Part shown: one piece after another, positions 1 through 64,000 of the stretch | Numbering within the stretch: the stretch's first letter is position 1 | How the letters are laid out: every line of letters begins with the position of its first letter | Source: Polaromonas sp. CF318 | GTDB taxonomy: Bacteria > Pseudomonadota > Gammaproteobacteria > Burkholderiales > Burkholderiaceae_C | Length of the DNA: 64,000 nucleotides | Reading direction: 5' to 3' | Assembly (NCBI RefSeq): GCF_000282655.1 | Contig: NZ_AKIV01000021.1 | Span: 1-64,000 of the forward strand | Position numbers and translations under genes: made by a program | Notes under the pieces: model-generated | What the model was told of the DNA's origin: nothing | Seen by the model: only the letters and a program-made list of their open reading frames with translations | Databases searched by the model: none

Positions 1-2
1 AC

Positions 3-491
3 GTGGCGGCCGACGCAGCCGCCACCACCGAATGCGCGCAGGCACTGGCCAGGCTGCTTCCCCCCGGCACCCGCGTCAGCCATTCCCCGCTGCAACGATG
101 CGCACAACTGGCGCAAGCCCTGCACGAATTGCGGCCCGACCTGGCCTGCGCCAGCGACCCCCGGCTGCAGGAAATCGACTTCGGCGCCTGGGAAGGCCGC
201 GCCTGGCAAGACATCGCCCCGGCCGAACTGCAGTCCTGGACAGACGGCTTTGCCGACTACGCCGTGGGCGGCAGCGGCGAAAGCACAAGCCAGGTGATGG
301 CGCGCGTCGCCGCGGCCTTTGATGAACTGCAAGGCCGTTCCGACACGCTGTGGATCACGCACGCCGGTGTCGTACGCGCCGTGGAACTGATCGCACGCGG
401 CGTGCGTCAGATCGCCAGGGCCGACGAGTGGCCTCCAGGTGCGCCGGCGTACGGACAATGGTGCACACTCGAACTAAACACCCACTCCTGA
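3..491 (+). CDS. Histidine phosphatase family protein, 5'-truncated by the window edge
   Basis: C-terminal part of a phosphoglycerate-mutase-like (histidine phosphatase) enzyme, 162 residues visible. Seen: the SPLQRC segment that follows the first catalytic block, EIDFGAWEG in the middle, and THAGVVRAVE near the C-terminus with the second catalytic histidine. The N-terminal RHG motif that carries the phospho-histidine is missing, so the real start lies upstream of base 1 and the GTG at position 3 is only the first possible codon visible. The pattern resembles CobC/GpmB-type small phosphatases; alpha-ribazole phosphatase of cobalamin synthesis is possible, but no cobalamin gene is visible to support it. 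Confidence 0.8.
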   Translation: MAADAAATTECAQALARLLPPGTRVSHSPLQRCAQLAQALHELRPDLACASDPRLQEIDFGAWEGRAWQDIAPAELQSWTDGFADYAVGGSGESTSQVMARVAAAFDELQGRSDTLWITHAGVVRAVELIARGVRQIARADEWPPGAPAYGQWCTLELNTHS

Positions 492-512
492 AACCCAGAC
501 AAGGCACAAAAA

Positions 513-1481
513 ATGGCAGCAACCCTGGATGGTCAGCTCGTGGTGGCGATCTCGTCGCGCGCGCTGTTTGATTTTGAGGAAGAAAACCAGGTCTTTGAAA
601 GCGGCATGACGGCCGCGCCGCCGCCCGGCGTCAAAAAAGACGCGGCCTATATGAAGCTGCAGCTCGAACGCCTGGACGTGCCGGCCAAGCCCGGCGTGGC
701 CTTCTCGCTGGTCAAAAAGCTGCTGGCCTTCAACGACGCGCCCGAAAGCGCCGGCGAGGCCGCCAGCCCCGCGGCGCCCGCGCAGCGTGTGGAAGTCGTG
801 ATCCTCTCGCGCAACGACCCGGTCTCGGGCATGCGCGTGTTCCGCTCGGCCCAACACTACGGCCTCAAGATAGAGCGCGGCACCTTCAACCGCGGCGAAG
901 CGCCCTGGCGCTACCTCAAGCCGCTGCACGCCAACCTGTTTTTGTCGGCCCACCTGAGCGACGTGCGCGACGCGCTGGCCGCGGGCGTGCCGGCCGCGCA
1001 GGTCTACCCGCATTCGGTACGCGCCAGCGATGCCCATCCCAACGAAGTGCGCATCGCCTTTGACGGCGACGCGGTGCTGTTCTCGGACGAGGCCGAGCGT
1101 GTGTTTCAGGCCCAGGGCCTGTCCGCCTTCCAGCAGCACGAGCGCGACAAAGCCTCGCAGCCGCTGCTGGCCGGCCCCTTCAAGCCCCTGCTTGAAGCCC
1201 TGCACCGGTTGCAGCAGGTCGGCACCTCGCACATGCGCATACGCACGGCGCTGGTCACCGCACGCAGCGCCCCGGCGCACGAGCGCGCCATACGCACGCT
1301 GATGGACTGGAACATCGAGGTTGATGAGGCCATGTTCCTGGGCGGCCTGGCCAAGGGCGAGTTCCTGCGCGAATTCGAGCCCGACTTCTTTTTTGACGAC
1401 CAGACCGGCCACGTCCATTCCGCCGCCCAGCACGTGCCCTCGGGCCATGTGGCCAGCGGCGTATCCAACCAGCTTTCCTGA
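513..1481 (+). CDS. 5'-nucleotidase (cytosolic cN-I type)
   Basis: Predicted nucleoside 5'-monophosphate phosphatase of the cytosolic 5'-nucleotidase I family, 322 residues, close to the usual bacterial length. The N-terminus carries VVAISSRALFDFEEEN, the HAD-like first block. The middle has TARSAPAHERAIRTLMDW and the C-terminal part FFFDDQTGHV, a conserved acidic metal-site motif of this family. No signal peptide, so it should act on the cytoplasmic nucleotide pool. It starts 21 bases after the phosphatase gene and ends 26 bases before the ABC transporter gene, so it may be co-transcribed with both. The exact nucleotide preference cannot be read from sequence. Confidence 0.88.
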   Translation: MAATLDGQLVVAISSRALFDFEEENQVFESGMTAAPPPGVKKDAAYMKLQLERLDVPAKPGVAFSLVKKLLAFNDAPESAGEAASPAAPAQRVEVVILSRNDPVSGMRVFRSAQHYGLKIERGTFNRGEAPWRYLKPLHANLFLSAHLSDVRDALAAGVPAAQVYPHSVRASDAHPNEVRIAFDGDAVLFSDEAERVFQAQGLSAFQQHERDKASQPLLAGPFKPLLEALHRLQQVGTSHMRIRTALVTARSAPAHERAIRTLMDWNIEVDEAMFLGGLAKGEFLREFEPDFFFDDQTGHVHSAAQHVPSGHVASGVSNQLS

Positions 1482-1507
1482 ACTTCGAACAACAAAGAAC
1501 GCCCGCC

Positions 1508-3319
1508 ATGAACCAGACGCCCCCTTCCGGCCTGCTCGCCAAGTTCAGCGCTTTCAGACAATTCTGCGCGAGGGTCTGGGCGCTTTCAGCGCCCTACTTC
1601 CGGTCGGAAGAAAAATGGAAGGCGCGCGGCCTGCTGCTTGCCATCGTGCTGCTCAACCTGGGAACGGTTTACATGGCGGTGCAGTTCAATGACTGGTACC
1701 GCGTGTTTTACGACGCGCTTGAAAAACGCGACCAGACCGTCTTCTGGCAGCAGATGGGCCGGTTCAGCTACCTCGCCTTTGGGGCGATCATCATCGCCGT
1801 CTACAAGTTCTACCTGACCCAGTTGCTCCAGATGCGCTGGCGCGCCTGGATGACCCGCGACTACCTGCAACGCTGGCTGTCGCACCATGCCTTCTACAAG
1901 ATGGAACTGGCACGTTATTCCGCGGCCACCGACATCAACGCCAGCCCCGACAACCCGGACCAGCGCATCCAGGAAGACGTGCACTCTTTCACCACGTCCA
2001 CGATCTCATTGAGCATGGGCGTGCTCAACGCGGTCGTGACGCTGGTCAGTTTTGTCGGCATCCTCTGGACCTTGTCGGGTCCGCTTGGCTTCACCCTGGG
2101 TGGCAGCAGCTACGTCATCCCGGGTTACATGGTCTGGGCCGCGGTCGCCTATTGCCTGGTCGGTAGCGTGCTGGCGCACTACATCGGCAGGCCGCTGATC
2201 AAACTCAACTTCATGCAGCAGCGCTATGAGGCCAACCTCCGCCACCATCTAGTGCGGGTGCGCGAGTACAGCGAATCCATTGCGCTGGACCATGGTGAGG
2301 CCGTGGAGCGCGGCCAACTCGACGGGCGCTTCACGACAGTCCTTGCAAACTACCTGAACCTGATACGCGCCAACAAGAAACTCATCTGGTTCCAGAGCTT
2401 CTTCGGCCAGGCCGCCTTGATCTTTCCTTTCCTGGTCGCGGCGCCCCGCTTCTTCAGCGGTGCCATCCAGCTGGGCCAGCTGATCCAAATTTCCTCGGCC
2501 TTCGGCAAAGTGCAGGATTCCCTCAGCTGGTTTGTCGACAACTACGACACGCTCGCCAGCTGGCGCGCCACCACCGACCGCCTGACCAGTTTTGAGGACA
2601 GCATGATCGCGCAGACCCAAGACAATGAAGCGCTTGTCACCACTGCATCAACCGAGCTTGAGTCCACAGGCCTCAAATTGGCGCTGCCCACAGGCGCAGT
2701 GCTGCTGGCGCAGGCCTCGTTGAAAGCCCACACCGGCGACCACATCCTTCTGAAAGGCCCGTCAGGCAGCGGCAAATCCACTCTGTTCCGCGCCTTCGCC
2801 GGCATCTGGCCTTTTGCCAGCGGCAGCATCGCCAAACCCGGCAATGCGATGTTCATTCCGCAACGCCCCTATTTCCCCAATGGCTCGCTGCGCGATGCAC
2901 TGGCTTATCCGGAACCCGCCACAGCCTACAGCGATGACGCCCTCAGGCAGGCGCTGGAGGAGGCCCTGCTGCCCGACCTGGCGACAAGGCTTGACCAGGA
3001 AGACACCTGGAGCCAGAAGCTTTCGGGCGGTGAGCAGCAGCGCCTGGCGATCGCGCGCGTGCTGCTGAAAAAGCCCAAGTGGATCTTCGCCGATGAAGCC
3101 ACCAGCGCACTCGACGAAACCGCCGAAAAGACGCTGTACGAGCGTTTGCTCACGCTCGTGAAATCGTCGGGCGGCGCCATCATCTCCATTGCCCACCGGC
3201 CCAACGTTGCGGCCTTTCACGACAAACAATGGACGCTGCAAAAGCAGCCGCCCGGCTCAGCCGCCCTGTACAGCCTGACGGCCAGTCAGATCCCCGGAGG
3301 AAGCGCCGCGCATGCCTGA
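1508..3319 (+). CDS. ABC transporter fused permease/ATP-binding protein, SbmA/YddA-like
   Basis: Half-type exporter/importer of the SbmA-BacA/ABCD superfamily, 603 residues. The N-terminal half (about residues 20-370) has several hydrophobic membrane segments including LLLAIVLLNLGTVYMAV. The C-terminal half is a nucleotide-binding domain with Walker A GPSGSGKST (about residue 415), signature LSGGEQQRLAIARVLL, Walker B WIFADEATSALDE and switch histidine SIAHRP. The family works as homodimers in the inner membrane; relatives move peptides, cobalamin-like compounds or acyl-CoA, and the substrate here is unknown. Its last 8 bases overlap the start of the MFS gene, indicating translational coupling. 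Confidence 0.9.
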   Translation: MNQTPPSGLLAKFSAFRQFCARVWALSAPYFRSEEKWKARGLLLAIVLLNLGTVYMAVQFNDWYRVFYDALEKRDQTVFWQQMGRFSYLAFGAIIIAVYKFYLTQLLQMRWRAWMTRDYLQRWLSHHAFYKMELARYSAATDINASPDNPDQRIQEDVHSFTTSTISLSMGVLNAVVTLVSFVGILWTLSGPLGFTLGGSSYVIPGYMVWAAVAYCLVGSVLAHYIGRPLIKLNFMQQRYEANLRHHLVRVREYSESIALDHGEAVERGQLDGRFTTVLANYLNLIRANKKLIWFQSFFGQAALIFPFLVAAPRFFSGAIQLGQLIQISSAFGKVQDSLSWFVDNYDTLASWRATTDRLTSFEDSMIAQTQDNEALVTTASTELESTGLKLALPTGAVLLAQASLKAHTGDHILLKGPSGSGKSTLFRAFAGIWPFASGSIAKPGNAMFIPQRPYFPNGSLRDALAYPEPATAYSDDALRQALEEALLPDLATRLDQEDTWSQKLSGGEQQRLAIARVLLKKPKWIFADEATSALDETAEKTLYERLLTLVKSSGGAIISIAHRPNVAAFHDKQWTLQKQPPGSAALYSLTASQIPGGSAAHA

Positions 3320-4928
3320 AGAAATGTCCAGACCTCCCGCGCCGGAGCCCGCCGACCTCTCCGCCTGGGCGCCCATCAAGCGCCCGGTGTTCCGCATGCT
3401 GTGGAGCACCTGGCTGGTCGCCAACATCTGCATGTGGATGAACGACGTGGCGGCCGCCTGGATGATGACCTCCATGACCACCTCACCGATCTGGGTGGCG
3501 CTGGTGCAGTCGGCCTCCACCTTGCCGGTGTTCCTGCTGGGCCTGCCCAGCGGCGCGCTGGCCGACATCCTGGACAGGCGGCGCTACTTCATCATGACGC
3601 AGTTCTGGGTGGCCGTGGTGGCCACGCTGCTGTCCATCACCGTGATCTCGGGCGTGATGACGCCGCCGCTGCTGCTGGCCCTGACGTTTGCCAACGGCGT
3701 GGGCCTGGCGATGCGCTGGCCGGTATTCGCCGCCATCGTGCCCGAACTCGTGCCGCGCGTACAGCTGCCCGCCGCGCTGGCGCTCAACGGCGTGTCCATG
3801 AACGCCTCGCGCATCGTCGGCCCGCTGGTGGCCGGCGCGCTGATCGCCGGTGCCGGCACCGAATACGTTTTTGTGCTCAACGCCGTGCTGTCGGTGATCT
3901 CCGGCTTTGTCATCATGCGCTGGCGGCGCGACCATGCGCCCAGCCCGCTGGGGCGCGAGCGCCTGGTCAGCGCCATGCGCGTGGGCCTGCAGTTCGTCGG
4001 CCAGTCGGCGCGCCTGCGCTCGGTGCTGCTGCGCATCGCCATCTTCTTTTTCCACTCCACCGCCCTGCTGGCGCTGCTGCCGTTGGTGGCGCGCGGCCTG
4101 CACGGCGGCGACGCCGGCACCTTCACCCTGCTGCTGGCCTCCATGGGCGCGGGTGCCATCGTGGCCGCGCTCAACCTGCCGCGGCTGCGCCAGATGATGC
4201 CGCGCGACGTGCTGGTGATGCGTTCCACGATGCTGCAGTCAGTCTCCATGGCGGTCATGGCGTTTGCGCCCAATGCCTGGGTGGCGGTGCCGGCCATGGT
4301 GCTCAACGGCATGGCCTGGATCACTTGCGCGAATTCGCTCAGCGTATCGGCCCAGCTGGCCCTGCCCGACTGGGTGCGCGCCCGCGGCATGTCCATGTAC
4401 CAGATGGCCATCATGGGTGCCAGCGCCGCGGGCGCCGCGTTGTGGGGCCATGTGTCTACCCTGAGCAGCGTCTCCACCGGCCTGCTGGTTGCCGCCGCCA
4501 GCGGCACGGTGGTGATGCTGGTGGCGCAGCGCCTGGTGTCCGACCTCAGCATCGAGGAGGACATGACGCCCTCGCGCCAGTTCAAGGCACCCGTGGCCGA
4601 AGAGCCGCCCGGCGTGGGCAATGTGGTGGTGACGATTGAATACCTGATAGACCCGGCGCGCGCCGACGACTTCCGCGCGCTGATGCAGGAAAGCCGGCGC
4701 AGCCGTTTGCGCCAGGGCGCGCTCGAATGGGAACTGCTGCGCGACGTGAACAAGCCCGGCCGCTTTGTCGAGCAGATCGTCGACGAATCATGGACCGAAC
4801 ACCTGCGCCGCTTCGACCGTGTCACCGCGAGCGACGTGGTGCTGCGGGAGCGCAAGCTGGCGTTTCATATCGGCGAGGAGCCGCCGGTGGTATCACGCTG
4901 TGTCGTGGAAAGCCTTGTGCGGACTTAG
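3312..4928 (+). CDS. MFS transporter of the MFS_3 (EntS-like) family with C-terminal soluble domain
   Basis: Major facilitator exporter, 538 residues. Residues about 20-410 contain 10-12 hydrophobic helices, with the MFS loop signature visible as GALADILDRRRYF near residue 75. The last roughly 110 residues (from VVTIEYLIDP) form a soluble alpha/beta module similar to the antibiotic-biosynthesis-monooxygenase-like tail found in MFS_3 proteins. The family includes the enterobactin exporter EntS, but no siderophore gene is nearby, so the substrate is unknown. The gene overlaps the upstream ABC transporter by 8 bases, so the two are probably made together. Confidence 0.88.
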   Translation: MPEEMSRPPAPEPADLSAWAPIKRPVFRMLWSTWLVANICMWMNDVAAAWMMTSMTTSPIWVALVQSASTLPVFLLGLPSGALADILDRRRYFIMTQFWVAVVATLLSITVISGVMTPPLLLALTFANGVGLAMRWPVFAAIVPELVPRVQLPAALALNGVSMNASRIVGPLVAGALIAGAGTEYVFVLNAVLSVISGFVIMRWRRDHAPSPLGRERLVSAMRVGLQFVGQSARLRSVLLRIAIFFFHSTALLALLPLVARGLHGGDAGTFTLLLASMGAGAIVAALNLPRLRQMMPRDVLVMRSTMLQSVSMAVMAFAPNAWVAVPAMVLNGMAWITCANSLSVSAQLALPDWVRARGMSMYQMAIMGASAAGAALWGHVSTLSSVSTGLLVAAASGTVVMLVAQRLVSDLSIEEDMTPSRQFKAPVAEEPPGVGNVVVTIEYLIDPARADDFRALMQESRRSRLRQGALEWELLRDVNKPGRFVEQIVDESWTEHLRRFDRVTASDVVLRERKLAFHIGEEPPVVSRCVVESLVRT

Positions 4929-4938
4929 GCGGGCGTTA

Positions 4939-4963
4939 CTCCTTCCCCCAGAGGGGGAAGGAG
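4939..4963. other. Perfect 11-bp hairpin between convergent genes
   Basis: Arms CTCCTTCCCCC and GGGGGAAGGAG pair perfectly around a 3-base loop (AGA). It lies 10 bases after the MFS stop codon and 12 bases before the queC stop codon on the other strand, where a bidirectional terminator would sit. Neither strand shows the following run of T that an intrinsic terminator normally has, so it may stop ribosomes or stabilise 3' ends instead. Confidence 0.6.
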
Positions 4964-4975
4964 CAAGACTGCAGC

Positions 4976-5698
4976 TCAGCCTACTGCTGCGTAACGCTCA
5001 AAGCCACGCGCGCGCAACTCGCAGGCCGGGCAAGTCCCGCAACCATAACCCCAGGCATGCCGGTGCACACGGTCGCCCAGGTAGCAGGTGTGGGTGTGCT
5101 CGATGATCAGGTTCACCAGCGCTTCTCCGCCCTGCGGCTCACCCGACTTCTCGCCGACCTCGTGCGCCAGCCGCCAGGTGTCGGCCTTGTCTATCCACAT
5201 CAGCGGGGTTTCGATCAGGAAGCGTTTGTCCATGCCCAGCGAGAGCGCCAGCTGCATGGCTTTCATGGTGTCGTCGCGGCAATCCGGGTAGCCCGAAAAA
5301 TCGGTTTCGCAGACGCCGGTGACCAGCACCTGCAGGTCGCGCCGGTAGGCCAGCGCCGCCGCCAGCGTGAGGAAGAGCAGGTTGCGCCCCGGCACAAAGG
5401 TATTGGGCAGGCCCGAGCTTTCCATCTTGAAGGCCACGTCGCGGGTCAGCGAGGTGTCGCTGACCTGGCCCAGCACCGCCAGGTCCAGCAAATGGTCTTC
5501 GCCGAGCTTGTGGGCCCATTGCGGAAACTGCGCCTTGATTTCGCGCAGCACATTGAGGCGCGCCTCCAGCTCCACCTTGTGGCGCTGGCCGTAGTCAAAG
5601 GCCACGGTCTCCACGCGTTCGTATTTGGACAGCGCCAGGGCCAGGCAGGTGGTGGAATCCTGCCCGCCTGAGAATAAAACGAGTGCGGATGTATGCAT
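4976..5698 (-). CDS. queC: 7-cyano-7-deazaguanine (preQ0) synthase QueC
   Basis: ATP-dependent ligase converting 7-carboxy-7-deazaguanine to preQ0, a queuosine precursor for tRNA modification in the cytoplasm. 240 residues, normal length. Seen: PP-loop [18 protein letters not shown] at residues 6-23, the [11 protein letters not shown] motif, and the C-terminal zinc-binding cysteine cluster [16 protein letters not shown]. The gene starts 22 bases after the FAA-hydrolase-like gene on the same strand, so it may be read through from it. There is no room for a preQ1 riboswitch directly upstream, and no other que gene is in the window. Confidence 0.96.
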
Positions 5699-5720
5699 GC
5701 CGATCGCCTCCTTCCTGTGC

Positions 5721-6899
5721 TTACAGCAGCTTTCGCTTCGCCAGGCTTTGCATCAGCGCCGAGATGCCGAAGGTCCAGGGCGCGGCCTTGTCGGAGGTGG
5801 TCACGCGGTTAACCAGGCTGCCCAGCTGCGGCGTGGCCACCGTCACCACGTCGCCCACCACGTGGGTAAAGCCCTGGCCGGGGCCGTGGCGGTCCTGCGT
5901 GGGTGCGAACATGGTGCCCAAAAAGAGCATGAAGCCGTCAGGGTACTGGTGGTTGGCGCCTATGGCCTGGGCCACCAGGTCCAACGGGTCGCGGCTGATC
6001 TTGCTGAGCGAGCTGCCGCCCTTCATCTCAAAACCCTCGGTGCCGGTGACCGTCATGTTCAGGTCGCTGCGGCGCACGTGGCTGATGTTGAATTTGTCGT
6101 CGAACAGGCGGATGAAAGGGCCTATGGCGCAGGAGGCGTTGTTGTCCTTGGCCTTGCCCAGCAGCAATGCGCTGCGGCCTTCGAAGTCGCGCAGATTGAC
6201 GTCGTTGCCCAGCGCCGCGCCCACCGTCTCGCCGCGCGAATTGACGGCCAGCACGATCTCGGGCTCGGGGTTGTTCCAGTGGCTGTGCGGGTGTATGCCC
6301 ACTTCGGCGCCGGTGCCCACCGCACTCAGCGGCTGGCTCTTGGTGAAGATTTCGGCGTCGGGGCCTATGCCCACTTCCAGGTACTGCGACCACACGCCCT
6401 GGGCGATCAGCACTTCCTTGAGTTTGTCCGCCTCGGGCGAGCCGGGCTTGATGCTGCTGAGGTTGTCGCCGATCACGCCGACCACGGCCTTGCGCACCGC
6501 CTCGGCCTTGCTGGCGTCGCCGCGCGCCTGCTCCTCGATCACACGCTCCAGCATGGAGGCCACAAAGGTCACGCCCGCCGCCTTGAGCGCCTGCAGGTCG
6601 CAGGGTGCCAGCAGCCAGGGCAGCGCGGGCTTGCGCGCATCGGCCGCGGAATTGGCCAGCACCTCGGCCGTGCCCGCCAGGCGCGGCAGCGAAGGCGCGG
6701 CAGCACGTACGGCCTTGGCCACATCAGGCAGTTCCAGCAACTGGCTGGCCGTCGGCGCCACGCTGGACAGGTCGAACACGCTGTCGGGTGTAGCCAGCAC
6801 GAGCACCGGCCCCGTGCCCTCCACCCATACGCGCCCGACCAGCAGGGCATCAGCGGCATCAACAGGCAGGACGGAAGCAAGGCTCAGGGAGTTTTTCAT
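5721..6899 (-). CDS. Fumarylacetoacetate hydrolase (FAA) family protein
   Basis: 392-residue protein of the FAA hydrolase superfamily, metal-dependent C-C bond hydrolases or decarboxylases acting on keto acids. Seen: the metal-site and fold signature [15 protein letters not shown] followed by [19 protein letters not shown], and [10 protein letters not shown], all in the C-terminal two thirds. I chose the ATG at 6899 (protein begins [10 protein letters not shown]); an open frame continues upstream but would overlap the divergent hydratase gene. Together with that hydratase it suggests a keto-acid or aromatic meta-cleavage side pathway; the substrate is not determined. Confidence 0.85.
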
Positions 6900-7047
6900 G
6901 GTGGTAATGAGAAGAAGTGTGCCCAAAAACCGGGCCGAAGCCGCCAATACTACAGGGACTGCAGGGAAAGGGCGGAGTGGCGCCGCCGCTACACTGAAAT
7001 GCCTGCGGCTCAGGCCGACCGCCTCCCAACTCCCTCCTCCCATCACC

Positions 7048-7821
7048 ATGCCCCTCACTCCCGAACAAATCACGCAAGCCGCCACGGAACTGACCGCCCG
7101 GCGCAACAGCGGCAAGCCCGGCCCTCGCCTGCCCGAAAACTGCCGCCCGCTGGAACTCGAGGACGCCTGGCAGGTGCAGCTTGCCGTCACCCGCAGCCTG
7201 GGCCAGGCGGTGGGCGGCTGGAAGGCCTCGCCACCCAGCCCCGGCAAACTCGTGGTCGCACCGATTTACCAGCCCGCCATCAGCCGTGCCACCGTGTGCA
7301 GCGTGGCGTTTCCGGCGGACAGGGACCTGGGCAGCGTGAAGGTCGAGCCCGAGCTGGCCTTTGTGCTGGCGAAGGATTTGCCCGCGCGCGAGCAGCCCTA
7401 CACCGAGGCAGACATCGACGCGGCCGTAGGCAGCGTACATGCGGCACTCGAGATCTGCGCAAGCCGCTATGCCGATCCGGCAGGCCTTCCTTTTCCCGAG
7501 ATGCTGGCCGACGGCCTGGTCAACAACGGTGTGTGGCTGGGGCCCGAACTGGCCGCGCCCGAGGCCGCGGCCTTTGAGCTGCACTGGCAGGCCGGCGATG
7601 AGCCCCGGCAAACCGCCCAGGCCCGGCACCCCAACGGCGACCCGCGCGCGCCGCTCTACTGGCTGGCGAATTTTTTGTGCGAGCGCGGCCTGGGCCTGAA
7701 GGCCGGCCAGGTCGTCATCACCGGTTCCTATGCCGGCGTGCTCACGGTGCCGGCCGGCCAGCCCCTGAAATTCGACTACGCGGGCCTGGCCCGTTTTGAG
7801 CTGGAATTCCGCAGGGGCTGA
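7048..7821 (+). CDS. 2-keto-4-pentenoate hydratase-like protein (MhpD family)
   Basis: 257 residues, the usual size of 2-oxopent-4-enoate hydratase/4-oxalocrotonate decarboxylase-like enzymes, which belong to the same FAA fold. Seen: GGWKAS near residue 52, KVEPELAFVLAKDLP around 100, the family ending GQVVITGSYAGVLTV and the glycine-rich segment leading to it. The ATG at 7048 is the first start in the intergenic region before the domain. It is divergent from the FAA-hydrolase gene with 148 bases between the starts, which must hold both promoters. The reaction is probably hydration of a 2-keto-4-enoate; the pathway is not given by neighbours. Confidence 0.85.
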   Translation: MPLTPEQITQAATELTARRNSGKPGPRLPENCRPLELEDAWQVQLAVTRSLGQAVGGWKASPPSPGKLVVAPIYQPAISRATVCSVAFPADRDLGSVKVEPELAFVLAKDLPAREQPYTEADIDAAVGSVHAALEICASRYADPAGLPFPEMLADGLVNNGVWLGPELAAPEAAAFELHWQAGDEPRQTAQARHPNGDPRAPLYWLANFLCERGLGLKAGQVVITGSYAGVLTVPAGQPLKFDYAGLARFELEFRRG

Positions 7822-7923
7822 GCGGCTTTCCCAAAGTGCTTGGTATATAGGGCAGGAAATGGCCGGCACCGACGCCGCGCCTTGCTAAGCTGGTGCTTTC
7901 CTTTTTATCCAGCGGAGACACTC

Positions 7924-8727
7924 ATGCAAGCCCTTCACCACCAGCAATTCCTGAAACTCCACCAGGCCGGCAACCTGCTGCTGTTGCCCAATGCCTGGGA
8001 TGCCGCCAGCGCGAAGATTTTTGAGGCATCCGGCGCCGGCGCCGTCGCGACCAGCAGCGCCTCGCTGGCCTGGGCCTGCGGTTATGCCGACGGCGGCGCG
8101 CTGCCGTCCGAGGAATTGCTGCACGCCGTCGGCAACATCGCGCGTGTCCTGAAAGTACCGCTCACGGTGGACATGGAAGACGGCTATAGCGCCGACCCGG
8201 CTGAAGTGGGCCGGCTGGCCGCCGAACTTGCGGGCAAAGGCGCCGTGGGCATCAACATCGAAGACGGCAGCGAGGCCCCCGCGCTGCTGGCGGGCAAGAT
8301 AGGCGCCATACGCGCCGCGCTCAAAGGCAAGCCGCTGTTCATCAACGCGCGCACCGACGTCTACCTGCGCCGGCTCAAGGTCGAAGGCAGCCCGGCCCAG
8401 GCCAGTGTTGAGCGTCTCAAGCTCTACCAGGCAGCCGGCGCCGACGGCGCTTTTGTGCCGGGCCTCACGGCCCTGCCCGAGGTGCAGGAGATCAGCGCGG
8501 CCGTCAGCATGCCGCTGAATGTGATGGCCATGCCCGGCCTGCCGGCGATTGCCGCGCTGCGGGCGGCCGGCGTGCGGCGCCTCAGCGCGGGCCCGGCCCC
8601 CTTCCAGGTGGCTTATGAACATGCCAAAACCAGCGTCGAGGCCTTGCTCAAACAAGACCTGTCGCCGCTGCTGGGCCCCAAGCTCGACTATTCGGCGATG
8701 AACGCCCTGCTGGCAACCGACCGCTGA
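7924..8727 (+). CDS. Isocitrate lyase/phosphoenolpyruvate mutase family protein
   Basis: 267-residue TIM-barrel enzyme of the PEP mutase/isocitrate lyase superfamily. Seen: LLLPNAWDAASAKIFEASGAGAVATSS at the N-terminus (family start motif), VDMEDGYS with the metal-binding acidic residues about residue 81, GINIEDGS, and LFINARTDVYLRRL. Members include 2-methylisocitrate lyase, oxaloacetate hydrolase and carboxyphosphonoenolpyruvate synthase; the short length and the MEDGYS variant put it in the widespread uncharacterised PEP_mutase group. GGAGA lies 6 bases before the ATG at 7924. It is followed by a clear intrinsic terminator. Confidence 0.9.
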   Translation: MQALHHQQFLKLHQAGNLLLLPNAWDAASAKIFEASGAGAVATSSASLAWACGYADGGALPSEELLHAVGNIARVLKVPLTVDMEDGYSADPAEVGRLAAELAGKGAVGINIEDGSEAPALLAGKIGAIRAALKGKPLFINARTDVYLRRLKVEGSPAQASVERLKLYQAAGADGAFVPGLTALPEVQEISAAVSMPLNVMAMPGLPAIAALRAAGVRRLSAGPAPFQVAYEHAKTSVEALLKQDLSPLLGPKLDYSAMNALLATDR

Positions 8728-8753
8728 TTCCAGGGCGCCGTCCCCGCCGCCGT

Positions 8754-8785
8754 CGCCTGAATCCCCCGGGGTTCAGGCGATTTTT
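8754..8785 (+). terminator. Intrinsic terminator after the PEP-mutase-like gene
   Basis: Inverted repeat CGCCTGAA ... TTCAGGCG enclosing a C5/G4 stretch, directly followed by ATTTTT. It starts 26 bases after the stop codon at 8727. This separates the gene from the ECF41 promoter downstream. Confidence 0.85.
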
Positions 8786-8812
8786 CATTGAAGGGGATTT
8801 TTTGGGGCCAGG

Positions 8813-8839
8813 CGTCACAAACGACGGGGCAGGATCGTC
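8813..8839 (+). promoter_or_regulatory. Predicted ECF41-type promoter for the AhpD-like/sigma factor operon
   Basis: CGTCACA at 8813-8819 and CGTC at 8836-8839 with exactly 16 bases between. The promoter published for ECF41 sigma factors has a TGTCACA -35 and a CGTC -10 about 16 bases apart, so this matches at all but one base. It lies 49 bases before the GTG start of the AhpD-like gene, whose neighbour encodes an ECF41 sigma factor. A TGTGACA sequence at 8847-8853 makes an imperfect inverted repeat with the -35 box. Confidence 0.75.
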
Positions 8840-8887
8840 AATACGGTGTGACACCCAACTTTTAGACTTTTTTGAAAGGAAACCACC

Positions 8888-9334
8888 GTGACTGCCACCA
8901 CCACCGCCAACACCGCCCCCGTCCGTATCGACCTCGCCATTCCCGAGGTTTACCCCGCCCTGCTCAAGGCCAGTGAAACCATAGGCAGCCAGGGCCTGGA
9001 CAAAAAACTGCACCACCTGATCCACCTGCGCGCCTCGCAAATCAACGGCTGCGCCTTCTGCGTGAAGATGCACCTGCGCGAAGCCCGTGAAGACGGCGAA
9101 ACCCAGGATAGGCTGGACCGCCTCGTCGTCTGGGCCCATGTGAACGACTTCAGCGAAGCCGAAAAAGCCGCGCTGGCCTGGACCGAAGCGCTGACCGAGC
9201 TCGACCACAAGACCGATTACGCCAGCCTGCGCGGCCGCCTGCGCCAATCGTTCTCCGACAAGGAAATCGGCGCGCTGACCGCTACCATAGGCATGATCAA
9301 CCTCTGGAACCGCATGCAGGTCTCGGCTCACTAA
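8888..9334 (+). CDS. Carboxymuconolactone decarboxylase/AhpD-like protein
   Basis: 148-residue all-helical protein of the CMD/AhpD superfamily. Seen: HLRASQINGCAFCVKMHLREAR, with the CxxC pair and the histidine four residues later that form the AhpD-type peroxidase/disulfide-reductase site. Start is GTG at 8888 with AAAGGAAA seven bases upstream. It precedes the ECF41 sigma gene by 22 bases. CMD-domain proteins are the typical partner (the COE class: carboxymuconolactone decarboxylase, oxidoreductase or epimerase) of ECF41 sigma factors and usually their target, which fits the promoter upstream. The in vivo substrate is unknown. Confidence 0.92.
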   Translation: MTATTTANTAPVRIDLAIPEVYPALLKASETIGSQGLDKKLHHLIHLRASQINGCAFCVKMHLREAREDGETQDRLDRLVVWAHVNDFSEAEKAALAWTEALTELDHKTDYASLRGRLRQSFSDKEIGALTATIGMINLWNRMQVSAH

Positions 9335-9356
9335 GGCAAGCTAAGGTTCACGCACC

Positions 9357-10253
9357 ATGACAAGCATCGACCCCACCGCCGTGTTTGAAGAAAGGCGCAG
9401 GCATCTATTCGGCCTCGCCTACCGCATCCTCGGTTCGCGGGCCGATGCCGAAGACGCCGTCCAGGACGTCTTCATCAAATGGCTGGCGGCCGACCACGCC
9501 AGCATCGCGACGCCGGCCGCCTGGCTCACCACCCTCTGCACACGGCATTGCATAGACATGCTGCGCGATGCCCAGCGCAGCCGGGTCGACTATGTCGGCA
9601 CCTGGCTGCCCGAACCGATCCAGACCAGCACCGACGAAACGCCGGAAACGCATGCGCTGCTGGCTTCATCCCTGAGCATGGCTTTTTTGCTGCTGCTGGA
9701 GCGGCTCACGCCCAAGGAGCGCGCCGCCTACCTGCTCTATGAGATTTTTGACACGCCCTACCCGCAGATCGCCGAGATGCTGGACATGGAAGAGGCCGCC
9801 TGCCGCAAGCTGGTGTCGCGCGCCAGCGTCAACATCGCCCAGGGCAAGGTGCGGCACGTGACACCGCCCCAGGTGCAGGACGGCCTGCTCAGTGCTTTTC
9901 GCGAAGCCATCACCGCGGGCAGCACCGAGGCGCTCGCCAGCCTGCTGTCGGACGACATCGCCGTCTGCGCCGACAGCGGCGGCAAGGTCAGTTCCATCGA
10001 AGGCGTTTTTCAAGGCAAGGGCAGCGTACTCACCCTCATCAGCACCCAGCTGGCGCGCTACTGGGCCGCCTACGAATGGCTGCCCTGCGAGATCAATGGC
10101 GGCCACGCCATCCTGCTGCGCGCGAACAACGGCGAGATCGCCGCGGCCATCACCTTCGCCTACAACGAAGAAGGCAAGGCTACCAACATCTACATCATGC
10201 GCAACCCCGACAAGCTCGACGGCCTGCATTTCGGGCCGGAGGCAGTGGCCTAG
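9357..10253 (+). CDS. sigJ: ECF41-family RNA polymerase sigma factor (SigJ-like) with SnoaL-like C-terminal domain
   Basis: 298 residues. Region 2 spans about residues 10-75 (RRRHLFGLAYRILGSRADAEDAVQDVFIKW) and region 4 about 110-165 (LTPKERAAYLLYEIFD). The linker has the ECF41 hallmark DYVGTWLPEP, and a SnoaL-like C-terminal extension (about 180-290) ends with the second hallmark NPDKL. The first C-terminal hallmark, normally DGGGK, reads DSGGK. ECF41 proteins have no classical anti-sigma factor; the C-terminal domain controls activity by contacting the core. The gene sits in an operon with its likely target, the AhpD-like gene. Confidence 0.94.
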   Translation: MTSIDPTAVFEERRRHLFGLAYRILGSRADAEDAVQDVFIKWLAADHASIATPAAWLTTLCTRHCIDMLRDAQRSRVDYVGTWLPEPIQTSTDETPETHALLASSLSMAFLLLLERLTPKERAAYLLYEIFDTPYPQIAEMLDMEEAACRKLVSRASVNIAQGKVRHVTPPQVQDGLLSAFREAITAGSTEALASLLSDDIAVCADSGGKVSSIEGVFQGKGSVLTLISTQLARYWAAYEWLPCEINGGHAILLRANNGEIAAAITFAYNEEGKATNIYIMRNPDKLDGLHFGPEAVA

Positions 10254-10255
10254 GC

Positions 10256-10666
10256 TTATTTGCGCGAAGCCCGCAAGGCGTCAAGTCCCCAGGCGCCACC
10301 GCCCGCCGCGGCCAGGAACAGGAAGACAAAGCAGAACAACACAGCCGACTCGCCGCCGTTCAGCATGGGCGACAGCACAAAGCCCTTGGAGGCATGGCCG
10401 ATGAAATAGGCAAATGCCAGCAATCCGGACAACACAAAAGCCACGGGCCGCGTGAACAGGCCCAGCAACAGCAACGCGCCGCCAAAGAGTTCCAGAATGC
10501 CGGCCGCGCCCAGCATGGACATCAATTGAAGGTTGTCAAAGTAGGCCACATGGGGAAAGCCCAGCAGCTTGGCCGAGCCGTGCTGGATCAGCAGGTAGGC
10601 CGAGACGATGCGCAGGACGGACAGCGCGCGTGAAGTGAGTTGGTTGTTGTTGCCGGCAAACGCCAT
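10256..10666 (-). CDS. DoxX family membrane protein
   Basis: 136 residues, four hydrophobic helices. The N-terminal helix has VLRIVSAYLLIQHGSAKLLGF, typical of DoxX, followed by the glycine-rich helix IMELFGG-like GILELFGGALLLLGLF. The family takes part in redox or thiol homeostasis in the inner membrane; no partner enzyme is next to it except the convergent ECF41/AhpD-like pair, whose stop codon lies 2 bases away. GGAGGATT precedes the ATG at 10666. Confidence 0.9.
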   Translation of the reverse strand: MAFAGNNNQLTSRALSVLRIVSAYLLIQHGSAKLLGFPHVAYFDNLQLMSMLGAAGILELFGGALLLLGLFTRPVAFVLSGLLAFAYFIGHASKGFVLSPMLNGGESAVLFCFVFLFLAAAGGGAWGLDALRASRK

Positions 10667-10729
10667 GGGAATCCTCCGTTAAAAGGATGTGTGACGGGGG
10701 CGGCGCCAAAAAGTTCAGTGCGCCTTGGC

Positions 10730-11632
10730 TCAGCGCGCGGCCGGCGCCGCGCTTTTTTCGGCCAGCAGCTGCACCAGGTGCTGGCGTATCACCGAGGTGA
10801 TGTGCTCGCGCTTGCCCTGCTCAAGCATGCCGATCAGCCGCGTCGGGGGCCGGCCCGGCAGCGGCAGCACACGCAGCAGCGCATCGTTGGCCCAGTCGGC
10901 ATTTTTGGCGTGCGGCACGATGGTGATGCCGACGTTCTGGCGCACCAGTTCGATGATGGCCGACATCGAACTGAGCTCCAGGAAATCATGTGGGACCACG
11001 CCCAGCTTGCGCAAGGTCTGCTCTATGCGTATGCCGCTGGGCGTGCGCCTGTCGAAGCGCAGGAAGGGCTGCTCGCGCAGCAGGTTCCTGAAGTCGCTGC
11101 CCGGCGGCGCGATCTGGACATTCGCGACGACCGTGAGCGGCTCGGTGTAGAGCGGTGTCCAAAGCATGCCCTTGAGTTCCTGCTCCGGGTCTTCAACAAA
11201 CACCGCCGCATCGAGATCGCCGCTTTTGACACTGCGCGCCAGGCTGCTCGACTCCTGCATCACCAGCCGCACATTGAGGCGCGGGTACAGCGGCTTCATC
11301 CTGACCAAGGTGTGCGAGAGCAGCCCCATCGCCGAAAAAATGGAGCCCATCGTCACCGTGCCGGCGATCTCGCCCTCATCGTCCAGGCCTTCCCGCATCT
11401 GGTCGTAGTAGCCGACGATTTTTTCGGCGTGGGGAATCAGCGCGCGGCCGGAGACCGACAGCACCACGCCGCGCCCGGAGCGCTCGAAGAGCACGGTCTT
11501 GAGTTCGGTCTCCAGCGCGCGCATCTGCAGCCCCACGGCCGCCTGCGTCAGCGCGACGCGGTCGGACGCCGCGGCGAAAGAGCCGCCTTGCGCCACGACG
11601 AGAAAAGTCCTCAGGAAGCGGATGGTGCTCAC
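10730..11632 (-). CDS. LysR-type transcriptional regulator
   Basis: 300 residues, standard LTTR length. N-terminal helix-turn-helix (residues about 1-60) contains FLVVAQGGSFAAASDRVALTQAAVGLQMRALE. The effector-binding domain follows from about residue 90 (GTVTMGSIFSAMGLL). Start is GTG at 11632. It is divergent from the hydrolase/ABC-importer operon with 187 bases between, the classic arrangement for an LTTR that controls its neighbour. The AT-rich sequence at 11655-11700 in that gap probably holds the operator. The inducer is unknown but is expected to be the substrate taken up by the operon. Confidence 0.93.
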   Translation of the reverse strand: MSTIRFLRTFLVVAQGGSFAAASDRVALTQAAVGLQMRALETELKTVLFERSGRGVVLSVSGRALIPHAEKIVGYYDQMREGLDDEGEIAGTVTMGSIFSAMGLLSHTLVRMKPLYPRLNVRLVMQESSSLARSVKSGDLDAAVFVEDPEQELKGMLWTPLYTEPLTVVANVQIAPPGSDFRNLLREQPFLRFDRRTPSGIRIEQTLRKLGVVPHDFLELSSMSAIIELVRQNVGITIVPHAKNADWANDALLRVLPLPGRPPTRLIGMLEQGKREHITSVIRQHLVQLLAEKSAAPAAR

Positions 11633-11819
11633 GCGGGATCGGCCTCAATACAAAAGAATAACTTTATCATCTAACAACATAATATAGATATATTTTTTAA
11701 ACCGGATGGAGAACAATCCGCCTTAACAGGGTTGTGTGACGGACCGGTGTCTCTCCCACCAACACTTGCAGCGCGGCATCAAACAGGCCGCTTTCGAATC
11801 TTTTTTGTGGTGGTGATGT
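11633..11819. promoter_or_regulatory. Divergent control region, LysR gene and ABC-importer operon
   Basis: 187 bases between the divergent start codons. Positions 11648-11700 are very AT-rich against a high-GC background and contain imperfect dyads such as AATATAGATATATT, as expected for overlapping promoters and an LTTR site. No single T-N11-A site could be fixed with certainty. Confidence 0.55.
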
Positions 11820-12731
11820 ATGTCTGAAGTGCTCTCAGCGAATGCCGCAACGGCGCCAAGCCCGTCTTTCGGCGACAAACGCGCGGCGGCCATTTACGAC
11901 CTGGGCCACAGCACGATTTTTGCGTCGCGCACCGACCCGCGCTTTTCCTATTGCACCTATGCGCCGCCGCACCTGCACGAGGCCAAGCAGCCCATGCAGC
12001 TGGTGGTGGTGGTGCACGGCACGGGCCGCGCCTTCACCGAATACCGCGACGCCTTCGCCGCCTTCGCCAAATGGAACGACTGCATCGTGCTGTGCCCGCT
12101 GTTCCCGGCCGGCCCGCAGGGCGACGGCAACCGCGACGGCTTCAAGCACCTGCGCGAAGCCGACATCCGCTACGACCAGATCCTGCTGAGCATGGTCGAC
12201 GAGGTGGCGGTCAAGTTCGGCTGCGATTTTTCCAAGTTCGCGCTCTTCGGGTACTCCGGCGGCGGCCAGTTCGTCAACCGCTTCGGCCTGCTGCACCCCG
12301 AGCGCCTCTGGGCGCTGTCCATAGGCGCGCCGGGCTCGGTCACGCTGATAGACCCCCAGCAGGACTGGTGGGTGGGCGTGCGCGATTTCGAAAAACGCTT
12401 CGGCAAGCCCCTGAACCTGGCCGCCCTCAAGGAGCTGCCGGTGCACATGGTGGTCGGCAAGGCCGACATGGAAACCTGGGAGATCACCCACCGCGAAGGC
12501 GGCAAGTTCTACATGGCCGGCGCCAACGACGCGGGGAGCACGCGGCCCGAACGGCTGGAGACCCTGCGCAAGTCCTTTGTACAGGCCGGCGTGAATGTCA
12601 CCCTGGACCTGGTCGACAACGTGCCGCACGACGGCCTGGCCTGCGTCGGCACGGTGCAGGACTTCCTCGCCGCCGTGCTGGGCGACCTGCGCATAGACCA
12701 GCGTCGCCAGGCAATCAGCCGGGCGCCCTGA
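11820..12731 (+). CDS. Alpha/beta hydrolase (esterase/depolymerase-like)
   Basis: 303 residues, cytoplasmic (no signal peptide). Alpha/beta-hydrolase features: oxyanion strand LVVVVHGTGRAFTEYRDAF, nucleophile elbow GYSGGGQ (serine about residue 143), the VVGKADMETW acid-loop region and a C-terminal histidine in NVPHDG. It resembles PHB-depolymerase/esterase-type enzymes. It is the first gene of the operon that goes on with a peptide-type ABC importer and a C45 family protein, so it probably cleaves the imported compound or a derivative. The ribosome-binding site is weak. Confidence 0.82.
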   Translation: MSEVLSANAATAPSPSFGDKRAAAIYDLGHSTIFASRTDPRFSYCTYAPPHLHEAKQPMQLVVVVHGTGRAFTEYRDAFAAFAKWNDCIVLCPLFPAGPQGDGNRDGFKHLREADIRYDQILLSMVDEVAVKFGCDFSKFALFGYSGGGQFVNRFGLLHPERLWALSIGAPGSVTLIDPQQDWWVGVRDFEKRFGKPLNLAALKELPVHMVVGKADMETWEITHREGGKFYMAGANDAGSTRPERLETLRKSFVQAGVNVTLDLVDNVPHDGLACVGTVQDFLAAVLGDLRIDQRRQAISRAP

Positions 12732-12767
12732 TGCCCTCCACATCCCAGCCCTGAAAGCCAGACCCCC

Positions 12768-13712
12768 ATGCTACGTTTCGCGCTGGCCCGCCTGGTGATG
12801 GCGATACCGACCCTGCTGATCGTGGCGGTCGCGGTCTTTGTGCTGATACGGCTGATTCCCGGCGACCCGGCCCAGCTGCTGCTGGGCGACCTGGCCGACC
12901 CGGTGCGTCTGGCCGACCTGCGGGCCCAGCTCGGCCTGGACAAAAGCTGGCCGGTGCAGTTCGGCATCTGGGGCCGCCATGTGCTGGGCGGCGACCTGGG
13001 CGTGTCCATCACCACCGGCGAGCCCGTGCTGCAGCTGGTGCTGAGCCGCTTTGCGGTCAGCGCGCAAATCGTGCTGGTCGCCGTGTTCTTCGCCGCGGTG
13101 GTTGCGGTGCCCGCCGGCATGATCGCCGCCTGGAAGCAAAACCGCCTGCCCGACCTGATGCTGGTCGGCGCGGCCACCCTGCTGGTGTCCATCCCGACTT
13201 TCTGGCTGGGCCTGTTGCTGCTGCTGTTTTTCGGCCTCAAGCTCGAATGGCTGCCGGTGGTCGGTTATGTCTCGGTCATGAACGACTGGAAGTCCGGCCT
13301 GCTTTATCTCCTGATGCCGATACTCACGCTGTTCCTTCATGAGATCGGCGTGCTGATACGCATGGCCAGGGCCAGCACGCTGGAAGTGCTGCGGCTGGAC
13401 TACATCACCCATGCGCGCGCCAAGGGCCTGTCCGAGCGCGCCGTGCTGGTGCACCACGCATTTCGCAACTCCTTCGGCCCGACCTGGACCTTGATAGGCC
13501 TGGTGCTGGGCAACCTGCTGGGCGGCGTGGCCGTGGTCGAGACCGTGTTCACGATTCCCGGCCTGGGCCGCCTGCTGGTCGATGCCATCTTCGCGCGCGA
13601 CTACCCGGTGATCCAGGGCTGCCTGCTGCTGGTGGCCGTGATCTATGTGGTCACCAACCTGGTGATTGACCTCTGCTATCCGATCTTCGACCCCAGGGTG
13701 CTCGCGGAATGA
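12768..13712 (+). CDS. ABC transporter permease, DppB/OppB type
   Basis: 314 residues with six hydrophobic segments. Starts with the typical MLRFALARLVMAIPTLLIVAVAVFVLIRLIPGDP segment of OppB/DppB proteins and contains the ATPase-contact EAA loop around DYITHARAKGLSERAVLVHHAFRNS. First permease of a family-5 (peptide/opine/nickel class) importer. It starts 36 bases after the hydrolase gene and overlaps the next permease by 4 bases (ATGA). Confidence 0.95.
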   Translation: MLRFALARLVMAIPTLLIVAVAVFVLIRLIPGDPAQLLLGDLADPVRLADLRAQLGLDKSWPVQFGIWGRHVLGGDLGVSITTGEPVLQLVLSRFAVSAQIVLVAVFFAAVVAVPAGMIAAWKQNRLPDLMLVGAATLLVSIPTFWLGLLLLLFFGLKLEWLPVVGYVSVMNDWKSGLLYLLMPILTLFLHEIGVLIRMARASTLEVLRLDYITHARAKGLSERAVLVHHAFRNSFGPTWTLIGLVLGNLLGGVAVVETVFTIPGLGRLLVDAIFARDYPVIQGCLLLVAVIYVVTNLVIDLCYPIFDPRVLAE

Positions 13713-14530
13713 AAAAATTTCTCACTCCGCAGGCCCTGATCGGTTTGCTCATCATCGGGCTGATCCTCGCGGCGGCCGTCCTGGCCTTCTTCTGGACGCC
13801 GCATGAGCCGCTGAAGATCAACTTCATGGCGCGCCTGAAGCCGCCCAGCGCCACCTATTGGCTGGGCACCGACGAGTTCGGCCGCGACGAGCTCTCGCGC
13901 CTGATGGCGGGCGCCTCCAACAGCATGTGGATCAGTTTCCTCACGGTACTCTTTTCCATCACCATGGGCACGGCCATCGGCGTTTTGACCGGCTTTGTGC
14001 GCGGCTGGACCGACCGCGTCATCATGGCCTTCATCAACGCCCTGCTGGCCTTCCCCGGCCTGCTGCTGGCGCTGGCGCTACTGGCGGTCTTCGGCGCCAA
14101 CAAATACGGCATCATCCTGGCGCTGGGCCTGGCCTACACGCCCTCCGTCACGCGCATTGTGCGCGGCACGGTGATGTCGCTGCGCGAAAAGGAGTTCATC
14201 GAATCCTCGCGCGTGCTCGGCAATTCAGAGCTTTACACCATGTTCCGCCACGTGCTGCCCAACTGCGTGGCACCGCTCACGGTGCTGGCGACCTCGATGT
14301 TCGGCTGGGTCATCCTCGCGGAAAGCGCGCTGTCCTTCCTGGGCCTGGGCGTGCCGCCGCCGGCGCCCACCTGGGGCAATATGCTGGCCGCGGCCCGGCC
14401 TTTCATGGCGCAGGCGACCTACCTTTCCATCTTCCCGGGCCTGTGCATCGCGCTCACGCTGCTGGGCATCAACTTCCTGGGCGATGCAGTGCGCGACCTG
14501 CTGGACCCGCGCATGAGGGGCATCGAATGA
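13709..14530 (+). CDS. ABC transporter permease, DppC/OppC type
   Basis: 273 residues with an N-terminal anchor helix and five further hydrophobic segments. Seen: LGTDEFGRDELSRLMAGA in the periplasmic part and the EAA-type loop EFIESSRVLGNSELYTMFRHVLPN. Pairs with the upstream DppB-type permease in the inner membrane. Both ends overlap neighbours by 4 bases (ATGA), a tightly coupled operon. Confidence 0.95.
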   Translation: MKKFLTPQALIGLLIIGLILAAAVLAFFWTPHEPLKINFMARLKPPSATYWLGTDEFGRDELSRLMAGASNSMWISFLTVLFSITMGTAIGVLTGFVRGWTDRVIMAFINALLAFPGLLLALALLAVFGANKYGIILALGLAYTPSVTRIVRGTVMSLREKEFIESSRVLGNSELYTMFRHVLPNCVAPLTVLATSMFGWVILAESALSFLGLGVPPPAPTWGNMLAAARPFMAQATYLSIFPGLCIALTLLGINFLGDAVRDLLDPRMRGIE

Positions 14531-16191
14531 CGCAACTGGTGGATGTCTCGGCCTTAAGCCTTTCCATAGGCAAAGGCGGCCGTGAAATCGTGCGCAACGT
14601 GTCGTTTACCGTCGCACCCGGCGAGATCGTCGGCATCGTCGGCGAATCGGGCAGCGGCAAGACCCAGGCGGCGCGCGCCATCATGGGCCTCACGCCGCAG
14701 CCGCTGGTACGCAGCGCCGGCCGCATTTTGTTTGAAGGCGAGGACATGGCGGCCGTGGGCGACGCACGGCTGCGCAAGCTGCGCGGCGCGCGCATAGGCA
14801 TGGTGTTCCAGGAACCCATGACCTCGCTGAACCCCTCGATGACAATCGGCCGCCAGCTCGACGAGGGCCTGGCCCTGCATAGGCCCGAGCTTTCGCCGGC
14901 CGCGCGCCGCGACAAAGCGCTGGCCATGCTCGCGCGCGTCGGCATCAGCGACCCGCAGGCCGCGCTGGCCGCCTGGCCGCATGAATTTTCTGGCGGCATG
15001 CGCCAGCGCATGATGCTGGCCTCGGTCATGCTGCTGGAGCCCGCGCTGCTGATCGCCGACGAGCCGACCACGGCCCTGGACGCGCTGGTGCAGCGCGACG
15101 TGCTGGAACTGATGGTCGGGCTCACGCGCGAACACAACACCGCCGTGCTGCTGATCAGCCACGACCTGCCCATGGTCGCGCGCTACACCCAGCGCATGAT
15201 CGTCATGCAGCAGGGCGAGGTCGTCGAAGCCGGCGACACCGCCGCCCTGCTGGCCGGCCCCAAGCAGGACTACACCCGCAAGCTGCTCGAAGCCATCCCG
15301 CGCCGGCAGGCCGCACGCGCGATTGCCGACGACCAGCCCGTCATCGAAGTGCGCAAGCTCGTCTTCGACTATCCCGGCAAGCGCAAGTTGTTCGCCAAAA
15401 CCACGGCCAAGCGCGTGCTGCACGGCATAGACCTGGTGGTGCGCCCGCGCGAGATTGTCGCGGTGGTGGGCGGCTCGGGCTCAGGCAAGACCACGTTGGG
15501 CCGCGCGATTGCCGGCCTGCTTAAGCCCACCGAGGGCGACATTCGCTTCCGCGGCCGTGCCATCACCCGCAGCGACGCGGGCTGGCTGGACTACCGGCTC
15601 AATTGCCAGATGGTGTTCCAGGACCCGTATTCCTCGCTGAACCCGCGCATGAACATAGGCCAGCTGGTAGGCGAAGGCCTGCGGCTGGTGCCCGGCCTGT
15701 CTTCAGCCGAGAAGCAGACACGCGTGGCAAAGATGCTCGATGAAGTCGGCTTGCAGCCGCAGCACGCACAGCGCTACGCACATGAACTCTCGGGCGGCCA
15801 GCGCCAGCGCGTGGCGATTGCCCGCGCGCTGATACGCGAGCCGGCCTTTGTGATCGCCGACGAGCCGGTATCGGCCCTGGACGTCACGGTGCGCGCCCAG
15901 GTGCTGGCACTGCTGGCCGAGCTGCAGGAGCGCCACGGCTTTGCCTGCCTGTTTATCAGCCACGACCTGGGCGTGGTGGAGCAGGTGGCCGACCGCGTGG
16001 TCGTGATGCAGGCCGGCCGCATCATCGAACAAGGCAGCCGCGACGAGGTCTTCGATCATCCGCAACACGCTTACACACGCAAGCTGCTCTCGGCGATTCC
16101 CGCGCTGACGCCCACCGGCCAGGGCGGCATGCAGCTCAGGTGGCGTTTTGATGAACCCGATGCGCCGGCGGGCGCCCTGCAACCCGCCTGA
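14527..16191 (+). CDS. ABC transporter ATP-binding protein with two fused ATPase domains (DppDF/GsiA type)
   Basis: 554 residues, two nucleotide-binding domains in one chain. Domain 1: Walker A GESGSGKTQ (about residue 41), signature FSGGMRQRMMLASVML, Walker B LLIADEPTTALD. Domain 2: Walker A GGSGSGKTT (about 320), signature LSGGQRQRVAIARALI, Walker B FVIADEPVSALD. Both end in the short helical tail with the PxxxYT-like motif (DYTRKLL, AYTRKLL) of peptide-class ATPases. It energises the two permeases; start ATG overlaps the permease stop by 4 bases. Confidence 0.95.
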   Translation: MTQLVDVSALSLSIGKGGREIVRNVSFTVAPGEIVGIVGESGSGKTQAARAIMGLTPQPLVRSAGRILFEGEDMAAVGDARLRKLRGARIGMVFQEPMTSLNPSMTIGRQLDEGLALHRPELSPAARRDKALAMLARVGISDPQAALAAWPHEFSGGMRQRMMLASVMLLEPALLIADEPTTALDALVQRDVLELMVGLTREHNTAVLLISHDLPMVARYTQRMIVMQQGEVVEAGDTAALLAGPKQDYTRKLLEAIPRRQAARAIADDQPVIEVRKLVFDYPGKRKLFAKTTAKRVLHGIDLVVRPREIVAVVGGSGSGKTTLGRAIAGLLKPTEGDIRFRGRAITRSDAGWLDYRLNCQMVFQDPYSSLNPRMNIGQLVGEGLRLVPGLSSAEKQTRVAKMLDEVGLQPQHAQRYAHELSGGQRQRVAIARALIREPAFVIADEPVSALDVTVRAQVLALLAELQERHGFACLFISHDLGVVEQVADRVVVMQAGRIIEQGSRDEVFDHPQHAYTRKLLSAIPALTPTGQGGMQLRWRFDEPDAPAGALQPA

Positions 16192-16233
16192 TCACTGTTT
16201 TTCGTCCGATTTCCGATTCTTAAGGAGCTTCCC

Positions 16234-17793
16234 ATGCTTTCCCTGCGATTGAATTTTCTGGGCGCTGCCGTGCTGACGGCCTGCGCCGCGGCCCAGGCCC
16301 AGGCACCCGCGCAGATCGTGGTCGCGCAGCCGGCCGACATACGCTCGACCAACCCGGGCGTGAACCGCGACAACACCACCGACGGCGTGGTGCTCAACAT
16401 CGTCGAAGGCCTGGTCGCCCACCACGAGAACGGCACCATAGGCCCGCTGCTGGCGCGCTCCATTGTCACCAGCCCCGACGGCCTGACCTACATCTTCAAG
16501 CTGCGCACCAACGTGAAGTTCCACAATGGCGAGCCCATGACCTCGGCCGACGTGCTGTGGAGCTGGAAACGCTACATGGACCCGAAAACCGACTGGCGCT
16601 GCCTCAGCGAGTTCGACGGCCGCTCCGGTGTCAAAGTGACCTCCGTCACGGCACCCGACGCGCAGACCGTGGTCATGCAGCTGGACAAACCCTCCGCCGT
16701 CTTCCTCGACAACCTGGCGCGCACCGACTGCGGCATGACGGCCATCCTGCACAAAAAATCCGTCAAGGAAGACGGCAGCTGGGACAAGCCCATAGGCACG
16801 GGCCCCTTCAAATTCGAGGAATGGAAGCGCGGCGAATACGTGACCCTGAGCGCCTTCGCCGACTACCAGTCGCCGCCCGGCAGCAAACCCGACGGCTACC
16901 TGGGGCTGAAGAAACCGCTGGTCGAGCAGGTCAAGTTCCTGACCGTTCCCGACATGTCGACCTCCAAGGCCGGCCTGCAGTCCGGCGCCATCGACGCCGG
17001 CCAGATCACCTCCTCCGACGTGCAGGAACTCAAGGCCAACAAAAACCTCACGGTGATCGGCGCCGTCGACGCGGGCAAGAACACGCTGCTGATGCAGACC
17101 AACGACCCGCTGCTCAAAGACGAACGCATACGCCAGGCCATCGCCCTGTCGCTGGACATGAACCAGCTGGTCGCGGCCTCGTCCGAAGGGCTGGCCAAGG
17201 TCAACAACTCGGCCATCCAGGGAACTTCGGCCTTCTACAGCGCGGCGCAGAAAAAAGGCTACCGCTATGACCCGGCCAAGGCCAAACAACTGCTGAAGGA
17301 AGCCGGCTACAAGGGCCAGCCCATCGTGATCCAGGCCAACAAGCGCGCCCATGTGCCCAGCTTCTCGGTCGCGGTGATGAGCCAGGCCATGATGCAGGCC
17401 GTGGGCATCAACGCGCAGATCGAGGTACTCGAATGGGCAACCCAGCTGGACCGCTACAACAGCGGCAACTACCAGCTGAGCTCTTTCACTTATTCCTCGC
17501 GCCTGGACCCGGCCCTGAGCTATGAGCAGTTCTCGGGCAACAAGGCCAAGCAACCGCGCAAGGTCTGGGACGACCCGGCCGCGCAAAAGCTGATCGACCA
17601 GAGCTTTGCCGAAGCCGACCCGAAAAAGCGCCAGGCTTTGTTCGACCAGCTGCACGCCATGATGATCGCCAAGACACCGCTGGTCATCCTCTACAACGTG
17701 ACCGACTCCTGGGCCGTGCGCAAGCGCGTGTCCGGCTTCACGGTGTGGGAAGGCAAGCCGCTGCTCTGGAACACCAAGCTGGCCGGCAAGTAA
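16234..17793 (+). CDS. ABC transporter substrate-binding protein, family 5
   Basis: 519 residues with an N-terminal Sec signal peptide (MLSLRLNFLGAAVLTACAAAQAQA), so periplasmic. Family-5 (DppA/OppA/NikA) features: DNTTDGVVLNIVEGLVAH, the signature around GPLLARSIVTSPDGLTYIFKLR, and the C-terminal LLWNTKLAGK. AAGGAG lies 7 bases before the ATG. Delivers the ligand to the permeases encoded upstream; peptides, opines or other amines are typical ligands of the family, but the actual one is unknown. Confidence 0.94.
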   Translation: MLSLRLNFLGAAVLTACAAAQAQAPAQIVVAQPADIRSTNPGVNRDNTTDGVVLNIVEGLVAHHENGTIGPLLARSIVTSPDGLTYIFKLRTNVKFHNGEPMTSADVLWSWKRYMDPKTDWRCLSEFDGRSGVKVTSVTAPDAQTVVMQLDKPSAVFLDNLARTDCGMTAILHKKSVKEDGSWDKPIGTGPFKFEEWKRGEYVTLSAFADYQSPPGSKPDGYLGLKKPLVEQVKFLTVPDMSTSKAGLQSGAIDAGQITSSDVQELKANKNLTVIGAVDAGKNTLLMQTNDPLLKDERIRQAIALSLDMNQLVAASSEGLAKVNNSAIQGTSAFYSAAQKKGYRYDPAKAKQLLKEAGYKGQPIVIQANKRAHVPSFSVAVMSQAMMQAVGINAQIEVLEWATQLDRYNSGNYQLSSFTYSSRLDPALSYEQFSGNKAKQPRKVWDDPAAQKLIDQSFAEADPKKRQALFDQLHAMMIAKTPLVILYNVTDSWAVRKRVSGFTVWEGKPLLWNTKLAGK

Positions 17794-17918
17794 TTTTCAG
17801 CATCCTCTTTCACTCGCCTTGATGCGCACCGCGCGCAAGGCACGGACAGGCACGCCTCGCGGCGGCCACTATCGCCTCCAGGCACTTCTTCCGACACGCT
17901 TTACGGGTAGCGCAGCAC

Positions 17919-19052
17919 ATGGCAAACATTGAACAATTTCCCTTTATCTCGGTTTCCGGCAGCCCGCGCGAACGCGGCCTGCAGTACGGTCGCCAGGCCG
18001 CCGGCCGGGTGCGCGGCAGCGCGCGCCTCTACGGCCAGACCCTGGTTAACCTGGGCTACAGCGAGCAGGCGCGCGCGCGCCTGATTGACTTCTTCGCCAA
18101 GGAAATCGGCGATTTCGCGCCGCACTACATCGACGAGATGCGCGGTATCGCCGAAGGCGCGGGCGTGGACTTCCAGGACATCGTGATGATCAATGCCCGC
18201 ACCGAGGTGCTGGCCAAGGCGCGCGCAGAGAAAGTCCAGCAGGCAGACAAGGAGCCCGGCGACGGCTGCACAGGCGCGCTGATACTGCCCGAGCGTTCGG
18301 CCAACGGCAACCTCCTGCACGGGCAGAACTGGGACTGGCGCGCCGAATGCGTCGAAACCGCCGTCGTGCTGCGCGTGCGCAACGACCACGGCCCCGACTT
18401 CCTGACCTTTGTCGAGGCCGGCGGGCTGGCCCGCAGCGGCTTCAACAGCGCGGGCGTATCCATCACCGCCAACTACCTGGAGTCGGACCGCGACTTCAAG
18501 CAGCTGGGCGTGCCGCTGTCGCTGATACGCCGCAAGGTGCTGGAGCAGGAGATTTTTTCGCTGGCCATGAAGGCCGTGGCGGCCACGCCCAAGTCCTGCT
18601 CCAACAACCTCATGCTGGGCATGGCGCAGGGCTTCGGCATCGACTTCGAATGCACGACCAATGAGTCTTTCCCGATTTACCCTGGCGCAGACAACCTCAT
18701 CGTGCACGCCAACCACTGGATGAGCCCGGTCGCGCTCAGCAAGCTGGTGGACCTGGGCATTTCCCAGTCGCCGGACAGCCACTACCGCGACTGGCGCGTG
18801 CGCAAGCTGCTCAATGCCAAGGACAAGCTGAGCCGCCAGGATTTGAAGAACGCCTTTTTTGACGACTTCGGCCTGCCCTATTCCGTCTGCCGCCCGCCGC
18901 GCCTGGGCAGCCACGACAACCTCTCGGCCTCGGTGGCCATGGTCATCATGGAACCCGCCGCCGGCGAGATGGAAGTCGCGCCCCTGCCGGCGCTGAACCG
19001 CGTGTTCACCTGCTACAGCCTGACGCAGGAGCCGCGGCTCTCCGCAGCCTGA
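17919..19052 (+). CDS. C45 family peptidase/acyltransferase (AAT-like NTN hydrolase)
   Basis: 377 residues, similar to isopenicillin-N acyltransferase-type proteins. Seen: the family start SGSPRERGLQYGRQAAGRV, and the autocatalytic nucleophile in DGCTGALILPE (cysteine about residue 110) followed by LLHGQNWDW. The fold self-cleaves before this cysteine to make the active NTN hydrolase. It is the last gene of the LysR-linked importer operon (125 bases after the binding protein), so I infer it removes an acyl or peptide group from the imported compound. No signal peptide, so cytoplasmic. Confidence 0.88.
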   Translation: MANIEQFPFISVSGSPRERGLQYGRQAAGRVRGSARLYGQTLVNLGYSEQARARLIDFFAKEIGDFAPHYIDEMRGIAEGAGVDFQDIVMINARTEVLAKARAEKVQQADKEPGDGCTGALILPERSANGNLLHGQNWDWRAECVETAVVLRVRNDHGPDFLTFVEAGGLARSGFNSAGVSITANYLESDRDFKQLGVPLSLIRRKVLEQEIFSLAMKAVAATPKSCSNNLMLGMAQGFGIDFECTTNESFPIYPGADNLIVHANHWMSPVALSKLVDLGISQSPDSHYRDWRVRKLLNAKDKLSRQDLKNAFFDDFGLPYSVCRPPRLGSHDNLSASVAMVIMEPAAGEMEVAPLPALNRVFTCYSLTQEPRLSAA

Positions 19053-19068
19053 AACAGCCTTCCATGAA

Positions 19069-21342
19069 TTAGAGTACCGCGGCAAGCTGGTCCAGGTCCA
19101 GCGATGGGACGAACTTGGGGTTGACATAGCGCTTGCGGATCTCGGCTTCAGAGAATTCCACCATGTCCGCACTCTTGGCACTTGCGCCGCCGCCGGCGAT
19201 CCAGGCGCTTTCCCAGATGTGGGCCAGGTTGCGTATGCCCAGGGCCATGACCTTGGCGGTATTGGCGCCGAACTGCTCCCACAGGCCGTCTACCACCGCG
19301 CGCGAGGCGCCCTCGCCGAGTTCGACGTAGGCGTCGCAGATCTCTGAAGGCGGGATCAACCGGGCGACGTCATCCATGAGCTTGACGGTGGCGACCGCAG
19401 CCTTTTGCCCTTCGTCGATCTTGGCCAGCGCGGCGGCCGGCTTGGCCAGCACTTTGTCGATGGCCTCGAACAGTTCGGCGGCCTTGGCGTCAATCATCTT
19501 GGTTTCGTAGACCGAATGCACGCCCTTGGCGGGCCAGTCTTTTTTGGGCTTGCCGGTGCTGGTGACGCCTTCGGTGGCCTGGTCCTGGTAGCCGTCGGCC
19601 AGGAAAGAGCCGTGCAGCGGCTGGCAGGCGTCGCCCACATAGTGCGCCAGCAGCCCCGCCGCGGCCACATAGCTGGCGTAGTCCTTCTTCTCGACATAAG
19701 CGACCATGGCGTCGTAGAACTGCCAGACGCGAAAAGGCAGGCAGCCGCGCGACTTGGAGGCCGTGGAGCCCACGCTGTCGTAAAAGCCCTGCCAGTATTC
19801 CACCGTCACCCTGTCCGTATCCTGCATGCACAGCTCGCGCAAGCTGGGCCCGTCGCCGGGGCCGGGCACGTCGATGTCGGCATAGTGGGTGGGGTGTTCC
19901 GGCCCGCTGTTAAAGCCGGTGTCGCGCCCGCCCTTGACCTTGCCGGGCTGCTTTTTCCAGATCACGTCGGGCACGTCGGCCAGGGCGATAAAACCCGTCG
20001 TGTCCTTGAGCGCCTCGTTGATCTTGCCGGGTGCGATGTCGGCGCGATCAAAGCTGATGCGCAGCGCATTGGCCGCCAGCAGCTTGGCGAGTTTTTTGTC
20101 CTTGACCTGCTCGACTGCGACATTGCCTATGCTGTAGTGGCCGGTCGCGCCCCAGTAGGGCTGGGCCGCCGTGTTGTGGGCCGACACCAGCTCCACGTCC
20201 AGCAGCTTGCAGACATTGCTGAGGTTGGTCGCCAGCGCGAAGTTGTAGGCCCCGCCGTCGACACTGAAAGTCTGCGCGCCCCATTCCACCGCGAGCGGGC
20301 GGTAGGAAACCTTGCCCGGCACACCTTTGCTGTCTTTCTCTTCTTCCGCCTTGAGGTGCCAGACCGTGCCGGAGTCGCCAGGCTGGGTCTGGTGGGCCGG
20401 GTCTTGCGGCGCGATCAGCAAATCGGCCACGTAGTCATAACCGCCCACCGATTTGTAGCGGTAAAACAGCGCCTTGATGCGTCCCTCCAGGTGGCCCGAG
20501 GCCGCGCCGAAAGCGGAGACCGGGTGGTCTATCAGTTGCAAGCCCAGGTTCTGCTCGTTAAGGTCCGCCAGTGCGCCTATCTCGCCTATGCCATAGACAC
20601 TGCTGGTCCAGTCCCGGGCGTCGTCGACCTCGACCAGGCCGACGTCCAGGTTCAGATAGGTCTGCTTGCCCGCAAAAGACGGATAGACCTCGGTAAAGGG
20701 CAAACGCGTGAGCTGGCGCTCGGAGGCATGGCCGACCTCGACCTCCTCGCCGCGCAGACGCGCATGGACGGGCTCGCCGGGCTCGCCGCAGACATGGCGG
20801 TTGGTCAGCGCATACATTGTGTGGCCGTCGCTGACCAGGCAGCCGGCGCTGGCGCTGCGCACCAGACCCTGGTTGCGGATCAGCAGCGGAAAGCCGCCGC
20901 CTATGGCCGCCTCCGGCCAGATCCATGAGGGCAGCGGCTTGCGGGCCGGGGCCTGCGGCTCCACCTTGACCACGCAGACCGGCACCACGCGGCCGTCGGG
21001 CAAATAAAGAATCCTGGGCACCATGTCCTGCGGGTGCAGCTTGCTGCTGGCGAAAGCTTTTTCCTCCACCCACTCATCCACCATGACCAGCATGCAGGGC
21101 CAGGAATAGGGTCGCACCTCGGAGTTGGCGAAAGTGCGCTCCACCTTTTTTTTGCCTGTGGATTTTTTGACCGGGTTTTTCGCGTCCGGCCAGGGGTCGC
21201 TGCGCCGTATCAGGTACAAACCCACCGCCGTGCCCACGACATTGCGCTTGTTGAGCATGTGCACGTGGAACTGGTTGCGCGCGTCCAGCAGGTCGCGCAC
21301 GGAAAGGCTGGCGTAGCTGTTCTGGCTGCTCAGGATGTCCAT
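19069..21342 (-). CDS. Trypsin-like protease fused to an S1/P1-nuclease/phospholipase C-like domain
   Basis: 757 residues. ATG at 21342 chosen because GGAGGAATTCC precedes it; the frame is open further upstream. About residues 130-340 form a chymotrypsin-fold protease: histidine in ALTNRHVCGE, aspartate in NLDVGLVEV, serine in TQPGDSGTVW. About residues 450-640 resemble zinc-dependent S1/P1 nucleases or phospholipase C: TGFIALADVPD, HPTHYADID, and LLAHYVGDACQPLHGS with the metal-binding His/Asp/His. There is no signal peptide. A 24-bp palindrome shared with the secretion genes lies upstream at 21527-21550. Convergent with the C45 gene (16 bases between stops). I do not know a characterised protein with this pair of domains. 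Confidence 0.75.
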   Translation of the reverse strand: MDILSSQNSYASLSVRDLLDARNQFHVHMLNKRNVVGTAVGLYLIRRSDPWPDAKNPVKKSTGKKKVERTFANSEVRPYSWPCMLVMVDEWVEEKAFASSKLHPQDMVPRILYLPDGRVVPVCVVKVEPQAPARKPLPSWIWPEAAIGGGFPLLIRNQGLVRSASAGCLVSDGHTMYALTNRHVCGEPGEPVHARLRGEEVEVGHASERQLTRLPFTEVYPSFAGKQTYLNLDVGLVEVDDARDWTSSVYGIGEIGALADLNEQNLGLQLIDHPVSAFGAASGHLEGRIKALFYRYKSVGGYDYVADLLIAPQDPAHQTQPGDSGTVWHLKAEEEKDSKGVPGKVSYRPLAVEWGAQTFSVDGGAYNFALATNLSNVCKLLDVELVSAHNTAAQPYWGATGHYSIGNVAVEQVKDKKLAKLLAANALRISFDRADIAPGKINEALKDTTGFIALADVPDVIWKKQPGKVKGGRDTGFNSGPEHPTHYADIDVPGPGDGPSLRELCMQDTDRVTVEYWQGFYDSVGSTASKSRGCLPFRVWQFYDAMVAYVEKKDYASYVAAAGLLAHYVGDACQPLHGSFLADGYQDQATEGVTSTGKPKKDWPAKGVHSVYETKMIDAKAAELFEAIDKVLAKPAAALAKIDEGQKAAVATVKLMDDVARLIPPSEICDAYVELGEGASRAVVDGLWEQFGANTAKVMALGIRNLAHIWESAWIAGGGASAKSADMVEFSEAEIRKRYVNPKFVPSLDLDQLAAVL

Positions 21343-21753
21343 GGAATTCCTCCGTGTGTTGAGGCTCAGGCCAGCAGGCATTGTGCGCAGCCGGATGGGC
21401 CTGATCAATCCTCCAATAGGAGGAGAAAAACAGCTTCACCGGGTTTTGTGACGCGGGTATGTCCAGGCCGCCGCCAACGGGGCATGCAAGCAATAAAACA
21501 AGCAATGCAAAAAAAGCATGGCCAAAGCAATGTCTTTCTGGCGACATTGCGAGATCATTCAAGTTACAGCAAGCCAAGGCCATGCGCGCGACATTGAGGG
21601 CAAAACCCGTGGCGCATGGGCCTCTTGCAGCGTCCCAAACCATGCGGACCCCATGTGCATCGCCGCGACCCGCTTCGATACACAAGCCAAGCGAAAGCCA
21701 ACTCCCGCCGCCGGCCATGACGGTGCCGGGGAAACCACAACAGGGTGAATGAC
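21343..21753. promoter_or_regulatory. Divergent intergenic region with 24-bp palindrome (site f)
   Basis: 411 bases between the protease-nuclease fusion gene and a small plus-strand gene. It contains a perfect inverted repeat at 21527-21550 (halves GCAATGTC and GACATTGC, spacer 8 bases). Read toward the minus-strand gene the spacer is GCCAGAAA, close to the CGCAGAAA of sites a and e. A weak TTTTAT -10-like hexamer on the minus strand lies at 21498-21493. The region is less GC-rich than its surroundings and holds no convincing ORF. Confidence 0.6.
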
Positions 21754-22041
21754 ATGGAAGCCGTCAATGCAAGCCATGCAATGTCAATTTATCTGCCTCT
21801 TGCGCTGTATGTCGTTATCGCCGTCATCGGCTGGCGGCTGATGAAATGGCGCCGCAAGTGCAAGGCCCAGAGAGCCGTTTACTGGCAAGCCTGCTACATC
21901 AAGCTGGACAGCCTCGCCAGGTCCCACCGCCTGCGGGCCGCCGAGTTCGAGATCCAGGCCGAGAAATTCCGCCTGCGCTGGCAGCGGGAGCAGCGTGCCC
22001 TGCACAAAAAACGGTTTGACGAGATGTTTCTCAAACGATAG
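21754..22041 (+). CDS. Small membrane-anchored coiled-coil protein, unknown function
   Basis: 95 residues if the ATG at 21754 is used (AGGGTGA 5 bases upstream); GTG at 21745 is an alternative. One hydrophobic segment near the N-terminus (IYLPLALYVVIAVIGWRLM) followed by a strongly basic, heptad-like helix rich in R, K, E and Q (LRAAEFEIQAEKFRLRWQREQRA in overlapping pieces). No known domain recognised. It is the only plus-strand gene between 19 and 52 kb and faces the protease-nuclease fusion across the palindrome region. Confidence 0.55.
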   Translation: MEAVNASHAMSIYLPLALYVVIAVIGWRLMKWRRKCKAQRAVYWQACYIKLDSLARSHRLRAAEFEIQAEKFRLRWQREQRALHKKRFDEMFLKR

Positions 22042-22047
22042 GCCCAT

Positions 22048-22066
22048 GCCGGCCGTCGCGGCCGGC
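22048..22066. other. Hairpin between convergent genes
   Basis: GCCGGCC and GGCCGGC pair around a 5-base loop, just after the stop codon at 22041 and before the end of the minus-strand membrane-protein gene at 22089. No T run follows on either strand, so intrinsic termination is uncertain. Confidence 0.45.
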
Positions 22067-22088
22067 CGCGCCCTCGCCCTGGGAGGCC

Positions 22089-22493
22089 TCAGTTGCGGCC
22101 AAACTTTTTTTTACCCAGGTAGCCGAGGGCGGCAATGCCCAGCAGAACACCCCACTTGGTATACCAGGCGGCCCACCAGGGCAGCGTCTCCTCGTGAAGC
22201 GGGGCGGATGGCAGGTCTTTGACGGCCCAGAAGTCCAGGGCCGGCCACCAGCACAGCCACAGCAGCGACAGCAGCAGGGGCCAGACCGCCCGCGGGCCCA
22301 GCCAGGCAAAGTCATCCCTCAGTTTCCATGAAAGCCCGGTGAGCACCACCAGCACGGCCAGGCGTGCCAGCACCGGGCCGCCGGCGGTCATATCCAGGCC
22401 TAGATAGGCTGAAAATTTCCAGGCAACAAAGGCCGCCAGCGCCACCACGGCCACAAAAAGAAGCCAGCTGTCTTCACTGTCGACCTTGCCCAT
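22089..22493 (-). CDS. Integral membrane protein, unknown function
   Basis: 134 residues with four hydrophobic segments (WLLFVAVVALAAFVAWKFSAYLG; LARLAVLVVLTGLSWKL split by a charged turn; AVWPLLLSLLWLCWWPAL; WGVLLGIAALGYLG) and a basic C-terminus. Tryptophan-rich. No recognised family. Start at the ATG at 22493, two bases past the stop codon of the TPR-glycosyltransferase gene (22496), so it is probably translated as the last gene of that secretion/glycosylation operon. Confidence 0.6.
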   Translation of the reverse strand: MGKVDSEDSWLLFVAVVALAAFVAWKFSAYLGLDMTAGGPVLARLAVLVVLTGLSWKLRDDFAWLGPRAVWPLLLSLLWLCWWPALDFWAVKDLPSAPLHEETLPWWAAWYTKWGVLLGIAALGYLGKKKFGRN

Positions 22494-22495
22494 GC

Positions 22496-24880
22496 CTAGT
22501 CTCTTTTTTGATGGTTGATTTTTTTCGTCGAAGGCCGTAAAGCTCGCGCCTTGCGGGGCGGCCGCTTCGCGGGTGGGCGTGCCGACCACTCGCCCAGCGC
22601 GGCCGCCACCTCGTCAATCGTGCGGTGCCATTCCTCCCCTTCGGCCTGCCTGAACAAGCGCAAGCTGGGATACCAGGCCGAATCGTTTCCTTCCAGCCCC
22701 CAACGCCAATCCGTGTCTATCACGGGCAACAACACCCAGCAGGGTTTACCCAGCGCGCCGGCCAGGTGGGCGACGGCGGTGTCCACGCAGATGACCAGGT
22801 CCAGCTGGCTCACGATGGCGGCCGTGTCCGCGAAATCCTCCATCAACCCGCCGAGGGCCGCCAGCGGCTGACCCGCGGGCGGCTGCGCGGCCTCTTCCTC
22901 GCCCTGGCCTTTTTGCAAGCTGACAAAGCTGAGGCCGGGCACGGACCAGAGCGGCGCCAGGCTGGCCAGCCCGGGAAGCGAGCGGTTGCCGTCATTGCCG
23001 TGGCCCGGGCTGCCTTTCCAGACCAGCCCGATCTTGCGCCCCGCCGCCGGCAGGCGTTCACGCCAGCGCGCCACACGCTCCGGCAATACGCGCACATAGG
23101 GCAGGGGCGCTTCGCCTATGGTGTCGGCCGTCACCGAAAAATGCAGCGGCAGGCTCATCACAAAACACCAGCAGTCATGCGCGGCCAGGCTGTCCTCGTC
23201 GGTCACCACCGCGTCCACCCCTTCCACGGTTTCCAGCAGCGGAACCAGTGGCGCGCGGCACAGCAGGGTCAGGCGCGAGACGCCGCGCGCCTTGAGCAGA
23301 GGGGCGTAGCGCACAAACTGGATGTAGTCGCCGAACCCCTGCTCGGGCCAGATCAGCAATGACTTGCCCGCCAGCGATTCTCCCTGCCATTGCGGCCAGG
23401 GCAGCGAGGGAAAGGGAACCGCGACGGTCTTGCGCTCCGGCGCATAACGCGACTCATACAGCGGCCAGGCCTCGGTGTAGCGCTGCGTGCTCAGCAGCAG
23501 CAGGCACAGGCTGAGGCGGGCCTCGACATAGCCGGGATTGAGTTCCAGCGCGCGCCGGTGCGCCGCCTCGGCCTCCGCCAGGCGCTGGTTGGTCTTGAGC
23601 ATGATGCCCAGGTTGTTGTGGATTTCGGCCCGCTCGGGCTGGAAGGCCAGCGCGTGCCGGTAGGTCGCCTCCGCCTCGGCCAGGCGCCCGTCGCGCTTGA
23701 GCAGGATGCCGAGGTTGTTGTGCGCCTCGGCGTAGTCCGGCTTGAGCGCCAGCGCCCGCCGGTAAGCCGCTTCCGCGTCAAGGGGGCGCCCGCTGTCTTT
23801 GAGCAGGTTGCCCAGGTTGTGATGGGCGTCGGGGTAAGCAGGCCGCAGTTCCACGGCCCGCCGGAAGACGTCCTCCGCCTCCGGCAAACGCCCACTGCTC
23901 TGTAGCAGCAGGCCCAGGTTGTTGCAGGCCTCGGCATAGTCGGGCTTCAGTGCCAGGGCCTGCCGGTAGGCCGCCTCCGCCTCCGGCAGGCGCCGGGCCA
24001 GCTGCAGCAGGTTGCCCAGGTTGCTGTGCGCTTCCGCGTAGTCGGGCCGCAGCGACAGCGCGCGCCGGTAAACCGCCTCCGCTTCAGGCGAGCGCCCTTC
24101 ACTCTTGAGCAACACCCCCAGGTTGTTATGCGCTTCGGCATACTCGGGCCAGGCCTCAAGCGCTTCGCGGTAGGCCGCTTCCGCCTCGATGGAGCGCCGG
24201 TTTTTCTGGTGCCGGTTGCCCAGGTCGTTCAGGGCCCTGGCATGGCCGGGCGTGGAGGGCGTCGCCCGGCCCTGCGACGCGCCGGCTTCGCGCATGCGCC
24301 AGCTGCTTTTCAGCAGGATGCCCAGGTTGTTGTGGGCCTCGGCATAGTCGGGCCTGAGCTGCAGCGCACGCCGGTAGGCTGCCTCAGCCTCGTCCAGGCG
24401 CCCGCTTTTCCTCAGCAGGTTGCCCAGGTTGTTGAGCGCCTCCGCATAGTCGGGCCTGAGCGCCAGCGCGCGGCGGTAGGCCGCCTCGGCTTCGTCCGGG
24501 CGCCGGTTATCCTTTAAAAAAATCCCGAAGTTGTTGTGGGCCGCCGCGTCCTCGGGGTCCAGCGCCAGCGCGCGCCGGAAAGCGGCTTCCGCTTCGTCCG
24601 GCTGCCCGCGGTGCTTCAGCACATTGCCCAGGTTGGCCAGAAAAGCTGCCCTTTCCTCCAGCGCAAGCGCCTGGCGAATCCGCGCTTCCGCCTCGGCAAG
24701 CTCCGCTTTCTGCAGGTGCGCCACACCCAGCATGTGCAAGGCGTCCGCCTGGGCGCCGTCGGCCTGCAACACCTGGAGGTAGCCGGTTTTGGCCTCGTCC
24801 AGCCGGCCCCGCCGGTGGGCGGCCAGTGCCGATTGAAACAGGGCGGCATGGGAAGCAGGCAAGTCGTGCGTGGTGTTCAT
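22496..24880 (-). CDS. TPR-repeat protein with C-terminal GT-B glycosyltransferase-like domain
   Basis: 794 residues. Residues about 10-480 are around thirteen 34-residue tetratricopeptide repeats, each ending near RPDYAEAHNNLG; the DNA shows the matching 102-bp period. One repeat near residue 190-225 is strongly diverged. Residues about 500-780 resemble the heptosyltransferase-like domain of bacterial TPR glycosyltransferases: IWPEQGFGDYIQFVRYAPLL, GLVWKGSPGHGND, DLVICVDTAVAHLAGALGKP (nucleotide-sugar site) and DTDWRWGLEGNDSAWYPSLRLF. Known relatives O-glycosylate proteins or build polysaccharide. Its place after the adhesin and secretion genes suggests it modifies the adhesin or other exported protein; that is inference. 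Confidence 0.85.
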   Translation of the reverse strand: MNTTHDLPASHAALFQSALAAHRRGRLDEAKTGYLQVLQADGAQADALHMLGVAHLQKAELAEAEARIRQALALEERAAFLANLGNVLKHRGQPDEAEAAFRRALALDPEDAAAHNNFGIFLKDNRRPDEAEAAYRRALALRPDYAEALNNLGNLLRKSGRLDEAEAAYRRALQLRPDYAEAHNNLGILLKSSWRMREAGASQGRATPSTPGHARALNDLGNRHQKNRRSIEAEAAYREALEAWPEYAEAHNNLGVLLKSEGRSPEAEAVYRRALSLRPDYAEAHSNLGNLLQLARRLPEAEAAYRQALALKPDYAEACNNLGLLLQSSGRLPEAEDVFRRAVELRPAYPDAHHNLGNLLKDSGRPLDAEAAYRRALALKPDYAEAHNNLGILLKRDGRLAEAEATYRHALAFQPERAEIHNNLGIMLKTNQRLAEAEAAHRRALELNPGYVEARLSLCLLLLSTQRYTEAWPLYESRYAPERKTVAVPFPSLPWPQWQGESLAGKSLLIWPEQGFGDYIQFVRYAPLLKARGVSRLTLLCRAPLVPLLETVEGVDAVVTDEDSLAAHDCWCFVMSLPLHFSVTADTIGEAPLPYVRVLPERVARWRERLPAAGRKIGLVWKGSPGHGNDGNRSLPGLASLAPLWSVPGLSFVSLQKGQGEEEAAQPPAGQPLAALGGLMEDFADTAAIVSQLDLVICVDTAVAHLAGALGKPCWVLLPVIDTDWRWGLEGNDSAWYPSLRLFRQAEGEEWHRTIDEVAAALGEWSARPPAKRPPRKARALRPSTKKINHQKRD

Positions 24881-25024
24881 GGTGGTGCCAAATTCACAAA
24901 TTGAAGCGCACGGAGGTTTCCCCCGCGCGCTTGCAGGTCCTCGTCAAGAACGCTTGCCGGGCATCCTCACCAGATCGCCGAACCGCCGCGGAACGGCATT
25001 ACCCGCCTCCCCCACATCCGTCCT

Positions 25025-25368
25025 TCAGGCGGCCGCGCTCAAATGAACACCCAGCGCCCGGACCACCGGCGACACTCACCCGGGGTTTCCTGGTTGAATA
25101 TCTTCAAGCTGCGATACCACGGGCTGTCCTCGCGCGGCGCCATCCAGCGCCAGCAGGCGTCAAAACGCGACAGCATCCAGGTCGGGCGGGCCAGGCTGGC
25201 GGCCAAGTGGACGCCGGCCAGCCGCCAGGCTTGCACCGACTCCGGCTGCGCCGCCAGCACCTCGTGCACCAGGCGTTCGCAGTCGGCCCAGCGCTTGCCG
25301 GCAGAGGCGCGGTTGGCCGCACGCAGGAACCTGCCGGCCACCGTGGAAATGGCCTGCCCTTCGTCCAT
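25025..25368 (-). pseudogene. Remnant of a second TPR-glycosyltransferase, internally deleted and frameshifted
   Basis: The open frame 25368-25039 encodes 109 residues. Residues about 25-55 look like one TPR unit (ADCERLVHEVLAAQPESVQAW), then the text jumps straight to VHLAASLARPTWMLSRF and WRWMAPREDSPWYRSLKIF, which aligns with the last 60 residues of the neighbouring TPR-glycosyltransferase (AHLAGALGKPCWVLLPV, WRWGLEGNDSAWYPSLRLF). After NQETPGE the frame is lost: in a frame shifted near 25072 the DNA reads on as SPVVRALGVHLSAAA and stops at 25025, the expected family ending. So most of the protein is deleted and the tail is frameshifted. It starts 1 base after the adhesin stop codon. Confidence 0.75.
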
Positions 25369-25369
25369 G

Positions 25370-27640
25370 TCAGATCACATTGGCCGTCACAGCGGTATTG
25401 ACCAGCAGGGTGACCGTATGCCCGCTGTGCATGTACTGGTACACGTCATAGGTCGTGCCGCTAATGACCACGTCATTGGTCGAGGCATTGCCCGCGCTGG
25501 AAGTCACCACGTTGAGGGTGGTACCGTCCACGTCCGTCAGGCTGCTGCCGTTCGCTGGCGTCGTCAGCGCTTCAGTCATGGCGTTCAGGTTCATGATGTC
25601 GCCCGCATTGCCCGTGATGCGTATGGTGTCGGCCACCGTGTTGCCGCTGGTGACGCTGGTGAAGTCCAGTACGTCTTGCAGACTCAGGTTCAGCGTCTGG
25701 TTGCCCGCGGCCGTCATGCTGATGATGCCGCCTGTACTGACCGTGATGTTGCGCGTGCCCGCGACGCTCGTATTGCCGGCCAGGTCGGTTTGTGTGGCCG
25801 AGAGGGTCTCCGCCCCCTGGTGCATGGCCGCGATGTCGGCAATCGTCGGGCTGTAGCTCCAGGTCGTTCCCGTGACCGTGGCCGCGTGCGCAGCGCCGCC
25901 GAAGCTCAGCGTCACCGTGGCGCCGGTTTCGTTGGTGCCGGTGATGCTGCTGAAGACTTCCGTGCTGTCGATGACGTCGTTGCTCGCCACGATGTCGATC
26001 ACCGGCGCCGCAGGCGCCGTGGTGTCAACGATGTAGTTGAGGTCGCTTGCAATGGCGGCGTGGGTCAGGACGACGTCCTTGCTGGCGCTGTCCTTGATGG
26101 CGCCGCCGTTGAGCGTCAGGCCGTTGGCCACCACCCCAAGGCCGTTGCCGTCCGTCTCCCCCGCCAGGATGGTGTAGGTAAAGGTCAGCGCCGTGCTGCC
26201 GCTGCCGCTGACGTAATCGTCCGTGGCGACCACCGCCATGGTGGGTGCCGCAGGGGCCGTGGTATCCACCTTGAAGCTGGCGCTGTCCGCAAGGGCGGTG
26301 TGCGTCAGGACGGCGTCATTGCTGGCGCTGTCTTTGATGGTGCCGCTGTTGAGCGCCAGGCTGTTGGCCGCCACGGCAATGCCGTTGGCATCCGTCTGCC
26401 CCGCCAGTATGGTGTAGGTGAAGGTCAGCTCGGTTCCACCGCTGCCGCTCACGTAGTTGGCCTGCACCGTGCTGCCGCTTATGTTCAGCGCCAGCTGTGG
26501 CGTGCCCGTCACCGTGACTGCCTCGCTGAAGGTGACCGTGGCCGTCACGATGTCATTCGCGTTCAGTGTGTTGTTCTGCACTCCCGCAGAACTCAGCGCC
26601 ACGCCAGCCACCGTCGCCCCGCTGGCATTGACCGTGATGGCCCGCGTGCCCGCAACGCTCAAATTGCCGGCCAGGTCGGTCTGCGTGGCCGACAGGGTCT
26701 CCGCCCCCTGGCCCATGGCCGTGATGTCCGCACCCACCAGACTGTAGCTCCAGACGCCCGAGCCGTTCGCCGTCACCGTGTGCACATTGCCCGCGCCCAG
26801 CGTGAGCGCCACGCTCGCGTTGGCCTCCGCCGTCCCCGTGATGACGCTGGCGGCTTCCAACGCGTTGTCGCCGCCACTAAACGATGTGACGTTGGTCCAC
26901 GTGGGGTGCGCCGTGCCGATGTCGCTGAACACCACCTGCTGGTTTGTGCCGCCGTCGCTGTTGTTGACCTCGCGCAGCAGCGTGTTGGTGGCGATGGAGC
27001 CGCCGTAAATGGCATCGGTCACGCCCGAGGCGATAACCTTGCCCTGGGCGTCGTAAATCCGGTAATTAAGCGCCGCGGTGACCGGGCCGGCGAAAGCGGA
27101 AATACTCACGGCAAAGGTGCTCACTGTCGCGGCGGCGGCAGTCACGGCAGCGGTACCCCCGCCGCCGCCGGCGATCGCCGCCAGGCCCAGCCCACCGCCA
27201 GCAATGGGAAGCCATGCCGCGCCGCCAGAACCAGCTGCGCCGGAAGCACTGGCCGCCGTGGCTTCTTCCGCGGGCGCGGCGGCTTCGGTGGTGTTGGCGG
27301 CGACCACGTCGTACGAACTGTCGACGGACGATTCGGCATTCTGGTCGCCTTCAGATTCACCGAGGCGTTTTTTGCGCAGGAGCTTGTCGGCAGATTGACG
27401 GGCCTGGCTGGCGGCGGCTTCCTGTTCCATCTGGATGGCAGCGGCGGCGTTGGGCGCTGGCGCCTTGCCGGCCGTCGCAGGTTTTGCTGACTGGACGGCT
27501 TTTTCGGCGGAAGTGGCCTGCTGGACAAACACCTGCGGCGGGACGGTGTGCGCGGCGGCGACCGTGACGGGCAGGTTTTCCGCGTGCACCGGATTTGCGG
27601 TGGCAACGGTTTGCTTGTCGGCTTGATGGGGCTGGTTCAT
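25370..27640 (-). CDS. Short Ig-repeat surface adhesin, likely type I secretion substrate
   Basis: 756 residues. N-terminus is Ala/Gln/Lys-rich and highly charged, then a glycine/alanine hydrophobic stretch (about 143-180, LPIAGGGLGLAAIAGGGGG) like the N-terminal retention module of BapA/LapA-type adhesins. From about 190 follow Ig-like repeats: units ending QTDLAGNLSVAGTRAITV and units with YVSGSGGTELTFTYTILAG ... KDSASNDAVLTHTA. The second copy of the latter lacks its first half. The C-terminal about 110 residues (NLSLQDVLDFTSVTS ... YQYMHSGHTVTLLVNTAVTANVI) resemble the uncleaved type I secretion signal region of such adhesins. No Sec signal peptide. AGGAGA precedes the ATG. It follows the HlyD gene of the first secretion system on the same strand. 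Far shorter than most family members. Confidence 0.85.
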   Translation of the reverse strand: MNQPHQADKQTVATANPVHAENLPVTVAAAHTVPPQVFVQQATSAEKAVQSAKPATAGKAPAPNAAAAIQMEQEAAASQARQSADKLLRKKRLGESEGDQNAESSVDSSYDVVAANTTEAAAPAEEATAASASGAAGSGGAAWLPIAGGGLGLAAIAGGGGGTAAVTAAAATVSTFAVSISAFAGPVTAALNYRIYDAQGKVIASGVTDAIYGGSIATNTLLREVNNSDGGTNQQVVFSDIGTAHPTWTNVTSFSGGDNALEAASVITGTAEANASVALTLGAGNVHTVTANGSGVWSYSLVGADITAMGQGAETLSATQTDLAGNLSVAGTRAITVNASGATVAGVALSSAGVQNNTLNANDIVTATVTFSEAVTVTGTPQLALNISGSTVQANYVSGSGGTELTFTYTILAGQTDANGIAVAANSLALNSGTIKDSASNDAVLTHTALADSASFKVDTTAPAAPTMAVVATDDYVSGSGSTALTFTYTILAGETDGNGLGVVANGLTLNGGAIKDSASKDVVLTHAAIASDLNYIVDTTAPAAPVIDIVASNDVIDSTEVFSSITGTNETGATVTLSFGGAAHAATVTGTTWSYSPTIADIAAMHQGAETLSATQTDLAGNTSVAGTRNITVSTGGIISMTAAGNQTLNLSLQDVLDFTSVTSGNTVADTIRITGNAGDIMNLNAMTEALTTPANGSSLTDVDGTTLNVVTSSAGNASTNDVVISGTTYDVYQYMHSGHTVTLLVNTAVTANVI

Positions 27641-27690
27641 GGCAGGTCTCCTGGTTAAAAAAGAAAAGGAAAGAAAAGAAAATCAAACGA

Positions 27691-28860
27691 TCAACGTTCG
27701 GAAAAGGCTTCGGAAAAAGTCTTGGTGATGGGCTTGGTGAGGTAGCGGAAAATCGAGTGGCTGGTGCCGCGGATATCGATGCTGGCGGTCATGCCAGGCT
27801 GGATTTCGATGGGCTTGTGCCCGCTCACGTGGTGCCGCTGCGCCGGGTCGAGCTGCACCTGCACGCGGTAGTAGATGTTTTCGCCGGTGCGCGTTTCCTC
27901 GGTAAGGGCGTCGGCGCTGACGTATTTCACGGTGCCCGACAAGACGCCGTAGATGGCGTAGTCGTAGGCATCAAGCTTGACGGCGGCTGGCTGGCCCACA
28001 TGGATGCTGGCGATGTCGGCGGGCTTGAACTTGCCCTCCACCACGAGGTCGCTCCCGCTGGGGGTGAGTTCCATGACGACGTCGCCGGCCTTGACCCGTG
28101 AGCCGAGGGTGGTGAAGCGGATGTTGCGCACGGTGGCGTCCGCGGGCGCGCGGATCTCGGTGCGCTCATAGGTGGTAGCGCGGTCGGCGAGCACCTGTTC
28201 CTGGGTGGCCAGGTCTTCCTCGGCCTTGGTCATTTCGGCCTGGGCATCCTGGAAGTACTTGTTGCGCCGGTTGGTGATCTGGCCTTCGAGCTCGGCGACC
28301 TGTTTTTGCAGACGGATGATTTCAACGCGGGAGATGTCGCCACTCTTGAGCAAGGGCTCGCTGATGGAGAGTTCGTCGCGCGTGGAGGCCAGCATGGACT
28401 GCAGCGCGGCGGCTTCCTGGTTGACGGCACGCTGGCGGCGCTGGAAAAGCTCGGTCTGGTTGCTGACGAAGGACGGGAACTGCTGAACCTCCGGAGGAAA
28501 CACCAAGGGCCGCCCCAGGACTTCGGCGTGCAGGCGTACCAGCGCGGCCTTGAGCGCAGCGACCTTGGCACGGCTGTCGCTGAGCGAGGCCAGCCCTTGT
28601 TCGCGCTCGAGCATGACGAGTACGTCGCCCTTCTTGACGCGGCCGCCTTCGCGCACCAGAAATTTCTCGATCACGCCGTCGTTGGCGGCCTGCACGAGCT
28701 GGGTGCGCGAGCTGGCGATCACCTGGCCGGTGCTGCGCGCGATCTGCTCGACGTCGAACCACAAGCTCCATGCGACAAAGCAGCCGATGATGAGAATAAG
28801 CAAGGCGATGAGGCGTTGTGCCGACCGCAAAGCCGGTGATGTGGGGTATGGGGATTTCAT
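27691..28860 (-). CDS. Type I secretion membrane-fusion protein, HlyD family
   Basis: 389 residues. One N-terminal transmembrane helix (LIALLILIIGCFVAWSLWF), a barrel half with VIASSRTQLVQAANDGVIEKFLVREGGRVKKGD (lipoyl-like), a long coiled-coil hairpin (about 90-250) and a C-terminal beta domain (DATVRNIRFTTLGSRVKAGDVVMELTP). Bridges the inner-membrane ABC exporter to the TolC-like channel. Its start overlaps the stop of the ABC gene by 4 bases. The 50-base gap before the adhesin gene is a purine-rich A/G tract. Confidence 0.93.
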   Translation of the reverse strand: MKSPYPTSPALRSAQRLIALLILIIGCFVAWSLWFDVEQIARSTGQVIASSRTQLVQAANDGVIEKFLVREGGRVKKGDVLVMLEREQGLASLSDSRAKVAALKAALVRLHAEVLGRPLVFPPEVQQFPSFVSNQTELFQRRQRAVNQEAAALQSMLASTRDELSISEPLLKSGDISRVEIIRLQKQVAELEGQITNRRNKYFQDAQAEMTKAEEDLATQEQVLADRATTYERTEIRAPADATVRNIRFTTLGSRVKAGDVVMELTPSGSDLVVEGKFKPADIASIHVGQPAAVKLDAYDYAIYGVLSGTVKYVSADALTEETRTGENIYYRVQVQLDPAQRHHVSGHKPIEIQPGMTASIDIRGTSHSIFRYLTKPITKTFSEAFSER

Positions 28861-31031
28861 GCGGCAGCCTCCTGTGGCGCGCCGGGATGGCCGGCGGCGG
28901 CCGGGGGACGGGAACGGGCGGCAAGCTGCTGCAGCACCAGCGCCTTGGGACCGTCCATGACGACGCCGGTGGGCGACAGGATGACCAGCCTGTCCACCAT
29001 TTGCAGCAAAGCGGGTTTGTGGGTCACGATGACGAGCGTCTCGTCGATCTGCACACTGGCGCGCAAGGCCGCGATGGTGCGCGCCTCCAGGGTTTCGTCC
29101 ATGGAGGCAGTGGGCTCATCAAGCAACCAGACGTCGGGAGCAGCCAGCACCATGCGCGTCAGGGCAATCAGCTGCTTTTGCCCGCCCGAGACGCCTGTGC
29201 CGCCTTCGGCAATTGGCATGTCGAAGCCTTTGGGATGCGAGGCAATCACCTGCCGCAGGCCCGTGAGTTCGCAGGCGGCGAGCAGATGCTGCTCGGTCTT
29301 GCCGAGAACCCCGGTGGTGAGGTTGTCGCGCAAGGTTCCGGCGAACAGGCGCACGTCCTGCGGAAGATAGCCCAGGCGGTCGCTGAGGTGGGGCCGGGAG
29401 ATGTGCTGCAGGTCGATGCCGTCGAGCGAGACTCGGCCCTTGGAGGGCATGTACATGCCGGACATCAGCTTGAGCAGGGTGCTTTTTCCGCTACCGACAG
29501 GCCCGAGCAGGCCGACCTTTTCGCCAGGCTTGATGTGCAGGTTTTCCAGTTGCAGCACGGTGGCGTGGCCGCGGTAGCCGAATTCAAGGTTTTGCACGGC
29601 CACTTCACCACGCAGGCGGTCTATGGCCAGGGGACGTTCGACGGCGTGGTTGTCCTGCTCCAGGCTGAAGATGTGCGAGAGGCTGCGCATGGCCGACTTG
29701 GCATTGGCCCACTGCACCATCAAACCGGGCAGCATCCCGGCCGGCGTGAGCACGCGGCCGGAGATGATGGAGCAGGCAATGATGCCGCCGGAAGTCAGAG
29801 AAGTCGACGTGGAGGCCACATAAGCGCCGGTGGCGACCAGCAGCACATAGCTGATCTGCTGCAAAAATCCGGCGTAGTAGCTGGCCGAATCGCCCAGATG
29901 GCGCAGCCGCATGTCTTCGTCGATGTTGATGCGGGTCAGGCCGTTCCAGCGCGCCAGGAACTGCCAGCCGGCGCCGCTGGCCTTGATGGATTCCGCGCCT
30001 TCGACCGCTTCGACCAGCAGGCCGAGCTTACGGTTGGAAGCGGCCTGGCCTGAGAGCGCATGGCGCTCCATGCCGCGGCGAAAGAGAAACCCCACAGCCA
30101 GCGCCACGATGAAAAACACCACCGGCACTGCGGCAACCAGGGGACCGCCCAGCAGGTAAATCACAACCAGGAAAAGAATGGCGAAGGGCGTATCGACCAG
30201 CAGGTAGAGGGTGACCGAGGACGCGAAGGACCTGATCATCTCGTAGCTGCGCAGCTGGGCGGACAACGTCCCGACGCTGGCGGGAAATTGGTCCATGCGC
30301 ACACGCAGCAACCGTTCGAAAATGCTGTGCGAAAGATTGGCGTCCATGGAACGGATGGAATGCTCCGTGATGGTGGCGCGCGCGAATTTGGCGATCAACT
30401 CCAGCAGAATGCCTATGGCAATACCGGCCGTAAGCGCATACAGCGTGGACAGTCCTTGCGTGGGAATCACACGGTCGTAAACCTGCATGCTGTACAGCGA
30501 GGTCAGCAAGCCGAAAAGATTGATGACGACGGAGGCGATGGCCGCGTGGATGAAATACCGCCGGTTGTCGCGCAGCGCGCCGCGAAACAGTTCGCCCGCG
30601 GTGCGGTACAGGCTATCGCCCGTGGCGTGGCTTGCCTGAATTTCGGTGTAAAGCGCGTCTTCAGGCAGCACAGTGACGTGGCGATGGCCCGATTCGTCCT
30701 CAAGTAGCCAACCGCCGGCGGGCGTGTGCTGGTGAAGAATGAACACGCCGACGTCGGGGTGGACGGCGACAGCGGGCAGCCTGGCGGCCGCCCGGCCTTC
30801 CGTCCAGGTTTGGGAGCGCGCACCCATGGATGCAAAAGCATAATCCGCACAGGCTTGCAGCCTGTCGCGGGTGAGGCCTTGCTCCTGCGCGGCGGCCAGG
30901 CGGGTTTGGAGCTCTGCCACCATGTGCGATTTCATGGGCCGCAAGTCCTTGACGATGTCGGGCAGGCGGCGGGCCAGCCACAGCACGCTGCGCGTGGCAT
31001 GCGATGTCGTATTGGGCGATGGAGTGCTCAT
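28857..31031 (-). CDS. Type I secretion permease/ATPase, LapB-like
   Basis: 724 residues from the ATG at 31031, which overlaps the TolC stop codon by 4 bases. N-terminal soluble region (about 1-150) is a degenerate C39-like domain; then a six-helix ABC exporter domain (LFGLLTSLYSMQVYDRVIPTQGLSTLYALTAG) and an ATPase domain with Walker A GPVGSGKST (about residue 520), signature VSGGQKQLIALTRMVL and Walker B WLLDEPTASMD. These variants are typical of the LapB/LssB branch that exports large adhesins. Works with the HlyD protein encoded downstream and the TolC-like protein encoded upstream. Confidence 0.92.
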   Translation of the reverse strand: MSTPSPNTTSHATRSVLWLARRLPDIVKDLRPMKSHMVAELQTRLAAAQEQGLTRDRLQACADYAFASMGARSQTWTEGRAAARLPAVAVHPDVGVFILHQHTPAGGWLLEDESGHRHVTVLPEDALYTEIQASHATGDSLYRTAGELFRGALRDNRRYFIHAAIASVVINLFGLLTSLYSMQVYDRVIPTQGLSTLYALTAGIAIGILLELIAKFARATITEHSIRSMDANLSHSIFERLLRVRMDQFPASVGTLSAQLRSYEMIRSFASSVTLYLLVDTPFAILFLVVIYLLGGPLVAAVPVVFFIVALAVGFLFRRGMERHALSGQAASNRKLGLLVEAVEGAESIKASGAGWQFLARWNGLTRINIDEDMRLRHLGDSASYYAGFLQQISYVLLVATGAYVASTSTSLTSGGIIACSIISGRVLTPAGMLPGLMVQWANAKSAMRSLSHIFSLEQDNHAVERPLAIDRLRGEVAVQNLEFGYRGHATVLQLENLHIKPGEKVGLLGPVGSGKSTLLKLMSGMYMPSKGRVSLDGIDLQHISRPHLSDRLGYLPQDVRLFAGTLRDNLTTGVLGKTEQHLLAACELTGLRQVIASHPKGFDMPIAEGGTGVSGGQKQLIALTRMVLAAPDVWLLDEPTASMDETLEARTIAALRASVQIDETLVIVTHKPALLQMVDRLVILSPTGVVMDGPKALVLQQLAARSRPPAAAGHPGAPQEAAA

Positions 31032-32395
31032 GGGAGTTCGCTTTCTGGGGACCACATGGGTATGCCGAGCAGGAGGCCCAGGCGGTAATAGGCGCCCACG
31101 CTGACGGAGCGGGCCTCGACTTCGGCCTGCTCAGACTGAGCGATCTCACGCACGGAATTGAGCAGATCTATCCAGCTGCGGCGGCCACTGACAAAGAGAC
31201 GCCGGTTGGAGGCGAGGACTTCGGTTGCGCCTTCGCGGCTGCGCTGCAGCTCGGGCAGGCGGCGCTGGTTGGATTCCAGGTCGCGCCACTCGGCTTCCAC
31301 ACGCTCGCTGATGTCGCGCCGGCCGGCCTCGGCGGTGCCTTGAACCGCCGACAGGTGCCGCTCTGCGGCCTCGATCTGGGAGCCCAGGGACAAGCCCGAA
31401 CCAGGCGCATACTGCACCGACACGAAGACACGGTTGCCGGCCGCGGCGGAGCCCAGGTACTCGCCGACCTGGCGCTCCAGCCGCAGGGAAACCGTGGGCC
31501 ACATCGCGGCACGCGTGCGGTCTATCTCGATGGCAGCCAGGCGCGTGTCGATTTCAGCCAGGCGCAGGTGGGGGTTGTCTTGCAGTGCACGCTCCAGCAG
31601 GCGCGCGAGCATGGGAGGGCGCGGCGGGGCGGCCGGCAGTTCGATCTCGCCAGGCTGCAGCGGCCGGCCTATCGCGCTGCTCAATTGCGCCAGGGCGGAA
31701 CGCTCGAGGGCGCGAAAGGATTCAAGGTCGGCCTGGGCCTGAGCCAGCCGCGTACGTACCATATTGACGTCGGCTGCGGCGGAGACTTCGGCCTGGTTGC
31801 GCCGCTCTATCATGCGCAGCAGTTCATTGAGTGTCGCGACGTTACGTTCTTGTGCGATACGGCGGCCGGCGTTCAACAGATAGGACTGGACAGTGTTGGC
31901 CACGCGTGTGGCCAGCGTGATCTGCGTGTCCGAAATGGCCTCGCGGGCGCGCAGCTCGCGCAGTTCGGAAAGCCGCAGGTCGGCGGTGAGCCTGCCGCCA
32001 GTCCACAGGGGTTGGGTCAGGCGGAATGTCGTAGCGCTGCGCCCGGACAGGGAATCGGTCTGCACCCCTGGAGCGGGCCAGAACTGCATGCGCGCGGCTT
32101 CGATCATGCTTTGCGCGGATTGCTGGTCGAAGCGTGCGCTGGCGACAGTGGGATGGGTATCGACGGCCAGCTGCAGCAATTGGCGCAGGCCCAGGCTTGC
32201 GGTGGTCTGCGGGCCGGAACCGACCTTATCGGTCTGCGCATAGAGCGCACCGCAGGTGGTGCATTGCACCGTCAGTGCAAGCTGCACACCAGGAAGCCCG
32301 GCCGAGGTGGACACCGGAGCGCCGCTTTCGCCGTACGCCTGGACGGTGCCGTTGCAGCCCGGAAGCAGCAGCGCAAGAACGATCAATGCTTTCAT
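31028..32395 (-). CDS. TolC-family outer-membrane efflux/secretion channel
   Basis: 455 residues from the ATG at 32395, chosen because it gives a signal peptide (MKALIVLALLLPGCNGTVQA); the frame is open to 32464. Long helical repeats of the TolC fold: VDTHPTVASARFDQQSAQSMIEAAR, LSELRELRAREAISDTQITLATRVANTVQ in shorter pieces, and the second half repeat VEAEWRDLESNQRRLPELQ. LPGC is a weak lipobox, so it could be a lipoprotein. The only outer-membrane factor in the window, so it may serve both inner-membrane secretion complexes. First gene of the adhesin-export operon; site a lies about 330 bases upstream. Confidence 0.88.
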   Translation of the reverse strand: MKALIVLALLLPGCNGTVQAYGESGAPVSTSAGLPGVQLALTVQCTTCGALYAQTDKVGSGPQTTASLGLRQLLQLAVDTHPTVASARFDQQSAQSMIEAARMQFWPAPGVQTDSLSGRSATTFRLTQPLWTGGRLTADLRLSELRELRAREAISDTQITLATRVANTVQSYLLNAGRRIAQERNVATLNELLRMIERRNQAEVSAAADVNMVRTRLAQAQADLESFRALERSALAQLSSAIGRPLQPGEIELPAAPPRPPMLARLLERALQDNPHLRLAEIDTRLAAIEIDRTRAAMWPTVSLRLERQVGEYLGSAAAGNRVFVSVQYAPGSGLSLGSQIEAAERHLSAVQGTAEAGRRDISERVEAEWRDLESNQRRLPELQRSREGATEVLASNRRLFVSGRRSWIDLLNSVREIAQSEQAEVEARSVSVGAYYRLGLLLGIPMWSPESELP

Positions 32396-32933
32396 GGAAA
32401 CGCGCTGCGGTGGGTCAACGGCCCGCAGGGCACGCGGGATGGAACGCTTGTTCGGTAGGGCCATGCAGACGGGCGGCGTTCAAGGCCTCGCCCCTCCCCG
32501 GTTCGGTTTTTGTTGGTGCGGCTTTGGGGCGTTTAGGGATGGATAAACGTGATTTGCAGGCCTCGGATCGCCTGGCCTCATAGGCCGGAATCTCTTTGTT
32601 TCCGTACGCGGTTACAAGACAGGAGTGCAAGAGCTGGGCCATGAAAAATCTTCTAAGTTGGAGACCGCCGGAGAGCGAAGGAATAAGCTGGTTTCAGCTT
32701 ATCGATATCTGTTACGTGGTTTTTAGAGATGGTCTTTCTGCGGACAATGTTTGTCGGTTTCCACTTTTCATTTGAAATAGAAGCTTGCTGATGGAAGGCA
32801 TGGTTCCGCCAGGCACGCGGGGACCGGGCACAAAAATTTCCCGTCTTGTCCGTTGGAGGGCTACCGGCCGGTGGATTGCCCGACAGATGGACAGGGTCTG
32901 GCGAACCGGCTTCAACGTCAGGCGCGAGCGCGC
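32396..32933. other. Long intergenic region between the two secretion units, with site a
   Basis: 538 bases without a supportable gene. The stretch 32640-32790 is clearly less GC-rich than the genes around it. It contains the 24-bp palindrome at 32727-32750 and a TAAGCT -10-like hexamer on the minus strand at 32701-32696. No good terminator was seen after the downstream end of the HlyD gene at 32934. Confidence 0.6.
32727..32750 (-). promoter_or_regulatory. 24-bp palindromic operator, site a (TolC/LapB-type secretion operon)
   Basis: Read toward the secretion genes: half ACATTGTC, spacer CGCAGAAA, half GACCATCT. A TAAGCT hexamer follows at 32701-32696, 26 bases from the end of the site. The same geometry holds at sites b and c with TATGCT. 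It is about 330 bases before the TolC-like start codon. Confidence 0.65.
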
Positions 32934-34370
32934 TTAACGCTCCCGCAAACCTTCTTGCGCGGCCTGCACCAGCGGGCTGAGGAAGAAAGAGATCACCCGG
33001 CGCTGCCCGGTCTTGATCTCGACATGGGCCACCATGCCAAAGCCCAGCGGCACATCGGCGCCGTCGACGGCGATGCTGGTGCGCGACAGCTGCACGCGCA
33101 CGGCATAGAGCAGGCCGCGCTTCTCGTCGGCGATGGCATCGCGGGAAACGTCAAGCACCACACCAGGTATGGCGCCGTAAGTGGTGTAGGGAAAGGTTTC
33201 GAGCTTGACGGCGACTTCCTGGCCCGCGCGCACAAAACCGATGTCCTTGTTTTCCAGCATGGCTTCCACTTCGAGCGGGTGCTCCCCGGGCACGATGACC
33301 ATCAGCTGTTGTGCGGGCGTGACGACGCCACCCACGGTATGCAGCGCCAGTTGCTGCACAGTTCCGGTGACCGGCGCGAGCATCCGGGTCAGGCTGCCGC
33401 GCCCCTGGGCTTTGCTCAGTTCCTGCTCCAGCGCGGCGGCGCGCTGCTGGCCCTCCTTGAGGCTGTCGAGGGTTGCGCGGCGAATCTCGGCCTTGAAGGC
33501 TTCGCTCTGGTGGCGGCTCTCCGCGACCGCGGCCTGCAGTTGCCGCACGCGCTCGCTCTGTACCGCCAATTCGCCCGACTGCTCGAGATAGGCCTGCTGG
33601 CGCTCAAGAAAAGTATGCTGAGCCACATAGCCGTCCCCGGCCAGTTTGTCCAGGTCAGAGGCACGCTGCCGCATCATGGGTAAAGTAGCCTGCAATTTGG
33701 CCACCTGCTCCCGGCTGGCGCGCAACTCGGCCTGGCGGGTGGTGATTTCCGCTTCGCTGCGCGTGAGCTTGGCGAGGTATTCGCCATATTGCCCGTCGAG
33801 CATGCGCGCCGCTTCGCGGTGCTGCTCGGCCGAGGCCTGGGACAGCTGCGGCAGGACCGGGGCCTTTCCGCGGGTCATCGCATCCAGAAGCGCACCCGCG
33901 CGCGCCACCTGCAACAGGGCGGCTTCGAGTTCGGCGCGCGAGCGCTCAATGTCGGCGGCCTCGGTGGTGGCGTCGAGTTCCACCAGAAGATCGCCAGCCT
34001 TGACGGCTTGCCCGTCTTTCACATGGATGGCCTTGACCACCGCCGCACTGAGCGGTTGCACCACCTTGGTATACCCGCTGGGGACGATTTTTCCGCTGGC
34101 AACCGCGACGATATCGATTTTCCCGAACACGCTCCAGGTGGCGGCGATGAGCGCAAACGCGATGAGCAACCACATAAAGATGCGCGGCGCGGCAGGCACA
34201 GGCGTCTCCTGCACCGCGAGCACGGCGGGCAAGAACTGCGCCTCGGCGGCCTTGTAACCGCGCGTGTCGGTGTCCCGGCGGCCTTGCCAGGCCAGGGCGA
34301 AGACGGCCTTGTAGCGCTCCAGCAATTCGCGCATCGCGCCCAGGCGTTGTTTAAAGCGGTCCATCGTCAT
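32934..34370 (-). CDS. Type I secretion membrane-fusion protein, HlyD family (second system)
   Basis: 478 residues, longer than the first copy. Transmembrane helix around residues 60-85 (FMWLLIAFALIAATWSVFG), lipoyl-like segment VVKAIHVKDGQAVKAGDLLVELDA, a long coiled coil (about 120-320) and the C-terminal VKLETFPYTTYGAIPG motif, which is the HlyD-type signature of RTX toxin exporters. Start overlaps the ABC gene by 4 bases (ATGA). Partner of the HlyB-like protein. Confidence 0.94.
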   Translation of the reverse strand: MTMDRFKQRLGAMRELLERYKAVFALAWQGRRDTDTRGYKAAEAQFLPAVLAVQETPVPAAPRIFMWLLIAFALIAATWSVFGKIDIVAVASGKIVPSGYTKVVQPLSAAVVKAIHVKDGQAVKAGDLLVELDATTEAADIERSRAELEAALLQVARAGALLDAMTRGKAPVLPQLSQASAEQHREAARMLDGQYGEYLAKLTRSEAEITTRQAELRASREQVAKLQATLPMMRQRASDLDKLAGDGYVAQHTFLERQQAYLEQSGELAVQSERVRQLQAAVAESRHQSEAFKAEIRRATLDSLKEGQQRAAALEQELSKAQGRGSLTRMLAPVTGTVQQLALHTVGGVVTPAQQLMVIVPGEHPLEVEAMLENKDIGFVRAGQEVAVKLETFPYTTYGAIPGVVLDVSRDAIADEKRGLLYAVRVQLSRTSIAVDGADVPLGFGMVAHVEIKTGQRRVISFFLSPLVQAAQEGLRER

Positions 34371-36553
34371 GCCCCCTGCATCGCATGCAGGTGCGCGTAC
34401 TGCCCACCCGGCAGGCCCAGCAGTTCCTCGTGCGTGCCTTGCTCGACAATCTGGCCCTTGTCGACAACCACGATGCGGTTCGCATCCCGGACGGTGGAGA
34501 GCCGGTGCGCGATGATGAGAACCGTGCGCCCGGCACAGATGGACTTCATGTTGTCCTTGAGAATACGTTCGGATTCGTAGTCCAGCGCGCTGGTGGCCTC
34601 ATCGAATATCAGGATCCGGGGATTGCCAATCAACGCGCGCGCGATAGCGATGCGCTGGCGCTGACCGCCTGACAGGGTGGCGCCGTGCTCGCCCACCAGG
34701 GTGTCATAGGCCTCGGGAAGTTCGATGATGAATTCATGGGCGCCGGCCAGCTTGGCGGCGGCGATGACCGCCTCAAGCGACATTCCGGTGTTGACCAGCG
34801 CGATGTTGTCGCGAATGCTGCGGTTGAACAGCATGTTCTCCTGCAACACCACGCCGAGCTGGCGCCGCACCGTGGTAGCGTCGGTGGTGGCGAGATCGAC
34901 GCCGTCTATCAGCACGCGTCCCTGGTCGGGGATGTACATGCGCTGCACCAGCTTGGTCAGCGTGCTCTTGCCGGAGCCGGACCGGCCCACGATGCCGACG
35001 ACCTCACCCGCGGCGACATCAAAACTGATGCCGCGCAAGACCTGCGGCGCGTCGGGCCGGTAGCGAAAGCTCACGGCGTCGAACTCGATATGGCCCTCGA
35101 TCCGGGGCATGGCGCTCTTGTTGCCGGCGATCTCGGGCCGGGTGTTCAGGATGTCGCCCAGGCGCTGCATGGAAATGCCGACCTGCTGGAACTCCGTCCA
35201 CAGCTGCGCCAGTCTGATCACGGGGGCCGCGACGTAGCCGGCGAGCATGTTGAAGGCGATCAGTTGCCCCACGGACAATTTTCCCTCCACCACCAGTTGT
35301 GCGCCCAGCCAGATGGTGGCCACGGTGACCAGCTTGCTGACCAGCGAAACGCCGTTGTTGGCCAGGGTGCCTATGGTGGTGGTGCGAAAGCCGGCTGCGA
35401 CGTAGGCGGCAAGCTGGTTGTCCCATTTCTGCGCCCATTGCGGCTGGACCGCCATGGACTTGACGGTGTCTATGCCGCCTATGGTTTCGACCAGGAAAGC
35501 CTGGTTTTCGGCGCCGCGGTTGAATTTTTCGTTGAGCCGAGCGCGCAGGACAGGCGTGAACAGCACCGAGAGCAGCGCATAGCAGGGCAGCGACACCACC
35601 ACGACCAGCGTCAGCCAGACACTGTAATAAAGCATCACCGCGAGAAAGACCACGGAGAACAACAGGTCGAGCACCACGGTGATGGCATTGCCGGTCAGAA
35701 AAGAACGTATGGTCTCCAGCTCGCGGATGCGGGCCACCGAATCGCCCACGCGCCTGGCCGTGAAGTAGGCCATGGGAAGGCCGAGCAGATGGCGAAACAG
35801 CCGCGCGCCCAGTTCCACGTCGATGCGGCTGGAGGTGTGGGCAAAGACGTAGCTGCGCAGGCCGGTGAGTACCACGTCGAACACCGAGATGACCAGCAGG
35901 CCTATGCAGACGACGTGCAGCGTGGTGAGGCCGTTGTGCACCAGCACCTTGTCCATCACCACCTGGAAGAACAGCGGCGTGACCAGCATGAAGAACTGGA
36001 GTACGAAGGACACCAGCAACACCTCGACCAGAGGCCGGCGGTACTTGACGACCGCGGGGAGAAACCAGCTGAAGTCGAACTTGGCCATTTCGCCCGCCAG
36101 CGACGCGCGCGAGGTGATCTGGATCAACTCACCCGACCAGCGCTCAAAGAGCGCCGCCAGTTCCAGCACCTGCGGGCCCGATGCGCCCGGCTCCTGAACC
36201 AGGGCCTTGTCCTGGTCGACCCGCGCGAGGATAAAAAAACCGCCGTCTTTGGCAGCAGCAATGGCCGGCAGCGCCGCCAGTGCCAGCCGCGCGCGCGACG
36301 GCTGCCTGCGCGCGGCCACCAGCCCCAGGCTTTTGGCGGCGTTGAGAATGTCGACGACATCCATGGCCTGGCCGTCACGGCTGAATTCATGCCGCAGTTT
36401 TTCGGGATCCGCGGCAACCGCGTGGAACTGGGAGAGCATCACAAGACAGGCGAGCCCGCTGTCTTGCACCGCAGCAGGCGCCGGCTGTGCAGCCGACGAT
36501 TGGGCGCGCGAATTGCCCGGCGGCAAGACCGAAACCACTGTGTTCATGACCAT
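34367..36553 (-). CDS. Type I secretion permease/ATPase, HlyB-like with inactive C39 domain
   Basis: 728 residues; GGAGGGAG precedes the ATG at 36553 (an ATG two codons later is possible). N-terminal C39-like domain (about 25-150) begins VQDSGLACLVMLSQFHAV: the catalytic cysteine of the DCG motif is replaced by serine, so it is a chaperone-like CLD as in HlyB, not a protease. Six-helix exporter domain follows (LFFQVVMDKVLVHNGLTTL), then an ATPase with Walker A GRSGSGKST (about 515), LSGGQRQRIAIARALI, LIFDEATSALD and IIAHRLS. This branch exports RTX-type proteins; the only candidate cargo seen is the Ig-repeat adhesin about 7 kb downstream. Site b lies 205 bases upstream. Confidence 0.94.
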   Translation of the reverse strand: MVMNTVVSVLPPGNSRAQSSAAQPAPAAVQDSGLACLVMLSQFHAVAADPEKLRHEFSRDGQAMDVVDILNAAKSLGLVAARRQPSRARLALAALPAIAAAKDGGFFILARVDQDKALVQEPGASGPQVLELAALFERWSGELIQITSRASLAGEMAKFDFSWFLPAVVKYRRPLVEVLLVSFVLQFFMLVTPLFFQVVMDKVLVHNGLTTLHVVCIGLLVISVFDVVLTGLRSYVFAHTSSRIDVELGARLFRHLLGLPMAYFTARRVGDSVARIRELETIRSFLTGNAITVVLDLLFSVVFLAVMLYYSVWLTLVVVVSLPCYALLSVLFTPVLRARLNEKFNRGAENQAFLVETIGGIDTVKSMAVQPQWAQKWDNQLAAYVAAGFRTTTIGTLANNGVSLVSKLVTVATIWLGAQLVVEGKLSVGQLIAFNMLAGYVAAPVIRLAQLWTEFQQVGISMQRLGDILNTRPEIAGNKSAMPRIEGHIEFDAVSFRYRPDAPQVLRGISFDVAAGEVVGIVGRSGSGKSTLTKLVQRMYIPDQGRVLIDGVDLATTDATTVRRQLGVVLQENMLFNRSIRDNIALVNTGMSLEAVIAAAKLAGAHEFIIELPEAYDTLVGEHGATLSGGQRQRIAIARALIGNPRILIFDEATSALDYESERILKDNMKSICAGRTVLIIAHRLSTVRDANRIVVVDKGQIVEQGTHEELLGLPGGQYAHLHAMQGA

Positions 36554-36757
36554 CCGCTACTCCCTCCCCTTGCGCCGTCTGCTCCGTGCAAGTCCGCGGC
36601 GGCGAACGCCCCGGTGTGCCAGCACGCAGCACTTCTACCTTACGAGCGTGCCGTGTGTTGTCTATGGCAAGCCGATAAGGCGCTTTTATGCGGTACCACT
36701 TTGGCAGTACACAGCATGGGAATCGAGCATAGTTTTCCGAACGGGGTGAAGCGAAGG

Positions 36758-36781
36758 ACATTGTCTTTGCGCAGACAATGT
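36758..36781 (-). promoter_or_regulatory. 24-bp palindromic operator, site b (HlyB/HlyD operon)
   Basis: Perfect inverted repeat: half ACATTGTC, spacer TGCGCAAA (read toward the HlyB-like gene), half GACAATGT. A TATGCT hexamer follows on the minus strand at 36731-36726, 27 bases away. No recognisable -35 box, as expected for an activator-dependent promoter. The 263-base gap 36554-36816 holds no other feature I can support. Confidence 0.75.
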
Positions 36782-36816
36782 GTGGGCGATTTATCGGGAC
36801 ACCGCCCCGGACGGCG

Positions 36817-37596
36817 TCAAGGCACTGCGGCCTCCTGCATCAGCACAATGAGCTCTTCCAGCGTGGGCTTGGTGATATTCATGCGGGCTTGCCGGTGTTT
36901 GCGGGAAAAGCGCAACCAGGTTTCCAGCGAACGCAATTCCAGCATGCCGTAGTTCACGCGCAACCAGCCGGCCGAAACGAGGTGATGCACGGCTTCGGAG
37001 AAGACACTGCGCGACACCCCGCAGACAGACGCGATGACGGTCTGCTTGACGGGAATCTCCACGGATGTGCCTTCCAACCCGTGCGTGGGTGGGCGCGACG
37101 AGTTGTAATACAGCGCTTCAGCGAACAGCGCCAGGCCCATGACCACCCGCAGCGGCGGGCTGCCCTGCTTCATGAGCACGATCATTTCCGAGTGCTGCCG
37201 GCTGCGCCAGGCCATCAGCAGGGCGATATAGCGGGAAAATTCCGGCTCGTCCTGAAATGCCGCCAGCGTGTCGGTTGCCGGCACGCACACCGCGCGGACC
37301 GGGGCCAGGCACACATAGTCCAGGCACGAGTGATAACGATTGAGCAAGGGCTCTTCGCCAAACCAGGTGCGGGGGCCGTAAATATTGACCTGGATGCAGC
37401 CGCCCTCCTGCAAAGGAACGCTGGCGCCCACCAAGCCGGAGACGATATAAGTCCAGGCGGCTACCTGGCCGCCCTTGGGCCAGATGACGTCGCCGGCATC
37501 GAAGGCCGTCATCTTCACACGGGACAGCATTTGCAGCGCAGAGCGCTCGCCGATTCCCAAGCCCGTCAACAATTGATATATGTATGCGCCAGACAT
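36817..37596 (-). CDS. Crp/Fnr-family transcriptional regulator
   Basis: 259 residues from the ATG at 37596 (AAGGGGATAGGG just upstream); the frame is open to 37629. N-terminal cyclic-nucleotide-binding-type barrel (about 20-150): FDAGDVIWPKGGQVAAWTYIVSGLVGASV. The cAMP-pocket motif is not conserved, and there is no FNR cysteine cluster, so the signal is unknown. C-terminal winged helix: VKQTVIASVCGVSRSVFSEAVHHLVSAGWL. It lies between the secretion operon and an orphan gene, both preceded by 24-bp palindromes, so it is the best candidate for the protein that binds them. Probably co-transcribed with the 140-residue gene 70 bases upstream. Confidence 0.88.
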   Translation of the reverse strand: MSGAYIYQLLTGLGIGERSALQMLSRVKMTAFDAGDVIWPKGGQVAAWTYIVSGLVGASVPLQEGGCIQVNIYGPRTWFGEEPLLNRYHSCLDYVCLAPVRAVCVPATDTLAAFQDEPEFSRYIALLMAWRSRQHSEMIVLMKQGSPPLRVVMGLALFAEALYYNSSRPPTHGLEGTSVEIPVKQTVIASVCGVSRSVFSEAVHHLVSAGWLRVNYGMLELRSLETWLRFSRKHRQARMNITKPTLEELIVLMQEAAVP

Positions 37597-37666
37597 CCCT
37601 ATCCCCTTAACGTCGGAAAGCACTGGCAAGCACTTCCGCTTTTTTTGATTTCACACGGAACACGAA

Positions 37667-38089
37667 TCAGGAGAGCGCCTTGACCGGCATGAAGGGCATG
37701 GGCGTCGTGTCAACCCACACGCCTGGCCGGTATTGGGCGTTGCGGTCTTTTTGCGGCGATCCCGGCGGCCGGCTGGGCATGAAGCGCAGCAGGTCGTTCA
37801 ATGCGGCCGCATCAGGCAGCACCGGCAAGGAAAGCACCGAGTCCCGCCGCCCCGTGAGCACAACGGTTTCGGCGCCGCATCCATCGACCAGCAACTTGAG
37901 TTGCCTCCAGTCCAGGCGCGCCGCATTGATAAGCGTCACATCGGGGCAGGACCGGCCGTTGGAGCCATCGGCCCGCCATTCAGCCCAATGCACGGCTTTG
38001 CCTTTGTCGCGCCCCATCTGCGCCCGGAGTGCCTGGAGCACCGCTTCGTCCTCCGCCAGAAACTGACTGAGCTCGATAAAGTACATCAT
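37667..38089 (-). CDS. Orphan 140-residue protein, unknown function
   Basis: Starts at the ATG at 38089 (MMYFIELSQFLAEDEAVLQAL), with AAGGGGAC upstream; the frame is open further but that part looks non-coding. Mixed alpha/beta composition without membrane segment or signal. A middle part TLINAARLDWRQLKLLVDGCGAETVVLTGRRDS looks like a Rossmann-type strand-helix-strand. The C-terminal third is proline-rich and probably disordered (FMPSRPPGSPQKDRNAQYRP). No family recognised. Site c stands about 115 bases upstream and the Crp/Fnr gene follows 70 bases downstream, so it belongs to the same regulated unit. Confidence 0.6.
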   Translation of the reverse strand: MMYFIELSQFLAEDEAVLQALRAQMGRDKGKAVHWAEWRADGSNGRSCPDVTLINAARLDWRQLKLLVDGCGAETVVLTGRRDSVLSLPVLPDAAALNDLLRFMPSRPPGSPQKDRNAQYRPGVWVDTTPMPFMPVKALS

Positions 38090-38414
38090 GATGGTTGTCC
38101 CCTTGAATGGCTGAGCAGGTTCATGTCCTGCCATCGATGGGCGTCGATGGCGGTCGCCTGGAAGCGATGAACCAAGCATAGGCCGCTCAAGAACAATTGG
38201 GCGCAACATTGTCCGCACGAAGGCAATCTCGGTGCCTTTTTGAAAATTCGCATGCGGCCTAGGGCATTCCCGGTAGCGCTGGGCAGAAACGTAGAGGCGT
38301 GATGCGCGGGCCGGCGTTGCGGAGCTTGCCGTCAACATGCCAGGTCGCGGCGCTTGCGGATGCACAGCCATCACGACGATACGCGGCAGCTTGCGGGCCG
38401 GCTCGCCGCAGCAA
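38090..38414. other. Intergenic region carrying site c
   Basis: 325 bases between the orphan gene start and the end of the FAD-dehydrogenase gene. It holds the palindrome at 38206-38229 and its -10-like TATGCT. Otherwise nothing supportable was seen. Confidence 0.5.
38206..38229 (-). promoter_or_regulatory. 24-bp palindromic operator, site c (orphan gene and crp/fnr gene)
   Basis: Read toward the minus-strand genes: half AGATTGCC, spacer TTCGTGCG, half GACAATGT. TATGCT follows at 38180-38175, 26 bases from the site, the same hexamer and nearly the same distance as at site b. If the Crp/Fnr protein is the binder, this would be autoregulation. Confidence 0.65.
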
Positions 38415-39515
38415 TCATGCGGCCGCCAGAAAACGCTGCATGCCATAGGGCGCAGCCTCGAAGGGCGGCGCCGCGCCGGTGAGCTGCGCCGCCAGCAGGC
38501 GGGCCGTGGCCGGGGCCGTGGTCACGCCCAGGCCTTCATGGCCCACGGCCAGCCACAGGCCTGGCTGGCGCGGATGGCGGCCGATGATGGGCAGGCCATC
38601 CGGCGTGGCGGCGCGAAATCCCGTCCAGGTGCGCACGGTGTTGAGGCCGGCCAGCGCCGGCAGGTAGTCCAGCGCGCGGCCCAGCATGCGTGCAAGCATG
38701 GGCGCCTCCACCGCCGGGTCCGTGGTGTCGAACTGGCGCGAGGAGCCTATCAGCAACTGGCCGGTCGGTCGCGGCTGCACGTTGAAGGCCACTGATGCGC
38801 CGTCGCTGTGGTGCGCGCTGCTGATATAGCCGAGCTCGACCAGCTGGTGGTGCACCGTGCCCGGGTAGCGGTCGGTGATCGCGAGGTGGCCCTTCTTGGG
38901 GCGTATCGGCAGGTCGGGACAAAGACGGCCCGCCTCTATGCCTGCGGCCAGCAGCACGGCGCCAGCGCTGCGCCAGCTGCCGTCCGCCAGGCGCACGCGG
39001 GATCCTTCGATGGCGGCAACCTCCGCCTGCTCCAAAGTGATGGCGCGCGGCGCCTGCGCAAGCAGCCAGCGCGCGGCATTGGGCGCATACACCACACTGT
39101 CACCGCTGACCTTGAGTGCCCCGGCCAGGCCCGGGCGCAGCGCTGGCTCAGCCGCGGCCAGCGCGGCGGCGCCCAGCAGTTCGCAAGCGACGCCGTGGGC
39201 CTGCAGGCAACGCCGCTTGTTTTCGGCGACGGTCATTTCAGCATCGTTGGCGGCCAGCCACAGCGTGCCGCAGGCGGCGAAGGCGCAATCGGCGTTCATG
39301 CGCGGCGCCCAGTCATGCCAGAGCTTCAGCGATTCATGGCTGAGCGTCAGCTCCGCCGGGTTGTCGTCCATCACCACCAGGTGGCCCATGCCGGCTTGCG
39401 TGGCGCCGCCCAAGCCGGCATCGAGCACCAGCACGCTGAGACCCGCGCGCGCGAGCTCATGCGCGCAGGCCGCGCCCACGATTCCGGCACCTATCACGAT
39501 CACGTCGGCATTCAC
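38415..39515 (-). CDS. FAD-dependent D-amino-acid/hydroxyproline dehydrogenase
   Basis: 366 residues starting at GTG 39515, which overlaps the epimerase stop codon by 4 bases (GTGA). N-terminal FAD-binding Rossmann motif [22 protein letters not shown]; typical DAO-family C-terminus [20 protein letters not shown] and [24 protein letters not shown]. In known hydroxyproline catabolism the D-epimer (cis-4-hydroxy-D-proline) made by the epimerase is oxidised by such an enzyme to the pyrroline product. The translational overlap supports the pair acting together. Later pathway enzymes (deaminase, alpha-ketoglutarate semialdehyde dehydrogenase) are not in the window. Confidence 0.87.
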
Positions 39516-40447
39516 AGGCGTATGCCCCAGGCGAAAGGGTCGCCGTCCTCGATCAGCAAGGTTGCCTCGGCGCTCATGTGGGCGCGCCCGCGCAAGGTCG
39601 GGATAACCTGGCCGTCCTCCACGGCGTAACTGGCCTCGAAGCGGCTGCCGATGATGCTCGCCTGGTGCCAGACCTCTCCGGGCGCAAGCTTGCCGTCGGC
39701 GGCCAGGCAGGCGATCTTGGCGCTGGTCCCGGTGCCGCAAGGCGAGCGGTCGTAGGCCTTGCCGGGGCACAGGACGAAGTTGCGGCTGTCCGCACCGCCG
39801 TCGTCGTCCGCGAAGAGCTCGATATGGTCTATCTCCGCACCGCCATCGCCCGTGATGCCCTGGGCCGCCAGTGCTTCGCGCAGCGACACGCTGTACGCGG
39901 TGAGGGCCTCCAGCCTGTCGCTGGCCACGCGCTGGCCGTGTTCGCTCGCCAGGAAAAACCAGTTGCCGCCCCAGGCCACGTCGCCGCGCACCGTGCCGTA
40001 ACCCGGCACGTCGACGGCCACCTGGTGCAAGTGCCGCCAGGCGGGCACATTGCGCACGCTCACCGAGCCGTCGCCATGCAGCGTGGCCGTGACGGTGCCG
40101 ACCGGTGTCTCGATGCGGTGCGCGCCGGGCCTGATCAAGCCCATGTAGGCCAGCGAGGCCACCAGCCCTATGGTGCCGTGCCCGCACATGCCCAGGTAAC
40201 CGGTGTTGTTGAAAAAGATCACGCCGGCGGCGCTGGCCGGGTCCACCGGCTTGCACAGCAACGCGCCCACCACCACATCGCTGCCGCGCGGCTCCAGCAC
40301 GGCGGCGGCCCGCCAGTCGTCGTGCCGCTGCGCCAGCAGCGCGCGGCGCTCGGCCATGCTGCCCTTGCCCAGATCGGGAAAACCATCAATAACAAGGCGC
40401 GTCGGTTCGCCGCCGGTGTGGGAGTCAATGACTTTGATTTGCTTCAT
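39512..40447 (-). CDS. 4-hydroxyproline 2-epimerase (proline racemase family)
   Basis: 311 residues. Cofactor-independent two-base racemase fold with both catalytic cysteines visible: [12 protein letters not shown] (about residue 88) and [12 protein letters not shown] (about 237). Two thiols are needed for racemase/epimerase activity; trans-3-hydroxyproline dehydratases have threonine at the second place, so epimerase is favoured. Starts with [19 protein letters not shown], a family signature. Overlaps the FAD dehydrogenase gene downstream. Confidence 0.92.
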
Positions 40448-40769
40448 GGTGCAAGCCTGCGGTGTTGGTTCGGTGATGAGCTTACTTCTTCAGCCGTGCA
40501 GCACGGCACGGGAAACCGTGGCGCACCTGGCGCCGGACGGATGACGGCCCGGCAAAATTCCCGGGCGCAAGAATGAATCAGGCAAATATTCCTAAAACAA
40601 AGGGATTAAATTTAGTCATATTTAATATATTAATGAAATATTAAAATTGACTTTACAGGGTATCAAGCAGCTTGCCAAGCCGCCTTTTTTGCGCTTGGCG
40701 GGTAAATTTGTAAAACCGCCGGAACGTCCGGCGGCGAGCGGTGTGGACGCGGGCGCGACCGCCCTGGCC
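40448..40769. promoter_or_regulatory. AT-rich control region upstream of the hydroxyproline module
   Basis: 322-base gap. Positions 40570-40650 are strikingly AT-rich for this window and contain a perfect 12-bp palindrome TTAATATATTAA at 40622-40633 followed closely by AATATTAA. This is likely the promoter/operator of the epimerase gene (minus strand). The rest (40660-40769) lies behind the stop codon of the receiver-like gene and shows nothing else. Confidence 0.45.
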
Positions 40770-41270
40770 TCAGAGCGCAGCGAGACTCAGTTCCCGGGGA
40801 GCGTCCATCCTGGAGATCCTGCGCCGCTGGGGCCTGGAAAAAGCACAGGCACCGAGAATATGCAGGAGATCCTCCTGCACAAAGGAAGTGCCCAGGTACA
40901 TCGGGCTGACGCGGGAGAGCTGGGTGCGGAAGTGGTCGATGAGCGCGCGCCGGCAAGTGACGGGTATGACGGTGACGGCGCGGGACGCCGCCAGCTGCGC
41001 CAGAAAAGCTTCCATCGCCGTGCTTCGGTTTGCGCTCATGTGCTGCTCGCGCAGGCGCACAAAAACCACACAATGCCGGAAGGTCTCGAACATCCACGGC
41101 GCGCCCGTCAGCGGCGTGGCGTCTATGCGCGTGATCAGCCTCGAGGCGGACAGCATTTGCAGCCGGCTGTGAAAATCCTCGACGGCGAGTTCGTGAAACT
41201 CCACGAGCAGCACGCGAACACCAATTCCTTTGTGCAAGGTATTGAATTCAAAAGAGTCTCTGGCACTCAT
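40770..41270 (-). CDS. Receiver-like protein without output domain, unknown function
   Basis: 166 residues from the ATG at 41270 (AGGGGATACCT upstream, nearly the same ribosome-binding sequence as the crp/fnr gene). Strand-helix pattern resembles a response-regulator receiver: VRVLLVEFHELAVEDFHSRL, RLITRIDATPL, RHCVVFVRL, MEAFLAQLAASRAVTVIPVT, YLGTSFVQEDLLHIL. The acidic pocket and the phospho-accepting aspartate are not in place, so it would be a pseudo-receiver; the assignment is by pattern only. The C-terminus is basic (SRPQRRRISRMD). Site d lies about 113 bases upstream. Confidence 0.5.
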   Translation of the reverse strand: MSARDSFEFNTLHKGIGVRVLLVEFHELAVEDFHSRLQMLSASRLITRIDATPLTGAPWMFETFRHCVVFVRLREQHMSANRSTAMEAFLAQLAASRAVTVIPVTCRRALIDHFRTQLSRVSPMYLGTSFVQEDLLHILGACAFSRPQRRRISRMDAPRELSLAAL

Positions 41271-41382
41271 AGGTATCCCCTGCTTCGCCGAGGCCTGGTG
41301 CGGATTGACTAAGAGGAACATGGGCGGCACCAGCCGGTCGGCGTCGCCGCAGTGTCTGCGAGAACGCCGGGATGTACAGGGG

Positions 41383-41406
41383 ACTTTGTCTACGCGCGGG
41401 CAATGC
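41383..41406 (-). promoter_or_regulatory. 24-bp palindromic operator, site d (receiver-like gene)
   Basis: Read toward the minus-strand gene: half GCATTGCC, spacer CGCGCGTA, half GACAAAGT. More degenerate than sites a-c, and only a poor -10-like sequence (GACACT, 41356-41351) is at the usual distance. Confidence 0.5.
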
Positions 41407-41488
41407 TTGCCGGAAAACACAACTATTTATGTATGCCCCGCAAGCTTTCTGGCGCCGGGCGTCCGCAAGAATTTCCGCTGATCAACAC

Positions 41489-41544
41489 TAAATGTCCGCA
41501 GAAACACATTGTCGGCTTGCCCACGCCGGCACGATTTTTACAAT
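41489..41544 (+). promoter_or_regulatory. Palindromic operator site e plus sigma-70-like promoter of a probable small RNA
   Basis: Site e (41489-41512) read on the plus strand: half TAAATGTC, spacer CGCAGAAA (identical to site a), half CACATTGT. TACAAT at 41539-41544 is a good -10 box 27 bases after the site; TTGCCC at 41517-41522 sits 16 bases upstream of it as a possible -35. Transcription would start near 41551. Confidence 0.6.
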
Positions 41545-41550
41545 GACCAC

Positions 41551-41645
41551 GACGCTCCGGCGTTCCTTGTTCTCATCCCAGACAAGGCTGCTGTCAAGCA
41601 GTTCAAGCCCCTGCAGTGACCTCTACTGCAGGGGCTTTTTTTGGG
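41551..41645 (+). ncRNA. Candidate small RNA with own promoter and intrinsic terminator
   Basis: About 95 nt between the TACAAT promoter and a strong terminator at 41606-41645. Two small hairpins are possible before the terminator: CCTTGT/ACAAGG (around 41566-41589) and CTGC/GCAG. There is no ribosome-binding site or ORF in it that ends before the terminator. No family recognised; 5' end and strand come only from the sequence signals. Confidence 0.5.
41606..41645 (+). terminator. Strong intrinsic terminator, plus strand
   Basis: AAGCCCCTGCAG and CTGCAGGGGCTT pair perfectly (12 bp) around a 9-base loop, followed by a run of seven T. On the minus strand there is no T run, so it works for plus-strand transcription. 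No plus-strand protein gene precedes it, which points to a non-coding transcript. Confidence 0.85.
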
Positions 41646-41680
41646 CACCTGAACGAACAGGCGGCCGAACAGCGTCCCGG

Positions 41681-42913
41681 CTAAGCCCTGTCCTTCCAGC
41701 GCTGTATTTCCCACGACGGCAGGCCGCGCAGGTCGCCGACCCTGGCGCTCTGGAATTCCGCGAGCGCCGGTTTCGCGCCCAGCCTGTCGTAAGCCAGCTT
41801 GACCAGCGGCGCGGTCTTGACGAACACACTTTTAACCTGGGCCCAGTTGAGCGGCTCGGGGATGATCCTGGCGCCGGCGATCATTTTTGAAGTCGCGAGC
41901 AGGGACAGCGCGTCGCCCTCTGTCGACCAGGCCCAGCCGCGGCGGAACACCACCTCGTCGCGCACCACCTTGGCGCCCTCCGCCGGCGACAGGCCCCAAT
42001 AGGACTTGACCAGCTGCGACACCACGCTGGGGTCCGTCTCGCTGAGCACGCCCACGGCTTCCTGCTGCGCCAGCAAAAAGGCCAGCACCAGGTTGGGGTG
42101 CTTTTCCACCAGGCTGTTGTGCGCGATGCGGAAGGACCGGTGCAGGTAGTAACCGTCGGGGTAGAAGGGCGAGTGCTTCACCGAGGGCAGCAGGATGCCG
42201 GCCCCCTTGCCTTCCGGCCCGTCGTAATGGCTCTCCGTGTAGCCGTAGGAATTCATGATGGCCACCGTGCCGGTCGCCTGCGCCTTCAGGAAGGCCGGGT
42301 AGACGGCCAGCGTCGCATCCATCCCGGCCGGCACCTGCGCCGCCTCGGGCAGGGTCGGCAGGTGCACCATGCGTATGCCGTGGGCGGCCGGGTCCGGGTT
42401 GCCCAGTTCGTAGCGCAGGATCTGCGTGAACGCGTTGTACGGGTCCGCGCCCATCAGCGTTCCCACTGTCTTGCCCTTGAGGTCCTGCACATTGCGAATC
42501 GGCGAATCCTTGCGTGTGCACAGCAAAAACCGCAGCCGCCCCTCCGCCACCGACACCAGGCTGAAAGGATGCTGCGCCACGATGGCGCGTATCGTCGGCG
42601 TATTGCCCCACATCGCCATGTCGAGCTGGCCCGCGGCCAGCGCCTCCACCTGCGGCGCGGCCGCGGGGTAGGTCCGGTAGTCCATGGTCAGGTCGTAGCC
42701 GAACTCAGCCGCGTGCTTCTCAATCAGCCGCTTGCTGATCATGTATTGCGTGACCGGCGAATTGCCCGCCGCCCACGGCACCCAGCCATAGGACATGGTG
42801 AAAGGCCTGCCGGCCTGGGCGCGCGCCATGCAGCCCACCCCGAGCGCGCAGGCCAGCCCGGCACCCCGGCCCAACCAGTGCCTGCGTGTCGACATCGATG
42901 ATCCGCCGTTCAT
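41681..42913 (-). CDS. ABC-type sulfonate/nitrate/taurine-like substrate-binding protein
   Basis: 410 residues from the ATG at 42913 (GAGAGG upstream). Signal peptide with a twin-arginine-like start: STRRHWLGRGAGLACALGVGCMARAQA. NMT1/SsuA/TauA-type motifs: VEALAAGQLDMAMWGNTPTI, DLKGKTVGTLMGADPYNAF. Periplasmic. No permease or ATPase is nearby, so it either uses a transporter encoded elsewhere or serves as the ligand sensor for the membrane cyclase-like protein encoded 41 bases upstream on the same strand. The ligand is unknown. Confidence 0.87.
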   Translation of the reverse strand: MNGGSSMSTRRHWLGRGAGLACALGVGCMARAQAGRPFTMSYGWVPWAAGNSPVTQYMISKRLIEKHAAEFGYDLTMDYRTYPAAAPQVEALAAGQLDMAMWGNTPTIRAIVAQHPFSLVSVAEGRLRFLLCTRKDSPIRNVQDLKGKTVGTLMGADPYNAFTQILRYELGNPDPAAHGIRMVHLPTLPEAAQVPAGMDATLAVYPAFLKAQATGTVAIMNSYGYTESHYDGPEGKGAGILLPSVKHSPFYPDGYYLHRSFRIAHNSLVEKHPNLVLAFLLAQQEAVGVLSETDPSVVSQLVKSYWGLSPAEGAKVVRDEVVFRRGWAWSTEGDALSLLATSKMIAGARIIPEPLNWAQVKSVFVKTAPLVKLAYDRLGAKPALAEFQSARVGDLRGLPSWEIQRWKDRA

Positions 42914-42954
42914 GGAGACCTCTCTTTCAGCCCGGTGAACCTGCGCCATGAGGC

Positions 42955-44895
42955 CTAGGCCTGCGCCATCGCCGCGCCCGCCCGATCCTGTTTCGCCTCA
43001 GGTTCATGCACTATCCGCTCCAGCAGTTCATATACCTCATACAGCTCGCCGCGCGGGCCCAGCGGCACCGTGGCCGCCAGCCGGAAGCGGAAGTAGCGCG
43101 CCGCCGCCAGCGCCACAGAGCGGCTGGCCGCCACGCTCAGCCCCAGCGCGTTCGCCTGCCGCGCCAGCGCGCGCGCGTTGTCCAGCGGCGCGCCCACCGC
43201 GGTGAAGGTCAGGTGGTCCCAGGTGCCGAAATTGCCCACCGTCGCACTGCCGAAATCCAGGCCGAAGCACGGCGGCTTCACAGGCGCGTCCAGCCCTTCG
43301 GCCAGCGCCTGCATCGCATCCACCGCGCGCAGAGCCGCCTCACAGGCGTAACCCGCGGGGTTGGAGACATTCAGCGGCGTGTTCCACAGCGCCACCGCCG
43401 TGCAGCTTTCATAGCGGTCCATCATGCCCTTGCCCTGCGCCACCTCCACCGCGAAGATCTGCAAATAATGATCGGCATGCGGCGACCAGCTCACCGCCGT
43501 GGCGTGGTGCTCGTCCAGCGCGGCGCACAGCACCGCCAGCTCGCGCTGCTCGACCCCGGCCTGCGGCGTCAGGCGATTCGCGATGAAATGTTTCACCAGC
43601 GGCCGCGGCACATAGCGCGAGAACCCCTGCAGCGCGATGCGCGCCAGCGCCAGCGATTCCTGCAGGCGCCGCACCTCCGAAATATCGCTGTCCTGCGGGA
43701 TGTCGCTGTCGAACTCGAACTCGCGGATGTGCTTGGCCGAACGCACCAGGTTCTTCAAAGGCGTCGCCAGCCGGTTCGCCATCCAGAACAGCATGGGCAG
43801 CAGCATCAGCAGCCCGGCCGCGCCCACCCCCAGCAGCATCCAGCGCATGCGCCGCACCTGCGCCAGCAACATGTTCTGGTCAGACACCAGCGCCACATAG
43901 GCCTTGTGGCTGAACACCCCCTCCATCGGCATCACCACCGCCGCGAAGCGCTGGCCCCCCGCACCTTCCAGTGAATGGATGGGCGTGTCCTGCGGCGAGC
44001 CGTCCGTCACCAGCTTTTGCAGCGAGCCGTACAAAGGATCGCTCAAGGTCGCCAGACTGAGCGGCGTGCCCGACTCCAGCAGACGGCGCAGCCGGTCCGC
44101 CTGCGACCATCCCCAGACCCGGCCCTGCCCGTCAAACAGGATCAGCTCGGCCCGGCTTTCCTCGCCGCGCGCATGCAAAAAATCCGACAAGCCGCCTACC
44201 GTGAACATCGCCGCCGCGACGCCGCCCCGGGGACCGCTGAGCGGACGCGACAGCGCCATGCCGAACTCCTCCGGAACCTTCAGCATAAAAGGATCGGTCG
44301 CCTGGAAGGTGCCCAGGTTCAGGTCGCTCGCGCCCTGGTACCACGGGCGGTCGCGCGGGTCGTAGCGCTCGCCCCAGGGCCGCCGCTGGCTCGCGATGGC
44401 CGTCATCTGCTGGTCGTAAAACACCCACTCCTCGACGCGTTTTTGCCGCTCGTCCACCCGGATGATCTGCTGCGCATAACGCGCCTCCGGCAGCGACTTG
44501 GCCCAGGCCCGGTCGCGCGCGCTGCGCAGCACCATGTTTTGCTGGAAGCTGCCGTCCGGATAGCCGAACACCAGCGAGCCTATGTGCGGGTAGCGCTGCT
44601 GCATGGACATCTGCATGCGCAGCACCGAAATATCGTTGTCGCCCTCCAGCCCCGCATGCGGATCGTTGGCGGTCGCCTCCAGCCAGGCGCGCGCCGGCTC
44701 CTGGAAACGCAGCAACTGCTCCTGCGTGCGCCGGCCCAGCTGCTCCAACTCGCGCTGCGCACCGTCGAACACGATGCGGCTCGCCGCCAGCTCCGCCAGC
44801 GCCATCAGCGCCACCACCAGCACCGTCACCAGCGCGGCATAGGTCCAGAACAGGTGGGCACGAATCGACCTGGCATGAAAGCTCGGCATCTTCAT
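42955..44895 (-). CDS. Membrane sensor with degenerate class III adenylate/guanylate cyclase domain
   Basis: 646 residues. Transmembrane helix at about 15-37, a periplasmic dCACHE-like sensor (about 40-335; PRDRPWYQGASDL, FMALSRPLSG-type motif), second helix (MLLGVGAAGLLMLLPMLFWMA), HAMP-like segment and a cytoplasmic cyclase-like domain (about 430-600). The two metal-binding aspartates of class III cyclases are absent: VLFADI reads VLCAAL and GDAVMALF reads SCTAVALW. Later motifs survive (VGNFG, FTAVGAPLDNARAL). It is probably a nucleotide-binding or regulatory pseudo-cyclase. GTG at 44898 is an alternative start. Lies upstream of the binding-protein gene. Confidence 0.8.
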   Translation of the reverse strand: MKMPSFHARSIRAHLFWTYAALVTVLVVALMALAELAASRIVFDGAQRELEQLGRRTQEQLLRFQEPARAWLEATANDPHAGLEGDNDISVLRMQMSMQQRYPHIGSLVFGYPDGSFQQNMVLRSARDRAWAKSLPEARYAQQIIRVDERQKRVEEWVFYDQQMTAIASQRRPWGERYDPRDRPWYQGASDLNLGTFQATDPFMLKVPEEFGMALSRPLSGPRGGVAAAMFTVGGLSDFLHARGEESRAELILFDGQGRVWGWSQADRLRRLLESGTPLSLATLSDPLYGSLQKLVTDGSPQDTPIHSLEGAGGQRFAAVVMPMEGVFSHKAYVALVSDQNMLLAQVRRMRWMLLGVGAAGLLMLLPMLFWMANRLATPLKNLVRSAKHIREFEFDSDIPQDSDISEVRRLQESLALARIALQGFSRYVPRPLVKHFIANRLTPQAGVEQRELAVLCAALDEHHATAVSWSPHADHYLQIFAVEVAQGKGMMDRYESCTAVALWNTPLNVSNPAGYACEAALRAVDAMQALAEGLDAPVKPPCFGLDFGSATVGNFGTWDHLTFTAVGAPLDNARALARQANALGLSVAASRSVALAAARYFRFRLAATVPLGPRGELYEVYELLERIVHEPEAKQDRAGAAMAQA

Positions 44896-45170
44896 CACCG
44901 TTGTCTCCCTGCGGTGCTTGTTTGCCTTGCAAGATACGCCTCGCTAATGGCTTTGACAAGGTGATTGATACTGGCTTTGGGGTTCGTGGCCCGGCTTGAA
45001 CAGTTTGTGACGTTTGTCAGGTGAATCGGGTGCCGCGATGCCTACTACAAATGGAGGATGAATTCACCATTTTGCGGAGCGCGCTGCGTGACACAAGAAG
45101 AGCAAGCCAATGCCTGTGCTTCGCCAGGATTCCAACCAACGCTAACTCAATGTCACAAATTCGCGCGACC

Positions 45171-46232
45171 TCAACCCCGTGCCGTCAACGAAAAGAAGAA
45201 ATCCAGCATGTGGAAGTGATCGTCATGGAAGCGGTCTTCCATGCCGCTCAGGTCTTCAATGGGAACCCATTCGGCTGTCGCCGCATCGTCCGCTGCCTGC
45301 ACTTCGGGCAAGCGGCGCGATCCCAGGTCAAAGAAGTGGGCGTGGGTGATCACACGGCCGCGCAGGCTGCGGTCCGGATGGTCGAACACGTGGACCGCTT
45401 TCAGGGCGTTTTTCATATCGCCTTCGAGCAGGCGCATCCGGGTTTCCTCTTCGAGCTCGCGCAGGGTTGACTGGTACACAGTTTCGCGTGGCTCGATGAA
45501 TCCGCCGGGTACGGCGAACAAGCCCTTGCCCGGGGAGCGCCCGCGCTGGATCAGCAGCACCCGGCCGCTGCATTTCACGACCGCATCCACCGTCACAAAC
45601 ACCGGCGCATAGGGCGATCCAGCCCATTTGGCTTTTTCCTGCCTGAGGCTTTCCCATTCCTGCGCGAGCTCCTGGAAGTAGGGCAAGGCCGCCCAGGTGC
45701 GAAGAAACGCAACGGTGCTGGCCGGCGCCTGGCTCACCAGGGCGGCCAGCGCAGGCTCCAGCGAAGTGCCGGCATTGCCGAAGTAAGCGTCACGCAAGGC
45801 GCTGGCGTCAATCCTGCCCTGCGCTTCGACCGCATCGAGTGTCCAGCCCGGGAAGTGTTTCAGGTACTCGCTGGTCGCGTCCTTGAAATGTCCGACGAGC
45901 ACAGGGGATGCACCGGCCTTTTCGCCGGCGAGCTCGGCCACACCCTGCTTGACCGCGGACACCCAGCGGTCCTGGTTGTAGTAGTCGCGCACCGGCAGAA
46001 AGCGGATCCGGCCCCGGTCCGCCTCGGGCAGCGCCAGGCGGATCATTTCCGCGCGCTCCTGCCAGGTGAAAGGGTTCTTGGGCGTGCGCGCCTGCCAGGC
46101 CGAGCCGAGCACGACGATGCACAGCGGGGCCGCGTCCAGTGCGCGCCGCAGCAAGGCAAGCTGCCCGTTGTGGAAAATCTGGAAACGGCCGATATAAACC
46201 GAGACCTCGTGTTTTTTGGGGCTTGATGTCAT
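45171..46232 (-). CDS. Bifunctional NMN adenylyltransferase/Nudix hydrolase (NadM-Nudix)
   Basis: 353 residues. N-terminal NMN adenylyltransferase: VYIGRFQIFHNGQLALLRRAL (nucleotidyltransferase HxGH-type site, here FHNGQ), PFTWQERAEMIR. C-terminal Nudix domain (about 210-340) with GGFIEPRETVYQSTLRELEEET, the Nudix box, typical of ADP-ribose pyrophosphatases. Makes NAD from NMN (or deamido-NAD from NaMN) and hydrolyses ADP-ribose or related compounds. Last gene of the seven-gene NAD operon, 6 bases after nadE. Confidence 0.93.
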   Translation of the reverse strand: MTSSPKKHEVSVYIGRFQIFHNGQLALLRRALDAAPLCIVVLGSAWQARTPKNPFTWQERAEMIRLALPEADRGRIRFLPVRDYYNQDRWVSAVKQGVAELAGEKAGASPVLVGHFKDATSEYLKHFPGWTLDAVEAQGRIDASALRDAYFGNAGTSLEPALAALVSQAPASTVAFLRTWAALPYFQELAQEWESLRQEKAKWAGSPYAPVFVTVDAVVKCSGRVLLIQRGRSPGKGLFAVPGGFIEPRETVYQSTLRELEEETRMRLLEGDMKNALKAVHVFDHPDRSLRGRVITHAHFFDLGSRRLPEVQAADDAATAEWVPIEDLSGMEDRFHDDHFHMLDFFFSLTARG

Positions 46233-46238
46233 GGGAAC

Positions 46239-47939
46239 CTAATTGAATTTGGCGGCGATCGGCATCTGGCGGCCGGAGCCGAAAGCGCGCGCACGCAAAC
46301 GGATGATGGGGGGCGCCTGCCGGCGCTTGTACTCGTTGCGGGCGATCATGCCCTGGATACGTTCCATCATCGCGAGGCTCTCCGGGTCGCGGCGCAGCTG
46401 CGCGACGAAAGCCGAGGCTTTCTCGTACTCCCACGCGGCCAGGCGCCGGCCTTCGATCAAAAGTTTGAGCACTTCGTCGAGCACGGGGTAAGGTGGCAGG
46501 CTGTCCACGTCCTTCTGGTCGGGCGCCAGCTCCGCCGAAGGCGCTTTGTCAATGATGGCCTGGGGAATGATTTCCCTGCCGGCGGCTTCATTGAGGTGGC
46601 CGGCCAAGGCGAAGACCTCGGTTTTGTAGAGGTCGCCGATCAGGCCCAGCCCACCGTTGGTGTCGCCGTACAGCGTGCAGTAGCCTACCGAAATCTCGGA
46701 CTTGTTGCCGGTGGTCAGCAGCAGGTGACCGAAGCTGTTCGAGTACTCCATCAGGATGGTGCCGCGCGCACGCGCCTGCAGGTTCTCCAGCGCGATGCCC
46801 CGCAGGGCTTGGCCGAAAGCCGCTTCAAAGCCGCCGGAAAACTCATTGACGATGTCGGCGATTGGATGGCGCACCAATTCCACACCCAGGTTGCGGCACA
46901 GGATTTCAGAGTCATCGACCGAGCCGGCCGATGAAAAGCGCGACGGCATGGTGATGGCCGTCACATTGGACGGGCCCAGCGCTTCGGCGGCCAGCGCCAG
47001 CGTCAGCGCCGAATCAATGCCGCCCGAGGAGCCGATCACCGCGCGGGTAAAACCACAGCGGCGCGCATAGTCCCGCAGGCCGAGCACGATCTGTCGCCGA
47101 TAGAACGCCATGGTCGGCAGCCCTTCCACCGGAACGGCGGCGGGCTCATCCCCGGCCAGCGTCAGGAAGCGCCCGTTCTCAAAACGCAGGGTGGTCACGT
47201 CTTCGGCAAAGCGCTCGGCTTCAAACACCACACCGGCCTGCGGCTCCACGGCAAACGATGCGCCGTCATAGACGAGCTGGTCATGGCCACCGACCTGGTT
47301 GACGTAAAGAATGGGCAGCTGGTTGCGCTTGCTGGCGGCGCCGAAGATCTGGTGGCGTTGCTCGCGCTTGCCGATGTTGGACGGGCTGGCGTTGATGGAG
47401 ATCACCAGGTCGGGCGCGGCGTCGCGCATGCGGTCAAACGGGTTGATCGCGTAATCCAGGCCCTCGTCGTTCCACCCGTCCTCACAGATCAGCACGCCCA
47501 CCTTGGCGTCGCGTATGCGCAAGACTTTCGCGACGTCCTGGCCGGGCTCGAAGTGCCGGCGCTCGTCGAAGATGTTGTAGGTGGGCAGCAGCTGCTTGGC
47601 GTACTCCAGCAGCACTTCGCCGCCCTTGATCACGCACAGTGAGTTGCGCAGCTTCTTGCCCGGCGCTTTGCGGCGCGCGGGCAGGCCTATCACCCAGTAG
47701 AGATTCGGGATCTGGCGCGAAGCCAGCAGCAGGTCCTGCAGGGCCGCGTCGACGCGCTCCATAAAGCCCTCTTCTTCCAGCATGTCGCCCGGATAGTAGG
47801 CCGTGAGCGACATCTCGGAAAAGACAACGATGTCGGACTGGTCGGTCCAGGCCTTGCTGGCGGCCGTGACCATCTTGGCCACATTGCCTGAGAGGTCGCC
47901 GATGGTGAGGTTCAGCTGGGCAGCGGTGATTTTGAGCAT
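46239..47939 (-). CDS. nadE: Glutamine-dependent NAD+ synthase
   Basis: 566 residues, normal for the two-domain enzyme. N-terminal nitrilase-like glutaminase (about 1-260): VVFSEMSLTAYYPGDM, KQLLPTYNIFDERRHF (catalytic lysine region), GVLICEDGWN (nucleophile cysteine). C-terminal synthetase: PP-loop GSSGGIDSALTLAL (about 300), GNKSEISVGYCTLYGD, KAPSAELAPDQKD. Amidates deamido-NAD using glutamine and ATP. Sits between pncB and nadM, 15 and 6 bases apart, so one operon. Confidence 0.97.
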   Translation of the reverse strand: MLKITAAQLNLTIGDLSGNVAKMVTAASKAWTDQSDIVVFSEMSLTAYYPGDMLEEEGFMERVDAALQDLLLASRQIPNLYWVIGLPARRKAPGKKLRNSLCVIKGGEVLLEYAKQLLPTYNIFDERRHFEPGQDVAKVLRIRDAKVGVLICEDGWNDEGLDYAINPFDRMRDAAPDLVISINASPSNIGKREQRHQIFGAASKRNQLPILYVNQVGGHDQLVYDGASFAVEPQAGVVFEAERFAEDVTTLRFENGRFLTLAGDEPAAVPVEGLPTMAFYRRQIVLGLRDYARRCGFTRAVIGSSGGIDSALTLALAAEALGPSNVTAITMPSRFSSAGSVDDSEILCRNLGVELVRHPIADIVNEFSGGFEAAFGQALRGIALENLQARARGTILMEYSNSFGHLLLTTGNKSEISVGYCTLYGDTNGGLGLIGDLYKTEVFALAGHLNEAAGREIIPQAIIDKAPSAELAPDQKDVDSLPPYPVLDEVLKLLIEGRRLAAWEYEKASAFVAQLRRDPESLAMMERIQGMIARNEYKRRQAPPIIRLRARAFGSGRQMPIAAKFN

Positions 47940-47954
47940 GCGATCCTCAAGCCC

Positions 47955-49148
47955 TTAAGTTGAAACGGGAAAACGGAAGACCTGGCGCAAATAGGCCAGG
48001 AAGGTCTGGTCGTTGCACAGCGTCTTGCCCGGGCTGTCCGAGAGTTTGGCCACCGGCCTGGCATTGGCGCCGGTCAGCTTCATCACGATGTTCAGCGGCG
48101 TCAGCCCCACGTCGTTGGTCAGGTTGGTGCCTATGCCAAAGCCTGTCTGCGTGCGCGCGGCAAACGCGCGGTAGAGCTTGAGCGCGGTCGGCACGTCCAG
48201 CCCGTCCGAAAACACCAGGCGCTTGTTCTGCGCGTCGACACGCAGCTTGGCGTAGTGGGCCAGGGCCTTCTCACCCCAGACAAATGGGTCGCCCGAATCG
48301 TGGCGCAGGCCGTCAAACAGCTTGGCGAAGTAGAGGTCGAAGTCCGCGAGGAAGGCGTCCATGCCGACCACATCGGTCAGCGCCACACCGAGGTCGCCGC
48401 GGTATTCCTGCACCCAGTCTTCCAGCGCGGCGCGCTGGAAGTCGCGCAAAGTCATGCCCAAGGCCTGGTAGGTTTGCAGGTATTCGTGGGCCATGGTGCC
48501 AATCGGCACCAGGCTGAGTTCCTTGGCCAGCAGCACGTTGGAGGTGCCTTTGAAGTACTGCGGAATCTCGCGCTTGAGCGTGGTGACCACTTCGGTCTGC
48601 CAGTCGCGCGAGAAGCGGCGCCGCACACCGAAATCGAAGAACTCGAAGGGGTTGCGCAGCGCGGGTTCTTTCTCGAAGGCCCGCAGGATCTCAATCTTGC
48701 CCTGCAGGCGCTTGCGGCCTTCCACCAGGGCGGCGGCCTGGTCGGAGCGGCGGAAGTACAACTCGTTGACGATGGCCAGCACAAAAATTTCGAAGGCCAT
48801 GGTGTGCACCTGCGGGCCCACGGCCTTGATCACCAGCGTGGGGCCCTCGGCCGTGGCGGTGATGAATTCGCGCTGGAATTCAAAGATTCGCAAAAAGTCC
48901 ACGAAATCGCTTTTGATAAAGCGAAGCCCCCGTAGGTAGGCCAATTCCCCAGGCTGGAAGCGCAGCGTGCAGAGATGGTCGAGCTGCGCATTGACCTCTC
49001 CCAACAGTTCACTCAAGGGATAACCCGGCTGGTTGCGGCAGACAAAGCTGTATTCGGCCTCGGTCTGCGGATGCTTGTGCAGCATGGTTTGCCACATGGT
49101 GAACTTGTAGAGGTCGGTGTCCAGCAGGCTTTGGATGATGGGTTGCAT
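47955..49148 (-). CDS. pncB: Nicotinate phosphoribosyltransferase
   Basis: 397 residues, as in E. coli PncB. Motifs: [15 protein letters not shown] at the N-terminus, [16 protein letters not shown] with the phospho-histidine region, [28 protein letters not shown] [23 protein letters not shown]. Converts nicotinate and PRPP to NaMN, first salvage step feeding NadM-type adenylyltransferase and NadE encoded next to it. Confidence 0.97.
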
Positions 49149-49214
49149 AAGTGGCTTTGTGAAGGAAGGAGGTGGCAGTCAGGCGGTTGCCTGCAAGGTA
49201 CTCAATGGGGCCGC

Positions 49215-49706
49215 TCACGGCGGCATAGCCTTGAGGGCATCCCGGACGCGGGTGAGTATGCGCCCCAGCTTGTTTTGACCCAGCCACTGTTTGGGGTCAA
49301 GGCAACGGGGGTCGGATTCTTCCAGGCCGATGCCCCATATGACGTCATCGGGAGCGGCCTCGACCAAGAGGGTGCCGTCGGTAGCCAGAAGCGCTGCCTT
49401 GCGGTCTTCATCCTGCGAGAATTTGGCAAACAGGCCAGGGAACATCAGGTCTTCCGCTTGAACTTGCCAGATAGCGTCTACGTAACCCTTGACCTGCCGG
49501 CCGAGCGCCTTCTGCTTGCGAGGGTTGGACTCAGCCATGACGAGCTCGGCGGTCGAGAGATCCCCGAACAGCATGGCCTTCGCAAACATCATGTACTGCT
49601 CACTGCAGTTGAAAGTCCGGCCATCGACGACGAAGTCGCCCCGGCTCCAGTTGCTGAACACCTCGTTCGTTCGCCAGAAGAGGGTCATGCCGGCAACAGT
49701 TCGCAT
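49215..49706 (-). CDS. NADAR family protein (YbiA/RibX-like)
   Basis: 163 residues, complete NADAR domain: VFSNWSRGDFVVDGRTFNCSEQYMMFAKAMLFGD, NPRKQKALGRQVKGY, ESDPRCLDPKQWLGQNKLG. The superfamily was first predicted from NAD/ADP-ribose gene neighbourhoods; members act as N-glycosidases on riboflavin intermediates or remove ADP-ribose from nucleic acids. Its place in an NAD salvage operon with ADP-ribose-related enzymes fits a role in ADP-ribose metabolism. The ribosome-binding site is weak. Confidence 0.9.
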   Translation of the reverse strand: MRTVAGMTLFWRTNEVFSNWSRGDFVVDGRTFNCSEQYMMFAKAMLFGDLSTAELVMAESNPRKQKALGRQVKGYVDAIWQVQAEDLMFPGLFAKFSQDEDRKAALLATDGTLLVEAAPDDVIWGIGLEESDPRCLDPKQWLGQNKLGRILTRVRDALKAMPP

Positions 49707-49733
49707 GGTTGTCTTTCTTGAATTGCTTGTAGG

Positions 49734-50597
49734 TCAGGCGTTTGCTTGCAGAGTACTGAGCACGGCCACGCTGGTCGACAGCACGGCACCGCGGCTGGCC
49801 ATGTCGTCCAGGAATGCTTTGTGCTGCGCTTCGAAGCCGCCGACGGGACTCATGCAGTCGGTCAGCAACACCACCTTGCCCGCCTTGCCGGACGGCAGGT
49901 TGGCGACGATGTGTTCGGTGGTTGCTTTCACACAGTGGCTGCTGGCTTCGCCGGCGATGATCAGCAGGTCGGCCTGGTCCAGCGACGCGATCAGGGCCGT
50001 GTTGAGCTGGGTGGCCGGGTCGTCCTCATCCGGCACCTCGGCCTGCATGGCGCTGTAGTGTTCCGTCCACGGGTTGCTGCCTTTGTTGATTTTTTGCACC
50101 ATGGCCAGGCGGCTGTCCTCCCAGAGGTTGTAGGCGGCTTTCACGGCGGGGTGCACATTGTGGCCCCAGCTGCCGATTTCGCAGTGCACCGGCCAGACCA
50201 TCAAGGTGTAGCGGCCGCGCCGCTCCAGCTCGTCGATATAGGCCAGGGCCCTGGGCAGCATGGCCGCATCTTTGGGCAGATAGTCGCCCTTGCGCACCTG
50301 CGCGGCGGTAATCGGCGTGAAGGGCCCCACGGCCGCACCGGCACCGGTCTTCCAGAAGGTCGGGTGGGCGATGTCAAACCTGTGGTGGGAATCCAGCGTC
50401 ACGGCGATGGCGGAAAGGCCGGACGCGCCTTCGCGAATCAGCCCGGCCAGGCGCAGCATGTCCGCGTGGGCACCTGCCACGGGCAGGGCCGGCGATGTGG
50501 CTTGCCCCGTCACCGGATCGACGGGCAGCCAATCGGCCGGCAGGTCGCAAAAGTCGTTTTGCGGGTCGATGACCAGAAGCTGGATGTTTTTCTTCAT
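49734..50597 (-). CDS. Cysteine hydrolase, nicotinamidase-like (isochorismatase fold)
   Basis: 287 residues from the ATG at 50597 (GGAGGACAAC upstream); longer than the about 200 residues of typical PncA. Catalytic triad elements visible: aspartate in LLVIDPQNDFCDLP, and the nucleophile cysteine in GEASSHCVKATTEHIV; VWPVHCEIGSWGHNVHPAV is the conserved middle segment. In this operon it most likely deamidates nicotinamide to nicotinate, the PncB substrate. The extra length is in the middle region between the aspartate and cysteine blocks. Confidence 0.87.
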   Translation of the reverse strand: MKKNIQLLVIDPQNDFCDLPADWLPVDPVTGQATSPALPVAGAHADMLRLAGLIREGASGLSAIAVTLDSHHRFDIAHPTFWKTGAGAAVGPFTPITAAQVRKGDYLPKDAAMLPRALAYIDELERRGRYTLMVWPVHCEIGSWGHNVHPAVKAAYNLWEDSRLAMVQKINKGSNPWTEHYSAMQAEVPDEDDPATQLNTALIASLDQADLLIIAGEASSHCVKATTEHIVANLPSGKAGKVVLLTDCMSPVGGFEAQHKAFLDDMASRGAVLSTSVAVLSTLQANA

Positions 50598-50668
50598 GTT
50601 GTCCTCCGTTGAAATTCGTTGAGACTGATTGGGGCAATGCCGCTGATTCTCGCAGCAGCGGGTCCGCC

Positions 50669-51601
50669 TTATTCCACCAGGATTCCCTTGGTGGCACAAA
50701 CCCCGATGCAGGCTTCCATGCCCGCGGTAAAGCGCAGGAAGTCCGATTCCATGCCGTCCGAGAAGATCACTCCGTTGTCCGGCATGCGCGAGCGCAGCGT
50801 CAGCACCTCCGTCTCCTCGATCTCGCCGTAGAGCAGCGAGGTCTGGGTGGCCCGGCTCGCAAAGGGCTCCCGCACCGCGAAGATCAAATGGTCGGTATCA
50901 CGCGGCATGGGCTCGTAGCCCTCGCCGTGTCCATAGCCCGCGGCATTGGCAATGCCGACGGAGCCGGTGACTATGCTTTTCAGCCAGGCCGTGGAGCCCA
51001 GGCCGGTCGAGACGATCAGGCCTGAAGACGACTGTGCCTCCTTGGTGCCGCGGAACTCGATGTCGTAAAGCGCCGAGGTATGGCTTTTCGGGCCTATGAA
51101 CAGGTCGTTGACGCCGCGCAGCACCTGCCCGTCGGACAGCCTGGCCTCCGCCATGGTGACCAGCGAGGTGGCGCGGCGGTCTCCGGCAACCCCGGGCAGT
51201 ACCGAAGCGAGCTGTGAAGGCTCGAAAGGAAGCAGGACGCCGTCCCAACGTTTGGGCTCAGGGTTGACGCCCACCAGCGGCTGGCCGTTGAGGTACTTCA
51301 GCGTGTTGGCCACCATGCCGTCCTGGCCCAGCGTCACCACGATGTCGTCGGCCGCGAAGATGTAGTTGGTCAGGTGCGCGCGGTCGATGATCTGGTAGCG
51401 GCCCCAGGCCTGCAGCGCTTCGGCCACCACCCGCAGGCTGCGGGCGTAGGCCTCGTTCTCGCGCAGGTAATCGCTGAAGTCGGCGCCCAGGTGTTCCAGG
51501 TAGAACTGCGCCTGGCCCAGGGTCTGGTAGCGCGCCACCAGCTCTTCGAGCCGGGTCTGGCGCGTGACCAGCACCACCTTGCGGTTCTCGGCTGCAGACA
51601 T
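50669..51601 (-). CDS. NAD kinase-superfamily protein, divergent
   Basis: 310 residues. NAD kinase fold motifs, but altered: the GGDGT loop reads LGQDGMVANTLKYL (second glycine to glutamine, threonine to methionine; the catalytic aspartate is kept), the NE motif reads GVNDLFIG, and the TGSTAY loop reads STGLGSTAWLKSI. It may phosphorylate NAD(H) or a related compound, or be a regulator. It is the second gene of the operon led by the SPFH gene, 24 bases from it. It is probably not the housekeeping NAD kinase. Confidence 0.8.
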   Translation of the reverse strand: MSAAENRKVVLVTRQTRLEELVARYQTLGQAQFYLEHLGADFSDYLRENEAYARSLRVVAEALQAWGRYQIIDRAHLTNYIFAADDIVVTLGQDGMVANTLKYLNGQPLVGVNPEPKRWDGVLLPFEPSQLASVLPGVAGDRRATSLVTMAEARLSDGQVLRGVNDLFIGPKSHTSALYDIEFRGTKEAQSSSGLIVSTGLGSTAWLKSIVTGSVGIANAAGYGHGEGYEPMPRDTDHLIFAVREPFASRATQTSLLYGEIEETEVLTLRSRMPDNGVIFSDGMESDFLRFTAGMEACIGVCATKGILVE

Positions 51602-51625
51602 GATGCTTTCCTTTCCTGCTTTCGC

Positions 51626-52678
51626 TTATTTGCGGGCCGCTGCCGCCTGCACCGGCCGGCCGGCGTTGGCACCGGCCAGCAGCGAGTTGAGCAGCTCGGG
51701 CGACATGTTCAGCTGGCCGATCTTTTCGGCCTTGTCGGCAATGCCGCCAAAGGCCTGGGCGATCAGCTGGGCCGGGTCCATGCCGGCGGAAGCCAGCGCC
51801 TGGATGGTGCGCGGGTCCACCGCCTGGAAGGTCTTCATGATGGCGTCCAGCCGCGCGGCTTCCGCCTCGGCCAGGGTGCGCGAGTTGGCGGCCTGGCCGT
51901 TCACATAGAGCTTGCGCTTTTCTTCGAGCGCAACGTCCGAATCCATCTGCTCGGTGCGCAGGGCGTTTTCCTTGCGCATCACCGAGGCCTTGGCGGCCAT
52001 CTTGGCGTCCTCGATCTGGCTGCGCTTGTCTTCCACGGCGACTTCGGTGTCCAGCTCGTTCTCGCGGATGGACCGCTCGTTCTGGACCGCGGCCATGCGG
52101 CGCAGGTAGATGGCGTCGTCGGCGGCCTTGAGGTTGGCCTCGCGGGACTCAGCCTCCAACGCGCGGGCGATGTCCGGGGTCGGCTTGATGGCCAGGATGG
52201 ACACGCCCAGAACCTGCAGCCCCAGCGCGGCAATCTCGGGCTGCGCGCCCAGGCTGGCTTCGGCATGGCGGGCAATCTCGGCGGAGGACAGCAAGGCCTC
52301 CTTGAGCGCCAGCGCCTGCACTTTCTGCTGGATGATGACCTGCACCTGCATGCCGACACGGTCACCGAGCTTGAGCGGGTCGTCCGACGCGTACCCCTGG
52401 CCGTTGGCCTTGAGCGAAAAGTCCATCAGCCGGGCCGTCAGCTGGGGAGCCTTGACCTGGTAGGTGACCTGGCCCTGTACCGTGACGTTCTGGAAGTCGG
52501 AGGTCACCAGGGTCAGCATAAAGGGGTGGTGGGCGCTGGCCACGGGCACCGCCACCACGGTGGAGGTGGGTGCGTAGTAATAGAAAGACTGGCCCGCGCC
52601 TTCCCGGACCACCTTGCCCCTTTTGAACTGGATCAAATGAACCGTGGGCTGTGACTTGATGAAGCGGATGCCTAACAT
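51626..52678 (-). CDS. SPFH/band-7 domain protein
   Basis: 350 residues, first gene of the NAD operon; AAGGAGAAAG precedes the ATG. SPFH domain about residues 5-180 (VVREGAGQSFYYYAPTSTVVAVPVA; VQVIIQQKVQALALKEALLSS), then a long charged coiled coil (about 180-290) and an Ala/Gln-rich tail. There is no N-terminal membrane helix, unlike HflK or stomatin, so it is probably a soluble scaffold. SPFH proteins of this kind have been noted by comparative genomics next to NAD-utilising genes. Operators for NrtR lie directly upstream. Confidence 0.85.
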   Translation of the reverse strand: MLGIRFIKSQPTVHLIQFKRGKVVREGAGQSFYYYAPTSTVVAVPVASAHHPFMLTLVTSDFQNVTVQGQVTYQVKAPQLTARLMDFSLKANGQGYASDDPLKLGDRVGMQVQVIIQQKVQALALKEALLSSAEIARHAEASLGAQPEIAALGLQVLGVSILAIKPTPDIARALEAESREANLKAADDAIYLRRMAAVQNERSIRENELDTEVAVEDKRSQIEDAKMAAKASVMRKENALRTEQMDSDVALEEKRKLYVNGQAANSRTLAEAEAARLDAIMKTFQAVDPRTIQALASAGMDPAQLIAQAFGGIADKAEKIGQLNMSPELLNSLLAGANAGRPVQAAAARK

Positions 52679-52732
52679 GGTGCTTTCTCCTTCTGGTTAA
52701 CTGCGTGATGGCCTTGATCCTCTTGATGGCCT

Positions 52733-52777
52733 ATAGGTTGTACTGAACAACCTATTTATGAGTTGCATAATACAACT
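52733..52777. promoter_or_regulatory. NrtR double operator 1 (NAD operon / nrtR divergent promoters)
   Basis: Site 1 (52733-52755): perfect inverted repeat ATAGGTTGT ... ACAACCTAT with a 5-base spacer. Site 2 (52761-52777): AGTTG ... CAACT around CATAATA. Site 2 overlaps CATAAT (plus) and TATTAT (minus) -10-like hexamers. It lies between the SPFH gene (start 52678) and nrtR (start 52809). The same two elements recur at 54146-54187. Confidence 0.85.
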
Positions 52778-52808
52778 TAATTGGAATTTGTCAAACAGGA
52801 AGGCAAAC

Positions 52809-53525
52809 ATGGCCACCAAAAAGAGCACCCTGAGCTTTGAGCGACCGCTAACCACCGTGGACATCGTGATCTTCACGGTGCTGGACGAGCAGCTGCAGGT
52901 CCTGCTGGTCCAGCGCCCCGCGGGGCCTGAAGAGCCCTACCCGAATGCCTGGGCCTTGCCGGGCGGCTTTGTGGATGTCGACAAGGACGACTCGCTTGAA
53001 GCCTGCGCCAGGCGCAAGCTGCTCGACAAGACGGGGGTCCGGAGCCCCTACCTCGAACAGCTGGGCAGCTGGGGCGGCAAAACGCGCGACCCGCGTGGCT
53101 GGTCGGCCACGCATGCCTACTTCGCGCTGCTGGCCGCCGACTCCGTGAAGCTGGTGCAGGACGAGGCCAAGCCTGCCAAATGGCATCCGGTCGCCGAGCT
53201 GTCGCCGCGCAAGCGCCTGGCCTTTGACCACAGCGACATCCTGCAGGCGGCATTGGAGCGCTTGCGAAACAAGGTGGAATACACCTCGCTGCCGGCATTC
53301 CTCCTGCGGGAGCCGTTCACGCTGCCGCAACTGCAGAAGATGTATGAAGTGGTGCTGGGCCGGCCCATCGACAAGAGCGGTTTCCGCACCCGCGCCCTGG
53401 CCGCGGATTTTTTGAAGGAGGACGGTTCCCTGGACGTCGGCTCGCCCCGGCCCGCCATGGGCTACAGGCTGAAAGACCGCAGCGCGGTGATGTATTTCCC
53501 GAGGACCTTCAGTCCCCGGAGTTAA
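52809..53525 (+). CDS. nrtR: NrtR, Nudix-type transcriptional regulator of NAD metabolism
   Basis: 238 residues from the ATG at 52809 (AGGAAG upstream). N-terminal Nudix-like domain (about 15-150): VDIVIFTVLDEQLQVLLVQRP, WALPGGFVDVDKDDSLEACARRKL; the Nudix box lacks the REUxEE glutamates, as usual for regulators that bind but do not hydrolyse. C-terminal winged helix (about 160-235): FTLPQLQKMYEVVLGRPIDKSGFRTR. Known members repress NAD salvage/biosynthesis genes and release DNA on binding ADP-ribose. Double operators in front of it and of kptA/ARH support autoregulation and control of both divergent units. Confidence 0.94.
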   Translation: MATKKSTLSFERPLTTVDIVIFTVLDEQLQVLLVQRPAGPEEPYPNAWALPGGFVDVDKDDSLEACARRKLLDKTGVRSPYLEQLGSWGGKTRDPRGWSATHAYFALLAADSVKLVQDEAKPAKWHPVAELSPRKRLAFDHSDILQAALERLRNKVEYTSLPAFLLREPFTLPQLQKMYEVVLGRPIDKSGFRTRALAADFLKEDGSLDVGSPRPAMGYRLKDRSAVMYFPRTFSPRS

Positions 53526-53552
53526 GGGTGAAGGCGAAGCCGGTAGCCAGCT

Positions 53553-54116
53553 TCACCCAAGGCTCCCGGCCTTAACGACGCTGAGGTAAACCGGCGGCAC
53601 GTGGTCGGTCAGCCACACATTGTTGTCGGACCGGAAGAACAGATAGCCCTCCGCCGACATGCGCCCGCTGTCCACGAGGAGCAAGACGGGCTGGCCATAC
53701 CGCCCGCCCACGGCGGTGGCGGTTTCGCTGCTTTCGCTCAGGTGCACATGATGGCGCTGGCGTTTGCTCAGGCCTTCCGCCAGTATCGCTTCGAGAAAAC
53801 GCGATGCGGTGCCGTGATAAAGCCTCGCCGGCGGCGCCACCGGCGACAGGCCCAGTTCGACATCGACGGAGTGGCCCTGGTTGGCGCGGATGCGCAAGCC
53901 GTCTTCGCTGAAGGCGAAGCGCTTTTTATCACTGGTTTCGACGACCTCTTCGAGCAAGGCGCGGGAAAGAGCGTGCCCGGCCGAAGCGGCCCTGGCCAGC
54001 AGTTCGTCGATGCGAGCCCAACCGGCGGCGTCAAGTTCAAGCCCTATGGTGGACGGTTTGTGCCGCAGCACCAGGCTCAGAAACTTGCTGGCCGCGGTAA
54101 GGTGTTGTGATGTCAT
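53553..54116 (-). CDS. kptA: RNA 2'-phosphotransferase (KptA/Tpt1)
   Basis: 187 residues. Family motifs: [31 protein letters not shown] at the N-terminus, [41 protein letters not shown]. Transfers a 2'-phosphate from RNA to NAD, giving ADP-ribose 1''-2'' cyclic phosphate and nicotinamide; it consumes NAD, which fits its place under NrtR control. Bacteria have no standard tRNA splicing substrate, so the target (damaged RNA or ADP-ribosylated RNA end) is unknown. AAGGAAAATC before the ATG. Divergent from the ADP-ribosylglycohydrolase. Confidence 0.95.
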
Positions 54117-54145
54117 GATTTTCCTTTTATTGTTATTTTTCAGAA

Positions 54146-54187
54146 ATAGGTTGTTTTAAACAACCTATAGAGTTGCATAATACAACC
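54146..54187. promoter_or_regulatory. NrtR double operator 2 (kptA / ADP-ribosylglycohydrolase divergent promoters)
   Basis: Site 1 (54146-54168): ATAGGTTGT ... ACAACCTAT, perfect 9+5+9 inverted repeat, identical arms to operator 1. Site 2 (54171-54187): AGTTG ... CAACC around CATAATA. The two sites are 2 bases apart here, against 5 bases at operator 1. Confidence 0.85.
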
Positions 54188-54224
54188 AATCAGGGAAAAT
54201 GGCAAATGGAGAAAGAAACTGGGC

Positions 54225-55145
54225 ATGGAGAATCATTCAATGGAAGACTGGGAGCGCTATCAAGCCTGTTTGCTGGGGTTGGCCTGCGGCGATGCCGTAG
54301 GAACGACCGTGGAGTTCATGTCCAGGGGCAGCTTCGAGGCGGTCACGGACATGGGCGGCGGCGGCCCGTTCGACCTGCGGCCCGGCGAGTGGACTGACGA
54401 TACCTCGATGGCCTTGTGCCTGGCGGCGAGCCTTGTGCACTGCCATGGCTTCAACCCTACGGACCAAATGAACCGGTACTGCAATTGGCGCAGCATCGGA
54501 TACATGAGCAGCAACGGCAGGTGTTTCGACATAGGCATCACGGTGGCTACCGCGCTCAATCGCTACCTTCTGACCAAGGACCCTTTCGCCGGCCAATCCG
54601 ACCCCCGAACGGCCGGAAACGGCGCCTTGATGCGGCTGGCGCCTATTCCCATGTTTTACCGTCAGAGCGAAGCCGATACTTTTCGCTTTGCCGGCGAAAG
54701 CACGCGCACAACGCATGGCGCGCAGGAAGCCATAGAGTGCTCACGCCTGTTTGGCCTGCAGCTTCGAGCCGCATTGATCGGTGCCACCAAAGAAGCCATT
54801 CTTGCAACCACAGTACCCGAGCCCCTGTCCGCCAAGGTGGCCGCGATTGCCGCGGCGAAATTCATCAATAAGCCGCGGGAAGCAATCAAAGGATCCGGCT
54901 ATTGCGTTGAGGCGCTGGAGGCCGCCCTTTGGTGCTTTGCCCATACTGCGTCTTTTGAGGAGGCCATCCTGGCGGCGGCGAACCTGGGTGACGACGCCGA
55001 TACGACCGCCGCCATTTGCGGGCAAATAGCCGGCGCCCACTACGGCATCCGCTCCATTCCTCCTGGGTGGCTGGAACGCCTTGCCATGCGCGAGGAAATC
55101 GAACTTCTCGCCGACGGCTTGTTAAAAGCGTCGCGGGCCCTCTGA
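54225..55145 (+). CDS. ADP-ribosylglycohydrolase (DraG/ARH family)
   Basis: 306 residues; ATG at 54240 is an alternative start. Family motifs: GLACGDAVGTTVEF, WTDDTSMALCLAASL (metal-binding DDT), NGALMRLAPIPM and the second metal motif NLGDDADTTAAICGQIAGAHYG. Removes ADP-ribose from proteins, or hydrolyses related compounds, with Mg ions. Under the shared NrtR operator with kptA, it may recycle ADP-ribose released by an ADP-ribosylating or NAD-cleaving reaction encoded elsewhere; no ADP-ribosyltransferase other than kptA is seen here. Confidence 0.93.
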   Translation: MENHSMEDWERYQACLLGLACGDAVGTTVEFMSRGSFEAVTDMGGGGPFDLRPGEWTDDTSMALCLAASLVHCHGFNPTDQMNRYCNWRSIGYMSSNGRCFDIGITVATALNRYLLTKDPFAGQSDPRTAGNGALMRLAPIPMFYRQSEADTFRFAGESTRTTHGAQEAIECSRLFGLQLRAALIGATKEAILATTVPEPLSAKVAAIAAAKFINKPREAIKGSGYCVEALEAALWCFAHTASFEEAILAAANLGDDADTTAAICGQIAGAHYGIRSIPPGWLERLAMREEIELLADGLLKASRAL

Positions 55146-55343
55146 GCGCCCAGGGAGTCCTCCCTGCCGGTTGCGAGTCGGCCTTTTTGTATTCCACTGT
55201 ATCCAAGCACCCCCCCGATACCCGGTCATGCGCACCAGCCTGGGCAGGACACACCGGGGATACCTTGCGGCATTCCAATGCCTGCATGGGCAGCGGCTTT
55301 CCCCGGCGCTGCCTTCCACCCCACTCACCCCAAGGAGTCGACC

Positions 55344-55877
55344 ATGACCGCTCGCCGCCAATTTCTGGCCACCGCTGCCGCCGCCACAGCCGCCGCCTTT
55401 GCCATGCCTGATGCCTCGGCTTTCTTTTCGCTGGGCCGCGCGCCGGCGGCGGCACCTGAGTTCGCGGGCATAGACACCTGGCTCAATTCGGCGCCGCTGC
55501 GCATGGCCGACTTGCGGGGCAAGGTAGTGCTGGTCGACTTCTGGACCTACACCTGCATCAACTGCCTGAACCACCTGCCGGCCGTGAAGTCCTGGCATGA
55601 GAAGTACAAGGACAAGGGCCTAGTGACGGTGGGCGTGCACACGCCGGAGTTCGCGTACGAAAAATCGACAAAGAACGTGAAGGCCGCGATCGAGCGCCTG
55701 GGTATACAGCATGCCGTGGCGCAGGACAACAGCTACGCCACCTGGCGCGCCTTCAGCAACAACTACTGGCCGGCTGTCTACCTGGTCGACAAAACGGGCC
55801 ATGTTGTCTACAGCCACTTCGGTGAGGGGCGCTACGCTGAGACCGAAAAAACCATACAGACTTTGCTGGCCCAGTGA
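55344..55877 (+). CDS. TlpA-like thioredoxin-domain protein, exported
   Basis: 177 residues from ATG 55344 (AAGGAG upstream). Twin-arginine-like signal MTARRQFLATAAAATAAAFA; the mature protein is a thioredoxin fold with LVDFWTYTCINCLNHLPAVKSW, a CINC active site also present in the DipZ-like protein encoded 3-5 kb further on. Periplasmic thiol oxidoreductase; the DipZ-like protein is its likely electron donor. Followed by the two-component pair after 61 bases. Confidence 0.88.
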   Translation: MTARRQFLATAAAATAAAFAMPDASAFFSLGRAPAAAPEFAGIDTWLNSAPLRMADLRGKVVLVDFWTYTCINCLNHLPAVKSWHEKYKDKGLVTVGVHTPEFAYEKSTKNVKAAIERLGIQHAVAQDNSYATWRAFSNNYWPAVYLVDKTGHVVYSHFGEGRYAETEKTIQTLLAQ

Positions 55878-55938
55878 GGTCCACCCCAACCCGGCCTGGG
55901 GGCACAATGCCGGGGTTGGGACTTTTCCAGGACGAGCC

Positions 55939-56679
55939 ATGCAGCAGCCAGACCACATCCTCATTGTTGACGACGACCGCGAGATCCGGGAACTGCTGGG
56001 CAGCTACCTTGAAAAAAACGGCCTGCGCGTGACCAAGGCGGAGTCGGGCCGGCACATGCGCGCGGCGCTGGAGAGCGCGGCGGTCGACCTCATCGTGCTG
56101 GACCTCATGCTGCCCGGCGAGGACGGCCTCACCTTGTGCCGCGACCTGCGCGCCGGCAAGCACAAGGCCCTTCCCATATTGATGCTGACCGCGCGCAACG
56201 AGGAGGCTGACCGCATCCTGGGCCTGGAGATGGGCGCCGACGACTACCTGGCCAAGCCTTTCGCGGCACGCGAGCTGCTGGCGCGCATACGCTCGGTGCT
56301 GCGCCGCACGCGCATGCTGCCGCCGAACCTGCAGGTAGAGGAAAGCTCCCACCTGCTGAGCTTCGGCGACTGGCAGCTCGACACCACGGGCCGCCACCTG
56401 CTGGACGCCAGCGGCACGCTGGTGCCGCTCAGCGGCGCCGAATACCGGCTGCTGCGCGTCTTCCTGGACCACCCGCAGCGCGTGCTCAACCGCGACCAGT
56501 TGCTCAACCTCACGCAGGGGCGCGACGCCGAACTGTTCGAGCGCTCCATCGACCTGCTGGTGAGCCGGCTGCGCCAGCGCCTGGGTGACGGGGCGCGCGA
56601 GCCGCGCTACATCAAGACGGTGCGCAGCGAGGGTTATGTGTTCAGTGCCGCGGTGCAGGGCCGGCCGGGGGCCGCATGA
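55939..56679 (+). CDS. OmpR-family response regulator
   Basis: 246 residues. Receiver domain: LIVDDDREIRELL, phospho-aspartate in LIVLDLMLPGEDGLTL (about residue 55), switch residues TARN and lysine in GADDYLAKPF. C-terminal winged helix: LSGAEYRLLRVFLDHPQRVLNRDQLL, RSIDLLVSRLRQRLGD, YIKTVRSEGYVF. The gene overlaps the sensor kinase by 4 bases, an OmpR/EnvZ-type pair. The stimulus is unknown. Confidence 0.95.
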   Translation: MQQPDHILIVDDDREIRELLGSYLEKNGLRVTKAESGRHMRAALESAAVDLIVLDLMLPGEDGLTLCRDLRAGKHKALPILMLTARNEEADRILGLEMGADDYLAKPFAARELLARIRSVLRRTRMLPPNLQVEESSHLLSFGDWQLDTTGRHLLDASGTLVPLSGAEYRLLRVFLDHPQRVLNRDQLLNLTQGRDAELFERSIDLLVSRLRQRLGDGAREPRYIKTVRSEGYVFSAAVQGRPGAA

Positions 56680-58001
56680 CGCAGGCCCGCCCGCGCTGGC
56701 CGCACAGCCTGTTCGCGCGGCTGATGCTGATCCTGCTGCTGGGCATACTGGCGGCCCAGGCCATGTCCTACCTGCTGGTGATGTATGAGCGTGGCCTGGT
56801 GGGCCGCGACCTGATGCTGGACAACCTCGAAAAAGACATTACCAGCTCCGTCGCCATCCTGGACCGGGTGCCGCCGGCCGAGCGCCCCAACTGGCTGCCG
56901 CTGATAGACCGCAAGAACTACCGCTACCAGCTGGACGGTGGCATCACCGAGCAGGGCGGCGACAACGAGATCGTCGCGCGCGTGAGCGCATCGATCGCCC
57001 ATGCGGTGGACAAGCGCTACCAGGTCACGGTCAATGCGATTCCCGGCGACACCAAGCGCGTGCACATCCACCTGCGCCTGAGTGACGGCGCGCCACTGAC
57101 CATCAACCTCTGGGCCGCGGCCACGCCGATCTCGCCCTGGCTGCCGGCGCTGCTGATGTTGCAGCTCTCGCTGCTGGCCATCTGCGCTTTTTTTGCGGTG
57201 CGCATCGCGACCCAGCCGCTGCGGCGGCTGGCCCATGCGGCCGACGCGCTGGGCCCCGACCTCAAAGGCACGACCCTGCCCGAGGGCGGCCCGACCGAGG
57301 TGGCGCGCGCCTCCAGCGCCTTCAACGCCATGCAGCGGCGCATCGCCGGCTACCTGGCCGAGCGCACGCAAATCCTCGCCGCCATCTCGCACGACCTGCA
57401 GACGCCCATCACGCGCATGCGCCTGCGCACCGACCTGATGGACGACGAAGAACAGCGCGGCAAGCTGCAGCACGACCTCGATGAAATGGTGGCCCTGGTG
57501 CGCGAGGCGCTGACCTATGCGCGCAGCCTGCATGGCGCCGACGAGGCCCCACGCAGGGTGGACCTTGATGCCCTGCTGGACACGCTGCGCTGCGATTACG
57601 AAGACGCCGGCAAATCCATCACGGTGAGCGGCCAGGTCGGCCACCCGGTGATGAGCCGGCCGTTGGCGCTGCGCCGCATCCTGACCAACCTCACCGACAA
57701 CGCGCTCAAATTCGGCACCGAGGTGGAACTGGCCGTGCGCATCGATGCCGATCAGGGCATAGAGATCTGCGTGCTCGACCGCGGTCCCGGCATCCCCGAA
57801 TCCGAGCTCGAGGCAGTGCTGCAGCCTTTTTACCGCGTGGAAAGTTCCAGGAACCGCGATACCGGCGGCACCGGCCTGGGCCTGGCCATCGCGCAGCAGC
57901 TGGCCGCCTCCATAGGCGCGCGACTGAGCCTGGCCAACCGCACTGGCGGCGGGCTGGCCGCGCGTCTGGTGATGCCGGCCGCTTCGCCCCTTGAACCCTG
58001 A
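56676..58001 (+). CDS. Sensor histidine kinase, EnvZ-like
   Basis: 441 residues. Two transmembrane helices (LMLILLLGILAAQAMSYLLV near 15-35 and LPALLMLQLSLLAICAFFAV near 155-175) flank a small periplasmic domain. HAMP (IATQPLRRLAHAADALG), H-box ISHDLQTPITRMRLR (phospho-histidine about residue 235), N-box LTNLTDNALKFG, G-boxes DRGPGIP and GGTGLGLAIAQ. Phosphorylates the response regulator encoded just upstream. Signal unknown. Confidence 0.95.
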   Translation: MTQARPRWPHSLFARLMLILLLGILAAQAMSYLLVMYERGLVGRDLMLDNLEKDITSSVAILDRVPPAERPNWLPLIDRKNYRYQLDGGITEQGGDNEIVARVSASIAHAVDKRYQVTVNAIPGDTKRVHIHLRLSDGAPLTINLWAAATPISPWLPALLMLQLSLLAICAFFAVRIATQPLRRLAHAADALGPDLKGTTLPEGGPTEVARASSAFNAMQRRIAGYLAERTQILAAISHDLQTPITRMRLRTDLMDDEEQRGKLQHDLDEMVALVREALTYARSLHGADEAPRRVDLDALLDTLRCDYEDAGKSITVSGQVGHPVMSRPLALRRILTNLTDNALKFGTEVELAVRIDADQGIEICVLDRGPGIPESELEAVLQPFYRVESSRNRDTGGTGLGLAIAQQLAASIGARLSLANRTGGGLAARLVMPAASPLEP

Positions 58002-58002
58002 C

Positions 58003-58044
58003 ATCAAAAAAGCCGGCCCGCCCAGGTGATGGGCAGGCCGGCTT
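58003..58044 (-). terminator. Intrinsic terminator between sensor kinase and ohr
   Basis: Long inverted repeat AAGCCGGCC ... GGCCGGCTT with an inner GCCC/GGGC stem. Read on the minus strand, it is followed by a run of six T, so it ends ohr transcription; on the plus strand no T run follows. Confidence 0.85.
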
Positions 58045-58065
58045 GGCCGTGTGCGGTCTACAGGT

Positions 58066-58491
58066 TTAAACCAGGTTGATCTCCACATCGATATTGCCGC
58101 GTGTGGCCTTGGAGTAAGGGCACAGCTGGTGGGCCGCATCCACGATGGCACGCGCCGTCGCGCTGTCCAGGCCTGGAAGGAGGACGTTGAGGCGCGCCTG
58201 CAGAAAGAAGGCCTCACCGGCCGTGCCCAGGTCCACCTCGGCATCGACGGCCACGCCGGCAGGCAGGCTGACCTTCTGCGCGGCGGCGGCGCGGCCCATC
58301 GCGCCTATAAAGCAGGCCGACCAGCCTGCCGCGAACAGTTGCTCGGGGTTGGTGCCCTGGCCGGCGCTGCCGGGCGGGGAGAGCTTGATGTCCAGGCGGC
58401 CGTCGGCGCTGCGGGCTTCCCCGTTGCGCCCGCCGGTGGTGTGGGTCCTGCCGGTGTAGAGGACTTTGTCGAGAGGGTTGATGGCGGTCAT
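58066..58491 (-). CDS. Organic hydroperoxide resistance protein (Ohr/OsmC family)
   Basis: 141 residues from ATG 58491 (AAAGGAAAAC upstream). Ohr-type features: KVLYTGRTHTTGGRNGEARSADG at the N-terminus, both catalytic cysteines in GWSACFIGAM and HQLCPYSKATRGN. Thiol-dependent peroxidase for organic hydroperoxides in the cytoplasm. No OhrR repressor is adjacent in the window; the next plus-strand region holds only repeats. Confidence 0.94.
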   Translation of the reverse strand: MTAINPLDKVLYTGRTHTTGGRNGEARSADGRLDIKLSPPGSAGQGTNPEQLFAAGWSACFIGAMGRAAAAQKVSLPAGVAVDAEVDLGTAGEAFFLQARLNVLLPGLDSATARAIVDAAHQLCPYSKATRGNIDVEINLV

Positions 58492-58523
58492 GGTGTTTTC
58501 CTTTTGGAGGTTGAAGAAATTGT

Positions 58524-58664
58524 TATCCGCAGATTTCGCAGATTTACGCAGATGAAAGCAGTTAAAAAAACGTGATGCAAAGTCACGGGCCAGCGTATGG
58601 AATGGGGTGAAATCTCGAATGCGCGCCTTTCTTAAATCTGCGTCAATCTGCGTAATCTGTGGAT
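58524..58664. repeat. Inverted pair of CAGATTACGCAGATT-type repeats, copy 1
   Basis: Left arm 58524-58553 reads TATCCGCAGATTTCGCAG then ATTTACGCAGAT; right arm 58634-58664 is its near reverse complement (AATCTGCGTCAATCTGCG, then TAATCTGTGGATT). The arms are about 80 bases apart and could form a large hairpin. They lie in the gap between ohr and the dipZ-like gene. The motif repeats a CGCAGATTT-like unit within each arm. The same pair occurs at 60985-61122. Confidence 0.85.
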
Positions 58665-58922
58665 TAAAAGGTCCCCGCATGTCGGCAACATCTCAACAAC
58701 GCAATGTTCTGTACGCGCCTGGCAGCCAGACACACTGCGGTACAAATCCCTTCGCCATCTTCACCAACCAGGCGCTCAGCTTTGCTCACGGCCCGAGCGC
58801 CACACGATTGCCGGTCGGGAATTGATGCATTGGCAAGCAAGCGGGTTGCGCAGCTCATGCGCCAAACCACCCGCCAAAAACGTCAAGGCCATCCAGAGCT
58901 TTTTCATGCTGGTGAAATGGGT
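58665..58922. other. Intergenic region without supportable gene
   Basis: Holds only unsupported short open frames and no strong promoter or terminator that I can fix. Together with the repeat pair upstream it makes a 431-base gap between ohr and the dipZ-like gene. Confidence 0.4.
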
Positions 58923-60713
58923 TCAGCCAAAGGTAAAGGCATAGACATGCGCGCCGGGGTCCAGGAACTCGATCTCGAACAAATGGTCGCCCGCCGAGGC
59001 CGGCAGCCTGACCAGCTGGTAGAGCCGGTGCGCATCAATCACGCCGCTACCGTCCGCCGCGATGTCGGTGCCGTGGTTTTGGGCCGGTGGCTTGCCGTCG
59101 ACCCGCACACGAAAGCGCACCGGCGCCGCGCCGGCATCGCGGCCCAGCACCAGGTGCAGGTCGCGCGCGCGAAAGCGGTAGGCCAGGCGCGCGCCGGCCT
59201 GTGCCGCGGCGGCGCGCTCGGCTTCCACCAGCCACTGCCCGCCCAGGGTCCAGTGGTTGAGCGACAGGTTCGCGGCCGGCTCGTAGCGCTGCGCGCTGTC
59301 GGCCCGCAGGCCGCCGGCGGGTACAAAGTTCACCGCGCGCTCATGGCCCACATAGGTTTCGCCGGAGAGAACCCGGTTGCCGGGCGCCGCCTGCACGCCC
59401 TCGCCCTGCACGGCCACCAAGCCCGCATCGCGCACGCCCCCGCCGTTTCTTTCAGCCAGCAGTTTCTGGATCAGGCGTTCGGAAGCCTCGTACTGCCCTT
59501 CGCCAAACACATGGTGGCGCACCCTGCCCTGGGCGTCGACAAAGTACAGCGCGGGCCAGGCCTGGTTCTCGAAGCCGCGCCAGATCGCGTGCCGGCTGTC
59601 GATGGCGACGGGATAAGCCAGCCCCAAGTCCTTGACGGCCCTGCGCACATTGCTTTCGTTTTTTTCAAACGCGAACTCCGGCGAATGAACGCCGAGCACG
59701 ACCAGGCCGGCCTCGCGGTATTTGTCGGCCCAGGCGCGGATGTAAGGCAGGGTGCGCAGGCAGTTGATGCACGAGTAAGTCCAGAAATCGACCAGCACCA
59801 CCTTGCCGCGCAGGTCAGCCCCGGCCAGCGGCGCCGTGTTGACCCAGCCGGTGGCGCCGGCCAGCGGCGCAAAGGTGCTGTCCTGCCAGGCTGTGGGTGT
59901 GGATGCAGGTATGGGCGCAGCCTCCGCTTTTGCGGCGGTGAGCGGCATGGCGTTCGCCGCGGCCATTGGCCCATCCCCCGGCGCCTGCGCCTGGAAGACA
60001 TTGATCAGCGTCTGCTCAATTTTTGAGGTGCTGCCCAGCGACAGCCGGCTCAAAAGCCCGGTGTCCAGCCCCGTGGCGATCAGCGCCACACCGGCCAGCA
60101 CCGCCGCGCCCATGGCGCGCCTGGCCCATCGGCTGATGCCCAGCGAACGCCGCAGCAGCGCATACACACGCCCGCCCACCAGCAGCGACAACGCCAGCGA
60201 GACGGCCGCGCCGCCCGCATAGGCCAGCAGCAGCAGGGAAGTGCCCGCGTTCGCGCCCTGGATGGCGGCGCCGGTGAGGATCAGGCCCAGCACCGGGCCC
60301 GCGCAGGGCGCCCACAGCAAACCGGTGGCCGCGCCCAGCACCAGCGAGGACAGCAGCGAAGGGTTTCCGCCTTCGCCGCCTTCACCGGAAGAGGCCATGC
60401 GCGCGCCCAGCGCCACCAGCGGCCGGGCCAGCCGGTCGGCCAGTTCCGGAAACAGCAAGGTCAGCGCAAACAAGGCCAGCAAACCCAATGCCGCGATACG
60501 CCCATATTCGTTAGCCTGCACCGCCCAACCGCCGCCGACGGCGGCCAGCGTGGCCACCGCGGTGAAAGCCAGGGCCATGCCCAGCAGCATGGGCAGGCCG
60601 TTGCGCAGAAAGGGCTTGCCGGCGCGCGCCAGAACAAAGGGCAGGACCGGAAGAATGCAGGGGCTGACGATGGTCAGCACACCGGCGGCAAAGGCAAGGA
60701 TGAGGAAGCTCAT
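58923..60713 (-). CDS. DipZ-like protein: CcdA membrane domain fused to thioredoxin domain
   Basis: 596 residues from ATG 60713. Residues about 1-250 are a CcdA/DsbD-beta-type reductant conductor with eight hydrophobic helices and paired cysteines (TIVSPCILPVLPF, LLWAPCAGPVLG). Residues about 310-450 are a TlpA-like thioredoxin domain with LVDFWTYSCINCLRTLPYI. The C-terminal about 150 residues form a beta-rich module typical of DipZ (NHWTLGGQWLVEAERAAA). Moves electrons from cytoplasmic thioredoxin to periplasmic thiols; the TlpA-like protein encoded at 55.3 kb with the same CINC site is a likely client. Confidence 0.92.
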   Translation of the reverse strand: MSFLILAFAAGVLTIVSPCILPVLPFVLARAGKPFLRNGLPMLLGMALAFTAVATLAAVGGGWAVQANEYGRIAALGLLALFALTLLFPELADRLARPLVALGARMASSGEGGEGGNPSLLSSLVLGAATGLLWAPCAGPVLGLILTGAAIQGANAGTSLLLLAYAGGAAVSLALSLLVGGRVYALLRRSLGISRWARRAMGAAVLAGVALIATGLDTGLLSRLSLGSTSKIEQTLINVFQAQAPGDGPMAAANAMPLTAAKAEAAPIPASTPTAWQDSTFAPLAGATGWVNTAPLAGADLRGKVVLVDFWTYSCINCLRTLPYIRAWADKYREAGLVVLGVHSPEFAFEKNESNVRRAVKDLGLAYPVAIDSRHAIWRGFENQAWPALYFVDAQGRVRHHVFGEGQYEASERLIQKLLAERNGGGVRDAGLVAVQGEGVQAAPGNRVLSGETYVGHERAVNFVPAGGLRADSAQRYEPAANLSLNHWTLGGQWLVEAERAAAAQAGARLAYRFRARDLHLVLGRDAGAAPVRFRVRVDGKPPAQNHGTDIAADGSGVIDAHRLYQLVRLPASAGDHLFEIEFLDPGAHVYAFTFG

Positions 60714-60984
60714 GCCGCGATTGAACCGCCCGGAGGTATCCGCGCTGTGTCGCCCCAGCCGCCTTATGGCATGCGGCTGTATCCACGGGCCGGCCGGATA
60801 CACAGGCATACAAAATCCTGCCCCCAAGGTTCAAGTTTTGCCCCGCGCGCGCAAAAACTTACCCTCAGTTGCTGTGGGTTACCCTGTGGATAAATCTTTT
60901 CATCCGCCCGCGAAGCCGCGCCGGCGCTGGCGCGCCGCCGGATGCCCAAAAATTGATCACCCGAGTCGCCTGCGAGTGCATCCA
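60714..60984. other. Intergenic stretch upstream of the dipZ-like gene
   Basis: Contains the presumed dipZ-like promoter on the minus strand, not resolved, and no supportable gene. It leads into the second repeat pair; the whole gap to cheA is 414 bases. Confidence 0.4.
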
Positions 60985-61122
60985 TATCCGCAGATTACGC
61001 AGATTTACGCAGATAAAGACCATCACGATGAAAAACCGTGTGTCCGGCAACGAAAACGAGCTGAAGTCTTCAAGGAAAAAATCCGGGTTTCAATCTGCGT
61101 AAATCTGCGTAATCTGCGGATG
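60985..61122. repeat. Inverted pair of CAGATTACGCAGATT-type repeats, copy 2
   Basis: Left arm 60985-61014 (ATCCGCAGATTACGCAG, then ATTTACGCAGAT) and right arm 61092-61122 (AATCTGCGTAAATCTGCG, then TAATCTGCGGATGA) are near-perfect reverse complements about 77 bases apart. The right arm ends 6 bases before the cheA stop codon. Better conserved than copy 1. Repeats of this CGCAGATTACGCAGATT kind are scattered in many genomes and their mechanism of spread is not settled. Confidence 0.88.
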
Positions 61123-61127
61123 AATCT

Positions 61128-63218
61128 CTACGCCGCCATGGCCACCTCAAGCGCACGCGATGCGGCCGCGGCTGCGGCTGCCACCAGCGCAGGGCGCGCC
61201 TGGCCGCGCTGGGCCGCCTTGTCGCGGTTGGCGCGCTGCACCGCCGCCACGTCGATGATGAGCGCGACATTGCCGTCGCCCAGGATGGTCGCGCCTGAAA
61301 TGCCGGGCACCTTGCGGTAATTGGTTTCCAGGTTCTTCACCACGACCTGGTGCTGGCCCACGAGTTGGTCGACCAGCAGCGCGAAGCGCGTGCCCTCGGC
61401 CTGCACGATGACGGCGATGCCCTGGGTGGGCACACGCACCGCGCCGGCCACGTCGAAGAGCTTGTGCAGCTCGAGCAGGGCCAGGTATTCGCCGCGCACG
61501 TGCATGACGTGCTCGTCGGCGGTGATGGAGTGCACATCCTTGTCCAGCGGCTGCAGCGATTCGATGACGTAATTCAGCGGCAGGATGTAGACCTCCTCGC
61601 CGACCTTGACCGACATGCCGTTGAGGATGGCCAGCGTCAGCGGCAGCACGATGCGTATGGTCGTGCCCTTGCCCTGGACGGAGGCGATCTCCACATGGCC
61701 GCCCATTTCATGGATGTTGCGCTTGACCACGTCCATGCCGACGCCGCGGCCCGACACGTCGGTGACCGCTTCGGCGGTGGAAAAGCCCGGCGCGAAGATC
61801 AGCTGCCAGACGTCCTCGTCCGGCATGGACTCGCTGACCGGCATGCCCTGCTGCAGCGCCTTGGCCAGGATTTTTTCGCGGACCAGGCCGCCGCCGTCGT
61901 CCTTGACCTCGATCACGATGCTGCCGCCCTGGTGCTGGGCTGACAACGTCAGCCGGCCCACCGGGTCCTTGCCGGCGTAGGCGCGGCGCTCCGGGCCTTC
62001 GATGCCGTGGTCCAGGCTGTTGCGCACCAGGTGGGTGATGGGGTCGATGATGCGCTCGATCAGGCTTTTGTCGAGCTCGGTTTCCTTGCCGACCGTGACC
62101 AGCTGCACCTGCTTGCCGAGCTTGGCCGAGAGGTCGCGGATCAGGCGCGGGAAGCGGCTGAACACATAGTCCATAGGCATCATGCGTATGGACATGACGG
62201 ACTCCTGCAGGTCGCGCGCATTGCGCTCCAGGTGGCCCATGCCGCTGAGCAGGCGCTCGTGCACCACCGGGTCCAGCAGCGAGGCGGTCTGCGTCAGCAT
62301 GGACTGGGTGATCACCAGCTCGCCGACCAGGTTGATGATCTGGTCGACTTTTTCGACGTCCACGCGTATCGAACTCGACTCCTTGTTCTGTACGGCGGCG
62401 GCAGCGGCCACCGCCGGCGCGCTTGCGGCGGCGGGCGCGGAGGGGCTTGCCGCCTGCGGAGCGGCGGCTTCATGGGCCGCTTCGGCTTGCCGCGCTTCCA
62501 CCGGTTGGGCTGGCGCGGCGGGCGCACCCTCCTCGCGGATGTCGATCTGCTCGGCCTCGATGATGAAGCAGCAGACCGCGATCACGTCGTTGCCGTCGCA
62601 GCCGGTCTTGAGCCAGATCGTCAGGCTGCCCTCTTCCTGGGTCTGCGCCGTCACCTGGCCCAGGTTGGCCATCTCCTCGCTGAGCAGCTTGCAGTCGTTC
62701 TCCGACACTTTGGAAAAGCGCACCTTCAGGGTCCGTTCCGGTGCGGGGCCGGCCTCGGCAACCGGTTCCGCCTGCGGCGCGGTCACGGGCGCCGGAGGCG
62801 CGGCAACAACAGGCGGCGCGGGCGGCGTTGCGCCGGCCTCCAGCGCGAGCTGCTGCAGCACCGCGCAGATCTCGGCCACCATGCCGGCCTCGGGCTCGGC
62901 GCCGGCCCTGTATGCGCTCAATTGTTTTTGCAACACGTCCTTGGTCTCCAGAAAGGCATCCATCATCTTGGTATTGAGTTTGAGCTCGCCGTGGCGCGCC
63001 CGGTCCAGCAGGTTTTCCAGCAGGTGGGTGGTATCGGTCAGCGCGACAAAACCAAAGGTGGCCGCGCCGCCCTTGATGGAATGCGCGGCGCGGAACACCG
63101 CGTTGAGGTGTTCGCCGTCGGGCGCCTCCAGGTCCAGGCCCAGGAACAGCTGCTCCATCTCGGCCAGCAGCTCGTCGGCCTCTTCAAAAAATGTCTGGTA
63201 GAACTGGGTGATGTCCAT
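61128..63218 (-). CDS. cheA: Chemotaxis histidine kinase CheA
   Basis: 696 residues with the standard order: P1 HPt (about 1-105; histidine in VFRAAHSIKGGAATFGF), an Ala/Pro-rich linker with P2-like region (about 130-270), P3 dimerisation (IRVDVEKVDQIINLVGELVITQSML), P4 kinase (RNSLDHGIEGPERR; DDGGGL; GRGVGMDVVKRNI) and P5 CheW-like (about 570-690). Phosphorylates CheY- and CheB-type proteins from the receptor array. The response-regulator gene lies directly upstream, 36 bases away. Confidence 0.96.
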   Translation of the reverse strand: MDITQFYQTFFEEADELLAEMEQLFLGLDLEAPDGEHLNAVFRAAHSIKGGAATFGFVALTDTTHLLENLLDRARHGELKLNTKMMDAFLETKDVLQKQLSAYRAGAEPEAGMVAEICAVLQQLALEAGATPPAPPVVAAPPAPVTAPQAEPVAEAGPAPERTLKVRFSKVSENDCKLLSEEMANLGQVTAQTQEEGSLTIWLKTGCDGNDVIAVCCFIIEAEQIDIREEGAPAAPAQPVEARQAEAAHEAAAPQAASPSAPAAASAPAVAAAAAVQNKESSSIRVDVEKVDQIINLVGELVITQSMLTQTASLLDPVVHERLLSGMGHLERNARDLQESVMSIRMMPMDYVFSRFPRLIRDLSAKLGKQVQLVTVGKETELDKSLIERIIDPITHLVRNSLDHGIEGPERRAYAGKDPVGRLTLSAQHQGGSIVIEVKDDGGGLVREKILAKALQQGMPVSESMPDEDVWQLIFAPGFSTAEAVTDVSGRGVGMDVVKRNIHEMGGHVEIASVQGKGTTIRIVLPLTLAILNGMSVKVGEEVYILPLNYVIESLQPLDKDVHSITADEHVMHVRGEYLALLELHKLFDVAGAVRVPTQGIAVIVQAEGTRFALLVDQLVGQHQVVVKNLETNYRKVPGISGATILGDGNVALIIDVAAVQRANRDKAAQRGQARPALVAAAAAAASRALEVAMAA

Positions 63219-63254
63219 AGGGGAAGGTTTCTCTTGTAGGGCGCCGCGCCGGCC

Positions 63255-63635
63255 TCAGGCCCGCGCCGGGTTCATCAGGCTGCCCACCACGGCCAGCAGC
63301 GTTTCGGGCTCTATCGGTTTGCACAGCCAGCCGGTGGCGCCGGCCTGCCGCGCGTCGGCCTTGCTGGCCTCGTTGCTGAGGGTGCTGAGCACCAGGATGG
63401 GCAGGGCCGCGGAATCGGGCCGCGCGCGCAGCCGGCGCGTGAGCTCGCCGCCGTCCATGGGGATCATGGTCCAGTCGGTCAGCACCAGGTCCACGGGGGT
63501 GTCCACGATTTGCGCCAGCGCGGCCTGGCCGTCGCCGGCCAGCAGCACCTGGTAGCCGCCCTCTTCGAGGACGGCGGAGTTGAGGTGGCGCATCACGGCC
63601 GAGTCGTCGACCACCAGGATGGTTTTTTTGTGCAT
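63255..63635 (-). CDS. CheY-like single-domain response regulator
   Basis: 126 residues, receiver domain only: ILVVDDSAVMRHLN, phospho-aspartate in LVLTDWTMIPMDGGEL (about residue 55), STLSN switch, conserved lysine in GWLCKPIEPETLL. Its start codon shares one base with the MotB stop codon, so translation is coupled. In a motB-cheY-cheA order it is most likely a chemotaxis regulator of the flagellar motor or of CheA; a second, canonical CheY may exist elsewhere. Confidence 0.92.
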   Translation of the reverse strand: MHKKTILVVDDSAVMRHLNSAVLEEGGYQVLLAGDGQAALAQIVDTPVDLVLTDWTMIPMDGGELTRRLRARPDSAALPILVLSTLSNEASKADARQAGATGWLCKPIEPETLLAVVGSLMNPARA

Positions 63636-64000
63636 CAGGTCCGGCTTTCAGGTTTGGCGGGGCTGGGGTTCAGCGCCTGCGGCGCGCCGACCGGCTTGAT
63701 CGCGGGGCCGGCGCCGCCGGCGGCCCTCGCGCCCTTGCCCACCGCGAGCAAGGGCGCGCTGGCGGTCGCGGCATTGCCGCTTTCGATGTCGGCCTGGGCG
63801 CGCTTGTTCAGCACCAGGATGCTGATGCGCCGGTTGACCGCCGCGTAAGGGTCGTCGTTGTTCAGGTGCACGCTGGACGAGACGCCCATGACGCGCAGGA
63901 TCTTGCCGTCCTGCATGCCGCCGGCCACCAGCTCGCGCCGCGAGGCATTGGCGCGGTCGGCCGACAGCTCCCAGTTGCTGTAGGACTTGTCGCCCTGCGA
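63635..64000 (-). CDS. motB: Flagellar motor protein MotB, C-terminal part (cut by the window end)
   Basis: The frame runs off the window. 121 residues visible, beginning SQGDKSYSNWELSADRAN-ASRRELVAGG, then LNNDDPYAAVNRRISILVLNKRAQ: the second half of the OmpA/MotB peptidoglycan-binding domain. The tail (about 55 residues, Ala/Pro/Gly-rich) is a variable extension. The N-terminal membrane helix of MotB is outside the window. Anchors the stator to the cell wall. Followed at once by the cheY-like and cheA genes. Confidence 0.93.
   Translation of the reverse strand, partial: SQGDKSYSNWELSADRANASRRELVAGGMQDGKILRVMGVSSSVHLNNDDPYAAVNRRISILVLNKRAQADIESGNAATASAPLLAVGKGARAAGGAGPAIKPVGAPQALNPSPAKPESRT

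Follow-up and report, generated by a model that had tools for sequence, protein, structure and literature searches.

A well-supported prediction from the genome sequence of Polaromonas sp. CF318 is that seven sites form a regulon sharing one operator, with five of the seven lying within 20 kb of one another. It is probable that these sites are the operators of a small, lineage-specific regulon of the Crp/Fnr type for attachment and secretion, and that the Crp/Fnr-family protein encoded at 36817–37596 reads them and activates their promoters. A complete small regulon is predicted from sequence: it has seven promoters, a single candidate reader and a small RNA among its members, and most of it is also found in Polaromonas sp. 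JS666. The host is described as a soil and water bacterium. The window, that is the whole stretch of DNA analysed, spans 64,000 nucleotides (contig NZ_AKIV01000021.1, positions 1 to 64,000), and the features of the island within it are collected in Table 1.

Table 1. Operators, promoter elements and genes of the island, in coordinate order
Feature	Position	Strand	Remarks
Protease-like (Nal1_C) and S1/P1-nuclease-like fusion	19069..21342	-	Nuclease part below Pfam cut-off; ATG at 21342 chosen
Operator a	21527..21550	-	17.8 bits, E 0.021; strand assumes service to the - strand gene
Adhesin-like protein	25370..27640	-	Big_6 and Ca-tandemer repeats
HlyD-family protein	27691..28860	-
Type I secretion ABC transporter	28857..31055	-	Nearest model LssB, below cut-off
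TolC-family outer membrane protein	31028..32464	-	PF02321 above cut-off
-10-like TAAGCT	32696..32701	-	25 bases after operator b
Operator b	32727..32750	-	20.4 bits; upstream of TolC/ABC/HlyD/adhesin operon
HlyD-family membrane fusion protein	32934..34370	-
HlyB-type ABC transporter	34367..36553	-	TIGR01846 above cut-off
-10-like TATGCT	36726..36731	-	26 bases after operator c; kept in JS666
Operator c	36758..36781	-	22.3 bits, E 7.5e-4; upstream of hlyB-hlyD
Crp/Fnr-family regulator	36817..37596	-	cNMP-binding domain and HTH_Crp_2; helix SRSVFSE
Orphan gene, 140 aa	37667..38089	-	First gene after operator d; no family match
-10-like TATGCT	38175..38180	-	25 bases after operator d; kept in JS666
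Operator d	38206..38229	+	19.6 bits; upstream of orphan gene and crp/fnr (both -)
So-called receiver-like gene, 166 aa	40770..41270	-	No family above curated cut-off; start chosen by analyst
Site e	41383..41406		Marginal; 106 bp from operator f
Operator f	41489..41512	+	17.7 bits; upstream of small RNA
-10-like TACAAT	41539..41544	+	26 bases after operator f
Small RNA (terminator hairpin, T run)	41551..41642	+	Anti-hemB-like; RF02837 match 41563–41642; 5' end estimated

A shared operator

The initial annotation had described six 24-base palindromes in the island, and a sequence check found every one of them in place. Five are strong (a, b, c, d and f), whilst site e, with only 10.5 bits and E 5.2, is on its own indistinguishable from background. 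The full operator consensus is about ACATTGTC-CGCASAAA-GACAATGT, with an asymmetric spacer, and its core is TGTC-N8-GACA, a TGT-N10-ACA dyad which is exact in three of the six island sites and one base off in the other three. Two of the sites had been called perfect inverted repeats; two such sites do exist, a and c, where the outer bases pair at 8/8 positions, but the letters assigned to them were not in coordinate order. Pairing reaches 6/8 at b and d and 5/8 at e and f. The flanks of the sites, compared by eye, look unrelated to one another, and the sites are therefore not considered copies of one duplicated promoter.

The palindromes lie beyond chance. At up to three mismatches to ACATTGTC-N8-GACAATGT the window holds four sites, a and f not being among them, whilst 100 dinucleotide shuffles averaged 0.11 and never gave four. 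Over the whole genome, five sites are found at up to two mismatches and none with a reversed-pattern control; at up to three mismatches the figures are 12 and 4, so that some of the weaker genomic matches must be noise. The matrix scan of the genome which had been proposed was run over 5.0 Mb with a profile of 24 positions, derived from 11 site sequences, the island sites among them. Seven sites emerged at E values of 7.5e-4 to 0.024, and the next match followed at E 1.2. Below this gap fall the weaker three-mismatch matches (C46, C144, C27, C38, C86 and C72), and C72:30173, C76:23292 and C154:3439 are likewise not counted as members. Five of the seven sites fall within 19,986 bp, a clustering equalled in none of 200,000 random placements. 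The remaining two strong sites lie outside the island, C15 before a type IV pilus-like operon and C43 before a small gene, and the regulon is thus not local to the island as had been supposed.

Position of the operator at the promoter

A -10-like hexamer is present at an offset of 25–26 bases downstream in six of the seven sites, and the hexamer score summed over all seven (33.6) was not equalled in any of 2000 mononucleotide shuffles (maximum 29.4). The hexamers noted earlier are accordingly found 25 or 26 bases on from b, c, d and f, with none comparable at the common distance from operator a or site e. No good -35 box was seen, the best matches agreeing at only 2–4 of 6 positions. If transcription starts 7 bases after the hexamer, the operator is predicted to be centred at -49.5 to -50.5 in six of the seven promoters.

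Computation establishes the sites, how many of them the genome holds, their distance to the -10 element and their conservation; the binding protein, activation, the start points and an output in attachment and secretion are inferred. A dimer of the Crp/Fnr protein would bind the TGTC-N8-GACA operators and, centred some 50 bases upstream of the start, would switch on promoters which have a -10 element but no good -35 box. At promoters activated by CRP or FNR, the activator is centred either at -41.5 or at -61.5 and whole turns beyond (PMC10882989, PMC3688515). The predicted island centre coincides with neither -41.5 nor -61.5, and E. coli CRP and FNR are not known to activate from near -50 (PMC10882989, PMC3688515), contrary to the model. 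Also contrary to it, the asymmetric spacer of operator d is reversed relative to transcription of the orphan gene and crp/fnr, operator a is without a -10 element at the common distance, and e is marginal.

The protein may instead be a repressor which blocks RNA polymerase from near -50, with a signal releasing the regulon. The geometry of -49.5 to -50.5 found here is in keeping with this, since activity showed no optimum when an E. coli CRP site was shifted to -50.5 (PMC10882989), whilst the E. coli FNR sites of ndh, pdhR and cydAB, at -50.5 and -53.5, belong to operons directly repressed by FNR (PMC3688515). The poor -35 boxes fit dependence on an activator better than a strong, repressed promoter, however, and repression is considered somewhat unlikely. 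Should the protein indeed activate from near -50, this would be a further geometry for one of the best-studied families of activators.

The candidate regulator

The 36817–37596 protein belongs to the Crp/Fnr family by its matches to PF00027 (30.6 bits, cut-off 27.5) and PF13545 (27.0, cut-off 27), and a search with the profile of its subfamily recovered CRP structures. Its start was placed at the ATG at 37596 in preference to a TTG at 37629. No other regulator was found among the ORFs scanned inside the cluster of sites. Because of this, of the CRP-type symmetry of the operator and of its co-occurrence with multiple sites in the same two of 87 genomes, it is the best candidate reader, as the initial annotation had guessed.

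The E. coli CRP operator is TGTGA-N6-TCACA. The island protein and operator share the family and symmetry of this system, and the earlier statement that its spacing is unlike that of classical CRP sites was mistaken, the TGT-N10-ACA arrangement being identical; the island half-sites differ in reading TGTC/GACA where CRP has TGTG/CACA. In this they resemble the TGTC...GACA type of operator of CooA from Rhodospirillum rubrum. Differences extend to the protein. In E. coli CRP, Arg82 and Ser83 hold the phosphate of cAMP; these residues are not kept in the island protein, the JS666 orthologue (99% identical) aligning Ser and Cys there, and Glu72 is kept. The iron–sulphur cluster of FNR is carried by N-terminal cysteines. 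The first cysteine of the island protein is residue 78, and this absence of cysteine from the first 77 residues sets it apart from the FNR which represses ndh, despite the likeness between the predicted island centre near -50 and that of ndh at -50.5 (PMC3688515). At the positions of the base-reading residues Arg180, Glu181 and Arg185 of E. coli CRP (PMC12531629), the island protein has Arg, Ser and Glu. The idea that Glu at the 185 position dictates TGTC was dropped, since the exact palindrome also accompanies Gln (helix SRQRANQ, one of three genes) and Val (SRQTLSV, the one gene).

Another protein might read the sites. The genus has a further Crp/Fnr protein, with helix SRQRVNE. Of 14 genes of this type examined, 13 have an exact TGTC-N8-GACA close to their start (350 bp upstream to 60 bp inside the called ORF, with near relatives among the genomes), which indicates that operators of this class do accompany Crp/Fnr proteins in the genus; the copy in this genome, on C154, has one upstream like most of its relatives. 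Seven places in the genome match the island protein, its own gene included, and the 45% paralogue on C39 has a recognition helix, SRAVFSE, nearly equal to SRSVFSE. That the reader is one of these two or another regulator is nevertheless unlikely. The two sets of operators are largely separable: a matrix of the island sites scores its seven members, each left out in turn, at 19.8–33.9, b and C15 being near copies which raise each other, and 12 SRQRVNE-type sites at 7.9–20.8, so that the ranges just touch, and the reverse, SRQRVNE-type matrix gives 15.0–33.8 versus 9.3–20.0. Genomes of the genus without the island protein never have more than one profile match, the C39 paralogue has no strong island motif nearby, and beyond the cluster the window ORFs scanned yielded as regulators only a LysR protein (10730–11632) and an NrtR (52758–53525).

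The motif was also sought across the subfamily of the 36817–37596 protein. An exact TGTC-N8-GACA was found near the start of none of 16 subfamily genes, the JS666 orthologue included (350 bp upstream to 60 bp into the ORF), and 12 paralogue loci gave a best score of 17.0 versus at least 19.9 for the six sites. These results speak against the island protein as reader, and a motif common to the whole subfamily is rejected because of them.

Conservation among relatives

Among 149 relatives searched, the island Crp/Fnr protein is found at 99% identity only in JS666, the next match being at 49%. This sister genome retains sites a, c, d, e, f, C15 and C43, whilst the region of operator b, along with most of both secretion operons, is absent from the JS666 stretch compared. 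At the seven orthologous sites 6 of 168 bases differ, whilst in the flanks 119 of 1193 do (one-sided Fisher p 0.003, with part of the e–f flank counted twice), with one difference in a, two each in c and f and none in d; site e is identical, in a surrounding stretch which is itself well conserved. At E ≤0.2 among 87 genomes of the genus, the profile matches seven sites in this genome, six in JS666 (all at E ≤0.173), one in G061 and none in the others. Thus only the two genomes holding the island protein have more than one match, and as they are sisters this co-occurrence counts as a single evolutionary event. Two observations speak against the pairing of protein and sites. G061 has its one comparable site but no protein closely related to the island regulator, and at up to two mismatches 21 of 149 genomes were matched, with two matches each in G087 and in four genomes related at order level, G098, G099, G141 and G145; G087 holds two paralogues of the protein.

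Of 91 genomes, only this one and JS666 hold the C43 gene. A FimV-like gene at C15 has matches in 51 of 91, close only in JS666 (80%; next 31%), and no strong site was found at three distant FimV-like loci scanned (L127, L128 and L135).

These data bear on whether the sites could have arisen by chance, or as copies of a dispersed repeat, with no regulatory role. The 12 matches against 4 in the control at three mismatches do mean that the weakest are partly noise, yet the gap in the profile scan after seven sites, the fixed -10 distance, the upstream positions, conservation above that of the flanks and the want of any evident common sequence around the sites make such an origin highly improbable. 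The proposal of a regulon defined by one common operator is likewise well backed by the genome scan, the clustering, the fixed -10 distance and the conservation in JS666.

Predicted targets

The Crp/Fnr protein would have its own operon, with the orphan gene, as a target, together with hlyB-hlyD and the TolC/ABC/HlyD/adhesin operon. The predicted type I secretion set appears complete, with ABC exporter, HlyD adaptor and TolC channel. In LapA/LapB-type systems, adhesin secretion includes a protease switch governed by c-di-GMP. As there, TolC, an LssB-like ABC exporter and HlyD adjoin an Ig-repeat adhesin, although the island adhesin is short (756 aa). Further targets would be the small RNA, the C43 gene and the C15 operon. 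The last encodes a secretin, N-methylated pilins, an assembly ATPase with an MshEN domain and T2SSF (the ATPase and T2SSF being scanned on the JS666 copy) and is type IV pilus-like. It may be of the MSHA type, which is marked by MSHA-specific proteins in addition.

The small RNA resembles the anti-hemB family RF02837 in matching the whole model, with a terminator, and its fold has a z of -6.8. Its score (36.5 bits, E 2.7e-5) is below the gathering score of 49.5, and it is for this reason named anti-hemB-like only; the JS666 small RNA, at 34.6 bits, is also below 49.5. A copy above the cut-off lies elsewhere in this genome (C153:8328-8418, 51.7 bits). The family corresponds to ncS04 of Burkholderia cenocepacia, and for sRNAs of that species in general the regulators of accumulation were described as unknown in 2017 (PMC5688073). 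If the model is correct, the island would supply an anti-hemB-like RNA for which control at the promoter is proposed.

A more far-reaching reading, put forward tentatively, is that a Crp/Fnr activator is always centred near -50 on promoters lacking a good -35 box, where it would act by way of a 24-bp operator whose asymmetric spacer is conserved. Such a geometry would lie between those of the two classical CRP classes. The activator could in this way unite type I secretion and an adhesin with a type IV pilus-like system and an anti-hemB-like small RNA in a single attachment programme, which one branch of Polaromonas either evolved or acquired. The protease–nuclease gene is a probable further target by way of operator a. 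This operator sits between that gene, on the - strand, and a + strand ORF at 21745–22041.

Candidate operator sites in the genome

All six 24-mers described in the initial annotation are present in the window. Two are perfect inverted repeats, at 21527 and 36758; the letters first given to the sites disagree with that annotation's own coordinate order. Within the window, which covers nearly all of contig C21 (64,312 bases), four matches are found at ≤3 mismatches against 0.11 expected, and none of 100 shuffles reaches four. Across the genome (5.0 Mb in 159 contigs) there are five matches at ≤2 mismatches and none in the reversed control; at ≤3 mismatches the figures are 12 and four. A profile of 11 site sequences (eight from CF318, three from Polaromonas sp. 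JS666, the sister genome) was searched against both genomes. It returned c, b, C15, d, C43, a and f in CF318 (E 7.5e-4 to 0.024) and c, d, a, f, C43 and C15 in JS666 (E 0.001 to 0.173), followed by a gap until E 1.2; site e lies past this gap at E 5.2. Since the profile was trained on these very sites, the scan shows the near-absence of other look-alikes in 5 Mb.

Five of the seven strong sites fall inside 19,986 bp, a clustering matched by none of 200,000 random placements. The original observation holds, with corrections, and the case for a regulon is strong. The proposal that this regulon is local is not supported, as C15 and C43 lie outside the island.

Operators and associated features (window coordinates unless a contig or locus is named; sites a–f by first base; hexamers start 25 or 26 bases past the site)
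Feature	Position	Context	-10-like hexamer	Source
Site a	21527
Site b	32727		TAAGCT
Site c	36758		TATGCT
Site d	38206		TATGCT
Site e	41383
Site f	41489		TACAAT
Operator C15	C15:37896-37919	upstream of type IV pilus-like operon	TAAGCT	profile search
Operator C43	C43:31920-31943	upstream of 129-aa gene	CAGAAT	profile search
P0001 gene	36817-37596 (-)	Crp/Fnr family
Orphan gene	37667-38089 (-)	precedes P0001 gene in operon
Small RNA	41551-41642	3' of site f
Anti-hemB RNA	C153:8328-8418	above cut-off
Protease-nuclease gene	19069-21342
NAD-metabolism cluster	45171-55145
Segment missing from JS666	22494-35770	13.3 kb
Pilin-like genes	L002:9752-12280	C15 operon
129-aa gene	L001:8075-8464	under operator C43
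SRQRVNE-gene palindrome	L111:3435-3458	upstream of Crp/Fnr gene

Conservation in JS666

JS666 is 87-94% identical to CF318 in long aligned blocks. The corresponding stretch (contig C8, L060) lacks the TPR-glycosyltransferase gene, the adhesin, the TolC/ABC/HlyD operon, hlyD and most of hlyB, of which the 5' part remains. Site b falls in this segment and is absent from the comparison, whilst the regulator and sites a, c, d, e, f, C15 and C43 are retained. Between the two genomes, six of the 168 bases in these seven sites differ; in the flanks, where some 70 bases between e and f enter the total twice, 119 of 1193 do (one-sided Fisher p 0.003). JS666 also preserves the hexamers of c, d, f, C15 and C43.

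Operator anatomy and the candidate reader

The CRP operator is TGTGA-N6-TCACA. The core of the sites, TGTC-N8-GACA, includes TGT-N10-ACA, so that its spacing is identical to that of CRP; the earlier statement that it was not is wrong, and its own Crp/Fnr guess gains support. The spacer is constrained: all 11 sequences have C at the third base past TGTC, and two A's ahead of GAC are conserved at ≥90%. This asymmetric spacer is oriented along transcription in six of the seven strong sites, provided that a serves its minus-side gene; d is reversed.

Pfam places the proposed reader, P0001, in the Crp/Fnr family, and the profile of its subfamily matches solved CRP structures. Sites c and d flank its gene, d lying past the orphan gene. 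Among 149 genomes (CF318 and relatives) a 99% copy occurs only in JS666, the next protein being 49% identical, and JS666 alone was returned from a one-genome-per-species scan of 84,980 species, which detects close relatives only. Across 87 genus genomes, profile matches at E ≤0.2 number seven in CF318, six in JS666 and one in G061, under stricter filters which may miss weak matches. The single G061 site lies between genes, in a genome without a close relative of P0001. The plain pattern at ≤2 mismatches occurs in 21 of the 149 genomes, mostly once each; G087, G098, G099, G141 and G145 have two matches, as does the reversed control in some genomes. As CF318 and JS666, the two rich in sites, are sister genomes, the joint presence of protein and sites counts as a single coincidence rather than two.

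The operators might instead be read by another Crp/Fnr protein of the genus, with recognition helix SRQRVNE, encoded on C154 in CF318. Among 41 distinct Crp/Fnr genes examined, an exact TGTC-N8-GACA lies near the start of 13 of the 14 SRQRVNE-type genes; it is found near the start of none of the 16 genes of the P0001 subfamily. The flanks and spacers of the SRQRVNE-type operators, however, differ from those of the island sites, and on the island matrix 12 of them score 7.9-20.8 against 19.8-33.9 for the seven island sites (left out in turn), ranges which just touch. From spacing, the position of c and d and co-occurrence, albeit in sister genomes, P0001 is the likely reader. The SRQRVNE-gene palindrome was also seen at L112, L115, L117, L070 and L116, in many genomes with AAGGGT directly after it and then a conserved block; the junction GACAATYCAAGGGT has one exact match in CF318 and one in JS666.

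P0001 retains Glu72 of the pocket of CRP, whilst the Arg82/Ser83 positions are replaced by Ser and Cys (JS666 orthologue alignment), and its first cysteine is residue 78. These residues do not point to cAMP binding of the classical kind, or to an FNR-type cluster.

Promoter geometry and sign of regulation

A hexamer at fixed spacing had been proposed and is borne out, at an offset of 25/26 bases; site a has none there. Summed over seven promoters including a, the hexamer score at this offset is 33.6, the mean for 90 offsets being -27 (sd 12); none of 2000 mononucleotide shuffles reaches 33.6 (maximum 29.4). If transcription starts 7 bases past the hexamer, the operator centre lies at -49.5 or -50.5.

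The best -35 match is 2 to 4 of 6 (spacers 15-19 searched), and this lack of -35 boxes favours activation. E. coli CRP activates from centres at -41.5 and -61.5 and at turns further out, and shifting a site to -50.5 gives no optimum (PMC10882989); PMC3688515 lists FNR sites at -50.5 and -53.5 among FNR-repressed operons. Regulation of either sign is therefore possible, activation by P0001 from -50 included. This promoter geometry is potentially new.

Genes under the predicted operators

The small RNA folds at -45.6 kcal/mol (z -6.8; none of 200 shuffles as good) and ends in a terminator. Its match to the anti-hemB model RF02837 covers the whole model and scores 36.5 bits, short of the gathering score (49.5), and its JS666 counterpart scores 34.6 bits; the CF318 copy above cut-off lies elsewhere. 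In 149 genomes, searched with stricter filters and without the island copy among the matches, 123 match at E ≤0.001 and 104 exceed the cut-off; three of 14 control genomes match, below cut-off. The island RNA looks like an anti-hemB-like paralogue set under the predicted operator.

The C15 operon encodes a FimV-like protein, three N-methylated pilin-like proteins, a secretin and a TPR protein. Genes for an MshEN/T2SSE ATPase and a T2SSF protein belong to the same run, as scanned in its JS666 copy. Together they make up a type IV pilus-like system that may be of the MSHA type. Its three pilin-like genes are in tandem and ORF picking found one in JS666, suggesting a change in copy number. The 129-aa gene under the strong C43 operator has no Pfam family above cut-off, resembles phage family phrog_20383 (PHROG, unknown function) and is present in two of 91 genomes searched, CF318 and JS666.

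No obvious substrate gene adjoins the HlyB/HlyD system. The protease-nuclease gene, a fusion of Nal1_C protease-like and S1/P1-nuclease-like domains with no GGxGxD repeat, could by co-regulation encode its substrate. Elsewhere in the window, a NUDIX/cytidylyltransferase protein, NAD synthase, NAPRTase, NADAR and the NrtR regulator are encoded near each other, in a cluster which includes a Tpt1/KptA 2'-phosphotransferase and an ADP-ribosylglycohydrolase.
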